A stretch of 64,000 nt of DNA, from contig OZ024875.1 of assembly GCA_964017185.1 (NCBI GenBank), positions 26,917,456 to 26,981,455 on the forward strand. Direction: 5' to 3'. Positions 1 through 64,000 of the stretch are shown piece by piece (position 1 is the stretch's first letter; the number at the start of each line of letters is the position of its first letter). Below the pieces are notes generated by a model, which searched no databases, was not told the origin of the DNA, and worked only from the letters and a program-made list of their open reading frames with translations. The DNA is from Rugalucina vietnamica (lineage: Eukaryota > Mollusca > Bivalvia > Lucinida > Lucinidae). The position numbers and the translations under genes are program-made.

Positions 1-300
1 GTGAAAATGGTCCATGCTTCCAGTCATAGCTTCAATTACCCTACTCGCCAGTATGGCGACCATTTTCTAAAACAAGCACATAATTATAGGCACATGTCTA
101 AGAAACTGAAAGTAACTTTTCCATATTTGCTATTGCTGTATAGGTCAGGAATTCTCTCCAAATTAATACAGCCCCTTTCACTCAAGCTTGCTGTTAGAGC
201 ATTTGTATTTCACAAGAAGACCAAGTGTTCTGAAGATCTTGAGCAGTTTCTTATCATGTTGTCCACAAAGACATTTGGACTGATTGATCTGCTGATTTGA
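1..300 (+). CDS. possible 3' end of an unknown gene (partial)
   Basis: An open frame runs from the window edge to a TGA at 298-300, giving 99 residues with no domain I recognise. It is rich in Lys, Leu and Phe and ends in a hydrophobic tail. A consensus AATAAA polyadenylation signal follows at 463-468, so the frame could be the last coding exon of a plus-strand gene with a ~170-bp 3' UTR. A chance open frame is equally possible in AT-rich DNA. The upstream part lies outside the window, so neither start nor phase can be tested. Confidence 0.25.
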   Translation: MKMVHASSHSFNYPTRQYGDHFLKQAHNYRHMSKKLKVTFPYLLLLYRSGILSKLIQPLSLKLAVRAFVFHKKTKCSEDLEQFLIMLSTKTFGLIDLLI

Positions 301-985
301 GCAACAGATTCAAACTAAATGAAAACGGCACGCTCAAGAGAAATTTTTATCTTACTATGTGTAATTTTGAAATAGGTAACTGCTAAATTGTGCTTTTGTT
401 CCTATCTTATTTTAAGTGTGTGTTCTTAATATGCATTGTATATGTTGTTCAAAGAATTTTGAAATAAAAATGTGCTTTAACCAAACAATACAATGTTTTT
501 ATCAGAAGAGGTGACAGCATTACCAAAAGATAAATGCTGAATAGATTTTAAGAACACCTGGCCCCTGAGACACTGTTTCAGTTCTAAAATAGAATAAAAA
601 CTTTTAAAGGTTACTTGATTTACACAAAAACTTGGTTGACCTAAATGCTGAAATGGCAAGCTCAAGTGAAAGGGGCTGTAAAATTGTCCTTTACAGATAC
701 AATGTCCATTGCACGAGTGAGAATATCAAATCTACTTTGATGCATCATTTCACGTCTGAAAACCAAAATAACAGAATTTAGGGTAGACTGATTTCATACT
801 GATTTTTTCACAGAACAGCTGCAAGAGACATTTTTAATAGTGTTAAATATTGTAAAGGAAGCCACTTTAATAATGCATTGCATATAATCTAAAGATATTT
901 GGAATATCCTTGTAAAAGTACAATTTTCAATACATTACTAGACAGGATTATGTGATATTATTTCATGTTCGTAATAAAATAATCA
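301..985. other. non-coding stretch
   Basis: No gene is recognised. The only signal is AATAAA at 463-468, a possible polyadenylation site for the preceding frame. Short minus-strand frames here have no recognisable content. Confidence 0.5.
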
Positions 986-988
986 CCA

Positions 989-1153
989 TCTCAGGTGCGG
1001 GATGGGTAGCTAAATTTTGAATTTAGCAAAATAGGGAAGAAAAATAAGTTTTCCTGTCTGTCTGTCTTCAGATACTGAGTCGATCAATTTCTGATCATCA
1101 CCTCAGGTGTGGGGTGGGTGGCTAAATTTTGAATTTAGCAAATTAGGGGGAAA
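989..1153. repeat. two-copy direct repeat near LINE 3' end
   Basis: Two copies of a ~56-bp unit (about 989-1045 and 1097-1153) share CTCAGGTG, GGGTGGGTGGCTAAATTTTG and AATTTAGCAAA-type cores. Between them lies a segment containing GATACTGAGTCGATCAATTT. The same segment recurs in reverse at about 10795-10830 and 14185-14215, beside other LINE or hairpin copies. It is probably part of a mobile unit rather than unique DNA. Confidence 0.6.
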
Positions 1154-1159
1154 ACATTC

Positions 1160-4000
1160 GGGATGGGCCATTAAAACTATTTACAAGAAGCTAGACAGAG
1201 GCATACTAAAACGTATACCTCTGGAACCATGGTTTAAATGAGAGCCTTAAACTCTTCCGTGGTCTTAGATGCGACCACTGAAGAAGGTAGACTATTCCAA
1301 AGTGGAATAGTCCTTGGGAAGAAAGAATTCTTCAGAGCATCAGTATAGGACATGTATCGTGTGTACTGTGATTCATGAGATGCCCTGGTATATCTTAGTC
1401 TGGGTGCCGGGGTCAGATATCTATCTTTGTCAAGAGACACTGTACCGGAGTGAATCTTGTAAAAGAAAGTTAGGGAAGAGACTTTAGCCTGCGGTCCTCC
1501 AGGGATGGCCACTCAAGTTCATCAAGCATGTCATCGACGCTACTGGCATTATACCATCGCCTGCAGACCCACCTAGCTGCTGTCTTCTGCACTTTCTCCA
1601 CCTTTTTTGTCTCAGTTTCATTATAGGGATGCCAAATAGGAGCTGCATACTCGAGCTGAGGGCGAACCAATGTTTGGTATGTAACTTCCTTTATATGCCT
1701 AGGTGCAAGTGCCAAATTGCGCCGAAGAAAACCCAAAGTCTTAGTTGCTTTAGAAGAAATTTCAGCAACATGTTGACCCCATTCCAAGTCGTCAGTGATA
1801 GTAATTCCAAGGTATTTGGCGGACTGAACCTGTTCCATTGTCCTAGGCTATTCAGGTCATCCTGTAAGATCTGGCAATCTGTGAGGGTTTTAATATTCCT
1901 ATACAGAACACAATCATCGGCAAAAAGGCGAACAGATGACCTGATATTGTCCGGAAGATCATTTATAAAAATCAAGAAAAGGACCAGTCCCAAGACCGAT
2001 CCTTGAGGGACACCAGATAGTACAGGGACTGGATCTGAGGCTTGGCCATCTAACACCACTTTTTGAAAGCGCTCAGAGAGCCATGAAGCGATCCACTGAT
2101 GAGTAGATCCTCTAATCCCATAGTAGTGCAGTTTGTAGAGTAGTCTCCTGTGAGGCACCTTGTCAAAGGCCTTTGCGAAATCCATGACGATCACATCCGT
2201 TTGTCTGTGACCCTGGTTCAAGGCTCGATCCAGGTTACTAACCATGTCATGAAAGAACTGAACCAGTTGGGTTTCGCAAGACCTTTGACTACGGAAGCCA
2301 TGCTGACAGTCAGCAAGAATATTTTCAAGGGAAAGATGCTTATTAATGTTGCTGACTATTATATGTTCAAGGGTCTTGCAACAGATGCAAGTTAGCGACA
2401 CCGGTCGATAATTTGCAGGGTCATATTTCTCACCTTTTTTAAATACCGGGGCTACATTTGCCTGTCGCCAATCATCTGGTACATTTCCCTGAGCAAGCGA
2501 CTCATTGTAGATATAGGCCAGAATGGGAGCAATTTCAGAACTACATTCTTTTAACACCCTAGCACTCAGGCCATCTGGCCCAGGTGCCTTGTGTACCTTA
2601 AGCCAATTTAACAGTTTGAGGACCCCTTTAGGGTCAACTGTGATTTCACCCATGGCGGTGAATGGGCTAGTGCATTTGGAGGGGATTTCAGAGTCAATTT
2701 CGCGAGTAAAAGCTGACTGAAATTGTTTGTTACAAATATTTGCCTTATCGACTGTCTGTTTTAAGAATTCCATTTTCGCGGAGAGAGGTGATCCTAAATG
2801 CGTCTTTTTTGAGTGACTTTACGAATGACCAAAACTTTTTAGCTTTTTCATTTTTCCTTGGGCTATCGGGATCAGTGTTTTCCGGCTCCAGAGTGAAAAT
2901 ATTGGAAATATGTTTCCAATATGCATCTCTGATGGCTTTTTGGACATGTGCTCTAAACCGTTTGTAATGGTTTTTAATGTCAGGGCTGCTTGACCTGCGA
3001 GCACGAAAATAAAGCCTGTCACATTTCTTAATGAGGCGTTTGATCGTACAATCGATCCATGGTAAACTATATTTTGTCTTGGTCATTTTTGTCGGAATAA
3101 ACCTTTCAATAGCTTCGAGAACTTCGGACTTAAAACTGACCCACATGTCATTAACTGACATACGACTGTGGTCAGATGAAAGGAACAAATCCCATAAACG
3201 CGCTAGATGGTCGCGTAGACCTTCCATATCCGCTCGATTGTACAGAAAAATCTTTCGCGGGGCTTGCTGGATCCGTTTGGCCTTAATATCGTATTCTACA
3301 TAGACTATGTCATGATCCGCTTTACCGATCGGGGGCATCCCTTTTACGTGGTTAACTGGGGATGGAGAGTTAGTGAGTAGCAGATCAAGGGTCTTGTCAT
3401 TGCGGGTGTGAAACTTGGGAAAGGCAGTGATCTTGAGCAATTTCCAAAAGTTGACACTGTATTGGCCTTTGCGGTACCCCCTCGGGTACCTGCATAGTGC
3501 TCCACTCAATATCCCCGCAGTTAAAGTCACCTCCCACCAAGACATGAGCATTTTTGTTTGACATTATCCTAGTCAAGGATTCATTGAATTCCATAAGATA
3601 CTCTGCTTCAATGCGTTTTGGAGGGCGATAAAAAGAACCAAGATACAAAGTCCTACATCCAATTATGTTCCATTTACACCAAACGACTTCACATCTGGCG
3701 TCCAGTTTCTGAGTTTCCGTACAAAGTAGGTCACGCCTATAAGCAATGAAAACACCACCACCTTGGCTGTCACCTGCTCTGTCTTTCCAGATAGCTTCAA
3801 AAGAATCTGGGAAAATTTCTGAGTTCTTTACTTCAGGGGTTAACCACGACTCATTCCCCAAGATGATGTCTGGTTTAGCCGAATCAATAACAGTATGAAT
3901 TTCAGCCTTCTTGTTCTTGATCAAGATTCTAAGTGGGTGATTCAAGACCGCCTTCTTGGTCTTTGTCTTAGCTTCTTTCTATTGCACAATAGGCGAAGAA
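1160..4000 (-). mobile_element. CR1/Jockey-like non-LTR retrotransposon, near full length, frameshifted
   Basis: Consecutive minus-strand frames (3945-3397, 3551-2745, 2773-1691, 1838-1470, 1512-1234) read as one LINE ORF2 broken by frameshifts. The apurinic endonuclease comes first, with ILGNESWL and VGGDFNCGDIEW. A linker follows, then reverse transcriptase with KAPGPDGLS, FDKVPHRRLL, LSGVPQGSVLG and the catalytic LFADDCVLY. The C-terminal part has SAKYLGITITDDLEW and ends in FFPRTIPLWNSLP. The motif order and the FADD form match the CR1/Jockey group; I cannot assign a finer clade. At least four frame breaks mean it is dead as protein. Three further copies of related elements lie in the window (8735-9975, 14205-15150, 30425-31790), all in the same orientation. 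Confidence 0.9.
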
Positions 4001-4422
4001 GCTGCCTTGGGGGGCCAATGTTGTCTGGTACTGGACTGTCAGGTTCGGACAAGGTTGATAGAGTCCCAAACCTGTTGGTTTCCTGTGTGAAGCAGGAAGC
4101 GTAACAATGTGGGCATGACTACTGGTAGTCCTATCTGGTAATTTAGGCCCATTCTGGCAATTTTTTTGTCAATGTATACATCCGTCCCTTACCCGAGTCT
4201 TCTCTGGCTGCAAACCTGTCAATAGCTGCCAGTTGAAACTAATAGAAGGCTATTTTACGTCAGAGAAGTCTTGGATTATTAACCTGTCCCCTAAAACAAA
4301 TGTCCAGGTCAGCCCATAAGGATAAGGTAGTGATATCATTTCAAGTCAGCCCACTGCAAGTTTAATCAGGCTTTTCTGGTTTAATAAACTGTAGAGGCTG
4401 GGTAATATAACTCCTGTACCCA
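4001..4422. other. LINE 5' remnant and non-coding DNA
   Basis: The first ~130 bp may be residual 5' LINE sequence. The rest has no recognisable gene or RNA. Confidence 0.4.
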
Positions 4423-5284
4423 CACGGTAGGTAACCAAAACGGATCCTTTCAGAGGAAATATGCGTTTCCCGTTCCTTTCAGAGGAAGGGACGTTTCCTT
4501 TCAGAGGAAATTTGTGGACGAAGCCTTTTTGACGCTAGAAACATAAAGAACCGTTGGGTGATATCCTCAGATAAATAGTCCACGTAATGCACAGCAGATT
4601 AAATTTGGTAGCTGAAGCGAAAATTCGCAATGTGCTTCTTTGTTTTTGCCGTTTTAAATGAAATAAGTACCATTCTTTAAGAATGCGACAGTACAGACTG
4701 CACTCAAAACCGCTTGTTTAATTGCAAATGAAAATATTAACAACGAAATGCCTCGGAAATACAATATAAAATATACTTCTTGTTGTTGTGACACAGTAAA
4801 ACTCAATCAAAATACTGTAATTCGCTCACAAAAAGTAAAATATTAACCATCACCAGAAAGTCGTGTATAAACGGATCCTTTCGGAGCACGCCTGAAGTTG
4901 TGATTTTTGGGCACCGGCTGTGATCAGAGTATCTGGCACCGGATCCTTTAGGAGAAATTTTACCACTAAAGCATATCTTAATGGCATATTCACTAGCTCT
5001 TCTTTTCTGTAAGATCTTTTATAGCCACTGATACTGTCATTCACTGATTGTAGACACCTACAATCCAGCAATACCGTCCAGTGGTTCCCTAAGACATGCT
5101 ACACGAAAGGCTTGATCAAAAACATGAAATGGTAGAATTACCTCCTTGTGTACCGAAAAATAAACATTCAAGGGGCTGTGCGTTTTAAAGTCTTATTGCC
5201 ATATTTTCTATTTGCACTGTCTAGCAAACCTGCACTTCGTGACCTCGCTCCATTTCCGTGACAGCATTAGATGCATTTAAACAA

Positions 5285-6849
5285 TCAGTGATTTTTCTCC
5301 CTATAAAACCGACTCCGGTTTCCGGTATCGTTCCCAATGCAAAAAAGTATGTTTTTTTCCCAATTGAAGCTGGAAAAATTCCCAAAATGAGAGACATTTT
5401 CCCATTTAGATTGCTGTTCATTCTAGTCTTTTGTAAACCAAGTCTTTCTTTAAGTTTCCTGGTAAATTTCAATGGAAATCTTTTGAAAACAAAGCTTAGA
5501 AATCAATAAAATGACATCGTTTTCATCTCGAAGCAGGCGGCCATCTTTGTTGCTTACATTCAGTGGATTGGTTTATCTAAAAGAAGTTCAATTCCAGGTC
5601 ATCTCGGTCCAAAAATTTTGATGAAAGTCATCTCGATCTGGACAACTTTTTGCAGACATGTCAATGAGTTTGTGTGGGTGTGGAAAATACAAAATAACTT
5701 TACTTTGTGTGTGTGTGGGGGGGGGGGAGGGGGGTGGAGGGGGTAATGATTTTGAGAGAGAATAAAAAATAATGGAGTCAGATATTTTTGTAAACTTTTA
5801 AACATAGTGTCAAAACTCAGTGTTCCTTTTCAGGCAATTTTGGGGCCGAAATTCGGCCCCATTCCCAATGGCAAAACACCACTATTTTTCCCAATTGACC
5901 CAGAAAAATTCCCAATCAAAAATTCAAAAAAAATCAGAACTTGAAAGTTCGTTTTTGATAGCCACGAAAACTAATGACTATTATATTTTTACCTTTGTTG
6001 AAGTTAATACTGTAAGTAATTGTAGTCTAACTTCCTCTGATATCAAATCCAATGTATTTGAAACATGAATAGTGTTAAATCCCTCATTATAATCAGTTTT
6101 GGCTGCTCCAATTTCACCTAATTGTAGAGCATATCTTCCGACTTTGTGCCTAATTTTGGACAACACTAGTAATCAACACAAAAAGAAATCTAGGTCAGAC
6201 ATGTGTTAGGTTGAATGAAAAAGCATCCAGACACCAAATTGTGCACTGGAGAATGAACTTGACACTTAACAACCACAGAATATTGTTCTACAAGTATTGA
6301 CTTTTAGAAAAAAATAATTTTACAAGTACTGGCTTATGGAAAAATAAATATAAAAAGTTTGAGAAAAAGTAAGTTTATTGGTGCCATTGTAACTCAGTGT
6401 TGCTTAGTATACATAGAGATATTTTATCTTTGTTATCAAATTAAAAAAGGAATCACTTTACTTAAACAATTTTACGCCGCAACTTTTTCCCAATTTGGAC
6501 ATTTCGCGCGTATTTTTTCCCAATTGCAAGGGCCCCGCCCCCATTCCCAAAAAGGTGAAAAGGAACACTGAAACTTTACAATACCTTTATTTCTGAACCT
6601 TCTTGAACCCAGTGTTTTGAAAATGTTCATAATTAAGATATTTTATCATGCTTTGGTGTTTTGACATTGAAAATCAAGAAAAAATAAATTGTTCAAGGTG
6701 TTTATATTAGGTATATGAGTGACACATTGTGTTTCCCAATTCTACTGGAAAACAACGCTTATTTTCCCAATTTGAGGGGGAAACGACGCTATTTTTCCCA
6801 ATTGAACCGGTACAGGTACCGTTCCCAAAAAGGTGAAAAAAATCACTGG
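5285..6849. mobile_element. hAT-like nested MITE, outer (8-bp target duplication)
   Basis: The left end is (T)CAGTGATTTTTCTCC and the right end GGTGAAAAAAATCACTG(G). TTAAACAA stands directly outside both ends, giving an exact 8-bp duplication. CAGTG-type ends with an 8-bp duplication are characteristic of hAT elements. Both arms carry words of the type TTTTCCCAATTGAA and ATTCCCAA. It is non-coding and contains the element at 5818-6570. Confidence 0.65.
5818..6570. mobile_element. nested MITE, inner
   Basis: The left end is CAGTGTTCCTTTTCA and the right end TGAAAAGGAACACTG, exact inverted complements. AAACT lies outside both ends (5-bp duplication). Its arms use the same TCCCAATTG words as the element that encloses it, so it is a relative that inserted into its own kind. 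No coding content is seen. Confidence 0.65.
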
Positions 6850-7770
6850 TTAAACAAATGTCGAACTGACTGATTTTGTAATTTACCTGTAGCTGCATTA
6901 TTTTCGTGTTAATCGTGTGATTTTTTTTTTTTTTATTTTAGCAGCAGTAAAAACTTCCAGTAAAAACATAAAATAGCCTACAAAACTAGTAAAATCAAAT
7001 GATTTTCGTCTTTGAGTCGCTAATTCTACTATTGTTTCCCTTGATCTATTTATAGACATCTGCAATTCCTGGACCTTCTTTACATACTTCCTGTCCTTAA
7101 AGTTTATAAATAAAAACCCGTTTGTTACAATGCGGAATGTCTAATTTGGAGTAATGAAAAAAATCACAAAGTGTTCTCTTTTCCGACCTTATTTTTGACA
7201 AACTAGCCGAAACACTCTTAATTTTACACGTCTAAGTTATTTACTGTGCATACGTGTAGTACCAAACATTTTGTTACCCGTCATCATTTTCGGTGATTGA
7301 AAGAATAACTTAGAAGTGGTATCATCATGTGAAGGTAATGCCTGTAGGCACATTTCCTCCTAAAGGATCCATAGCCTCAGCTCCGAAAGGATCCTGTGCC
7401 CGTCTCCTTGAGGAACCGTTACCACCAACAGAGGTTGTTTTTCATGTTTATTTATCAAGTACAAGTATATTACCACTTTATTTATTTATTTTCAGATTGG
7501 CAAATACGATATCTAGTGACAAGAAGTACTAAAACGTTTTGATCAATGGCATTTTCCCAAATATTCAAGGGTTTTCACCTGCCTGTCGTCACAAAATGCA
7601 GTTCTCGGCCAACATTTTTATCTCGTAAACAATAACGAAATGTTTGTGCACATAAAGAAAGCGCTGAGATTGTACCTTGATTACCACGTCATTACGTGCA
7701 CATACGTTTTGTACTTACTGTTCACGATAAAACCTAAACAAATCGTTTTTTAAACACAACCACGACAATA

Positions 7771-7859
7771 CGCCCGGATAGCTCAGTCGGTAGCGCGTCT
7801 GGCTTCTGACTAGCTATGTACCTCTGCCGTGCAGGTTCGAATCCCACTGGCGACACCAG
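7771..7859 (+). repeat. tRNA-like sequence (degenerate tRNA or SINE head)
   Basis: The segment has a box A-like GATAGCTCAGTCGGTAG and a box B-like GGTTCGAATCC, ending near ACACCA. The anticodon arm is roughly CTTCTGA with an overlong variable region and imperfect T and acceptor stems. It does not fold as an intact tRNA, so it is better read as a pseudo-tRNA or the RNA polymerase III promoter of a SINE. Confidence 0.5.
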
Positions 7860-8181
7860 TAAAAACTATCAATTATTGAAAAAACTATCAATGGTTCCTG
7901 CATCGGTATGTACCAATGGTTTGACTGTCACCTTCCGGGCGCGGTGGTTTCACAGGGTATTTCCCGACCGAACGTCGAGAACTGCCCTGGCTTTCCCCCA
8001 CCACTAGACAGTCGGCGTCTAAGAAGCAGAATTGCTTAGCTAAGTAGAAATGCCTAGCTTGACGTCTATCTCCAGTAAGTAAAATACTGACGTTTTCCTC
8101 CAAAAGGAACCGTCCCTTCATCCGAAAGGAACGGGCAACGCACATTTCCTCTGAAAGGATCCGTTTTGGTTACCTACCGTG

Positions 8182-8545
8182 ACCCAGTGTAGGCTTTGAT
8201 GCCGTACTGATCTCTACTCATATCAGCACCAAGTGTTTGACACACTGACCGAATTCTGGTGAAACGAAAACAGAAAACAAAATGAATTTTCATCCTTACC
8301 TTTCCTTCAAGAAAATAATCTGTGAACCAAAGGAAGAAAGAAACTGTATAGAACAACGTTTCCGAACTGGATTTCTGATGAAAGAAGTCAGATGACGTGG
8401 AATATCAACAACAAAGTCAGTCGGGTGATGTGGTGACTATTTGTTTTGCTTTCAGTTTGTTGAATCAATCGTCCTTGACCTAATGGTGCGATTAGTAGAT
8501 TTTTGATTGGCCACAAAGTAGGTGTGTCGATTGGGTAAAAACTGT
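8182..8545. other. non-coding stretch
   Basis: ACCCA at 8182-8186 is the target duplication of the preceding element and AAAACTGT at 8538-8545 that of the following one. Nothing else is recognised. Confidence 0.5.
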
Positions 8546-8734
8546 GGAATCAGGACAACTCGCCCCAAGACAACTCGTCCCACTTTAGAAGACATCTCGC
8601 CCCACTTTAGAAGACAACACAACTCGTCCCACTTTTGAAGACAAATTAATCTCAACACCTTTGAAGACAACTCGCCTTACTTTAGAAGAGAGTTTGTCCC
8701 ACTGTCTTAAACCGTCCTTCCTACCCCTCAGAAT

Positions 8735-9975
8735 CAGAATCAGAATCAGAATAGTTTACTGGTGAAACGTCAAACTGACAATACTACACCAGGGGGGATG
8801 GGGCTTGACCGGAGGGGATTAGTCCCGAGCTCTCACAAGAGAAGTAAATTTAGACACACAATCATCTGACAATTCAGCAGAGGAGATCAGAGAATCAGGG
8901 AGTTCATTCCAATCTCTAATGGTCTGGGGGAAGAAACTGTGTAAATAGGCATTTGTACTTGCTGAAGGTATCTGAAATGCCAAGGAGTGTTGATTCCTAC
9001 AACGCCTATTTTTGGGGACAAGGTCATCCGTGGGTATTTTTGCTCTCCCTTTTAGACCTTTGTAAAGTAATATAATTCTATTATCCTTCCTTCTTTTCTG
9101 CAGGGATTCCCATTTTAGTTTTTTAAGGATGCCAGTCATACTACCTTTTTCATATGTATAGTTCCTAGTTACAAACCTAGCCGCACGCTTTTGCACCTTC
9201 TCCAAATCATCTATCAAACCTTCATAATGAGGGTCCCAAACTGAGCTACCATATTCAAGAATAGGTCTCACCAGACCTTTATAGGCAGCTTCTCTCACAT
9301 CTTGGGGGCAAGAAAACAGATTTCGTCTAAAAAAACCAAGGGTCCTATTGGCTTTGGTACACACATTGCTGATGTGAGTATTCCATTTTAAATCCTTAGT
9401 TATTGTGACACCAAGATATTTGATACTCTCAACATTTTCCAACACAGTACCCTCAAGCTTGTAAGAAGCCTGAATTTTACTAGTACGTTTATTTGTCAGC
9501 TGCATCATGTTGCACTTGACAGGTTGAAATCTCATACCCCATTTCCTGGCCCAACTACCTAATCGATCAATATCCTTCTAAAGTTTCACTGTATCCTCCA
9601 CATTCTTAATTTCACGATAACAAACACAATCATCAGCAAAGAGTCTGATTTCCGATTCAATATCTGAGGTGATATCATTTATATGCAACGAAAACAACAA
9701 GGGGCCAAGAACGGTGCCCTGTGGGACACCAGATACAACAGGAGCCCAGTCTGATTTAACGCCATTAACCACAACTATTTGTTGTCTATAGCAAAGGAAG
9801 GCATCAATCCATTTAATTGTCTTCCCACCAATTCCATAACTGAACAATTTGCTTTTAAGGAGTTCATGCGGAGGAGTGTCAAAAGCTTTTTCGAAATCCA
9901 AGATAAATGTGTCAACCTGACCTTGATTGTCTAAGATTTTTGCCCAGTCCTCTTTATGCCATGGTTCCTCTCTGT
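8735..9975 (-). mobile_element. CR1/Jockey-like LINE, 5'-truncated copy 2
   Basis: Minus-strand frames 9901-9578 and 9535-8819 encode the palm and C-terminal parts of a reverse transcriptase: DFEKAFDTPPHELL, VSGVPQGTVLGPLLF, LFADDCVCY, then ESIKYLGVTITKDLKW and a terminal FFPQTIRDWNELP. One frameshift separates them at about 9578. The 3' end carries a short (TTCTGA)n-type tail at about 8726-8752, usual for target-primed LINE insertion. The endonuclease is absent (5' truncation). It lies within the element at 8546-11029, so it inserted after that element. Confidence 0.9.
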
Positions 9976-10137
9976 CTAGAAGTCAACTCAGCTCATTCCC
10001 CAATTTTTAAATAGTAAAACTGCTGTGTACATTTTTCTATCATTTTTATCAAAAACATAGATTGTTCAATGCAATGTATTGAATAGAAATACCCCCCCCC
10101 CCCCCAAAAAAAAAAAAAAAAAAAATCAAAAGTTTTC

Positions 10138-10215
10138 TACTGAATTTTCTTCGTCCCGACATGACTGAAAAATGTTGACAGTGACGTTAAAACTCATAAC
10201 AAACAAACAAGCCTT
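10138..10215 (+). repeat. SINE 3' tail fragment
   Basis: The segment matches the 3' part of the SINE at 45386-45607: CGTCCCGACATGACTGAAAA, then GTGACGTTAAAACTC and an A/C-rich ACAAACAAACAA tail. The tRNA-like head is missing. Confidence 0.65.
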
Positions 10216-10651
10216 AACTGAAATTTTCCTGCTGAAAATGTTCAATGTTTATTGCATGGACAAGTTTTCATAATGCAAAACAGGTCGACTACAATTTCAC
10301 GAAAACAATTAGGATTTATTTAAAATATCAAACACAATATGGTTTTAAGTAATTTAATGGTGGAATCTTTATATTTTAGTGTTTTAATGATTTATCTTTA
10401 ATAGTTCATATCTTACTGTTTTTAAATAATGGGGAAAAAGAAAATGTTTTAATTGTATATACTGTGCCAAGAATGTATCGGTCAGACAACATGCAGTCCA
10501 GTGTGATGGGTGTGGGGAGTGGCAGTACCGATAATGCAACACGAGTAATGACCGTTTTATCACTTTATTTAGACTCCTTTCTATTTCTATAATGCACTAG
10601 TCATTTGTAACCACGGCCCTCAACACCGTTGAATCAAAGCCACCCACCCAA

Positions 10652-10796
10652 CACCTGGTAAGAGTTGCATAACGCGAGCGCTACGTAGCGCTTTGTTGCT
10701 TGTATGCGTCTGCACAAAATGACGTCATCGTGACTTCGGGAGCCATCTACAAAGCGCTACGTAGCGCTCGCGTTATGAAACACTTACCTGAGGTGA
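10652..10796. repeat. 145-bp palindromic MITE
   Basis: Two ~46-bp arms are inverted complements, running from CACCTGGTAAG through CGCGAGCGCTACGTAGCGC to CTTTG and back. AGCGCTACGTAGCGCT is itself a perfect palindrome. About 50 bp of spacer separates the arms. It is followed by the GATCAGAAATTGATCGACTC segment also found beside two other LINE copies. Confidence 0.75.
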
Positions 10797-11104
10797 TGAT
10801 CAGAAATTGATCGACTCAGTATCTGAAGAAGAAGAAACAAAAACAAAACAAAAAAAAGCCAAAAGCCCCACCCTGCGGGAACTGCGGGACAAGCAGATTC
10901 AGGGGCGAGTTGTCTTCTAAAGTGGGGCGAGTTGTCTTCTGAACGTGGGGCCAGTTGTCTTGGGGCGAGTTTTATGTGGGACGAGTTGTCTTGGGGCGAG
11001 TTGTATTTGGGGCGAGTTGTCTGTAATTCAAAACTGTCACCTTTGACTCTTTTCAAAGTTATCGTTCTTGAGAACCGAGGCGCGGACTGGCGCAGGGGTA
11101 GAGT

Positions 11105-11260
11105 GGTCGGTCACAAGACGTTTCGCCCCCAAGACGTTTCCCCCCTAGTCGTTTCCCCCTAGTCGTTTCGCCTCTAATTTCCACCCTAGTCGTTTCGCCC
11201 CTCATACCCTAGATGTTTCGCCCCAAATACCATTTCCCCCCTAGTCGTTTCGCCCCCAAT
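11105..11260. repeat. single-arm array of GACGTTTCGCCCC words
   Basis: About eight degenerate copies of (A/T)GACGTTTCGCCCCC and CTAGTCGTTTCGCCCC run in one orientation. The layout resembles one terminal arm of the foldback-like elements in this window. No inverted partner is visible inside the window. Confidence 0.7.
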
Positions 11261-11261
11261 T

Positions 11262-11348
11262 TATTTATTATTTATTTATTCATTTATTTATTTTATTTAT
11301 TTGAGACAGCCAAAGGACAAAGTTTAGTAAGATAGATAGGTAGGTAGG

Positions 11349-11421
<73 letters not shown>
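11262..11421. repeat. microsatellites (TTTA)n and (GATA)n
   Basis: ATTTATTT-type repeats at about 11262-11300 are followed by an uninterrupted GATA/GGTA tetranucleotide tract at about 11331-11421. Confidence 0.95.
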
Positions 11422-11423
<2 letters not shown>

Positions 11424-11429
11424 ACAGAT

Positions 11430-12231
11430 CAGGTAAGGTGTGATAATAAATTGAAGGTGTGAAAAACTTACGATATCACAATGAGCAGAACTAATTATTG
11501 ACACCAACTTTTGATGGATGATTAATGTAGTGTGAAAAATAGATTCTTTAGTCATGGATTTTGTCGGCATGCGACAGGCTTTGTCTTTAAACAAACTTGA
11601 TGATTATGTGGAATTTAAATTTAATTATCTTTTATTCAGCGATTTCTTTTAGTAGGCCAATTATCGGGTATAACATGTTAAAATTTATTCAGCATCATCC
11701 ATCTTTGAATTCTCCATGTCTGATCTGTGCATTGCGTGTAATGTGCAAATGGCACAAAAATTCAACACTAAAACATTAAACAATAATTAGAACCACAACA
11801 GAAGCCTCACATTGGCCCGATCGGTAATATAAAATTACTTGGGGGAGGGGAACTTAAATCGAGTTTACAGGCGCCAACCCACCTCTATGTTGCATGGGCA
11901 TGGTTTCGTTTTGTGGCATAGGTTTCCAATTAATTGAGCGCTAACCTGTCTGTTTGTCTATGGTGCTTTCTTATGTTTATGATAACACCGACAAAAAAAC
12001 TTATCACAATCATTTATTCTATTTCTATGTTGATGTCAGGACGCTTCAAATCTTTGAGAAAACTCAAACTAACTTCGAAAAGTTTGTTTTTGAACGTATC
12101 TCTTAGCCGCACAATCGTAAAATTTGCCAAAATTAATGAAATTTAACTTCGCACAAGTTTACATGTTAGTTGCATATAACAGAAATGCTTCACTTTAGAA
12201 GAACACATTAAAATGTATACTTAATGATAAA
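11430..12231. other. non-coding stretch
   Basis: No gene or RNA is recognised. The short open frames here have no domain-like content. Confidence 0.5.
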
Positions 12232-12473
12232 TGAGCCACCTCGTGGGAAAACCAACAATGTGGTTTCCGAACAGGTCTGACACAAACCGGCCTGTACAAG
12301 CACAGAAAAGAGCTAGAAGCTAGAAATTTCGGATTTAAGTAGAAGAGGAATTGTACTATCCGAGTAGCGAAAACAAGCGGCGCTGATCAGCTTCGCGGTT
12401 ACCGCGAAGCTGATCTGATCTGCGTCTTTGTTTTCGCCTATGCAGATTGTTGGTTTCCCCATGAGGCGGCTCA
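12232..12473. mobile_element. TGAGCC MITE with internal hairpin, copy 1
   Basis: The ends are TGAGCCACCTCGTGGGAAAA and its near-complement finishing GAGGCGGCTCA. At the centre is a strong hairpin, CAGCTTCGCGG-TTA-CCGCGAAGCTG, set between CGAAAACAA and TTGTTTTCG. It is non-coding. Two related copies lie at 55021-55543. Confidence 0.75.
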
Positions 12474-12716
12474 AATGTAATTATGTATGTAAGATAAACA
12501 TTCTTATTTCAAATTAGGTAACATTTTGAGTCATTCTATCTCATTTCAAAATGTTCTAATCAGAGATTAGTGGCTGATAATTCATTTACCGCACTGGTAA
12601 CCTGACAGACATTTTCATACCTTTTATTGAGTTAAAGGGAACTGTCACAAGATCTAAATATTTACACGATTTCCAGTACACGATACTATTTCTTTCTTCT
12701 TCTCTCCATTAATATA

Positions 12717-13759
12717 CACTGAAAAAAAGTTATAAGAGGCCACTTTTCAAACTCATTTTTAATGCATAACCCATGTGCAAAATTGAATGATTTTTGGCCT
12801 AAAGACAAGTCTTTCAAGTAAGTAAAGTATCAAAGTGTTCAGAAATAATTTTCTTTCACTAAATGCGTTTTTCGCGTAAAAGTGCAAAAATCAATGTTTT
12901 TTAATAAAAATTGGTTAAAGCGCAAAATTTATTGAAATAAGGAACGGGTGTCATCAAAGGGGCCATTCCAGGTTGGAAAAACATCAAATATTCGAATTTT
13001 CTCAACTTATAAATTTTTTTACGCATTTTTAAAAAATCGCTATTTTCGAGATTTTTTGAAAAATCAACAATGTACCTCTTAAACATGTTAATCCCTATAA
13101 ATTCACTTTTTGGGGCCTTGAAATGAGAAATATACATCGAAAGAGCTGTATTATACGATTTTCGAGGACAAACAGGTCACGACTGCCGCACACTTCCGGT
13201 TTCAATTCCAAATTTTAACGACCAAAATAACAAAATCTGTGGACGATTTTTAAAATTTTCATAATCTATCAGAGTCAAGTATTAAACATAAATAATCGCT
13301 GAAAATTTCAATGCCGTGCTGCTGCTAATAATGTAACCAGAGAAGAACAAAGTTGGTATGCAAGTTGCATACAAAAGCTAAATTCCTGTTATTCATGTTG
13401 CTGTCTTCTTGATTTACAAAACTGAAACGAAAATCCTTATTGCAGCAACACATATAACATGATTTTATCATACATCGTAGCAGTCAATAACACTTTCAAA
13501 TAAGTTAAAATTATAAAACAAAAACGTTGTAATGTGACATTTAATTTGATGTTAATAAAGTGTGACCTTTAAAATTGAGGGTACCTTTACCCATGCTTCG
13601 TCTGTGTGAAAAGTACCACACAGATTGGAATGCAGGAAGTCACAGAGCCATTGTTAGACATTGGTTTATTCATATGACCATGAATTGTAATTGATCGTAT
13701 TTTACTTTCTGAACTAGAAGGAAAAATATAAGGCGGCCTCTTATAACTTTTTTTCAGTG
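12717..13759. mobile_element. Tc1/mariner-like MITE (TA duplication)
   Basis: The left terminus CACTGAAAAAAAGTTATAAG and the right terminus CTTATAACTTTTTTTCAGTG are exact inverted complements extending to about 25 bp (…AGAGGCC). Both ends abut TATA, consistent with a TA target duplication. CAGTG/CACTG ends plus TA fit the Tc1/mariner superfamily. The ~1-kb interior has no transposase frame; the longest frame (13137-12901, minus) is not recognisable. Confidence 0.7.
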
Positions 13760-14204
13760 TATACCTATAACATTCTTATCAAAATATAACAAGAAATAAA
13801 AACGAAATATATTTGACGAGATTTTTGATATTTCTCTGTGTGCTTGACACTTTGTAACAGAGATAATGTCAGTCAAAAGTTTTGTACAATGCTTCTTTCA
13901 GTAACATTTGTGTAAAATCTGAAGCCCACACCATATGTAACAAATTCTAACCTGTTAGGCCAATTGAGAAGAGTAAAGTGATTTTGCAATCACCACTTTT
14001 GTCTTATTACAAAAACAAATGAAAACGAAAAAATCTGACAGATTATGTTACGCCCGACCCCTACATGAGGATTTAAATTAATAAAAGTGTACCATCTCCT
14101 TTTATTTGATAAATAATGCACTTTAATGCTATTCTATACCACTTAGCACCACCTTTGCACCCCTTTGCGCTTCTTTACGCCAGATGATGGTCAGAAACTG
14201 ATCG
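13760..14204. other. non-coding stretch
   Basis: Nothing is recognised apart from the GATCGACTCAGTATCTGAA segment at the right edge, which is shared with sequences near 1.07 kb and 10.8 kb. Confidence 0.5.
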
Positions 14205-15150
14205 ACTCAGTATCTGAATCTGAATGGTTTACTGGTGATACGCCAAATTGACAATAGGCCTACTTCACCGGGGGGGGGGGGGGTGCGCCAGGAGGGAAAT
14301 TAGTCCCTGGTTCTCACAAGAGATGCGAACTTGGACACACAGTCATCAGACATTTCAGCAGAGGAGATCAGAGAATCAGGGAGGTCATTCCAGTCCCTGA
14401 TAGTCTGTTGAAAGAAACTACTTTTGTACGCTTCTTTGCTAGCTGAGGGTATCTGAAAAGCCAAAGAGTGTTGATTTCTACAACGCCTATTTTTCGGGAT
14501 AAGGTCATCTGTGGGTATTCTGGCTTTACCCGTCAGACCTTATCTACTATCCTTCCTCCTTTTCCTTAAGAGATTCCCATTTCAGTTGACCTAAAATCCA
14601 GTCATGCTCCCACTTTCAAAAACATAATTTCCAGTCACAAACCTTGCCGCACGATTTTGGACCCTTTTCCAGTTATGAGGATCCCAAACTGAGCTTCCAT
14701 ATTCCAAGACCGGCCGCACCAGTCCTTTATAAGCTGCTTCTTTCACATCTGGGGGACATGAATACAAATTTCTCATCAAGAATCCGAGAGTAGCCTTTGT
14801 ACAAACATTGGAAATATGAGTATTCCATTTCAAATCATTTGTGATAGTTACACCCAGGTATTTTATGCTTTCAACGTTTTCCAGTACAGTGCCCTCAAGG
14901 TTGTAGTTAGCCTGTATCTTACTAGACCGTTTCATCATGTTGCATTTTCATCATAATGCATCATGCTGCATCATGTTGCATTTGACAGGTTGAAATCTCA
15001 CTCCCCATTTCCTAGCTCAACTGCCTAAACGATCAATGTCTCTCTGAAGTTTCAATGTATCCTCTTCATTCTTGATTTCACGATAGCAAACACATTCATC
15101 AGCAAAGAGTCTTATTTCAGACTCAATGTCTGCTGAGATGTCATTTACAC
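14205..15150 (-). mobile_element. CR1/Jockey-like LINE, degenerate copy 3
   Basis: The minus-strand frame 14938-14591 encodes the post-palm region (ESIKYLGVTITNDLKW, KATLGFLMRNLYSCPPD, LEYGSSVWDPH). Flanking stretches down to 14205 and up to 15150 match copy 2 in order but are broken by stops and a small ATCATGTTGCA-type expansion at about 14934-14985. A G-run interrupts the 3' region at about 14272-14283. It is 5'-truncated and non-functional. Confidence 0.85.
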
Positions 15151-15539
15151 TTGGCAAAAATGCCAACGCACTACTTTTAAAATTTGAATAACTTCACTTC
15201 CATCGAAGATTTGTCTCTTAAGCATTTACATACACCTACTAAGTTATTTCACACAAATTTGCTCTAGGAATCACGCAATAAGTAAATCATGAAAAACATG
15301 TTTTCTGCACGTGCTCCTTGTGGTATGTATCTTTTTCTCATTCTGACACTTTTATTGGAAGCCCGGTTATGGTTACGGGACATTTCGCGCAAAAACCAGT
15401 TCCTCCCTGGGACGATTCGACCGGGACGATTCGCGCAAAAAATCGAACGGGACGGTTCGCGCAAAAAAAACTGGGACGATTCGCTCAAAATCAGAGGTCG
15501 ATTCACCCATTTTTGTAATATATATATAATAAGTGTTTT

Positions 15540-16257
15540 GCTTTGCAAATGAGCATGATTTCAATCTCTCTCTACGCTTGTGAATGTGGGAAGCGATTCA
15601 ACACTGTGCCACATATTTGTTGATTATTATATAAATTTGTTATGAAAGGTCATTGTTTTCGATGCGTGAGCAAAAATCATGCATACACACGGGTGTGAAT
15701 TCGTCTTCTTTTTTTATTATTATTTTTTTTTTATTTTTTTATTTATTTTTTTTTTTTTTATTTTTTTTTTTAAGAAAAAAAAAATACATGTGTTGTGTGT
15801 TCAAAAAGATGCAAAAGACCACAGCAGGTCCTGAGTTGGGATTGAGGTGGGGGATGGCAACACCGTGGATGCGAGTAAGTTCAGTTTTAATTTTCGTGTT
15901 GTGTCTTTGAGCAAGCATATTTCAATTGAAATAGTGATTGGGATGTTACTCAAACAAACAAATTAGTCGACGTTTGTAGTGATTGTTTTGATTTGTATGT
16001 GAGCTTTAACGTATGTAATTAAATTATTGGCATCATTAAAAATAAACATGTCAGATGTTTGACGTTCTCTTTGTTAAATTAAATTGTTTTGCTCACAATG
16101 GTGATATGCGTTAACATCTATTTTGTTTACTCGTTTGATCACAAAACAGCTAGTGGCCAATTCAAAATTAACGACATAATAATTAATACAACTATCGTCA
16201 TTACACCCGTTTTAATAAATATTATATATATTTATATTTATATTTATATTTATATTT

Positions 16258-16301
<44 letters not shown>

Positions 16302-16689
16302 TCATCAGGAATCACAAACCACATGTATAAAAAAAATAAAAAAAAAATAAATGAAAAAAAAAAAAGCATTTGTGATTTATGCAATACGGAGGCCGAGAAT
16401 GAAACAGAGATTAGTGCACCCCCCCCCCAGTGCCCCCCCCCACCCGAACGTGCTTGCATGTTCCATTTTTAATTCTAATTATAAATTTCGTATTTATTAC
16501 CAATCTTCAATTTCAAAACAGCAAAACAACGACTTGTTACTTTATACACGGGTATATTATAATGTACGTGTATATGCACACTCCATCATGGGTATGACAT
16601 AAACGAAACAGTTACATGGATGGAAAACTGAATAAAAAATAAAGAGTTGTATACATACTCGTATTTGGAAAACTCGTGTTTTATCATAT
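15540..16689. repeat. low-complexity region: T-rich tract, (TTTATA)n, (TTTC)n
   Basis: There is no gene. T-rich tracts occur at about 15708-15772. A (TTTATA)n run at about 16225-16256 passes directly into (TTTC)n at 16256-16304. Homopolymeric A and C runs follow near 16326-16442. Confidence 0.85.
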
Positions 16690-17404
16690 GTAGGAATAGT
16701 TTTGATAGTATCTCAGATTGGATACTATGCAGATATAAAGTGTGTGCCAAATAACGTGATAAAAGAAATCGAGAGTCTATTTTGCAATTTTCTATGGAAT
16801 AATAAACAGCCACTAGTAAATAGGAAAACTATGTATCTTAACCGCAACGAAGGTAGCGTTAAACTGCTGAACTTAAGGGACTTTATCGACTCAAAGCATA
16901 TACACTTTATGTATAAGATTATCTCATCTAATTATGATAACTGGAATATTATTGGTAAACACTGGCTCAAATGCCTAGATTCAGAATACAACTTGAACGT
17001 TGATTATTTCATTTGTAAATGTACCAGTATCAAAGGTCTTTCCAATACGTATTCTATAGAGACAATATTAATATAGCATGTGTTAAATTTAAGAGTATTT
17101 TATCTCTTAAAGACAAAAAGCATCTTAGATTCTCTCCTGCTTAACGCATCGAAATACACCTGTCTTTATAAGTTCCTTTAGTAAATGTAATATTAAAACG
17201 ACCAGGGACTTTGTGGGACAGACATGGAAACGAATACTTTTGTATCACAAGATATAGCTTGACCACGAAAAATTGGCGGTGTTATGGATATATTGTTTGT
17301 CAACATACAGCTCTTTATAGTTCGCCGTCTATCATAGGTGTTTTCCAATCCATTCACCGATTATTTACGGCATGTTATTGGCATGTTGTTCTTAAAAAAT
17401 ATTG

Positions 17405-17510
17405 TAGAAAGGAATTGGCTCAGTAGGTAGAGGAGCAGGCTAAGTTCATTAGGATGAAAAGATCGTTTTGACGCGAAGGAGACAACCCCGGTTTGAATCC
17501 CATCAAAGAC
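17405..17510 (+). repeat. tRNA-like SINE head
   Basis: TTGGCTCAGTAGGTAG resembles box A and GGTTTGAATCCC box B, about 65 bp apart, longer than in a real tRNA. A T-rich tail follows to 17598. This fits a tRNA-derived SINE inserted in the LINE. Confidence 0.5.
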
Positions 17511-17556
17511 ATTTTTATTGTTTTATAAGAGAGCTCTTCTTTATCTTCATTTGTTT

Positions 17557-17559
<3 letters not shown>

Positions 17560-17598
<39 letters not shown>
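17560..17598. repeat. poly(T) tract
   Basis: About 39 consecutive T bases lie downstream of the tRNA-like segment. This may be a retroposon tail or transcription-terminator-like tract. Confidence 0.9.
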
Positions 17599-17600
<2 letters not shown>

Positions 17601-17926
17601 TTCTTTTTTAATTCTTTTTTATATTATTAATATCATTATTATTATAGACGGAATATTTCCATCGGTATTCCGTTAGACCTCTCCATAACTGTAACGAGAG
17701 AGGAGCGAGGTCACGAAGTGTATCGGAGTGCAGGTTAGCCAGCTGATCTATTATTATTATTAAACAACGACTCATGTGAGATGCGAAAAAAATTTAGATT
17801 AACATGTAAACCACGAATTGCATGAAAATATGAGTGATGTTCAGACAATGGCGCGAAAAAAATATAAAAATTAAATAAAAAAAAATAAAATAAAATAAAA
17901 AAATCATAGAAAAAAAAACTCTAACG

Positions 17927-17998
17927 GGATTCGAACCAGCGACTGGCGTATCCTACGTCCTGCAGACTAACCATTACACCAAATTCTATTGCAGAAGC
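17927..17998 (-). repeat. degenerate tRNA-like sequence
   Basis: Read on the minus strand it has TTGGTGTAATGGTTAGTCTG (box A-like) and CTGGTTCGAATCCCG (box B). The T stem has a mismatch and the acceptor stem does not pair well, so it is a pseudo-tRNA or SINE head rather than a functional gene. Confidence 0.5.
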
Positions 17999-18579
17999 TT
18001 CCAATAAAATGAGAGTGCTTCACAAATTCAATAGTTGTCTCTATAGAGACCCTGTTAATACGCACGCTGAATTCCGTATACGTCATTAAATTTATAAATG
18101 CACATATTTACCAAACACCCAGCCATTTTATATTGGTCAAGCTATAGATGGATTTGTCATTTTTGCAAATCAAATTTGGAAACAATAGCACATCTATTTT
18201 TTTACTGTAGAAGAATTAATTGGATATGTTTTGAAATAGGACAAAAATTGAATCGTTTGCTAGCAGAAGACTCCAAGTCTGCAATTAAAATCGCTCCACA
18301 CCAATTCATTCTTGGGTATTTGCACGAAAACAAGACTGTCAGGGTTTTGGTTAATCTGATCATCGTACTGGTTAAATGGGAAATCTGGAAAATTAGAAAT
18401 GGCATAAAATTTGATAATAAACAAGTCGGCAACAACTTTATTTTGGAACATGTAATACAGAAAATAAAATCAGTTATAAGATTTCTTGAAGGCACTAATA
18501 TTGCGCGCAAATACCAAAACGAGATAAAATTATGGAAAATGTTAGATTGAAAAGTCTTAAGAAATACTGCATTTATATA

Positions 18580-19260
18580 CTGAACAAAAAAAGAAACGCA
18601 ACAATAGGCCACCGAGGATTTTCGAGTTTAAGGGTAAAACGTTGATAATTTCAGGTCTGTTGCTGTATGATTCCCATTCATGGGATATTAGGCTATGTCA
18701 TGCAAGAAACTGATTTTCATTTCGATAAAAATTGAATGAGAAATTTGTGTCGTCTTAAATTATGCAAATTGTGACAGATATGCTCTGCGCATGCGCACAC
18801 TTTTGTAACACCAAATCACCAAGAAACAATGGCAGCTGCTCCCTAATTAAAATTCATGAAAAAGAAATAAAGTTCAACGACACAGAAGCTTGCAATTAAA
18901 ACCATCAAAATCCCTATATGTTTAATTGAAAGGGGGGTAATATCAATTTTATTCGTTTTATTTCTTTAACGTGTGAGTTATCTGCTGAGTGGTAAATTGT
19001 GATTTTGAATGCGGGTTAAAAGCGGATTTAAATCGTACCATTATTTTAATGCTCGCGCATGCGCACTGTGTGGTTTTCCACTTTCAGCATGCCCATGGTG
19101 GGCACTAAATAACTCCGTAAATACGCATCAAAATGAAAATTGATTTCTTGCATTCGGAAGCCTGATATCAAATGCAGAAGTAGAAAATGTAATGGTTTCT
19201 GATTGTATCAAAGTTTGCTCAAAATTTAGTGAAATATAATTGTTGCGTTTCTTTTTTCAT
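18580..19260. mobile_element. 680-bp TIR element (AAAGAAACGCAACA ends)
   Basis: The left end has AAAAAAAGAAACGCAACAAT and the right end ATTGTTGCGTTTCTTTTTT. Further in, TGCAAGAAACTGATTTTCAT pairs with ATGAAAATTGATTTCTTGCA, and GCGCATGCGCAC occurs in both halves. The element is therefore a degenerate foldback without coding sequence. Confidence 0.7.
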
Positions 19261-20495
19261 TTTCGTCTTAATAGAAGGTTTAATAATTTAGTGAAAGACT
19301 TTATTTTGATTAACAAATAATTATTTTTTCTAAATTAAGCATGGTGGGCGAAATATGTGATTTCCGATACGAGACCTAGATATGACTTTTTTAAAAGTGG
19401 CAATGTTGAAATTATTATTTGAATTTGATTTTGTTACATAATGTGCGCAAGAAATTATGTCAGTTCAAGGGCAGCTAACTCTGTCGACATATGACGTTAG
19501 ACTTACGTTTGAATCCGGCGTCATTTCGACGTCATATCAATACGTCCACTGACGTCAGGACTGGACGTCAGGTGGACGTTGATTATTGGTTTTATTATAT
19601 ACCTACCAAAAATAACCATTGATACTACCCATTTTCCGAGACAAAAATACGGAATCTTGTATCACCACACTGTCCTGATACGATTCCGTATCACCATCCT
19701 CCATTTTTTACCCTACAATATAAAACCCAGCACCTAAAGCCGGCATCTAAATCTGAATGACAACCAGAGTAATTTCTATTTTAATTTATAAAACAACAAC
19801 TGTTTCAGAAGTTAAAGAGGTTCGCTTGTCATCAAAGCAACATAATTAACAAAAAAATAACGACTTTTCTAGCTTTGACGTAAGAACTGGCACAATGTTA
19901 CGTCATCAAAGATTTGACGCAACGTCGTATGGTACGTCGTCATAATGTCGCAAATTTACGATTTGAATTCTTGTGGCTGATTACTTTTGTAGGTATAAAA
20001 TAAACGCGTTATTACTTCAGTAACTTGATCTGATGGGTCGGATCACGTCTCGTAGCTGCGCCTGGAAAGACCGGATCACGCTCGTCTCCGACTAGCATGA
20101 TCTGGTCTTTCCTGGCGCAGCTACTCGACGTGATCCGACCCATCAGATCAAGTTACTGAAGTAATAATGAGTATGTATGACGTCGTGACCAAAATACAAC
20201 CAATATCCGACGTCAAGTTGACGTCAGATGCCTGCTGGGGACGCGTTTTTCGTATATGTCGTCAGAGTTAGCTGCCCTTAAACTGACATAATTTCTTACA
20301 CATATTATGTAATAATATCAAATTCAAATAATAATTTCAACCTTGCCACTTAAAAGTCATATCTGAGTCTCGTATGGGAAATCCCATATTTCGCCCTCAT
20401 GCTTAATTAATGTAGAAAAAAATGATTATTTATTAATCAAAATAAAGTCTTTCACTAAATTATCAAACTTTCAATTAAGATGAAAATAAAATTTG
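19253..20495. mobile_element. foldback element with ~245-bp arms
   Basis: The left arm (about 19253-19505) and right arm (about 20245-20495) are inverted complements, including GTGAAAGACTTTATTTTGAT, TTGAATTTGATTTTG and AGGGCAGCTAACTCTG. The ~740-bp centre carries GACGTC-rich words and a second, tighter hairpin at 20009-20167. No reading frame of note is present. Confidence 0.75.
20009..20167. repeat. near-perfect 159-bp hairpin
   Basis: TTATTACTTCAGTAACTTGA at the left pairs with TCAAGTTACTGAAGTAATAA at the right. Pairing continues through CTGATGGGTCGGATCACGTC and GCTGCGCC-GGAAAGACC. The loop is only a few tens of bases. It is nested at the centre of the larger foldback element. Confidence 0.85.
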
Positions 20496-20889
20496 TATAT
20501 TTTAATATTTATTTCACCATTTTGAATAATTGTTTGTTCAGAATAATCTTATTTCTCACACTAATGTCTTATTGGTTTTAGCACCATAAAAGAAATAAAA
20601 TTTTGCTTAAATAAGATGTATCAACATCAGGCTGAATTAATATCTTGAACATTGTGTATGTCCCGAAAAACTCTATCAAAGGAGTGAAACCTAAAACCTC
20701 CTTCCGGTTGAGCCTTCGGGTGCTCCCGGAACAACAAACCCACAAAAAACAACCTCCTATAGTTCTGGTCTCGCCTAGGAAAAAAAAAGAAAAAAAGGAG
20801 TGAAAGGGACTATCAAAAGTGCATCACTGCTCTTCTGAATCCACTGTTATTCAAAAATGCGAAAAAATATACACCTTAAACTATTTATA

Positions 20890-21675
20890 TGACATTAATT
20901 CAAACGTCGGTTTTAGGACGTCAGATTGACGTCAGCTTTCAGACGTTAAACCGACGTTGGCTTTAGCACGTCAGACTGACGTCTAGTTTTGACAACAAAC
21001 AAACTTTCAAAATCAACCTTACTCCAACGTTATTATGACGTTGGAGTCTGACGTCAAACTGACGTCCAACGGACGTCAAATGTCTGCTGGAAGTAACATA
21101 GAAAAAAAGAAAAAAGAAAGAAAGAAAGCAAAAGAAACACACGAAACGAATGATCTGATTTTTACCCAAAGTGAAGTTTCATTAATTTGCACACCACACA
21201 TGGTCAGAAGTATGAAAAACACAAGGTCTCAATCACGTCTTGATTACGACGTCTAACTGACGAACTAGTTGGACGTCAAAACAACGTCCAATCCAGACGT
21301 CCAAAAGACGTCAGGAACTGACGTCCAACGGACGTCAAATGTCTGCTGGAAGTAACATAGAAAAAAAGAAAAAAGAAAGAAAGGAAGCAAAAGAAACACA
21401 CGAAACGAATGATCTGATTTTTACCCAAAGTGAAGTTTCATTAATTTGCACACCACACATGGTCAGAAGTATGAAAAACACAAGGTCTAAATCACGTCTT
21501 GATTACGACGTCTAAGTGACGAACTAGTTGGACGTCAAAACAACGTCCAATCCAGACGTCCAAAAGACGTCAGGAAATGACGTCTGATAGACGTTGGAAA
21601 TTGGTTATATGACGTCGCGACCAAAATATAACCAATATCTGACGTCGAACAGACGTCAGGTGCCTGCTGGGTAAG
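20890..21675. repeat. GACGTC-rich repeats with a 259-bp tandem duplication
   Basis: Words such as GACGTCAGATTGACGTC and AACGGACGTCAAATGTCTGC recur about every 15-30 bp. A 259-bp unit starting at 21061 is repeated almost exactly from 21320. It carries an A-rich AAAGAAAG stretch and ends in the same GACGTC words. The right end, TGACGTC…CAGGTGCCTGCTGGG, resembles the end near 20225-20240. The palindromic hexamer is the common core. Confidence 0.85.
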
Positions 21676-21714
21676 AACACGTAATCATCGATTACCGATA
21701 GAAACAGGAGGGTG

Positions 21715-22185
21715 GAAAAAATAGCTCATCAGAGGAGAAGCAATTTATGCAAAACTGAAATTGGAGATGAGTTTCATTATGTACTAGTTTGTCGGGAATT
21801 AGAAAATATTAGAAAACAATATTTACGAAGGCATTTTTATGTTCGACCGAATACGCTAAAATTTTCTGAACTATTCAATTGTAAGAATACCACCACATTA
21901 AGAAATTTGTGTGCATTTATAAGCGACATATTTACAATTGTAAAAAATCAATAACTATCCATGGTAACAGAATTTCTTAGGTAAGTTTATGTTTAGCATC
22001 TTTTGAAATGTAAACATTGTATCTATGTTTACTGAGTAATGTTTTGTATTTAGAAAGTATCACATGGCTATTTACTCTGAACCTCTGTATGATATTATGT
22101 AAGATGTTGTCTTTATATGTTTACCTCATATTGCCATTGTAATAATGGACTGAGAGAAATAAAGGTTTGACTTGACTTTGACTTG
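21715..22185 (+). mobile_element. LINE 3' end (same type as 27402-30228)
   Basis: The frame 21712-21954 encodes a C-terminal zinc-knuckle region (NLCKTEIGDEFHYVLVCREL, then RRHFYVRPNTLKFSELF) close to the C-terminus of the LINE ORF at 27402-30228. A ~200-bp 3' UTR follows, then a TTGACTTGACTTTGACTTG tail, as expected for a LINE 3' end. The rest of the element is missing. Confidence 0.8.
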
Positions 22186-22574
22186 AAGTCATTTTGTGAA
22201 AAAGAGGTCACACAGGAAGAAATTCATAAAGTAATTAAGTTGTTAAAGTCTAATAAGTCTCCGGGCGATGATGAGATAATTGCTGAATTTTATCAAACAT
22301 ACTGCTATCTTATACTTGATGAATTAACACTTGTTATTAAATATGCACTTGAAAATGACTCCTTAAGCAACAGTCAATATAACGCAATTATAACTCTTTA
22401 TATAAAAAGGGAAATACGGAAGAAATCACAAACTGGAGGCCCATTTCTTTATTAAATAATGACTTTAAAATAATCACAAAAATTCTTGCTGAGAGACTGA
22501 AACTGTTTTTGACCAAACTTATCCACACTGATCAAAAAGGATTTGTTAAAAGTAGAAATATTTCCGAAGCAAAA

Positions 22575-22823
22575 AGGTTCAAGTAGGCAAAGATCTGGAA
22601 AAGGCGCAATCAGAAAAAAGATTCCCACTCCAAAAACTGACGTGGGAAAAAAAACTAACAATCAGGTACTTATACCATGAAAACATTTCGTAAGCCGAAT
22701 GAGCAGCTATTTTCCCAATAGGTGGCCACTCAGTTACCTCCACTTAACTAAAATATGAAAACATACATAAGGCGCCAACAGCACAAACATATTTTAAACA
22801 CCAAGACATAAAACAAAAAGAAA
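22575..22823 (+). repeat. GTAGGCAAAGATC dispersed repeat, copy A (inserted in LINE)
   Basis: This is a ~250-bp unit with TTCAAGTAGGCAAAGATC, GAAAAGGCGCAATCAG, AGCCGAATGAGCAGC and AACACCAAGACATAAAAC. It interrupts the LINE reading frame between the codons for SRNISEA and RFIQDVIEYAEQ and is flanked by short A runs, so the insertion is clear-cut. Other copies: 45625-45950, 60163-60490 and a reversed fragment at 53130-53185. Confidence 0.85.
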
Positions 22824-23179
22824 AACCGTTTCATACAAGATGTTATTGAATATGCTGAACAAAGAAATACGCCCGGTTCTATTATTTTTATCGATTATAT
22901 GAAAGTCTTTGACCAGGTGGAATGGGAGTGGACGCTGAAATGCTTAGAAACTTTTAACTTTGGACATAAATTTAGATCTTGGATAAAAATGATATTTAAA
23001 AATGCCAAAACATGTATACTGACGAATGGTTTCAGATCTATCTCGTTCAATGCGGCAATGCTGTCCGATCAGGCCGCTGTTATATATTCTACAAGCTGAA
23101 CCGTTGGCATGTGCGATATATAATACGAAAAAGTGACGGCATAATTGGAAAAGGTCCCTCAGGACCGATCCACAGTGTT

Positions 23180-23890
23180 TACTTTGAATATGAAGAAAAT
23201 TGTACCCATGATCGACTGCTCTCCCTCAATTACGCGTTTTGTCACATAAAGCGCTTACTAAAAACTAGTGAACCCGTCTATAGGGACTAGACAGTTCACC
23301 ACAATCAATTTAATTTATCAATTGTTGACACTCCCCGTCAAATAGCGGTAAATATCTAGCAAGCAATCTCGATCGTGGTGACTGCTTATCATAGCGCATC
23401 TAGGATTACATCGTATATACCCTGACGAGGGGTTCAGAAACTACAGAAACTCTATATGGCTTACTTTTAGTCCATCACATCGCACTATGGGTCTGTTTCT
23501 GGTAGTGTGGCTGCAGGTCAAAATTCAGAACTCTGTCACAAATTGACTGCACTGCAAAATGGTTTTCTACAAATCGACATATTGATTGTAATCGTGCTCC
23601 CTTTAGTATCGGCTTTGATTCCATAACATCAAAAATTTTGTCATTGCCTTAAGCAACAGATACACACACTGGCCAAGCTTCAGTACAAGAAACGACATTC
23701 ATGTATGGGAAACGAAACTGAAATGTATGAGAATCGAAATTTAATACGGACCAGAGAATCAACAACACTGAAATTTAGAGCAAAAGGGAATATCTCTTAT
23801 AACAAACGGCTGCTGACCTTTTCATTGGTTTCTTTTTAAGAAGCCAACTTGTCGAAATACCTCTACCATATATTAACCCTAATACTGGTA
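23180..23890. other. unrecognised insertion inside LINE
   Basis: No similarity to the surrounding RT sequence and no gene is recognised. A short near-palindrome, GTCTATAGGGACTAGACAG, lies at its left. Confidence 0.4.
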
Positions 23891-24572
23891 AACAAGTAGA
23901 GGCTTAAAGTGTTTCGTGTGTGGGTGATTCCCAATTTTTCAACAATTCTGAAGAATCTATTGTCGAGACATTTAAAATAACAGAAAAGTTTGAAAAGGCG
24001 TGTGGGGCAAAAATACATAAACATAAAACTGTCGGTTTATATATAGGAGCGTGGAAAAATGAAAACCCTGTTTTTACAGATATATCATGGACAAAAACAA
24101 ATGTCAAGACTCAAAACATTAGTACATCTTCATTGTTTCATGGCTAGCCTTGATAAATTATTGGACCCCCACACATGTGTAATATTATTTAAATATTTAA
24201 TAAAAGATATAAATCTTTTAATAATATGGATTTTTTGTTCCTTCTTTTAAAGAAAATGTTGAAATTATCACTGAAAAATACATTTGCGCGAACAGTCCCA
24301 TGGGTGAATCGTCCCCTTAATTTTGGAAAAAAAAATAAGAAGAAAACATATTGCTCAGAAAAATCAAAGATAAAAAATATATTTCCAATATGTCCATAAT
24401 TAGTTTTACATATCCATTGCATTTAATTGATAAATTTTGATAAATAAAACCTTGAAATCAATTTTTGGAAAAATGCGCGAATCGTCCCGGGAGGAAACGT
24501 CCCGTTCGAAATTTTTTTTTTGCGCGAACCGTCCCGGGAGGAACTGGTTTTTGCGCGAAACGTCCCGGAGCC

Positions 24573-25253
24573 GCCCGGTTATGTATCATATCGAAGTCAA
24601 TAAAAATAGTTCGTCTATCTGTTGATAAAATGGCTGGAGCGATCGGTTTAGTTGAGGGGGTTTCTTTTACGCAGGTAAGTTTAAAGTCAATGCAAAAAGG
24701 AAGTCTTAATTTCGCCATTTTTTCTTGCTTAAACACAACCATTTGGTATCATTCGAGTTAGTTTGAAAGGCAACTATTTTGTCATAAAGTGAAATTCGTT
24801 TCCACTTTCAGCCTGTCCGTCCGTCCGTTTACTCGTACAAAGACTCAGTTGTAGCCCTTAAAAGTGTTTTGTAATTCCTACAAATCCTCAAACCCGTTAG
24901 AGCAAGTGTTGGTTGCTCAGTGTTCTAACATTCCACAAAATGTAATAGGAAATCACACCCTATCCATGCGACTTCGCTGTTTAGCGGTGGTAAGGCTAAT
25001 AGAGGACACACTAGACATTAATTTGTTTAGATGAATTGAACTGATAGATTCGAAATTCTCTTTATTTGTCATTTTGGGAACTTACTTAAGCAGTAAATTT
25101 CAATCTTTGTAAGTGAATTATTGATGTAATTCTCACTACCACACAATAAAATTGTTCTGCAAATCATTTTATAACGTTATGTACGATTTACCCTTACCTT
25201 TCACTACCGTTGTTTTCAATACGTATTTCCTGATTTTTCGAATCACGGGTGTG
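24573..25253. other. non-coding stretch
   Basis: GCCCGGTTATG at 24573-24583 is the right-hand duplication of the preceding block and CTAATAAAA at 25254-25262 the left-hand one of the next. Nothing else is recognised. Confidence 0.5.
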
Positions 25254-25843
25254 CTAATAAAACGGTGCACGACACTTTGCCGAAAACCACTTCGCCGAAA
25301 AGACATTTCGCCGAAACGACACAATGCCGAAAATTCTTCTCAGGTGCGACACTTCGCCGAAAGTTTCTAATGATTAACAATGAGTCATGCTTGAGGGAAA
25401 TTAATGTTATTTGACGAGCCTTAATTGACTTAATGGGGGACTTAATATCAGTTCCTTATAATTCAGTTTTATGTTTGTTTTCCCTTGTTTGTTAAAATGT
25501 GTTCATGCCAATAATAATAATATATAAATAATACGATAAATTAATTAGGTTTATCGCCATGTTTTATATTGGTCATATATTAATTAGTTTGATCGCCATA
25601 ATTGGTCATTGATGTACCTAATCATTTAATTCCTTAAGAATTTAGAATGCCTCTTTTTCTAGATTTATACAAATTAAATCGTTAAAATCGTTATAATGCT
25701 GTGGATTTAAGTAAAGTTATGAAAAAATCACATTGTATGAAATATTCTTAAAAACATCTTTTTCGGCATTTTTGCCGAATTTCGGCAATATTTCGGCGAA
25801 GTGTCTTTTCGGCAAAGTGTCGTTTCGGCGAAGTGTCTTTTCA

Positions 25844-26110
25844 AATCAAATCAAATCAAATCAAATTTATTAAATCCCAGACTGTACAATACAAGTAACA
25901 TGGGAAAACAATAACATGCAAATACAACGATACATGGCATATTCAAGGAGGTCCACCTGCCTTACTTGCTTACAACTCTTATCACAACGAACCTTGTAGG
26001 TGTGGGTCAGGGCTAAATCGAAACGGCCTTGCTAGGTCTGTCCTCAAACGCAAGACCCTTTCGATAGAGCACTGACCTCGAAATTTGAATTATTTTTGAA
26101 CATCTTGACA
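25844..26110 (-). mobile_element. LINE 3' tail with (CAAAT)n
   Basis: CAAATCAAATCAAATCAAAT abuts the foldback word array directly; on the minus strand it is a (TTTGA)n tail of the kind left by target-primed reverse transcription. The adjoining ~230 bp would be LINE 3' UTR. Whether it belongs to the ORF at 27402-30228 or to another copy cannot be decided by eye. Confidence 0.55.
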
Positions 26111-26155
26111 TTCTAAATTAGAATACAATCCAGATAATCATCTCAATTATAGAAG

Positions 26156-26246
26156 ATTGGTGTTGACAGGTTGACAAATAACTAAGATTGGTGTTAACAG
26201 GTTGACAAATAACTAAGATTAGTGTTGACAGGTTGACAAATAACTA
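26156..26246. repeat. 31-bp tandem repeat, three copies
   Basis: AAGATTGGTGTTGACAGGTT followed by GACAAATAACT is repeated three times with one or two substitutions per copy. Confidence 0.9.
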
Positions 26247-26249
26247 TCG

Positions 26250-26840
26250 TATTTTATCAGATTTGATAATACCATGGGTGGTATGAATGAATAGTCAGGC
26301 AGTTCATTCATATGGTAATGTGTGGAAATAAACTTTTGCTCATTTATTTCTGACCAAAACATATCTAAAATAGGCCCTGATACTATTTTAGAGGCACACT
26401 TATGACAATTAGATCAGTTTGTGAGAAGTTGCCACTGTACTATCCTGGTTTGCAGTTGGACCAATGGAATAAACCTGTAGCCTGGATTTTCTCATGCTGC
26501 GATTTTATTTTATTGAATGGCCTCGTGTCATCGTCTAGACTGCAAAAAAATCATGAAATGCACGTGATTAAAATATATGTATATGTGTCAGTGGGAACGT
26601 CTTGCACATGGATTATGTTACTACATGCAAGTTCATTTCTTGTAAACTGATTCGAACGGATAATCTGTGTACGGGTAAGTAGAGAGTTTATCTTCCTGAT
26701 AAGTTTTAATTTATTTATTTGTTTATTTATTTATCTGTTTATTTGCAGTCTAGGTGAAGATTGAGGTAAATTGTGTGATCGTGCATGGGCTAGATGTTTA
26801 ATAGCCATAAGAGCGAGCAGAAGCTGATCTTTCACATAGT
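26250..26840. other. non-coding stretch
   Basis: No gene is recognised. A (TTTA)n-like tract lies at about 26708-26748. Confidence 0.5.
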
Positions 26841-26844
26841 TTGT

Positions 26845-26885
26845 AATTGTATTGGGTTTTAACGTCCCAGTCAACAATTTCACAT
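26845..26885 (-). repeat. SINE tail fragment
   Basis: TTTTAACGTCCCAGTCAACA is the reverse of the tail of the SINE at 45386-45607. Only this short piece is recognisable. Confidence 0.45.
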
Positions 26886-27401
26886 TGTGTAAATGCGTCT
26901 TTATGTAGGTTATATATAGTCGGCAGTTGCCGTTAAATGCCTGTAAGTAAAGTAGTTTGAATGAAATTTAAAACTTCGAAGAGTGGGGTTCAATCCACGA
27001 GGTATCCTCGTCTTATTACTTAAAAAAGACGCAGGTTTCGTGGGAACTGAGTTTTACACACTGTGAAATACCCATGCATCCCTGGACCCTGTCTTATCGA
27101 AAACCGAAATATAAGAGAGAGCCAGGGCATCATTGTATAAAGCGTACAGTCACACAAAAATATACTATATACAAATGTACAATGGGGAAAACGCTAACAC
27201 ATATACAAATTAATTATGAACTTATAATACAAAACAAGTATAACAATCAGTCGGGTTTCGAGCTATTGGGTCTGTGTTTTGCACCTTCGAGTTGATTCCT
27301 CCGCCCCACCGTGATCACGCAAGGTGGAAAGTGAAGGGAACAACTCTCTGATGCAAGCCACTACACCGAACGCTCGATCTTCGACCGCAGCAGTCTCTAT
27401 T

Positions 27402-30228
27402 TTAATATCTAACATTTTTTAAGATTTTGTTTACGAAAATTGCTAATTTCTTTAGTAATATTGGGTCTGTCATATTCAAAAGTTCGTTATATTTAATAAC
27501 GTTTGGTCTTCTGTAATAATATTGTTTTATAAGAGATTTTCTGTCGTCAGTGAATAAATCGCATTTTAATAAATAATGAAATTCGTCTCCAACTTCGTTA
27601 CAATGTTTACATTTTCTTTCTGCAAATGATTTTCTTGCCCATCGGTCTACTTCTACGGGTAACCTATGGTTCCGCGTTCTAAATGCTAATAATTTCAGTG
27701 ATAACCTTTCTGGGAGTATAGTCAAGTACTTGCTATATGCAAAATGTGTTTTTATCAATCGATAATTCGCATCGCCATCTGTCGTCTCATCAAGTATTTT
27801 AGCCATCCATTCCTGTATATATCGGTCTTGAAGTTTACGCTTTAATGCTGCCGTTAGCCATCTTGCATTATTTACTATTTGGTTTTGCCATATCCACGAG
27901 AAACCTAAATTGCATAATAAATCCTTAATATTTTTTAACCATTGTGATTTTAATTTATTCTTTTGTTGCATATTGTATATAATAGAGTAGAGGTATGTAG
28001 ATAGTTTTTGTGTTCCTAATGTATCGTTACTACTGTTTTCTATTAATTTTATCCAGTAAGTGAGTGCTCTATGTCTAATGTCTATCGTAATAGGAAAAAT
28101 ACCAAGTTCGCCATATATCATGTGAGATGGGGTTGATTTCTTTAACCTTAAAATATATTTTAGAAATTTCAGATGTACCCTTTCGATTATACCGCAGTTA
28201 CCAAACCCCCATACTTCAGCCCCATATAATAATATTGGTTTAATAGTTTTGTCGAAAAGGTCAAGTTGCATATCAAGTGGTAAACTGAGATGTCTAATTT
28301 TTCTCAGAAGTGCAAAAAGTGCTTTATTCGCTTGTTCTGCAATATGTGCTTTCGCTCTAGTTAACCCACCCCCTCTTGTGAAGATTATACCCAAGTATTT
28401 GTATTCATCTTTAACTTCAATATTCATGCCGTTTAAAGTGAATTTATATTCCTGTTGTTGCCCGCTAGAGAAAACCACTACATTGGTTTTATCTACGTTA
28501 ACTGTTAATTTCCATGTCATGCAATAGGAATGAAATACGTCGAGAGCATGCTGCATGTCTGATTCCGAGTCACTGAATAATACTGTATCATCTGCATACA
28601 ATAATATCATGGTTTTCAAATAGATGTATATTTCCTGACTATTAAATTCGCATGTTGTACCATTTAGATTTTTAGACATTAAGAAATGATTAAGGTCGTT
28701 TAAAAATATAGAGAATAGAAATGGGGATAAGTTTTCACCCTGCCTTACCCCAGTTAAACATGGAAAGAAGATAGTTGTCCCTTCTGTTGTCGCTACTTTA
28801 GATTTGACATTTTTGTAAATATTTTGTATTACTGCTAGACATTTTCCATTAATATTATATTGATTAAGTTTGTGCCAGAGTCCTGACCTCCATACCGTGT
28901 CAAAAGCTTGTTTGAAATCTATAAAACAAGAGAAAAGTTTCAGTTTATTTGCTTTTGCTATATCAACGAGTGATTTTAAAACAAAAATATTATCTGCAGT
29001 TGAATGGTTTTGTCTGAATCCGGCCTGGACTTCTTCAATAACATTATATTTATCAGCGTACTTATTGAGACGATTGTTTATGACTGATGTAAATAGTTTA
29101 CCCAGACAGCTCAGTAAGGTAATTGGTCTGTAGTTTTGTGGCAAAGTCGGGTCCCCCTTTTTAAAGATTGGTTTTATTACCCCCGCTGTCCAACATTCTG
29201 GGATAAGCGCCGTTTCAAATATTATATTAAAAAGTTTCGTGTATATTGGTATCATTTGTGGAGCCGTACTTATGATGTGCTCATTTTTTACATTGTCAAT
29301 TCCAGCACTTTTGTTATTGTTCAGTTGTTTTATTGCAGCTCTGATTTCTTGCTCATTTATTGGTAAATTTATCTCCATATTTTCGCCTTCAAGATTATAA
29401 TGTGTTTCATCGCATATTGTAGTATGTTGACAATCATTTACATCTTTAAAATAATTGTATAAATCATTCAGAGGTGCTTTGCATTCATTTTTGGGGTTTG
29501 AGGAATTCAGAATTTTCCAGAATTCTCTGGGATTAGAAGATTTCAAATTTTTAAGTTTCTGAATGCGTAAATTTTTATGCTCTTTTACACTCGAATTTAT
29601 GGTACTCTTATAGAGTTTACTGCACTGCTTCAATCGCTGTTTGTTGTGTTCCGTTCTGTTAATGTTGTACAGGCGGCGTGCATTATGGTATTGATTTCGC
29701 GCTGTATGGCACTTATTACGAAACCATGGTTTGTTTGTAATGTTAGTGCATGCTGGTTTGGTTACTTCTTTAATGTGTCCGAAAGACTTTTCAGCACATT
29801 TTTCAAATAGACTATTGATTTGCATGGTTACTCTATCAACGTCATGCTGTTGCAATTCAGTCTCCCCTTTCATGGAGGAAAGTTTAGATTCGATTTTGAT
29901 TAATTCTGACCTGTCCAGGTTTTCTAAAAATCTATTACTTTTTTCGTGATTCCATAATCTTATTTTGGTTTTATTTGCGGTCGGTATTTCTGTATTTGAA
30001 GGTAAAAGGCACCGTTGTAATGTCATTGAGATAGGGCAATGTGCATCTGAATAGAGACTGCTAAAATCGAGTACCTCTAAGTCGCACAATACATGAAACA
30101 ATGATGAAGAGCAAAGAAAGTAATCAATGACGCTACTATCTTTACATGTATATTTGGCGTTGTGCATACTTCGCCCGACACGTCCATTTAGTATGTATAA
30201 ATCATTGTATTTGCAAAACCGTATCATT
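27402..30228 (-). mobile_element. LINE with intact ~950-codon endonuclease(C-term)-RT ORF
   Basis: A single minus-strand frame with no stops encodes the last part of an apurinic endonuclease (VIDYFLCSSSLF, SDAHCPISMTL), a charged linker with C/H residues, and a reverse transcriptase: NNNKSAGIDNVKNEHI, PIFKKGDP, NYRPITLLSCLGKLFT, FIDFKQAFDTVWR, TGVRQGENLSPFLFSIFLND and the catalytic LLYADDTVLFS. It ends in a zinc-knuckle-like CKHCNEVGDEFHYLLKCDLF and a basic tail. The first ~15 codons of the open frame come from the host foldback array, so the true LINE 5' boundary is near 30228 and the element is 5'-truncated within the endonuclease. The uninterrupted RT suggests recent insertion. It belongs with non-LTR elements of the RTE/I/Jockey assemblage; I cannot fix the clade. 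Confidence 0.9.
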
Positions 30229-30424
30229 TGGCAAAGTGGTTTTCGGCGAAGTGTCACGGACCCTAATAAAAAGCTCAATAAATATCGACAGAAATCGCCG
30301 AACGCAATAAAATTTCACCATATTATTTCAAAATGATGTGTCTTATCATATTTCGAATTTGAACATTTTTGGTCAATTCGTTTTTGAAATATTGGCGAAA
30401 ATCTTACTAGGTGCGTTGGGAATT

Positions 30425-31790
30425 TGGTTAAGTATATATTATATACAAGGAAAACAGCAAGGGACCGAGAACGGTGCCCTGAGGGACAGCCGACACAACT
30501 GGAGCGCAATCCGATTTAATACCATTTAAAACCACTACAAGTTGTTGTCTGAAACAAAGGAAAGCATTTATCCAATTCAATGTTGTTCCACCTATTCCAT
30601 AGCCAAACAATTTGCTTTTAAGGAGTTCATGGGGAGGAGTATCGAATGTCTTTTCAAAATCCAGTATAAAAGTGTCAATCTGGCCTTTTTTTGTCTAAGA
30701 TTTTTGCCCATTCATTTATCACCGTAGTCAACTGAGTTTCACAGCTATGCCATTTCCTAAATGCGTGTTGCCTGTCCGACAGGACTTCATGTTCATCAAA
30801 ATGGGCCATAATATTTGAGCATACAACGTGTTCATGTCAAAGAAACAGGGCGGTAATTGCGGGCAAGAGACCTGTCGCCCTTCTTAAACAGGGGGCAAAT
30901 ATTAGCAAGAGACCATTCTTTAGGAATTTCACCTGTATCAAATGACTGCTGGAAGAGATGGGCGAATACCGGACCTAATTCCATTGCCTTTAGGACTCTA
31001 GGGTGAAGCTCATCAGGCCCTAAATTAATTATAAGGCTTTAGACCTTTGAGAAGTTTGGTCACACCTTCCTTTATGACCACAATATCATGCATGAACGGG
31101 GCAGATCTATCCTTTGTATTCACTTTTAGTGAAAACATCCGAGAACTTCCGCCTTCTCAAATTCGGATTGTGTAATTTCATTCCTCTTTTTCAACGGGGG
31201 AATACCTTGGGTATCTTTTTTCTGACCGTTTATGGACCTGTAAAAATCTCTAGGATTAGCCTTAACATCTCCTACCAAGTTGTTCACGTAAAGATCATGC
31301 TGCTTCTTGATATCAGCTTTGATTCCTCTCCGTAAAGATTCAAAATTAGATCTAAGTTTTGCACTATCAGATTTTTTAACTTTTGTATGAGTTGCATTTC
31401 TTTTGCGAATCTTGCTTCTTATTTCAGGTGTTATCCAAGGGACAGAGGAAACTGAGCGACTAGTTTTTGAGGGGATATGTTTATCTGCCGATTCCTGAAT
31501 AAAAGATGTGATGAGATTGAAATTTTCTTGGACCGACCGAGTATCTGCAGAGTAACCGTTGAAGTAGCTTTCCTTTGCAAATTTGAGTGTTTCTGCTCTC
31601 ATAGGTTCATAATCACCTTTCTGATAACGATACACCTTTCTCCTAGGTTTATAGGAGGGATAGCAATTTGCAATGTGCCAGAAACAATGTCATGATCACT
31701 AAGCTTGTCTTTCTTTTTCTTTTGTAGTCTTAATGTTCCTCCACCAAATGGGAGCAGCTGTGATCACTCACAGTTGTTTTTTTTTCTGTG
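30425..31790 (-). mobile_element. CR1/Jockey-like LINE, copy 4 (EN end to RT start)
   Basis: The minus-strand frame 31635-31126 encodes the linker after the endonuclease (SVPWITPEIRSKIRKRNATH, NPRDFYRSINGQKKDTQ). The frame 30610-30428 has VPQGTVLGPLLFSLYI. An upstream shifted frame near 31680-31720 has a DKLSDHDIV block from the endonuclease end. Copy 4 is truncated at both ends: its 3' side stops at about 30425, just before the FADD box, at the junction with AT-rich DNA. Confidence 0.85.
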
Positions 31791-33590
31791 TCTAACGATA
31801 CCAAAACTAAATACCTAAATTGTCCGTTTTGTGTCAGAATGGGTCGGAAACCACAGCTTTGATTCCTCCAATGATGACGCAACTCATGTTATGAATCTGA
31901 AAGATAGTGTAAATTCTAACTTTATTTGGGGAGGTTGTTAAGTAAATCTACTTCTCACTTGTGCACGTCTTTTAGCTGTTGAAATCAGCGGGACGGCCTC
32001 ATTGTTAAGAAAAGCTGGTTGTATTGCCATAGTTTAGAGTCATCTTCTACACAAGGTTTTGTTTTGTTTTTACCCCGTTTAGGCATGTGTCTTTGATTTA
32101 GACTTGGTCCTGTAGTATATTTATCTGGTTATTGGCGTCGGTTTATAAAGGGTCATTATCCGAAAAAGCGCAATATGGCCCATACTATCTCTCTTTGAAC
32201 GCAGTGTACACTTCGTCCAGCTTGCACTGTCCTTTTTCCTCTACCTGTGTCTGTGTTGGTATTTTCAAGTTAATTGAATCCAGTCGAATTCCCATTCTTT
32301 CTTTCCATGTCGTGGTTCGTTTTGACCGCTCCGTTAAGATGATATTTAATGCTTTCGCCAAAATAAATGTTGAACAGCCAAGCATCGCCAGCTGGGCTAT
32401 CGGTATCATAAATTTCGAAAAACATTATCGCTGACACTATGATTTGCAAATTTAAGCCTAGCGTCCCTTTTATGGGACATAGGCAAACAGCATAGCCCCA
32501 GATGTGACGCCGCTATGCGGCGTCCCATCTGGGGCCATTCTGTTTGCTTAGAGACATTTCATCGAAAATTTAAATAAAATTTTAAAATCACACCTGAAGC
32601 CCCTAAAAATGAAAGTGGACTCATCCAAATGATAACGATGGGTGAATCCATTCGTCTTTAATGGGTTAATGTTGAGTGACATGAGGAGAGGAACCAGAGT
32701 TTTATATATGGGAAATTGGTTTACAGATTTAAGAAACTTGCAGGTAGGAATGATTTTTCTTGTTAGTTTAGAAAAAGCATTATACGTTAGAAACGTATAG
32801 GATATAATGTAAATATGATGCAACGTTTAATTACAGACCGTTCCAAGACTTTTCACTGGAACGTTTTGATCGAATGAATATACTTTTGTTGTGGTTCTAA
32901 TTGTTTTATGTATATGGCTCATACTACAGCCCTTTATACGTTTTTACTGCTTCCAAAGGATCATGCTTTTATATCTTATTGCTGTTAAATGTGTGTGCCG
33001 TTTTCACATCTTATATACGGTAATTGCACAATATGGCCCATACCACCTCCCTTTTAACTACTCCCAAAGGATCAAACTTTTATATTTTAGTTGCTGTTAC
33101 TGCAGCTGGCGTTGTGCCGCATGGCGGCCGTAAAAAGTCTCCCCGTACATCACCCATAGTGCAGATAATATTATTTCTTTCGGCCCATAGAGATCAGTTA
33201 GAATATTAAGAGTATTAAAATTGTAATTGTACGTTTAGAACCATCTTCTAAACAATGTTTTATTAATTTGACCCCGTTTAGGCATGTGTCGTTGATTTAG
33301 ACTTAGCTTGTATAAATTTTTGAAATTAAAGTATATTTATCTGGCTATCGTCGCCGATTTATAAAGGGTCACTGATGAAGGGGGTTTAGCCTGGCTAGTC
33401 TAAGGGGGGGTTCAGTACCCAAAATTGCGCAATATGGCCCATACTACCTCCCTTTTTGCAACCTCCAAAGGGTCAAACTTTTATATTTTATCATATATTT
33501 AGTTAAGCCCAAGCGGGCACCTATTTGCACCTAGCTGCTTATTCGTCGGAATGCTTTTCTATCAACAGTAAAAGAAGTAATATACGTTAC
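31791..33590. repeat. region of dispersed GCAATATGGCCCAT repeat fragments
   Basis: There is no host gene. Degenerate fragments of a ~380-bp repeat occur at about 32095-32215, 33000-33200 and 33240-33490. Cores include GCGCAATATGGCCCATAC, TCTCCCCGTACATCACCCAT and TTTATAAAGGGTCA. The same family recurs at 36330-36640 and 39060-42240. Confidence 0.7.
32484..32552. repeat. short palindrome (AAACAG...CTGTTT)
   Basis: AGGCAAACAGCATAGCCCCA pairs with TGGGGCCATTCTGTTTGCTT, and GACGCCGC pairs with GCGGCGTC at the centre. It could form a ~30-bp stem. Confidence 0.75.
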
Positions 33591-33599
33591 TTCTACACT

Positions 33600-33900
33600 G
33601 GGCCACATTCTCACCACGTCCTAACCACGTCCTAATCAATTCAAGAACATGGCAAGGACGGGGTCAAAATGAAACGATTTCTGGTTTGTAAGTTCACTCT
33701 ACGTCCTCACTACGTCCCCACTCAGTCTCCACCACGTCCTTACTACGTCCGCACCACGTTCTCACTAGGTCCTTCACGTTTCCACTAGGTTCTCGCTAGG
33801 CGCTCACCAAGCTCATCCCGTTTACCCAACCTCCTTACAACGTCCTCACTAAGACCAAGCAGTTCACGCCACGCGCGTACTACGTTTTCAGCACGTTCTA
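33600..33900. repeat. degenerate CACGTCCT minisatellite
   Basis: Words of the form (A/C)CTACGTCCTCAC and CCACGTCC recur roughly every 12-20 bp with much drift, for example CACCACGTCCTTACTACG. All are in one orientation. Confidence 0.75.
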
Positions 33901-33993
33901 ACAGTTTATGTATTTATTATAATAGTTGTGCTCAGTTGAAGAACGAGTTCTGAAACTCCATCCTCAACGCTGCTGTAATGTCAGTGGAACTTT

Positions 33994-34061
<68 letters not shown>
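33994..34061. repeat. (ATC)n microsatellite
   Basis: An uninterrupted trinucleotide tract of about 22 units, followed by poly(T). Confidence 0.95.
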
Positions 34062-34385
34062 TTTTTTTTTCTCAAAAATTGCAATTTTGTCACAAAAAGA
34101 GTTTTTACTAAAATTTTCTAGATTTTTTAAATTGTTTTTAGGCTTAATCATTAGCTTTGGAGCTCTTGTGTGTAAATTTGGAAACAAAAATGTGTTCTTG
34201 ATGCTGTGGCATTTTTTGTGGATTTTTTTCGATTTTCCAATTTTCAGCATTTACAGAAAATTGGATTTTTCAATTTTTCCTAAAATCGTTTCCGCAACAA
34301 TTTTTGGTCTTATCACACACATTATCAAAGTCTTTCAGACTGTGCAAATTCAAAAAGCTAACTTTAAAATTTGTTAGTTAAAATG

Positions 34386-34700
34386 TCACCTAAAAATATG
34401 AACAAATCTAAATGGTGCAAAACTTCTTTTGATGAGTATAGAAGTCAAACTATCGACATCGGTCATTTTCATAATAGAAATAAAATTATGTACTGTCACA
34501 TGTATTCGCCAATCTGGTTTGAAATAAATATTTCGTAATTCAAGATACAGAGGACAGACCATGAATAAATGAAATATATCTTCAATAACATAGACATTTC
34601 TGTCCAAACAAGCCGGACAAAATCTGTACTCTCGATCAATGTCGAGATGTCTCCCCTTTTCAATTTGTAGATTAATGTCCTGAGCAGCGAAAATTTGCTA
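34386..34700 (-). mobile_element. LINE C-terminal relic
   Basis: The minus-strand frame 34607-34386 has VIEDIFHLFMVCPLYLELRN. Just upstream, in a shifted frame, lie RFCPACLDRN and EKGRHLDIDRE. This is the CxxC...H...C zinc-knuckle end of a LINE protein. It is cut off at 34708 by the CTCACCTGAG element. Confidence 0.75.
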
Positions 34701-34707
34701 AGGTTTT

Positions 34708-37029
34708 TAGCTCACCTGAGCCGAAGGCTCACAGGTGAGCTTATAGTATACCCATGCTCCGGCGTCCGTCCGTCGTCCGTTGTCGTCCGTCATCCACAAT
34801 TTCAATGATCTTCTCATCTGCAACCGCTTGGCCAATCAAAGCCAAACTTCATGTGGAGCATCCTTAGGAAGGGGGAACGAAAGTTTATATAAATGGTTCA
34901 GGTCACATGACCAAGATGGCCGCCATAGCTATAAATAGCAAAAACCTTTAAAAATCTTCTTCTCCAGAACCAGAAGGCATATGATCTTGAAACTTGGTGT
35001 GAAGCATCAGGCAATGGAGCTCTACAGTTATAAATCATGACCATGGAATGACCTTGACCTTTTTTACGGCAAGGTCAACTTAGGCCGATCATGCATTTGA
35101 ATGGGAAAAAATAGAAAAATGTCATTTAATGACAAAAAACTTGCTGGGAATGAGCAAATGGACAGAATATTGATGTTTATGAAAATATTTTGGGCCCAGA
35201 GGGTTGTCTGCCCCTGCCCCAGGGCTATATACATGTATATTTCCATATTTTATTGAAACATCTTCTCCTCTGAAACCGCTTGGCCAGTCGAAGCCAAACT
35301 TCATGTGGAGCATCCTTAGGAAGAGGAAAAAAGGTTTATATAAATGGTCCAGGTCACATGACCAAGATGGCCACCATGGCTATAAATAGCAAAAACCTTT
35401 AAAAATGGTCTTCTCCAGAACCAGGAGGCCTATGATTTTGAAACTTGGCATGAAGCATCAGGCAATGAAGCTCTACAAAGTTTATATAAATCATGACCCT
35501 GGGATGACCTTGACCTTTTTTACAGCAAGGTCAGCTTAGGCCGCCCATGCATTTGAATGGGAAAAAATAGGAAAATGTCATATAATGACAAAAACTTGCT
35601 AGGAATGAGCAAATGGACAGAATATTGATGTTTATGAAAATATTTTGGGCCCAGAGGGTTGTCTGCCCCTGCCCCGGGGCTATATACAAGTGCATGACCA
35701 TAATATTCAAACATCTTCTTCTCTGAAACCACTTGGCCAATCAAAGCCAAACTTTATGTGGAGCATTCTTAGGAAGAGTGAATGAAAGTTTGTATAAAAG
35801 GTCAAGGTCACATGACCAAGATGGCCGCCATGGCTATAAATAGCAAAAACCTTTAAAAATGGTCTTCTCCAGAACCAGGAGGCCTATGATTTTGAAACTT
35901 GGCATGAAGCATCAGGCAATAGAGCTCTACAAAGTTTGTATAAATCATGACCCTGGGTTGACCTTGACCTGTTTTACAGCAAGGTCAACTTAGGTCGCCC
36001 ATGCATTTGAATGGGAAAAAATAGAAAATGTCTTTAAATGGCAAAAGACTTGCTAGGAATGAGCAAATGGACAGAAGATTGATGTTTATGAAAATATTTT
36101 GGGCCCAGAGGGATGTCTGCCTCTGACAGGGGCTATATACATATGTATGACCATAATATTCAAACATCTTCTTCTCTGAAACCGCTTGGCCAATCAAAGC
36201 CAAACGTTATGTGAAGCATTCTTAGGAAGAGGGGAAAAAGTTTATATAAATGGTCAATGTCACATGACCAAGATGGCCGCCATTGCTATAAATAGCAAAA
36301 GCCTTTAAAAAAAAAACTTCTTAAAAAGTCCTAAAAAGTCTCCCCGTACATCATCCATAGTGCAGATTATATTTTTCTTTTGATCCTTTGGGATCAGTGA
36401 ATATATTTGGAGTATTTCAAAAATATTGTACGTTAAGAATATCTTCTTAACAGTATTTTGATTATTTGGCCCCTTTGGGAATATAAGTCTTTAATTTAGA
36501 CCACACAATGTAAATTCTTGAAATTTCAGCAAAATGTATGGCCTTCGATGCCAGTTTTGTAAAGGGTCACTGATGAAGGTTCATTACCCGAAATTGTACA
36601 ATATGGCCCATTTTCTCGCTTTGAATTTTTTACTGCTACCAAAGGATCTAACAATTATTTTTATTCTCCAGAACCAGAAGGCCTTTGATTTTGAAACTTG
36701 GCATGAAGCATCAGGCAATAGAGCTCTACAAAGTTTGTATAAATCATGACCCTGGGATGACCTTGACCTTTTTTACGGCAAGGTCAACTTAGGTTGCCCA
36801 TGCATTTGAATGGCGAAAATCGTTACAAAGTCATTTGAAGAGGAAAACTTGCAGTAAATTGGCAAATGGACTGAATCTTTATGATTTAAAAAAGAAATTG
36901 ACCCCAGAGGTTGCTCTGACCCTGCCCTGGGGTTATATAAATGTATATTACCATTCTAGTCAAACAAGTTTATTGGTATATATCTCAGGTCTCAGGTGAG
37001 CGTTTACAGGACCATTGGTCCTCTGGTTT
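34708..37029. mobile_element. CTCACCTGAG-bordered element with 453-bp tandem units
   Basis: The left end is TAGCTCACCTGAGCCGAAGG and the right end CTCAGGTGAGCG, followed by GGACCATTGGTCC. Inside, the word CCGCTTGGCCAATCAAAGCC recurs at 34824, 35276, 35729 and 36182, a steady 452-453 bp period, with a partial fifth unit from about 36662. Each unit contains TCACATGACCAAGATGGCCG and GACCTTGACCTTTTTTAC. A fragment of the ~380-bp repeat interrupts the last unit at 36330-36640. Repeats with this border are, from memory, common in molluscan genomes. Confidence 0.8.
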
Positions 37030-37880
37030 GATGTTGATTCCATGAACTTGGAATAGTAGTGATTAATTACTGGTTTAATAAGTATTCACATAAAAATGAA
37101 ATTTAGTAAGCAAATCCTTTTGTATTCTTAAAAATAAATAGTTTTATTTTGATGAACCATTCTAAAGACAGATTAAAGGTACTACAATGGGGACAAAATT
37201 TGCTCCTACATATGCCCGGCAATCTATAGCATATGTAGAGGTAAATAAACACATACTTTGGGGAGCAATATTCTGATGGACTGATTTTGCCTCCAGGCAA
37301 AGCTTTTTATTAAAGCAACTGTTGGTCTCGTCACCCTTGTATTTGGTCAATGCTGTCTTGCTTCCTGGCTTTTTATTCATGCATGTGATGTTTTGTGTTG
37401 TACTGTTTTCACGCCTGGTGTCTTGTTTGGGGTTTTAAAACTATATCAATTCCTGTACCTTCAATTCTTATCGATTGCTAGCATCTTTAGTAAGTCACAG
37501 TGTGCGCGATCATATTGGAAATTATGATTCAGTTACATGTATATTGAAACAGCCTACTTTTAAAGGATATGCTGAGGCAGTAATGTTTTAAGCAGTCTGG
37601 AAATGTTCAAATATGGACTCTTTATTTCGTACGTAAATTATTTTCAATTTATATTAGTATAATTATTCATTTTTCCAGGATATGATAGAGCTCATCCTGC
37701 GTTTACATTACACACAATTCTTTATTTAGAGTAAAGGCTCCAAAAGTGCTTTTCAACCTTGCAAAAGCCAAGTTTAGATCACACTGCATATAAAATAATA
37801 CACAGAATTCCATTTCTTTCTGTAATATATGACTTCGTTCAGAAAACAAAATTTTGTGAATTAACGTTTTTATTTTCCAG
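37030..37880. other. upstream flank of the sulfotransferase exon
   Basis: No gene is recognised. The right edge is a pyrimidine-rich splice acceptor (TTTTTATTTTCCAG, ending 37880), so a further 5' exon may lie upstream. Confidence 0.5.
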
Positions 37881-40800
37881 GTAGGTCGCAGTCAAGACAA
37901 ACATTGCTGGCATTTGTACTTATTTCGTTTTGTTTTACAATCTTATACCTTAAATCCCCTGTCATTTTACCCATGAACATTCCCATAGACAACAGAGCGT
38001 TTGCAGTATCCTATACGACGGGTTCTACATTGATGGCCGACTCTTCGATAAAGGATACCAGAACAGAAGCTATAAGTGTTATAAGAATAAAAGAGATAAA
38101 ACACTATAAAGATAATGAGCTAAACATGGGAAATTATATTGCCAATTTAACGAAAACAGGGGCGGGTAGAATGACAAAAGCTGGTGAAAGTTCACAGTCC
38201 AGGCTTCCATACAACAATGGCGACAAAGGTCCGAGCTATTGTGGTGTTTCCTATTCGGCTTCAATGGATCTGCTTTCAACGGTAGGTTATGCACTAAGAT
38301 CAGTAACAATAAACATAACCACACCTTATAGAGACGCAGAAAAGGGCAAAATATAAACAATTGAATGACGTGCATCCGATTTCGTGTTGCCCATTTAAAA
38401 GACGTATCCTACTCTGTCAAGGTATTTTTGTTTAGGACATACATTGTCTACGATGTCCTATTGAGATAATGCAGCTCTGAACACTTTCAAAAAGGAATCA
38501 TTTCTTTTGGCTTTCAAAATCGTGACTGATTAAAAAGTCAACAAGTTTGGTTGCGCATCAGATATGCGTCTTTCGTTTTCGCGTTAGGACATAATTAAAA
38601 AAAAAAAAGCCTCGGAGCATTTCGTGGCATTTTTATTTTATTTTTATTCAATATATTTATTCCTCTTATCATGTCTATATGAGACAAATTGTCTTACTTT
38701 AACGATTTTAATTCATTTCCGAGTCGAGATAGTATTTCTTATAATTTGTTCTTCTGATTCAGCTGTACACTGGAAGGATAGTATTTCAACATATGTTGCC
38801 AATGGAAACATTTTAAAGTGTATCTGATACTTTTACCATCAAGAATAATTCGATTTATACACGCAGTCGATCAAAACGTTCCAGCAAGGCACCGGCCATG
38901 ATTCGGGAAAGTAATAGCAAAACTTTTACCGGATTTGACATTTTTACTGCTGCAGCAGTTTCTCTTTTTGCATGTTGTACAACTAACTATTACATATAAG
39001 ATTGTCTTCTCCTGCGAGGTTATTACCCATAGTATGAAATAATGGCATGCTCTGCTCGTACACACCATTATTCATAAATATGCTTCTATAAAGAATACCG
39101 AAACCGCGGTATGGCCCATCTCTTTTCTCCTTAATATGCTCACTGCTCTTAAAGGATCTCAGTTTTATTTTTATTTGCTATTACTGCAGCTGGTGTTTTG
39201 CCGTGTGGCGGCCCTAAAAAGCCTCCCCGTACACCATCCATAGTGCAGATAATATTTTCCTTTTGGTAGTTTGAGATCAGCGTGTGTATTCTGAGAAATC
39301 AGAAATTCATTAACGGTTTAGATTCACTTTCTAACCAACGTTAAATATATTTGGCTCTGTTTGGACAACACTACGATATGGCCCATCTCTTTTCTCATTA
39401 ATATGCTCACTGCTTTTAAGCGATCGCAGTTTTATTTTTATACTTAACTACACTTCCAAAGCTATCGATATTTGTTTTTGCTATAATTTCAAAATTACTC
39501 AAGATATTGAAATGAAAATTGCAGGGACGATCGAAAAATTCATCAGACATGTATTGAAGGCAAAATGATGCCAGCAGACTTTCATAAAGAAACGCCCCGG
39601 GCGTTTGGACACACCACACCTCATTTTCAAAAGTCACAAAAACGAGTGTAGGACAAAACACCCCACGGACAAAACACCCCACGTCCATTTTGGTATATGT
39701 GGACAAAAACCACCACATATTTTTTGAAGGCTGACAAAACACCCCACGCCCAATAGTATAACGTGGACAAAACACCCCATGCAGATTTTAAAATCAGGAC
39801 AAAACCCCCCTCATGTTTTTCTTAGTTCCCCATATAACATGACTGAAAATTGATGGCTGGAATATTTAGCCCTAATCAAAACTTATCCTTTTTTTATCAA
39901 AGATGATAATGAATGTCTTATAGCTCACCATATAACATGACTGATGCACGACGACGCGGCGTCTCACTGTAAAGCTTCTGCAAGTCAAAAGAGCTAACTA
40001 TTTAGCCATCCAAATTACCGACCTTAATCAAATCGATTATATCTGTCCCATATTTGGGACATTATCAGCTGTGTAGGAAGGAGACAGTACCCTGCTAATG
40101 TTATACAATTTTAACAATTTGTATGGTATGGGTGAAAGGGTATAGCGCAGCAGCGTACTTGTATGCGGTACGCCAGTGCTTCGATGCGTAGTTGTTGGCT
40201 AGCTGTCATTCGAGTAAATGGCGGCCTTAAGTACTAGGTAATTTGATCGGATCAGATGAGTATTTTAGTTTGAAATTTTACTTTTAATTGTTTTATTTGT
40301 TGTTTTGTTTTTCTTCTTTCTTCATGAATAAAAGATACAAAAAGAAATACAGTATGGCAATAAAATATTGTAGGTTTATTGCTGAAATGATGTTTTGTTT
40401 AATCCTTCAAGTTTTTCGACTTTTGAAAATGAAGTGCAGTTTGTCTAAACACCCGATGTGTTTATTGATAAAGGTTCGCTGGCATGATTTTGCCTTCAGT
40501 ATATGTCTCATGAAGTTTTCTATCGTCTATGCAATTTTCATTTAAATATCTTAAGTAGTTTTGACAATATAGCAAAAACTCTATCGGTAGCGTTGGAAGT
40601 GTTGTTAAGTATATTTCTCTTTGGCTCCATTTTGCCAAATCTAAAGGGTCATCAAAGAGGCTTCAGTAGCCGAAACCGCGTGGCGGCCCTAAAACGTATC
40701 CCTATTATCCATAGTGCAGATTATATTTTCCTTTCGGTACTTTGAGATCAGCGAGGATATTCTGAGAAATCAGAAAATTATTATTGATTTAGATTAGCGA

Positions 40801-43800
40801 TTGCAACGAATGCCAACATCGGGATTCGAATAATTCGAATATATTCATAGCATACATAGCATAGCGTGCTAAATGTAAGAAAAATCAACGTATTATTTGC
40901 TCCCAGGAAACTAGACAAACGTTCATTTTTGGGCAATTAATAGCTAATTTCTGATTAGTAATCTTAGAAACACAACGTGACATTTATGCCAAGCCAAGAT
41001 TCTGACCTGTCTTTGAGTGCAGATCGCTGCTGTCCACCATAATAAAGATCACATGATTGTACCGTGACTGATGTACCCACGAACTTTTAAAGTTTCTTCA
41101 TGGGGCATTTGAAACAAAAGGTTTTCACACATTGAACACTTTATGACATCTCAATTTGAATCAACTAAGTGTCAAACTGCAAACTGAGTCATCTCAGTTT
41201 GCAAACGTGTCAAAACATTCACCAACATTACACTACTCAGCCAGCGAGTAGGATTAGAGTATAAAGTGATATACTAACCTCTTTTAAGATTAGTTTCTAA
41301 ATCATGTTGGCTGGAAAATAATGCAAATATTCGAATCCTGAAGTCGTATTCGAATGTTCGAATGATTCGAATATTCGTTGACAACCCAGTCGTAACCATG
41401 GTATGGCCCATCCCCTTTCTCATTAATATGTTCACTGCTCTTAAAGGATCTCAATTTTAATTTAGTTTGCTATTACTGCAGCTGGTGTTGTGTCTTGTGC
41501 CGGCCCTAACCAGTCTCCCCGTACAACATCCATAGTGTAGATTATATTTTCCTTTTGGTCCGTTGAGATCAGCGAGGATATTCTTAGAAATCAGAAAATA
41601 TAATCGGTTGAGATACATTTTCTAACCAACATTCAGCATATTTGGTACCATTTGGATAATACTAGTCTTTGTATCGACTACCCTGTTGACAGAAAGGTGC
41701 AAATTTACAGTTATTCTTTTTGGCTCCATTTTGTCAAATCTAAAAGGTAACTGACGAGGCTTAAGTGACCGAAGCCATGATATGTCCCATACCCTTTCTG
41801 ATTAATATGTCCAGTGCTCTTAAAGGATCTCAGTTTTAATTGTATTTGCTATTACTGCAGCTGATGTTGTGACGCGTGGAGACCCCGAAAAGTCTCCCGT
41901 ACATCACCCATAGATTTTGATTATATTTTCCTTTTGGTCCTTTGAGATCAGCGAGGATATTCTGAGAAATCATAAAATTATTATCGGTTTAGATACATTT
42001 TCTTACCACTATATTTATTATATTTGGCCACATTTGGATAATACTGGTCTTTGTATCGACTACCCTGTTGAAAAATGCAAAGTTACAGTAATTACCTTAG
42101 GTTCCATGTTGTCAAATCTGAGGGTCAGTGATGAGGCTTAAGTAGACGAAACCATGGCATGACCCATCCCCTTTCACATTAATATGTTCATTGCTCTTTA
42201 AGATCTCAGTTTTAAGGATCTCAGTTTGAATTTTTATGTTAACCTATTCATTTAGGAACCTATCAAGCCACTTCCAGAATTCAAGAACCCCTGCTGGTTC
42301 GAGGACCGTGTTTTCCGATGCTTTCCTTACTTTTTCCTGATCGGCTTTCCTAAATGTGGGACCACGGATATCCACAATCGAATCAAACAACACCCACAAT
42401 ATGTACCGAATAACCGAAAGGAGTACCAATGGTTGTCAAAAACCAGGTTTTGTAAGTGATGTTTATTATTATTATTATTATTATTATTTTGAATGATACA
42501 CTTTAATTGCACCCTGGTACTTTGGATCTCAGTTCAATAAATAAAAATAATCAATGTATACGACAGATGAGATTATTATTCACCAGAAGCCATTTACACG
42601 AACTGTTCAGTCTCCCATAATTAGTTAAATGATCTGCAGTTTTTTTGCCTTTGTAAATCGGCTAACTATGTCTTTTTGAAAGTATGTTACAAAATGTCAG
42701 TTACACCATTAAAGGTAAACCTGAAGATAATAATTTTCCCGTTATTTCTATCTACAGATAAGCATATTACTCTTCAAAATTATCTTCAGAATTTTGATCA
42801 AGCTTCGAATACAATTCTAATGCACAGCCGAGCAAAACACCGACCACCTTATCAAGATACACAAAACAATCTCATAACAGGTGAGCGAAATCGTATTTTG
42901 CCCAAGTAATATTACAACGGGCGAGTAAAAGCACCATTTCTAATTCACTTTGGTAAATCTGTTGTAACTTGTTCCACAGTCTAACCCTCTGAACCTAGGC
43001 AAACAATGATTTTTTTTTCACGTTTTTCGGCATTGTCGCAAATCGCCGCCATTTTGGAAAGAACTCTAACGTAACGAAGAACAAAACATAGAAAAGCACC
43101 ACGACAAGGCGCTTGCGTTATGCAAACTGACGCCATGGGAAGTTACAACCAATAGATAAATTAAAAACATTCTCTTTTACAGGAGATTCGAGCGCTACAT
43201 ACATATTTGATAACGATTTCTGGATGTTGTTGCCAGGCAACAGAAACCGGACTGAGCCAGTTTACACCAACCCCCATTACATCTACCACCTATATCCAAA
43301 AGCAAAGATTATTGTGTCTGTCAGAAACCCCATAGAAAGGTAAACGAATCATTTTAAGCATCTACCGTCTGTTTCCAAAAGCAAATATTGCCATGTCAGT
43401 CAGAAATCCGTAGAGAGGTAAACACAACACCCAAAACGTCTATCATCTATATCGTAAAGTTAGATAATTATGTCGGTCAGAAACCCCATAGAAAGGTAAA
43501 CGAATTTTTCATTAAGCATATACGGTCTACTTTCAATAGCAAATATGTTTGTGGTTGTCAGAAACCCAAACGAAAGGTGAATACAAATTTCTTCAATCAA
43601 ATGACAAGATTATTGTTATGTGTCTGTCAGAACCCCCATAGAAAGGTAAACGAAATCCCAAAAGATTTATCATCTATTTTTAAAGTCAAAGTTTATTGTT
43701 TGTGTCAGAAACCCAGAACGGTAAACGCAAAACCCCAAACATCTTCTGGACAGTCTATATAAATTCGAAATGCACGATCATTATTGTCAGGTTAACACAG

Positions 43801-46800
43801 ACTACATAACACCATACTATCGAACGAGTACATTTATATTAAAGATTTTAAGATGACTTATTATTAATGTGGCTCAATGTTCTGTCGTCCATATAGATTG
43901 TGGTCAGATTTTCTCTACCAATCCACCTCAAGAGCACTGATGACGGCCGAGAGTTTCCATGAAGTTGTGGTTAAAGCTATAAAACTTTATCAGGATTGCT
44001 TCAATAAACGTTCTATACTCAGTTGTGTCTACGATAGAAAACTGTACATCCTGTCAACGGTATGTAATACGCTCAGGTAACGTTTACTGAGAGGTGAAAA
44101 TATAGATTGATTTCCGAACAAAAGCAAAAGCTTTGCTGTGCAAATACACAAGACAAACGATAAAGAGTGACTTCCTACCCATGTCACATGTAGAGATGGT
44201 GATTGCATATGTCGTGGTTTAGTCAACAGATGTCCCGTGATACATATTAATTCTACATACAGTGCGATGCATACTAATAAGGCTGTAACAGCTCTTATAT
44301 TACACAGCTGAGAAACACGTGGTATTGGTTGCATACAAACAGATCAATGATCGGGTGACGCACAATGAAATTCTGTTCAAAGTTGAGCTGAGAAATTCGA
44401 GTTTTCTACTATAACGTTTACTCAATTGACTGATAGATAGGTGCAGTCAATGCAGAAATTGAGCATTTATTGAATTAAAGTAACATAATGAATCCAGGTT
44501 ACTTCGTTTTTGCAAACACTTCCGCCCCATGATTTTATAGTACTTCCAATTTATAGTACTTCCAATACTGTAACATTGAAGTGTTTGCGAAAACGAAATA
44601 ACCGGGATTTCTTATGTTATTTTCTTTCAATAAATGTTCAATTTCTGTATTGACTGCACCTATCTATCCGTCACTAGAAGAAACGCTGTAGGAGAAAACT
44701 CGAAAATCTAACCTCAACTGCGTTCTCATTGTAGTGTGTGTAACCCGATCATTTATCCGTTTGTATATAAACAATACCACGTGATTGTCAATATTGTATT
44801 ATCAAGGTATCTACCTCTAGATACTAATAGTAAAATAATTGTATAATATGTATACAATTATAATTGTAAAATTTATTTTAACATGAAAATCATTCCCTTA
44901 TGATTGAAGGCATTAGTTCCCATCTTTTCTGCTTTGAAGCCTTTCGGTTTCATAAACTACCTTTATATAGAAAGTGCGTATCTTAGAGGTAAACATCACT
45001 TTGTGTTCACGGACTTGTGGCAATCCCTATGCCAGAATATATCAAGCCCAACACTCATGTGTCCAAATATTGCCTCTCTATGGTTTTCTGCCAAATCCAC
45101 ACATCTAAGGAATTTCACAAATACTCCCTTTTCCTCCTTGTCATTATGCAGTGGAATGCCCTCCCAGAGTATGTGGAATGGTTGCCAACCCTTAATGCCT
45201 TCATTGAAGCAGTTTGCAACCGGTACCACTCAAGGCCATAGATCCTAACATGGTGTTTTGAATTGACTTTAATCCTCTTCTTTTATGTCCACTTTTAACT
45301 TTTCATCTTTTATCACCTCACTATCTCACCTTGCACCTTTTAACCTTTTAAATCATCATATTTATTTCAGCACTGACAACGCACACTTGTTTATTATGTT
45401 TGTGTTTGTGTTGAGGCTTAACGTCACAGTCAACAATTTTTCAGTCATGTCGGGACGGAGCCAAGGCTTCCTGGGTTTTATCCAGTACTGTAGGGAATCG
45501 ATGTGTCTTGCTCAAGGACACAGCACGATGACACCTATGGGGATCGAACCCAGGGCCTCCCGATTAGTAACCCAGTCCGACGCTCTACCACTACGCCACA
45601 GCACTCCCTTACACTTGTAAAGAAAGAAAAAGGTACAAGTAGGCAAAGATCAGGAAAAGGCGCAATCAGAAAAAGATTCCCTGACTCCAAAAACCGAGGT
45701 GGGAAAAACCGAACTAACAATCAGGCACTTTATACCATGAAACATATCGTAAGCCGAATGAGCAGCTATTTTCAAAATAGGTGGCCACTCAGTTACCTTA
45801 ACTTAACTAAAAATATGAAAACATACATAAAGCGCCAACAGCACAAAAAATTTTAAACACCAAGACATAAAACAAAAAGAACAGAAGTATCGACTTGGAA
45901 CGATCAGTAACACAAAGTTACTGGCGGGCTTAAACCGGTTTTACAGGTACCTATCTGTTATCTTTTTGCAGACAAATACAAATCCGAGCATTATTGCTTT
46001 AGATGAATGGGCATGTCCACAGTTTTTCCAAACAAATGTAAGTAAAATTGGAAAATATTCAGTACTGCGACGCGATAAACGTAATAATACAAGAATGAAA
46101 TGATCTGAAAATACAACCACAGAACCTATGGTCCTGTAAACGCTCATCTGAGATCTGGGACAAATACCACTAAACTTGTTTGACTATTATTGTCATATAC
46201 ATGCATATAGTCAAAAGACAGGGTCAATTTTATATTCAGAGGCATAAATATTTTGTCCATTTCCCAATTTACTTGAAGTTTTTCCCTTCAATGACATTTT
46301 AACTTTAGAATCACGAAAGGGTTGGAGACAATGTAATTTTACATCGTGCAAATGTGATCATTGTAGAGGACAATATTTTGGCTCCTAGTCAATTCGTACT
46401 CAAATCAATTCGTACTCATTTTGGTCAATTTGACTCAAAAATTTGGTCAATTCGTACTCATTTGGTCAATTCGTACTCATGTGATCAATTCGTACTCATG
46501 TTGCGGTCATTTCGTACTCATTTTGGTCGATACGTGCTCATTTTGGCCAATTAGTACTCATGTCGAAATGAGAACAAACTGACCAAAACTTCCTAAAACT
46601 CATGATGAGTACGAATTGACTAAATGAGTTTTAGGAAGGGGCTTATGTTTTTTTATTGCATACATCGAACGATTTTGTTTTAAATTTTATTGTCTTTGAG
46701 ATCAGATTAGGTATAATAGATTATAAGCACAATTTACATTTCCTTTTTGTATAAAACGTATTTAAATATAACTTATTAAATATAACTTTTTTTTCTTTTT

Positions 46801-47524
46801 TTTATTTGTCTTTTTTCTGATTTTGTTTAAAACACTTGATTTTTATCTATGTTGCACCAAAACATTACTCGCCAATTACAATTCTGCATGAATTATTGTC
46901 AAATTTAAGTTATAATAAGTTTATCTCAAATTAAACCACAAGTTTCTTATGAATTTAAGCTGACACATTTCCACGTTTACAAGGCATAAATTTGGATTTA
47001 CGTTCTTTAGATTTCACGTTATGCTTTAGTATAATTTGCACATAAACGCAGTGAACTGTAACAATTTACGTTGCATTAAACTTACGCGAAGTATATTTGA
47101 AATACGATTACAACGCAAACTCACAAAAATTCAATTAAATGTGAAATTTAATTAAGTTTTGTGTGGATATTATGGCAGATTAAACGCGTTTTTATGCAAT
47201 GCATTGACCATTGAAAAACTTAAGGCAATTGCAACAGTAATAGTTTCTTTTGCACCGTGTTTTGGCACATAGATTGATTGTTTGCAGACCTCTTTCAATA
47301 CAATAGATGGCATGCGCCACAATCGTTATTGATGTCCAAATTATTGTTCATCAAAGAAACACGACATTTTGATTTTTGATGATGCGGTTAAATAAAAATC
47401 GGAGTTAAGAACGTCAAGAGCGGTTGAAATGAAAATAAGATAAAAAATAATAATAAACATTCATTCATTCATTCATTCATTCATTCATTCATTCACACGA
47501 AATAAGCCACAGAAACGAATACAC

Positions 47525-47619
<95 letters not shown>

Positions 47620-49411
47620 GAAATCATTCTACTGATATCTAGATTCTTAGCAAATCCTGTATTGTTGTGCCAGCTAACGGAAAGTGGTTTGATAAGTGTA
47701 CTTATCTTTAGCACCATGCGCGGATCCAGAAATTTTCATGAGAGGGGGTCCAACGAAAATGGTAATTTTTGGTCACAGACTAGGGGGGGGGGGGGTCCAA
47801 CCCCCCCCCCCCAAAAAAAAAAATCCCAAAATTACTTTTTTTTTAGGTAAAATTTTCAAATTCCAAGGTGGTCCGGACCCCCGGTCCCCCCCCTCTGGAT
47901 CCGCGCATGAGCCCGCTTGAATTTGCGACAAGAAGTTTGTAAAAATGATATGATTTATATGAATACGAGTTGACCATTATGAAAACTAATTGACCAAAAT
48001 GTGTGAGAGTTGACTAAATTTGGTAAGATGAGTACGAATTGACCAAAATTGAGTACAAATTGACCAAATTGAGTACGAATTGACTTGAGTACGAATTGAC
48101 TCCATACCCTATATTTTATGGTATGTAAGTGACCCCTGTCCAAACCGGCAGCAATGTCAAAGTGTCAAAATGATAGTTTGGGCCTGAAACTTGTTTATAT
48201 AAAGATTTTAAACAATATTTTCAGCCATTTTTAATGTTTTCGTTAAAATTCATTTAATCAGTTAGCACGTCGACTAATTCTTACCTTATTTTTTGCAGAG
48301 TTGATGATGTCTTAATGTATTTGTAATCTGACCCATGTTGACAAAAGTTCGAATCGAAAACACCCACGTCAAAATCCAGGTCGTTCAGTTCAGTTTAAGA
48401 ATTCTTCGGTATTTATTATATGCATTAGGTTTTGAGGTGTTTACTTAATTTACAATATATATTTTATACCTAATTGACTTAAACGAACACTATTTGCAGG
48501 TTCATTTACGGCTGGGACTATATTCCGTGTTTATAAAGGAATATCTTGAAGTGTTTTCCAGAGATCAGATACACGTGGTTCGTCTTGAAGATTTTTCTGA
48601 TAACATGAAAGACAATCTACAAGACATATTTGACTTTTTGGGACTTGGTAAGTCAGTTCTATCATTTCGAATTTTAAGGGAAAATATCCACCCAATCAGT
48701 CCAGGTCCATGACAAAAAATATCTTGACTGCTTCCATCGATGTCTGCATTTTGGTATGCGTATAACTACCAGTGAGCAAATTAATACATTGGTTCTTTAC
48801 ACAGATGTTCCGTTTGACAAAAATGATACGATGTATTGAGTACAAAGAAGAAATAAAACATCGACTTTGTTTTATTCAGCCATATAAGATTTTCCTTGTA
48901 TGAAAGAAGCCATCATAAACAATTTAACAATAGTATAATGAAAACCTACGCCAGGATCAATAACCTTGAAACTGGTGTGAACAACGCTCTATGAAGTTAC
49001 CGTTCAAGAGAACGATAATAATTTTGGCTGTAAATACGGTCGCAAGAATGCAAATTTTGGTCAAAAACGTGGTCGTTGGTCGCTTAATCCAATGATAAAT
49101 TATAGTGAAAAATCGTCGGGAGGAATTGAAACTGGTCGTTAAACGTAGGTGGTCGCTCAATTCAAGTGGTCGTTCGCGGAATTTTTACTGTACATTCAGA
49201 AAGAAATATTTCTTTTTCAGAGCGATTATCAGACCAGAAGATGGACAAAATAACTAAAATGGACAGAAGTAACACTAAAGGGCCTGGAAAAGAGGCCATA
49301 GGGAGCATGAAAGATGAAACTAGGAAACTTCTCTATGAGTTTTACAAACCATTTAATGAAGAGCTAGCGCGTCTTCTACATGACCAGCGATTCAATTTTG
49401 GCATCAGATAG
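37881..49411 (+). CDS. carbohydrate sulfotransferase 15-like, 6 exons seen (incomplete)
   Basis: Golgi type II membrane sulfotransferases of the CHST15 (GalNAc4S-6ST) type move sulfate from PAPS to glycosaminoglycan sugars. Exons, all with AG/GT borders: 37881-38281, 42758-42880, 43183-43339, 43897-44059, 48500-48647 and 49221-49411 (TAG stop). Phases agree from exon 2 onward. Exon 1 gives a short basic stretch and one membrane anchor (LLAFVLISFCFTILYL), then an unrelated stem. Exons 2-3 give GDSSATYIFDNDFW and the 3'-phosphate-binding block KIIVSVRNPIER. Exon 4 continues LWSDFLYQ...FHEVV. Exon 5 has LRLGLYSVFIKEYLEVFSRD and VVRLEDFSDN. Exon 6 ends LLYEFYKPFNEELARLLHD. The exon carrying the 5'-PAPS motif should lie between 38281 and 42758, and the phase of exon 2 needs one, but I cannot find it. 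Exon 1 may belong to the gene only by position. Confidence 0.8.
39060..42240. repeat. ~380-bp degenerate repeat units in sulfotransferase intron
   Basis: Units share GTATGGCCCATCCCCTTTCT, CTTAAAGGATCTCAGTTTTA, GCTATTACTGCAGCTGGTGT, CTCCCCGTACA.CATCCATAG and GAGATCAGCGAGGATATTCT in this order. The cores at 41515 and 41893 are 378 bp apart; more degenerate units lie at about 39210 and 40680. Related fragments occur at 32-33.5 kb and 36.3-36.6 kb, so the family is both locally tandem and dispersed. Confidence 0.75.
39640..39835. repeat. single-arm array of GGACAAAACACCCCAC words
   Basis: Seven or so copies of (T)GGACAAAACACCCCACG occur in one orientation with variable spacers. The design is like the arms of the foldback-like elements; no inverted partner is visible. 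Confidence 0.75.
42457..42490. repeat. (ATT)n microsatellite
   Basis: A short run of ATT trinucleotides, about nine units. Confidence 0.9.
43256..43732 (+). repeat. six-copy ~78-bp array from the 3'-PAPS-motif exon end
   Basis: Copy 1 is the true 3' end of sulfotransferase exon 3 with its donor (GT at 43340). Five degenerate copies follow, with donor-like GT at 43418, 43496, 43577, 43646 and 43721 (spacings 78, 78, 81, 69, 75). Each keeps TGTCAGAAACCCC and AGAAAGGTAAACG or close variants, and several keep the preceding CATCTA(C/T)C.TCT block. Later copies carry stops or indels, for example TAG in copy 2, so only copy 1 is usable coding sequence. Confidence 0.85.
44316..44783. mobile_element. 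468-bp foldback (palindromic) element
   Basis: The left end CACGTGGTATTG pairs with the right end CAATACCACGTG. Pairing continues with interruptions through GATCAATGATCGGGT, GAAATTCGAGTTTTCTAC, GGTGCAGTCAATGCAGAAAT and GCAAACACTT. The arms are about 210 bp with a short centre holding a TTATAGTACTTCCAAT duplication. It lies in a sulfotransferase intron. Confidence 0.85.
44960..45245 (+). mobile_element. LINE ORF2 C-terminal relic
   Basis: The frame 45017-45241 ends with FHKYSLFLLVIMQWNALPEY and VEWLPTLNAFIEAV. This matches the FFPRTI..WN.LP block that closes CR1/Jockey-type proteins, as in the copies at 1234-1512 and 8819-9535. No upstream RT is present. Confidence 0.6.
45386..45607 (-). mobile_element. 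tRNA-headed SINE
   Basis: Read on the minus strand it begins GGGAGTGCTGTGGCGTAGTG (box A in GGCGTAGTGGTAGAGCG). Box B is GGTTCGATCCCC, then a body CTTGAGCAAGACACATCGAT and CTTGGCTCCGTCCCGACATG. The 3' end is GTGACGTTAAGCC with an ACAAACACAAAC tail. This is the complete head-body-tail layout of a SINE. Tail fragments recur at 10138-10215 and 26845-26885. Confidence 0.85.
45625..45950 (+). repeat. GTAGGCAAAGATC dispersed repeat, copy B
   Basis: This is the longest copy of the family: AGGTACAAGTAGGCAAAGAT at the left and GTTACTGGCGGGCTTAAACC with a GGTTTTACAGGTAC end at the right, longer than copy A by about 80 bp. It adjoins the SINE head. Neither a TIR nor box A/B is obvious, so the class is open. 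Confidence 0.8.
47458..47620. repeat. microsatellites (ATTC)n and (ATCT)n
   Basis: (ATTC)n at about 47458-47494 is followed after ~30 bp by a pure (ATCT)n tract at about 47526-47619. Confidence 0.95.
47714..47910. mobile_element. MITE with GCGCGGATCCAG ends
   Basis: CCATGCGCGGATCCAGAAAT at the left and CTCTGGATCCGCGCATG at the right are inverted complements. The interior has G-run and C-run blocks that also pair. It is non-coding and nested inside the element at 46380-48110. Confidence 0.75.
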
Positions 49412-49792
49412 CAAGGAAGGTCCTCGTATTTTGCGATTTCGCTTGCATGCATATGATATATAATGTAAAAACATGTATGAACCCCTAAAATGATACCATT
49501 ATTTTTGCCAAGGTCTACGAGATGCAGAGTTCTTCAAAACGACGGTGCCATACACGATATGAGTGACTTTTTGCACAATGGGATATAATATGTGGTGAAT
49601 TTAAGAGCACTTAGAGCTGTCAGTTAATTATTTTTGAATGCTGAAAATGTTCATATATAAATTTCAACTGTATTTATCTATATGTTATTCAACATCATTT
49701 TTACCATTGCAGAATTAATGTCCCCTTAAATCACAAAAATAGACTATCTGTAATTGTGTAGTGATCTGCGTGCCTTCTGCAGATCTCAAATT

Positions 49793-52700
49793 TTAGGTAG
49801 AGAATAGGAGAAGTGGACAATCTGTCAGAGTTTGTTGAAGACACCGAATAAATTGGTCAGCAGACATATCTGAAATTAGACAAACGGATAGAAAGTTATT
49901 AGTTTGTTGGAGTTTATTTTCTTATCTGACTTATTTTGACTTCGCTATTGCCATAACTGCCTTCATAATCTTCGATCATTTAGAGAAGACAGTCATGGCA
50001 CATGCAAACGCGGAATTAATGAAACTGAATATGCTTTAACAAAACGCAGGAAACTTCAGGGTCGGTAATGAAACATTACATCAGTGAATATATAACATAT
50101 ATAGCTTATTATTTGGTTTGAAAATCAAGAAAGCTCTTACCTTCACCAAAGCTTGAGTCTATAACGTCCAGTAAAAGCTGTCCTAACGTTTTTCTACTTA
50201 AGCACTGTAAGCGAGAAAAATATAACATTGGAATGTTAACTACATGTATTACAGTACATACAAAGCTTCTCACAGTCAGGACAAGAAATGAGTCATCCAT
50301 GCGTCGAAATGGGTTCTAGGCATGTTAACAAGCATATGCATTGTAAATGATTTTAGAGGTTTGTGTTATGTTTGATTATCTCTTTAACATAATGCATAAT
50401 AAAAAGGTTGCATTCGTCTTAACGTCGAAGCAAAAAGGGATACATCAATTTAATATGTTGCACTCGCAAAGTGGGTAGATTTTCCTTGACATAGAGTGAC
50501 CACAGGTGAAAGCATCGAGCTTCGAGTCCATATATGGCATCATCAATACACAGTTTTCCGTAAGCCCTTGTGACGACACCCAGAAACTTTGCTTCACATC
50601 TTGTCCATTGTCCCAGATATAATGTCCAGTCTTGCTGTTCCGATGAGCCCCTACCCAGAATGCAGTATTTTGTTTGTCAACGACTGTATCGTTCAAAATT
50701 TTCCTCATTGCGTTAAATTCATATTCTTCACTGAGAATTATCAACGTGCCACCAATATTCTTGCAAGCGATTTCTGCCTTAGACTTCACCGGTATTGGAT
50801 AAAGGAAGGGAAAGTAATACTTCTTCAGATTTGCATTATACTTGTATGCGTGCTTTCTCATGCACACATTGCCGTACAATGAACTTATTACGGCGGATGT
50901 ATTCAAATTAAGATGAGAATGTAAGTGGCAAAGTTTTGTTTGTTTTGAGAAAACGAAGGCGACACAATCAGTTGTTTCTAAACACTCCCTTGAGCACATG
51001 AACTCAGACCTTGTGGCTACTGACTTGATTCTATCAGCAATCAATGAAATATTTGCGAATTTCGGTATACTTTCCCACTTATAGTCAGAAACTTTTATCG
51101 CTGAATCCGTAATCTGGATATTCACATCAAGCGAAATGAATGCGGTAAGTACGAGTAAAGTCGTTTTACTCATTCCTTAATCTCACAGTACGACGCAAGT
51201 AAAGAAAAAAAAAAAAAAAAACACTGAATATGGCCAGACTATTCCAGACGTGCATTTATACACAACTGAATAGTATGTTGCGTAGCTCAAGTACGACCAA
51301 AGGCACAACCACTTTTCTTTGTTTCAAATGGAAATTGCATGATTTGTCATATTCAATGGTTTGAAATTAAAAGAAAATCCGTAAGGTTATTTGTTGCATA
51401 AAGTGTTTGTCAAACAAAATCACTTTCATTTTGCAAATTGTTGCTGTTCATTGTTTACTCCCAGATGCAATCAAAAAGCGACATCGAAATTTAATTTCCT
51501 GTAAAGCCGAGATATGCATACATTTGCTAGAGGAGGGAGTATGGTATGATTCCTTTCCCCGATAAAACACCCCTGATTTTTAAATGATTGAGAGACAATA
51601 AATACAAATGATTCCCTATCCCGGCGAAGAGAACATTTTCAAGAAAAAAGAATTGTCCACAAATATGCAGAGAGACAAAGGTTTTGTCAGTGAAAATGTT
51701 GTTAAGACCCTGTATTACTCGCCAGTTTAGTATAATACTGTCGGATATGAACCAAGCATTCCCAGGTGAACAAAAATAATTGCGGTAAGTTCGAGTAAAA
51801 GTCGTTTTACTCATATTCCGAAATCTCACACTACATCTGGCTTTGTCGGAACAAAACCCCAAAATTTGTTCTTATTTTAAATTAAAGGGTTAACGAACGT
51901 CTGAATATTTGATTTGTTTTTTTTTTCACCAGAATTCGGTGGAATTTTGCTGAGTTTTTTTTTCAATGGCAACAGCCTCGATTTGGCACCACCATAGATC
52001 AGAGCACAAAAGGTGACACTGCTTGATATTTTCGAAAACATGATTTTCAGAAAGGCCAGTGACTACGTCGAATTGTGCAGCTAGTTAAACGTTTCCTCTA
52101 AGTATACCATAATTACCATAGCAACTTCAATTCGCTAAAATACTAGTGAATGATATCAAATTTAATTGGTGTTAGAAAAGTAAATAGAAAATAAAAAATA
52201 AAAAAGGTAATAAGAGCTTTTACCTGTGTCCGCCCTTTCTGAAGCAGACGGAACACTGAGACGAGCTGGTCTTCCATGGAAAGTAAACGACTACATTCTG
52301 TCTCGAGAGCCTCGACTTGGAAATTAGCTGTCTGTAAATGGCGTCGGCACACCGCCAGCTCCCTATCAGTCTTTTCAATATCCTGAAAAGAAAAGCTTGT
52401 GACATTTTGTGTCGGCCTTGACTATATAGTAGATTCTAACACACCTCGCCTATATAGCCAATGGTAAAAAACGTGTTATATTGTGCAACAATTTCACTGG
52501 GCGAATAAGCGTGACATTACTTTGCGGCATTTGTGACGTCAGCTATCCCACAAAGCAGCGTTAGACGGTGAAACGTCGTTTTAGCGCACAACAAACGTAA
52601 TAAGTGTGTGTAAATACCAGCATTACAGTCAAATATTTGGCGGGATATCTGCAATGCAATGGCGGAAAGCTGAACGATATCGACGGTTTCAGCAACATTT

Positions 52701-55700
52701 ATTCCGTTTATTGTGTGTTAGAATCGAAATAGATCAGCTCAAAAGCGTGAATTGTTGAGTAATAATTCACTGTTTGTCGGTCAGTTGTAAGAAGATAAAT
52801 CATTCGCGCTACGCGCTCGTGATTTGATCTTCTTTACAACTGACCTCCAAACAGTGAATTATTACTCAACAATTCACTGCTAGAGCTGATCTATTTCGTA
52901 ACTATAATCCGAGGATAAAAATTGTTAATATGGTGTTGTAATTGAATCTAATGGCATGGGCGTTTTGACAGGATCTCCAACGGGAGTATTCGCAAAATAA
53001 AATCCAGTCCAGGCCAGTCGCCGAGTGCGTGTGAACAATAAAAGAAAACGGGCTATGCTTTTGTTACATTAAATTCATATTCCAAGAAAACGTAATTAAT
53101 GTGAGGACATGTGTGTTTTTGGAGTGGGAATCTTTTTCTGATTGCGCCTTTTCCTGATTTTTGCCTACTTGTACCTTTTTAAGAATATCAACAGTAAATG
53201 ACAACCATGCATGTAAAACAGGTCAAAAAAAGTTAAGCCCCAGCTGAATTTTTTCCATTGACTTACTTCCAAAACCTCTAGATTTGTTTTGTCATAACTT
53301 TAGAATTAATGAACGTTTTAACGTTTTACATGCAATTTCCAGCAATTAAGCTTGGATTATTCCTCGAAAGATGGAATGATTGTCATACATTTCAGATTGG
53401 TTTCTACAGAGCGCCACATGTTTCAATATAGGCCACGGAAAGCTCTCTATTATCCTATAATAAAATTGGCTAAATTCTGGGTATTCTTGGACAAAGAAGC
53501 AAATTTCGAAGGACAAGCTGTATTTCAACTTGAAACTTTGTGAAAGCATGCTATAGAATGATGCTGTTGTCTAATCTGGGCTTGGTGAGCGTTTTCAATC
53601 GCTTTTGAATTTCTTCAGATAAACGGTTAAACTTAGGTAATTTAACATTATGCCTATGGAGATATATTGACATGGGGCAGCCCGCTTCACTTATTTTGAC
53701 CAGTTTTATGACACAAATAGTAAACGGAATATTTAGGACACCAGTAATTATCGACTATCATATTGACAAATAATAGAAAATGCTCTCTGGCTCATTGTTT
53801 ACAGGTTGATAGAGTAACTTACGAGACATTTGTTGACCATAATTACAGATCGTAAAAGAAACTCAAATTTTATTCTTTCTTTGTACCTCCTATCGATACA
53901 GACTTGTTCAATACGTAAGGATTTTAAAGTTACCTGTATTTTTATGTTCAAAATTTCCTGCTGCTCGTTTATCTCATGTTCTAGCCTTTTTATCAGAAGT
54001 GCTTCCGGTGCCAGCTGGTCGTCTGCTGAACTGCAGTTAATTCCCTTATCTTGATCTGGAAGTGGTTTCAAAATCCAAAGGTAATAATCTCTCTTTGATT
54101 TACGGATGTTTCTGATAAAATTCAATAAAATCAACCACAGCTAAGACTCAATAAAACTCTTGTGGGTACACAGCTTTATGCACAGTTCCATGGTGAAATG
54201 TAGCTCAAACAAGGAACACTTGCTCGAACGCTTTCCCAATACCCCAAGAGCATTTATTGAATCGCGTTAAAGACATTTTCCTTATAATTTGGCACATAGT
54301 CTATTTTATAGGCTATACGACAACGTTTCTCAACTGATCGACTTCTTGGAAAATTTTCTAACATGATGGACGCCATGATAACAAAACATCAAAGTGTAAA
54401 CCAAGAAGGAGTTAGTTGCTGTTTCACGTTGAACTGGTAAAAATATTCTAATAAGTGAACCATGGCACGAGAGTGCCACCTGTTATTAGGCTACGAGTAT
54501 ACCTTGTTCAGTTTTGTCGTATGAACAGGTATTTTACCACAATGATCGCGAGCACCTTGAAACGTTTTAATCCACTTATATACAGACAACTCATGATCAA
54601 TTGTATTCTGTTGAAATTAAAATGGACGATATATTACATTCTGATTGAATTCCAGAACAGATGGTATTTACATTATGCCCCTGTCAGACTACGAGCCCTA
54701 ACTGATATGAATTCGTAGATCATTCTTCACTTGTCTCGCATCGCGCGGCATCGGTACGTTTTCGTAGGATTCGGGACAATGCCGTGGCCAGTCCGTGATC
54801 GAGATTCAAACTCCAAAATATCCAGAATAAGTTAAGAATACGTGACGATGCTGTAGAATTAAACAAGATTCAGTTCCGAGGCATAAAAATTCAATACGAT
54901 TTTATTACGAATTAACAGCGAATTTTTAACAAAAGTGCGGCCTCAGAATTAAACATTTAAAGAAATTGAACTAGAACATTCGACCGACTCAAAAATTACA
55001 GGAACTTACTACGAACTATATGAGCCTGTGCATGGGAAAATCAACAATTTGGGGTTCCGACCAGGTCTGACACAAACCAGGCTGTACAGTCACAGAAGCA
55101 GGCTAGAAGCTTGAAGTTTTGGATTTAAGAAGAAGAGAAAGTGTACTATCCGTGTAGCGAAAACAAAGGCGCTGATCAGCTTCGCGGTTACCGCGAAGCT
55201 GATCTGCGCCTTTGTTTTCGCCTATGCAGATTGTTGGTTTTCCTATGCGGCGGCTCATTTAAAGATTTCGACCGACTCAAAAATTATGGGAACTTACTAC
55301 GAACTATATGAGCCTGTGCATGGGAAAATCAACAATTTGGGGTTCCGACCAGGTCTGACACAAACCAGGCTGTACAGTCACAGAAGCAGGCTAGAAGCTT
55401 GAAGTTTTGGATTTAAGAAGAAGAGAAAGTGTACTATCCGTGTAGCGAAAACAAAGGCGCTGATCAGCTTCGCGGTTACCGCGAAGCTGATCTGCGTCTT
55501 TGTTTTCGCATATGCAAACTGTTGGTTTTTTCATGCACAGGCCCATATGGTTCAGTTAAGGTCAAGTTAAGACATATACAAACTGACTACGAATCCTAAA
55601 ATATTCCAATTCGTTGCAATTCCTGAGATTCGGGTCGTAGTCTGATAGGGACATTACCTGACATTGGCTCTAAAGGTTGGCTTGAATCATTTGCTATCAT

Positions 55701-58663
55701 CCTGTGAATATACACATTTTATGCACTGGTCAACAGAGACAAATACAAAAATACAAGGGACAATATCGTTAACGTCTCATCATGGAAACATCTATATATT
55801 GATAGTGAACTTGACCACTTATGGTAAAAGAGTCAGTTTGACGTGATATGAGTAACTTTCGAAAATTCATGAAAATATTTGAACTTTAAATGGTTACTTC
55901 TATCAAAATTGATCTGCTCCTTAGCGGGTACCAGCAAAATTACGTCAACCAAGAAATGTTCAGCAATATTTCATTGATATTTTATTGATTTTTTCACTTT
56001 GGAACAATTTAAGGTTTCTATAATACCCTGTACTTTATAAGATTTATAATTCAAACTGTAGTGGTATAAATTATCGAATCAATTTGATGGTAATTTATCT
56101 AAACACGCTTACTCAGACGCGGACTTAGTGTCTTTAAAAGAAAATGTTCTCTTTCTCGGAGTAGGGGATAGGGTCAATGTTGGGGTCGATGTCGGAGTCA
56201 TATTGCCTCTCGCGTTAGCCTCTGCCTCCCTAAAGCTCTCGACGCAGACTGCAAACAGTTGTCGACAGCAGTTATATGTCGTTACTATGGATTCGAGTTG
56301 GCCGCTCAGTCGCTTATTTTCATCCTCAAGACGACAAATCTCACGTGACAAGTCAGTAACATCATGCTTTGAAACAAAGTGCACAATTCATGTTGTTTGT
56401 ACAATCCGTCATTCTATGAAATAATAATACATAATTTCTATTGTATGTACAATGGCTTTACATAAGGATGTCATATTTAAGATAGTGAAGAAGATGATTC
56501 ATATTGAACCCCATTGATTCGCCATTAAACCAGGCTACATAATACTCTATAAAATCTTGTGGTGCAAATTCTAAAACTACACCGAAAAATCTTACGTCTA
56601 CATGTTTGCTTCAGCCTCAAATTTCATATGTAAGTTATCTTGCTCTATGGAGATTCTCAGTTGTAAATTGTACAAAACACGCTATTGTCAGATGTTAAAG
56701 ACTACAGATTTCAAGAACCAAAACTTCTCAAAAATGTCAAAGGAACTGGGGGCTGTTTGTTTCGTACCTGTAACAGACTGTTGAAGTTGATGAGTTCACC
56801 GACTTCTTTGTCACGGAGTTCCCGGAGTTGGGTTAGTTCCCTTGCCAGTAAACGTACAGATTTCTCCTCACCTTAGTTAAAAGAGAAATGAGAATTGACG
56901 TGAGTCGAGGTTCACCATGGACAATGGAGCATAATTTTTAAATGTAGTATTCATTTGCAAGTATAGGTCCCTTGAAAAGACGTTAAATGTCGAATTTTTA
57001 AACCTTAGGCTATTGCTTTATATTGTCTATATTTGACTGAATCAAAAGAAATTCTGAACGAGAAATACTTCATTCTTTGGATAATAAGATTTTGTTTTCA
57101 TCTTATAAAATTAAAATATGATTTGAGAATTTGATAGACTTGTTTTACTTTGTTCTTTGGATAAAAAGATTTTTAAGACTTTATAATGATTTGAGAATTT
57201 GATAGACTCTATTTTTTTAGGGAGTTCAGTACATTACTTGACGACTTTTAAGTCCATGCTGAATTTTACCTATAATAAATTGAGTTCTAGTCTTGGTTAA
57301 GTTCTTTATCTTAAGTTGATACCTTTCAGTGGTTTATATGACAACTGTGTGCCATCTACAGGGAGTGAAAGTCTTTTGGATTCTGTATACCCCATCAATT
57401 CAGACCCAGTTAATAGTTGCTGCTGACATTTCTTCATCGCCACTTGCAGACCTATATTTTGGGCATCACTTGCCTGTTTTAGAAAGAAGTATAAATGTGG
57501 GGCAATAAAAATAAAACATAAAAACAATTAAACTAATGATGCAATGGCATTTTACTTATATAACTAACACAAGCTTGTCATTTTAGGACTCTCGAAGGGA
57601 AGTCGTGATTCAAACTTCCTATCCGATAATGCAAGCCTTATATTACATGTACGTTAACATTTAGCGTTCATTCAGTACCGAAATCAACAATCTGCGAAAA
57701 GAAACGCGTTCTCTTGCGTAATATATGTCAACTTCTGCGTTAACGTACCTGTAGCATTGCTCTCAAATCTTCAATGATTTCTTTCAAAGATTCTGCCTCC
57801 TCTTTGTGGAATGTGACTTCATACAATAGAAGATCAATATTTTCCCGCATTTCACTTAGTCGAAATCCAGACAGTCTTAGTTTATCCCAGTTTTTGAACA
57901 GTTCTGCATCGTGAACACATGTATGATTCTTTTTGCTGGCAATTTTCTTTTGGAATTCTGTTCGTTTCGCAACGTCATATTGTGAACTGTTCGATTTCGC
58001 ACTTTCTGTGTTGTTCACATTTATTGTACGAAAGTTCTGGTTGACAAGAAATCCAGTAAAGTCACCATGACATGCAAAACGTTCGCAAAGTCGTTTGTGG
58101 AACTCTGCAAAATTCATTTCTGTTCCGAGGTCTAAGGTTATTTTAGGATCCTTAAGGTACAATATGTCACAGAGAAGTTTGAATTCTTGAGTTGTAATTT
58201 TTCCATGTCCTTTTTGATCTATGCTTTGGAATATTTCCTGAAGGCATAACAATTATGAAAATTATAATTACATTCCTCCAGTAAGTTTTAACATAGATGA
58301 GAAAGACAATGGACTGGACTGCCGTTGTGGTAAACAAAATTACTACCCACTAATTTGCCGCTAATACGTTGTTGCACCAACGTATTCTACAAGGGAGACT
58401 ATCCCGTTACAATTTCATCATTACTCTTAGACACTTACTTTCACATTTGCCAATAGGCCTACACCACGCTATAAAGAAATGTAATCATATTAAAATAACG
58501 TTACCTGAAGATACTGGTCCAGGTCGTTTGACAAAACAATGATCTCACTCTTTTTGTTTGTTCCATTGTTACCATATTGGTATGCCAGGGTGTTGGATAA
58601 CCATTTCGCCTTTAACTTTGGAGATCGACCTACACGGGGAGACTTTGGTTGTAATGTCATCAT
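49793..58663 (-). CDS. EFCC1-like EF-hand/coiled-coil protein, 9 coding exons
   Basis: Coding exons, minus strand: 58663-58505, 58237-57749, 57473-57323, 56871-56768, 56366-56113, 55701-55658 (44 nt), 54055-53934, 52382-52224, 50204-50141 and 49869-49793 (ten pieces if the 44-nt microexon is counted separately). All borders are AG/GT and the phases fit throughout, giving 540 residues and a TAA stop. The ATG was chosen because it follows a good acceptor at 58671, implying a 5' UTR exon upstream. The start region reads KWLSNTLAYQYG and IIVLSNDLDQYLQ. One EF-hand loop follows (D60 to E71, DQKGHGKITTQE), with K and H at positions 3 and 5, so calcium binding may be weak. The rest is coiled coil (REICRLEDENKRL, LIKRLEHEINEQQ, the 52.3-kb exon). 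The N-terminal pattern recalls EFCC1/CCDC48, whose function is poorly known. A lectin gene lies in one intron. Confidence 0.75.
50445..51173 (-). CDS. secreted PAN + C-type lectin domain protein
   Basis: A 242-residue intronless frame. Residues 1-25 form a signal peptide-like start (MSKTTLLVLTAFISL), so the product is probably secreted. Residues ~40-104 form a PAN/apple-like module with cysteines 60, 64, 70, 82 and 104 and CVAFVFSKQTKLCHLH. Residues ~119-238 are a C-type lectin-like domain: C137, WVGAHRN at 173, YIWDNG, C208, C224 and C236. The usual EPN/QPD and WND calcium-sugar motifs are absent (DAFTC stands where WND is expected), so classical sugar binding is doubtful. It lies inside an intron of the EFCC1-like gene on the same strand. 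A TATA box is present upstream. Similar lectins are often expanded in invertebrate immunity, but no function can be claimed here. Confidence 0.85.
   Translation of the reverse strand: MSKTTLLVLTAFISLDVNIQITDSAIKVSDYKWESIPKFANISLIADRIKSVATRSEFMCSRECLETTDCVAFVFSKQTKLCHLHSHLNLNTSAVISSLYGNVCMRKHAYKYNANLKKYYFPFLYPIPVKSKAEIACKNIGGTLIILSEEYEFNAMRKILNDTVVDKQNTAFWVGAHRNSKTGHYIWDNGQDVKQSFWVSSQGLTENCVLMMPYMDSKLDAFTCGHSMSRKIYPLCECNILN
51254..51261 (-). promoter_or_regulatory. putative TATA box of the lectin gene
   Basis: On the minus strand this reads TATAAATG, about 82-88 bp upstream of the lectin ATG (51173). That would leave a 5' UTR of roughly 55 bp. It supports an independent promoter within the host gene's intron. 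Confidence 0.4.
51779..51836 (-). pseudogene. relic copy of the lectin gene 5' end
   Basis: ATGAGTAAAACGACTTTTAC and the next ~15 bases, with the preceding GTGAGATT..GGAATATGAG region, match the start of the lectin gene at 51137-51195 over about 58 bp with few differences. An extra T shifts the frame after the fifth codon. Beyond this window of similarity the sequence diverges, so it is a short partial duplication. Confidence 0.7.
52725..52898. repeat. 174-bp palindromic MITE
   Basis: CGAAATAGATCAGCTC at the left pairs with GAGCTGATCTATTTCG at the right. The pairing includes GTGAATTGTTGAGTAATAAT and TCAGTTGTAA(A/G)AAGAT. The centre CGCGCTACGCGCTCG is GC-rich. It lies in an intron of the EFCC1-like gene. 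Confidence 0.85.
53130..53185 (-). repeat. GTAGGCAAAGATC dispersed repeat, fragment D
   Basis: The reverse complement of the first ~55 bp of the family (GATTGCGCCTTTTCCTGAT and TGCCTACTTGTACCTTTTT). Only the left end of the unit is present. Confidence 0.75.
54140..55020. other. intron sequence, no feature
   Basis: Intron of the EFCC1-like gene. The last ~40 bp (CGACCGACTCAAAAATTAC…) are duplicated beyond the first TGAGCC MITE copy. Confidence 0.5.
55021..55543. mobile_element. TGAGCC MITE, two tandem copies (2 and 3)
   Basis: Copies at 55021-55257 and 55309-55543 are almost identical and related to the one at 12232-12473. Each has the CAGCTTCGCGG-TTA-CCGCGAAGCTG hairpin. The ~40-bp left flank is also repeated (period 288), so the pair arose by tandem duplication of element plus flank rather than two insertions. 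Confidence 0.8.
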
Positions 58664-58739
58664 GTAGCAGCTAGAATATGAAAATATATTTGGTACAGCA
58701 CGTACTCCTATAGTACGTAACGCATCCAAACAAACTAGA

Positions 58740-60162
58740 AATCACTGAAACACATACACGTAGGTACGATAACAAACAATAGCGATAAATGCGTTAAATA
58801 TTAGGATAAAAATGTTGGCCGTCTTGACACGTATTTAGTCGTTTGTCATAGACTTAAGCGCTTAATGAAATCGAGCAAAATATTCAGTTTGAATATAATG
58901 GCATGGCAGCTTTTCAAATACATGAACTTTTAAACCGATATGATTTTTTAAAAGAAAATTTAGTATTTTTAATAAGAAAATCAAAAACTTATTACCTTCA
59001 CAATACCTTAGATTTCCAAGTAAACATTTTAACCGAATTCGAGGAACACTGTTAACAAGTTGTAACAGACTGTAATATGTAACAACTCCTATCGTGTTTA
59101 TTTAACCTGGTGTCTGATAATAAATGAAAGATTCTAATTTATATCTTTTGGCAAGAGGTTTATCTTTGAAAAGTTTCAAGTTTGATTAACCTCTCCCCTG
59201 CATGAAGTGCCAGATTATTGCTGCAGGAGTCTTGATCAAGCGGGTGATACCAAATTCTCTGAAAAGGTATAAGACTGGCAGTTGCAATCTGCTAAAGTCC
59301 TACTATTTAATGTTGAACTAGGTTTTAATATCAAATATAGACGTACATTTATGCAAAGCAAACGAAAAGATCTTTTCCAGTTAGTTGTAAACACATCACG
59401 ATTTCTTTTAGCTTTGTCTTTATTCAACCAGCAAATTTCTGTCAAATTGTTAAGACACAACTCTGCCACTTTTGTCTTTTCGCTTTTATTTGGAGCTGTT
59501 CAGGTTAGATTTATGTCATTGAATGCTGAACCCTAGCCTGGCATTCAGGCCATGCATTTAGATATTTGACTACCAGATATTATTCTTACTGAAAAGTACA
59601 TAACCAATGAAGGGCTATTGCCATGGTACTTAATTACTTCCCCATTAGCTGAAATCACTAAATCTGACTTTGATAGCAAGTAGTCGCATTCTGAATATGA
59701 TGGACATTTCTTTACTTTTAAGTGTTTGTCAAGTGATATTGTTGTATGTAGTGGACTGATACCAGTCTAGCTGAACCACTACAAGATTGGGATCTATATT
59801 AGATATAAGATTTGTGTACCTCAAGCAAATGGAATCAGGTCAAGGCACAATTTAAACACGGAACTGATGTTTATATATCATATCATGAGATCTATGTTAT
59901 TTGAACGCATATGTTTAAAAAGTGGCAAGTTGAAATGTATGAGATAAGAGAAAAATGATAACGATATGATTATAATAAACTTGTAAAACAGACAAAACTC
60001 TCCCTACATAATATATAAACCTTCAGCAGCGTTAGACTTGTACAAGTCTCCTGCTTATTTTAAAAGTTATTAAATATTTTAACATGTACTATTATTTTGC
60101 TAATTCTAATAAAATTTTCTCTCGTTTAGACGATTCTGAAGCAACCAGAGAGGCATTCATAG
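58740..60162. other. 5' flank of the EFCC1-like gene, no gene recognised
   Basis: An upstream untranslated exon of the EFCC1-like gene is expected somewhere here, but no clear donor site could be tied to the acceptor at 58671. No other feature is seen. Confidence 0.4.
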
Positions 60163-60490
60163 AAAGGTACAAGTAGGCAAAGATCAGGAAAAGGCGCAAT
60201 CAGCAAAAGATTCCCACTCTAAAAGCCAGAGGTGGGAAAAAAGCAAACTAACAATCAGGTACCTATACCATGAAAACATTTCGTAAGCCGAATGAGCAGC
60301 TGTTTTCCCAATAGGTGGCCACTCAGTTACCTTAACTTAACTAAAAATATGAAAACATACATAAGGAGCCAACATCACAAAAAGATTAAACACCAAGACA
60401 TAAAACATAAAGAACCACCACAGAAGGATCGACTTGGAACGATCAGTAACAAAAAGTTACTGGCGGGCTTAAATCGATTTTACACGGCCG
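60163..60490 (+). repeat. GTAGGCAAAGATC dispersed repeat, copy C
   Basis: A full-length copy from GGTACAAGTAGGCAAAGATC to GGGCTTAAATCGATTTTAC. It matches copy B in order and extent. Confidence 0.85.
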
Positions 60491-62994
60491 TAACCTCACC
60501 CTCAGCTTCTGCAGTGGTTCATAACATTTAGTTAGTTCTTAAGATATTGTGATAGAATTATATACAGAATTAAAGACTGAATATCAGTCTATGGCAGTGA
60601 CTCTTGCTCGGGTGATTGCCTATACATGATAAAAGAGAAAATTACTACTTTTCATCTTTAGTTCTGCATAGGCACATGCACAAGTATTAACACGCACATG
60701 CACGAGCACGAGTATAGATAAACTTCGTCATGATTTGTGTGACTCAAAGAAGCGCGTAAATGACTATTTCTCATAGCTAAGTATGCATGCGCATAAAATT
60801 TTCATTACCTAAGATCGTCGTAAAATTCATTTTCTTTAATTTGATTATCATTAAAATGATCTTTAAACTGTGTTTTAAGTGTAACATTTTAATATTTGTC
60901 ACTAGACTGTTATCTGAAAATTACAAAATGGGTATTATCATTTAAATGTACAATTAAAGTGTTTTGACCGTTCCGAGGCTGTTCTGTTGTTGTTGTTTTT
61001 TTATATTCATGATGCGTGTTTTATTCGTTTGTCTTTCTGTTGTGCTCTTTGGGGTGTTTTTTTATTTATTATGGTCAAGTTGTTGCTTTTCTTGTTGGGC
61101 TCTTGTTTAGTTTCTTGAATGAACATCTCAGTTGATGAACCAGTAGAAATGGTTTCCTTCCCGCCTATTATCTTCGAGTTGAGATTTTGGCTTTATAGTT
61201 GCAACAACATTTTGTAATGTTTAGTTAGTTGAGATCTTGGTTTAATTTTATTCTATAATAATCGCTAATACATTTTCGCTGTACTGGAAGAAATGGTTAT
61301 TTCGCTGTCCTAGTAAAAATGGTTTTATTAATGATAATGATAATGTCTGTAATTCTGATGTCTTTGGTTGGAATTGTAACTTAATTACATCAAAAGTTTT
61401 TGTTACATATGTTCGACAGTTGAATACTATGTATGTTTTGATTTTATTTTCTTTTTTTAAAAATCAAAAATATTTTCGGCGTTGTCCCCAGTAAACACGG
61501 TAATCGGTGTCCCAGGAAAAGTGGTTTATCTTCATTATACTACTGTTTATTTTGCCAGCCTCTCTGTGGTGCTCGTTGTCTTTCGTTTCGGTTGAATTTA
61601 GCCGGATTCCTACCTTGTTTAGAAGGAGCTGGTCATTTTGCTTTTCGTGTGTGTTGTCGGAAAAATTCTTTGTTGTGTTAATGTATTTTCTTTCCCACGT
61701 GGTGTCTATGTTGGGACTTAAATTTTATTTGCATCGATTCTTACTTTGGTACCCTCAATGAAAGTGAAGATTTTAGAATTGAAGATTTTAGTGAACCAAG
61801 CATTTTGATATACATTTGAAGTAAATCGGTGGTCTAATAGGAAAGCTATAGGTAAATGTAATTAAGTATGAAACATGGACGGTCGCCATTTTGTTTATAG
61901 ATTAAAAATTGGATAAAATCCCATTTTGTTTATAGATTAAAAATTAGGATAAAATCAAAATGAAAGAATTCCTTTACAATAGAATGTGTGACAATTTTGA
62001 AAACAGTATTGCTTGTTTCTAAACGAAAAAAAAAAAAGAAAAAAAAAGTTTGATACAAAATATTAAAAAAAAGTCATTTAATTTGATTTTAACAACTTTG
62101 TTTTGCACTCAAACTGCTAATATTGCTCTATTGCCCTATTTCTAGGACGATTTCGACAATTCTTTCTCCAGAATGTATAACTAGCTGGCCCCATTGCTTT
62201 AAGAACTTATTAAGTGTTTATTTTGATTTTAATAAAAATATGAAAAGTAACAAAGTAAACAAAATGGCGGCGCCCATACAGACATTTGTTTGCATGTTAA
62301 ATTGCATAAAACTTTATTTTTTACCCGATTTTTCTCGTCTTTATATAAAAAATCATGGTTTTGAAAGCCCCTTAATTGTAAGTTCATATCAATTTAGGGT
62401 ACCAAAACACTAACTAATAAGAACGGGTTCAGCAAAAACTGTAATTAAGATCGCTTTGCCAAATACAAACACAAAATAAAAATAGATTAAAGACATGCAT
62501 GCTATTATATACATATACGTACATGTGGCATACCATGCACGAAACAGGTGTTAACCGAATAGTGCATGTAATTTACCTTGCATAAACCAAATGCATATAA
62601 CAATTAAACATGCAGTTAACCTTGAACAACGCACGTGTATAACAATTATACATACAGTATACTTCGCACTAAAATTCCTATCTATTCCGACTTCGATTCT
62701 ACCTTTAACAACCTAAATTAAAACCTCATGTAATTTGCTTCTGAAGAAATTCAAGCATTCATAAAACGACTTATCAAATCTAAACAGCTCGTATCACACC
62801 AAATCTTGTAAAGCAAAGAGGTCAAGAAAACCTTATCATATTTTCTTAGCTGGAACTGCTTTGATTCAACATCCATATCTGATATCTCCTTTGAAAGAAA
62901 TGGTCTAAACCACCTGTTTAGTGGTGCCTGTGCAACATATGCAACAAAGAAGGTATGGTCATAACGGAAAAGACAATGCTAAAAATTATTATTT
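60491..62994. other. non-coding stretch
   Basis: No gene or RNA is recognised over about 2.5 kb. The only structure is a two-copy ~37-bp tandem repeat at about 61888-61958 (ATTTTGTTTATAGATTAAAA). A few open frames on the plus strand have hydrophobic, unrecognisable content. Confidence 0.5.
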
Positions 62995-63237
62995 CTAGAG
63001 AGGTTTATACGTTTTTATTAGAAAATGTAAGTATTCTGTTATGTTTACTTGCGTCGGTTTGACCGTGTTAGGAATCTTCTTGAGGCTTACACGAACATCA
63101 TATATATGGGCAGTTTCAAAACAATCGCCCCGGTCCATTTGTGAGGCTTTAGACCCCGGTGAGACTGTACTATATGCATGGAAGTTATCAATTGATATAC
63201 CAAAATGACAAGTACCCAGACGGGCCTGATCTGACAA
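62995..63237 (-). CDS. possible coding exon, unknown
   Basis: An 80-codon minus-strand frame contains a mixed, non-repetitive stretch (GTCHFGISIDNFHAYS, MDRGDCFETAHIYDV). A plausible splice acceptor (GAAATTTTGTCAG) precedes codon 3. I do not recognise the protein. It could be the last exon of a minus-strand gene beginning beyond the window, or chance. Confidence 0.25.
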   Translation of the reverse strand: MSDQARLGTCHFGISIDNFHAYSTVSPGSKASQMDRGDCFETAHIYDVRVSLKKIPNTVKPTQVNITEYLHFLIKTYKPL

Positions 63238-64000
63238 AATTTCTATGATGTAACTTTATAAATAAAAAAGTTTCGCAGATATTTGATGTAAGGAGTGCAC
63301 TTTTTGTGTGACATTTTTCGTTGAAGTCAAATTTGAAAGCTATCATACTGAATCAAATTAAGGAATAGAAATTGAAGAGATACAAAATATCAAACATATG
63401 AATATAGAGATAAAAATAATGAAAAACACAGCCATTCTGGTATTTTCAGATTTTTATATCACCGTGCGCAAATCAACAGGGGGTCAAAATGTAAGGAATG
63501 TAAGAGTTCATAGTTTTTGGTCAACAATTTTTAATACTTGTGGTTGTCATTTATTTTCTTACTGTTCATACTAAGCTCAGGCCCCAAATCAATTAACACA
63601 ACATTTGGTTTAGCTCTGTCCCTTGTTTACTTTTTATGAGTGTTTATTTAAAATGTAAGGAGTGTAAGATTTTTTCCACTTTACAGCTAAAAATCAACAA
63701 AACGCCATTCTTTTTATGAACCATCCTCCATAGTCAATTGAATCTCTTCAAAATATTAAATGAGAGGCATTACGATACAAATAAGGGCCGTTTTGTCTGA
63801 CAAATAACAGTTTTAGTGTTTTAACCCAATGTCACACTTTGGGACCATTGTTTTTTAAACTGCCCATATATAACATATTGCACAGCATGTGTGAAGCTAG
63901 GCCGGTCAGTGACTGGAATAACATTTAAGAAATGAATTTCATTTTTCTGGTGTTCATGGAGCTATGAACCGCAGTGGATCGCGTGCAAAGTGAATGAACC
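63238..64000. other. non-coding stretch with inverted pair
   Basis: ATATATGGGCAGTTTC at about 63100-63119 and AACTGCCCATATATAAC at about 63857-63873 are inverted near-complements about 740 bp apart. AATGTAAGGA.TGTAAGA occurs twice (about 63488 and 63652). No gene is seen. Confidence 0.45.

Follow-up and report, generated by a model that had tools for sequence, protein, structure and literature searches.

Foldback-like elements with a common end layout in Rugalucina vietnamica: probable transposase-less copies of diverged FLYWCH-MULE families

Six foldback-like structures (W1 to W6) in a stretch of 64,000 nucleotides of Rugalucina vietnamica (the window) are most probably (at roughly 0.8) transposase-less copies of several diverged FLYWCH-MULE cut-and-paste families of the Phantom/Tm1 type, with foldback-like ends. 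Relatives of at least one of these families, located elsewhere in the genome, carry a Mutator-type transposase gene, which makes the families appear related to each other within a single known transposon type. The Phantom/Tm1-type assignment is suggested by domains and architecture, and the evidence that would place W1, W2, W4, and W5 in the FLYWCH-MULE group is their end grammar together with their target-site duplications (TSDs). An earlier note on this DNA had read the elements as diverged families of one group whose transposase would read the word; this stands for a Mutator-like group whose families share an end grammar and have TSDs of 8-10 bp, and falls short where transposase partners of W1, W2, W4, and W5 are concerned. 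Its remark that no element in the window encodes a transposase is consistent with the listed MULE and FLYWCH places, none of which lies inside the window.

All six arms follow one rule, namely an 8-bp tip and then a word that begins with GAC or GTC (Table 1), and wherever both ends of an element are known, its two tips are unlike each other. The tandem words and inverted arms of the earlier note were found again by TRF and a repeat finder, its boundaries of the four complete elements were right to 1-2 bases, and the word pattern which it had claimed holds, in a tighter form, in 6/6 arms. The two single arms, placed by it at 11105 and 39640, fit the pattern with starts shifted to 11109 and 39644. 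The TSDs of W1, W2, W3, and W4 are 8, 10, 8, and 9 bp (the last with one mismatch, CAATATTTT/CTATATTTT), so that of the lengths first given (8, 9, 9-11, and at least 7 bp) the first was kept and the others were revised; the TSD of W3 (TAATAAAA) is exact, and the ninth base previously counted with it is part of the element end. We counted 50 occurrences of the core GWCNNYTCG across the window, versus 11.9 +/- 3.5 in 100 dinucleotide shuffles (largest value 20), and 38 of the 50 occurrences are located inside arms, to which the W6 arm contributes none. Five word or end patterns gave 105-667 matches genome-wide and none in reversed controls, including the exact double words of W1 (667) and W4 (105), a degenerate 20-base pattern for W2 ends (231), and W5 ends with at most one mismatch (220); an earlier pattern in which two W1 words were joined directly had a single match.

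Table 1 Features of the window, with positions counted from its first letter
Feature	Positions	Strand	Description
W1, no recognised transposase	8546..11029	.	word GACAACTCGCCCCA; tips GGAATCAG and GAATTACA
W1 left arm	8546..8700	+	TRF, inverted repeats
W1 right arm	10902..11029	-	TRF, inverted repeats
W1 left TSD AAAACTGT	8538..8545	+	8 bp, exact, abuts tip
W1 right TSD AAAACTGT	11030..11037	+	8 bp, exact, abuts tip
W5 single arm	11109..11255	+	word GACGTTTCGCCCC; tip GGTCACAA, then GACGTTTCG
W2	15371..24572	.	word GGGACGATTCGCGCAAAA; tips GGTTACGG and GGCTCCGG
W2 left arm	15371..15512	+	TRF, inverted repeats
W2 right arm	24477..24572	-	inverted repeats
W2 left TSD GCCCGGTTAT	15361..15370	+	10 bp, exact
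W2 right TSD GCCCGGTTAT	24573..24582	+	10 bp, exact
W3	25263..30263	.	word GACACTTCGCCGAAAA; tips CGGTGCAC and GGGTCCGT
W3 left arm	25263..25362	+	TRF
W3 right arm, inner part, severed by insertion	25771..25842	-	TRF; start by eye
W3 right arm, outer part	30229..30263	-	inverted repeats
W6 single arm	39644..39817	+	word GGACAAAACACCCCAC; tip GAGTGTAG, then GACAAAAC
W4, no recognised transposase	46380..48108	.	word GTCAATTCGTACTCA; tips GGCTCCTA and GGTATGGA
W4 left arm	46380..46620	+	TRF
W4 right arm	47958..48108	-	TRF

The duplication lengths, whose tabulation the earlier note had suggested, were determined for 9 W2 and 9 W3 copies drawn from 38 and 31 pairs of ends (a tenth W2 pair was left out, as the sequence extracted for it was too short). 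An exact TSD of 8-10 bp abuts the tips in 17 of these 18 copies, compared to 0 of 306 combinations with swapped flanks; the copies were found by perfect-end patterns, so that intact ones are over-represented. The W3 tip was set to 8 bp because an exact TSD appears at 8 bp and none at 7 bp, and for W2 longer tips were also compared. Exact TSDs are present in 5/10 sampled copies of W1 and 2/7 of W4. For L018, L019, L022, L045, and L049, as well as for the altered-tip W1 and W4 copies L063, L065, and L083, the TSDs were identified by eye. When the first 100 ends listed for each of W2 and W3 were paired, the pairs were convergent with opposite tip types in 38/38 cases for W2 and 31/31 for W3, a count that leaves out 2 and 3 non-convergent neighbours, respectively, within 10 kb and treats the copies as independent despite their common ancestry. 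Ordinary minisatellites scattered by other elements, with coincidental inverted pairs and TSDs, would agree with the variable copy number of the tandem words and with the single arms W5 and W6, but this explanation is contradicted by the orientation of the pairs, by the TSD counts, and by an open frame across one TSD copy, and we regard it as extremely improbable. The frame in question belongs to the W3 copy L038, which sits within an ORF bearing Helitron_like_N and whose flanks, when fused over a single 9-bp TSD copy, form an open frame of 63 codons.

Paired W2 copies measure 929-6791 bp (median 1757), and the copy in the window has probably grown by nested insertions. In the case of W3, 21/31 paired copies with perfect ends span 585-628 bp, and the two parts of the right arm are separated by a stop-to-stop ORF of 970 aa (27402-30314) that contains a reverse-transcriptase domain (RVT_1, E 3.4e-40); the window copy is a short element whose right arm has received a LINE-like insertion, and probably not a natural 5-kb element.

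Some W3 copies contain a FLYWCH finger and a MULE transposase domain between their arms, as exemplified by the ORF of L038 (FLYWCH, E 6.3e-11; MULE, E 5.8e-7). Perfect W3 ends enclose a MULE place in three copies, C2:46932506-46936852, C3:70960137-70963425, and C3:70979391-70983701, of which the latter two, separated by about 19 kb, share a Helitron context and probably derive from a single insertion. A search of the copies for a transposase, as advised in the earlier note, thus succeeded for W3 and yielded no MULE or FLYWCH partner inside the listed elements of W1, W2, W4, and W5; the ends listed for W1, W2, W5, and W6 are a subset, so that this negative result covers only part of these families. 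Within 10 kb of 40 listed W1 arrays no MULE, FLYWCH, or Phantom-like match was present. The only transposase-type match within 10 kb of the listed W2 ends is L047, which was rejected as an autonomous W2 copy since its MULE ORF is located outside the arms, and the only MULE-, FLYWCH-, or Phantom-like match within the same distance of the listed W4 ends likewise lies outside the arms, 5.2 kb away.

Two further families, W7 (L018/L019) and W8 (L022), were found by their protein regardless of words; they have the architecture of the window families, together with similar words. L018 has arms, a FLYWCH (7.7e-12), and a MULE domain (1.8e-11), with TSDs of 9 bp in L018 and 8 bp in L019; L022 likewise has MULE and FLYWCH domains, arms, and a TSD of 8 bp. 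The MULE domain (PF10551) is located between the ends in W3, W7, and W8, and an N-terminal FLYWCH zinc finger is found in these three and at a W6-like locus. By inspection for W3, W7, and W8, two D residues and C..H are invariant in four aligned proteins, and the E of DDE is taken, by analogy to Muta1, to be that in LEGWH of the C-terminal ORFs. In a tree of MULE domains from this genome, W3, W7, W8, and L013 group together as a clade (100/99), the placement of L013 being unsure according to the tree tool; 49 of 59 MULE places were examined, and the tree omits 14 of the 49 domains (13 shorter than 88 aa, plus L004, which had been read on the wrong strand). Inverted k-mers also occur in L028, L034, L037, L042, L043, and L046, at 1-3 each, and were taken as simple sequence, the reversed control giving 0-3 per locus (3 in L049). 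Of nine sequence slices hand-chosen among the FLYWCH-end matches and located upstream of FLYWCH exons, only three contain the exact core and three lack words.

Each end consists of an 8-bp tip, unlike at the two ends of an element wherever both are known, followed by a family-specific tandem word in fixed register; these words begin with GAC or GTC, in most families continued by NN-(T/C)TC(G/A), with W6 (GACAAAACA) retaining the start only. In the mechanism that we propose, the FLYWCH finger would use the repeated words as binding sites, cleavage at the tip and staggered target cuts of 8-10 bp would be made by the DDE domain, and family-matched transposases would have moved the window copies in trans. 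Alternatively, a host or satellite protein might read the words and the transposase recognise the 8-bp tips only. Two distinct tips are kept within families, which indicates that the tips hold information of their own; against recognition by tips only speak the W1 copy L063, in which the left tip is shortened and an 8-bp TSD is nevertheless seen by eye, and the Galileo transposase, whose THAP domain has multiple binding sites in the long inverted repeats according to the available text of PMC3688188. We consider this alternative unlikely.

A fit of the words to one matrix, which the earlier note had proposed to compare with shuffled arrays, was obtained for all five families at a fixed register and is clear only for W1 under free rotation. 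A matrix built from six transposase-linked words has its top score at offset 8 in 8/8 ends of W1, W2, W4, W5, and W6, and at fixed register at most 22 of 20000 permutations score as high for these ends, counts that carry selection because the window words had been picked for their likeness; W2 and W4 ends were scored in their genome-wide forms. Three ends of other MULEs do not show this behaviour, 7181, 8522, and 11336 of 20000 permutations scoring as high. With free rotation and strand the numbers are 44 (W1), 3396 (W2), 1772 (W4), 1509 (W5), and 1716 (W6), and since only W1 clearly exceeds the letter permutations here, the support hangs on the fixed register. The leave-one-out counts, again of 20000, are 0 for W3, 1 for W7, 144 for W8, 0 for L088, 0 for L089, and 9 for L092; the W7 training word differs between the free-rotation and fixed-register tests, and L018 has both forms.

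These results also bear on convergence, i.e. the independent origin of word-array ends in different superfamilies, with W1, W2, W4, and W5 moved by unrelated transposases such as those of Galileo-like P elements and the likeness of the words due to chance. Such an origin would fit with the lack of a FLYWCH-MULE partner for any of the four at the places listed, with the other kinds of word array at L032, L040, and L041, which are other MULEs of the genome, with four of five window words not clearly above permutations under free rotation, and with the foldback-like ends stated for both P and MULE transposases in the available part of PMC3169594. However, W1, W2, W4, and W5 match the transposase-linked families in the 8-bp register, the GAC/GTC start, the TSD range, and the differing tips, and the W1 word is nearly that of W8, a family with FLYWCH and MULE domains. 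Convergence appears quite unlikely to us.

The closest known kind of element is the Phantom-type Mutator element, foremost Tm1 of the nematode Meloidogyne, for which the available text of PMC3169594 describes asymmetric 7-bp end motifs (CGGTTAA, CCTACCC) followed by GGA and then by tandem words of 13-15 bp (CGATTCAGTATCCGC), a 9-bp TSD, and a FLYWCH and MULE transposase of the Phantom subclass. Set end to end, the motifs as printed there read CGGTTAAG GACGATTC, an 8-bp tip plus a first GAC, and come near to W2 (GGTTACGG GACGTTTCGCGC, with inner words GGGACGATTCGCGC). In contrast to W2, GA would precede only the first word in the printed Tm1 consensus, the inner words being without GAC, and the published word misfits our matrix (1758/20000 permutations as high; its best match lies on the opposite strand and does not fall on GAC). 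Furthermore, the source in its available part describes Tm1 as one family, unlike the six families of the window with their different words and TSDs of 8-10 bp. Muta elements of Aedes aegypti, in the available text of PMC5225508, have TSDs of 8-9 bp, a FLYWCH finger in 13/14 families, subterminal tandem repeats of 9-15 bp in 10/12 long-TIR families, and numerous non-autonomous copies whose interiors are unrelated; Muta1 is called a type 2 foldback element and transposes in yeast. The likeness to the window families concerns TSD size, FLYWCH, tandem repeats, and foldback form, and a difference lies in the terminal motif, which has 10 bp in Muta1 and 8 bp in Muta5. Phantom MULEs, as characterized in the available part of PMC6446971, resemble our families in domains and architecture: they live in animal hosts, some members have a FLYWCH finger, and their TSDs, where a length is stated, measure 8-10 bp. 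Galileo and FB elements of Drosophila share the long inverted ends with internal repeats (PMC3169594, PMC3688188, PMC3573991, each in its available part) but Galileo has a P-type transposase (PMC3169594), different from the MULE partner proteins found here. The available text of PMC13359780 does not mention tandem, foldback, Phantom, or FLYWCH.

The architecture as such is already known from Tm1 and Muta; new are the co-resident families in one genome, with base-exact ends, a fixed word register, and unlike tips. We tentatively suggest, as a possibility, that this MULE group has a fixed end code of two differing 8-bp tips, each followed in constant register by a GAC/GTC-initial word that is mostly of the GAC-NN-TTCG kind, and that word and FLYWCH finger change together as families split, so that co-resident transposases would each read only their own word and the outermost layout would be common with nematode Tm1. 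The co-resident families turn this co-change of finger and word into a testable question of protein-DNA recognition, and the end rule provides a simple annotation aid for elements that interior similarity searches may miss.

Of the 39 scored non-self matches to the single arm W5 (652 candidates), 21 show homology from 11109 onwards and 11 from 11108, whereas in the other 7 it extends farther outward. As homology mostly begins at the 8-bp tip, a SINE head was rejected; no tRNA was found, and the one Rfam match was far under the gathering score. A search for a second W5 end with GGGCGAAACG (at most one mismatch) gave one downstream inverted match, which lies in the W2 arm. Within 10 kb of the listed W5 ends there are two weak transposase-type matches, both of which may be due to chance: a Phantom-like match 3 kb inside the end at C1:77474094 and a W8-like match of 30 residues 4.5 kb inside that at C3:40995396.

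The 39 scored non-self matches to W6 (806 candidates) comprise 12 whose homology sets in at 39643-39644, 15 in which it does so at 39651, and 12 in which it extends farther outward; matches starting at 39651 are taken as the other tip type, and these starts suggest that W6, too, has tandem words with differing tips. No MULE, FLYWCH, or Phantom-like match was present within 10 kb of 40 ends among those listed. The tie of W6 to a FLYWCH or Phantom-like transposase is weaker and comes from a single locus, at which PF10551 was undetected. There, a W6-like arm (GGACAAAACACCCC) adjoins two exons, one encoding FLYWCH and the other transposase-like; sequence located some 430 bp upstream of the FLYWCH exon matches the inner W6 arm in 40/42 columns, and the C-terminal exon is Phantom-like, with a stretch that shares 33% identity with the L022 region following the MULE domain.

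The word arrays of the four elements with inverted tandem-word arms (W1 to W4) and of the two single arms (W5 and W6) were recovered in the window by Tandem Repeats Finder and by an inverted-repeat search, which confirms the tandem-word ends described in the earlier note. The core GWCNNYTCG occurs 50 times in the 64 kb versus 11.9 ± 3.5 times in 100 dinucleotide shuffles (largest value 20), and 38 of the 50 occurrences lie inside the arms, none of them in the W6 arm. The boundaries of W1 to W4 were set with the aid of other genomic copies; the target-site duplications (TSDs) that had been proposed are present at all four elements, although the lengths at W2, W3 and W4 are revised to those in the table.

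Word-bearing elements and other repetitive features of the window
Feature	Position	TSD	Remark
W1	8546-11029	8 bp	
W2	15371-24572	10 bp	
W3	25263-30263	8 bp	
W4	46380-48108	9 bp, one mismatch	
Single arm W5	start 11109		homology with other genomic copies mostly begins here
Single arm W6	start 39644		homology with other genomic copies mostly begins here
W2 interior	19255-21665		rich in GACGTC-type words; may be another nested foldback-like element
Nested inverted repeats in W2	19255-20491		
Tandem repeat in W2	21050-21584		259-bp repeat
Minus-strand ORF	1691-3978		LINE endonuclease/reverse-transcriptase look, by eye
Minus-strand ORF within W1	8819-9982		LINE endonuclease/reverse-transcriptase look, by eye
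Short array	33613-33774		11-bp words around ACGTCC (ACCACGTCCTA, CTACGTCCTCA)
Tandem repeat	34794-36311		454 bp, 3.4 copies, 90 percent; preceded by CCGTCGTCCG words
Tandem repeat	54979-55529		288-bp unit, about two copies, 97 percent alike

In all six window families, the first word, with GAC or GTC at its start, directly abuts the outermost 8 bp of the element end, designated the tip. Tabulation of the duplication lengths over copies, as the earlier note had proposed, gave 8-10 bp: in W2 and W3, whose tips were fixed by TSDs and whose sampled copies were selected for perfect ends, 17 of 18 copies have an exact TSD of 8, 9 or 10 bp directly outside the tips, compared with 0/306 when left and right flanks were swapped between copies. 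The lengths were 9, 10, 9, 8, 9, 9, 8 and 9 bp plus one of 9 bp with a mismatch for W2, and 8 bp in seven and 9 bp in two copies for W3. For W1, a script found exact 8-bp TSDs in 5/10 copies and TSDs with one or two mismatches in 2/10; one further copy lacks a TSD and two have altered left tips, where an 8-bp match was read by eye, exact in one copy and with two mismatches in the other. For W4, 2/7 were exact and 2/7 had one mismatch; two of the remaining copies have no clear TSD and the third matches at 7/8 bases by eye. A W4 end pair 19.6 kb apart (G000 C9:58469372-58488976), with a duplication matching at 7/8 bases by eye, may represent an element of great length or one that nested insertions have enlarged.

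The two tips of an element differ. W1 carries GGAATCAG at one end and GAATTACA at the other, and W4 GGTACGGA and GGTTCCCG, these or close variants being present in copies with both tips intact. Opposite tip types were found in 38/38 W2 and 31/31 W3 convergent neighbours within 10 kb (first 100 listed ends each); since these copies are related by descent, the counts show that mixed ends are maintained rather than independent events. Matches to W6 begin inside the tip in 15/39 cases, at the tip in 12/39 and further out in 12, from which we read two tip types. A second W5 end was looked for and not found.

Six transposase-linked words (W3, W7, W8 and those of L088, L089 and L092) served to build a matrix, which was run on eight ends of W1, W2, W4, W5 and W6. 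Its top score lies at offset 8 in 8/8 ends and was reached by no more than 22 of 20000 letter permutations, figures weakened by the fact that the window words had been picked for likeness; three ends of other MULEs do not fit (L041, 7181 and 11336; L032, 8522 of 20000). The shared matrix suggested in the earlier note holds at the fixed offset, but with rotation and strand left free only W1 stands out (44/20000): the counts were 1509-3396 of 20000 for W2, W4, W5 and W6, 1758 for the published Tm1 word, and 2741-9120 for five controls, of which three are words of other MULEs and two belong to other window arrays. Word likeness by itself is therefore modest for W2, W4, W5 and W6, and what counts most is the constant spacing between word and tip.

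The MULE domain PF10551 is listed at 59 places genome-wide, none of them in the window, in agreement with the earlier statement that no element there encodes the transposase. The surroundings of 49 places were examined, over 3.3 kb at 30 of them and over 10 kb at the other 19. Word arrays in inverted orientation flank the mutually alike domains of loci L018, L019, L022, L038, L039 and L049, and also domains of a different kind at L040, L041 and L045; each of the nine has 5-12 inverted k-mers, compared with 0-3 in the reversed control. Exact W3 ends are carried by L038, L039 and L049. The L038 ORF combines a FLYWCH finger with the MULE domain, as does L018 (family W7), and in L022 (family W8) a FLYWCH exon lies just upstream of the MULE exon. 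In a tree of 35 domains, those of W3, W7, W8 and L013, the last on a long branch according to the tree tool's warning, form one clade (support 100/99). The L038 element lies inside a Helitron-type ORF, and joining its flanks over one GTAAAAGAC copy yields a single open frame that runs across the site for 63 codons; the empty site is a reconstruction from coding sequence rather than an observed empty allele. L038 and L039, which are separated by about 19 kb on contig C3, share both the Helitron gene and the W3 insertion in it, probably through a segmental duplication. L041 and L045 have arrays of CCGGATCGGA at both ends; by eye, L045 has an 8-bp TSD (TTGATGAG) and differing tips, which may thus not be confined to the FLYWCH clade.

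From the protein side, nine 451-base slices upstream of FLYWCH-end matches were inspected. Six of them show words and three do not; the exact core is present in 3/9. Two of the six resemble W3, one has words like GACACTTCGTC, one has words like GACACTTGATCGAA, and another has a single GACATTTGGTC word and its inverse. The sixth matches the inner part of the window's W6 arm at 40/42 columns. At this last locus there is a FLYWCH exon, and downstream of it a segment, interrupted by one stop, that shares 33% identity with the C-terminal part of the L022 protein; the locus is not among the listed PF10551 places. No FLYWCH, MULE or Phantom-like match lies within 10 kb of 40 listed W6 ends, nor of 40 W1 arrays among those listed. 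Within 10 kb of listed ends, W4 has a single MULE place, which lies 5.2 kb beyond a pair, W2 the L047 MULE ORF outside a pair, and W5 two weak candidates. The W1 word is nearly identical to that of W8. The probable membership of W1, W2, W4 and W5 in the group follows from their end grammar, the register of the tips and, except for W5, the TSDs.

This kind of element is already known, since features are shared with Tm1 and Muta. In Tm1, an element of root-knot nematodes, the ends consist of asymmetric motifs, GGA and a tandem word of 13-15 bp; the TSDs measure 9 bp, and the FLYWCH-MULE transposase belongs to the Phantom subclass (PMC3169594). Muta of Aedes has 8-9 bp TSDs, 9-15 bp subterminal tandem repeats in 10/12 long-TIR families and FLYWCH fingers in 13/14 families, Muta1 transposing in yeast (PMC5225508). 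Placed end to end, the printed Tm1 motifs read CGGTTAAG GACGATTC, in which the outermost word obeys the rule of 8 bases followed by GAC, whereas the inner words as printed lack GAC (PMC3169594). No statement of a fixed-register word rule was found in the parts of the related, mostly open-access literature covered, which was not searched by the rule's name. By analogy with Tm1 and Muta, the words would be bound as repeated sites by the FLYWCH finger, and the DDE domain would be responsible for cleavage at the tips and for insertion with an 8-10 bp stagger; copies that are deleted or MITE-like would be mobilised in trans. We infer binding and cutting from these named families, the ends, TSDs and domains being the observed products.

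Genome-wide, 667 exact double words of W1 and 105 of W4 were found, a first W1 pattern with two directly joined words having given one match, together with 231 W2 and 227 W3 ends (patterns with some open letters) and 220 W5 ends (at most one mismatch); the reversed patterns gave 0 for all five. The median pair length is 1757 bp for W2 and 615 bp for W3, with 21/31 W3 pairs at 585-628 bp. Because typical W3 pairs are this short and the 5-kb window copy contains an RVT_1 reverse-transcriptase domain, the latter is best read as a short element enlarged by a nested reverse-transcriptase insertion.
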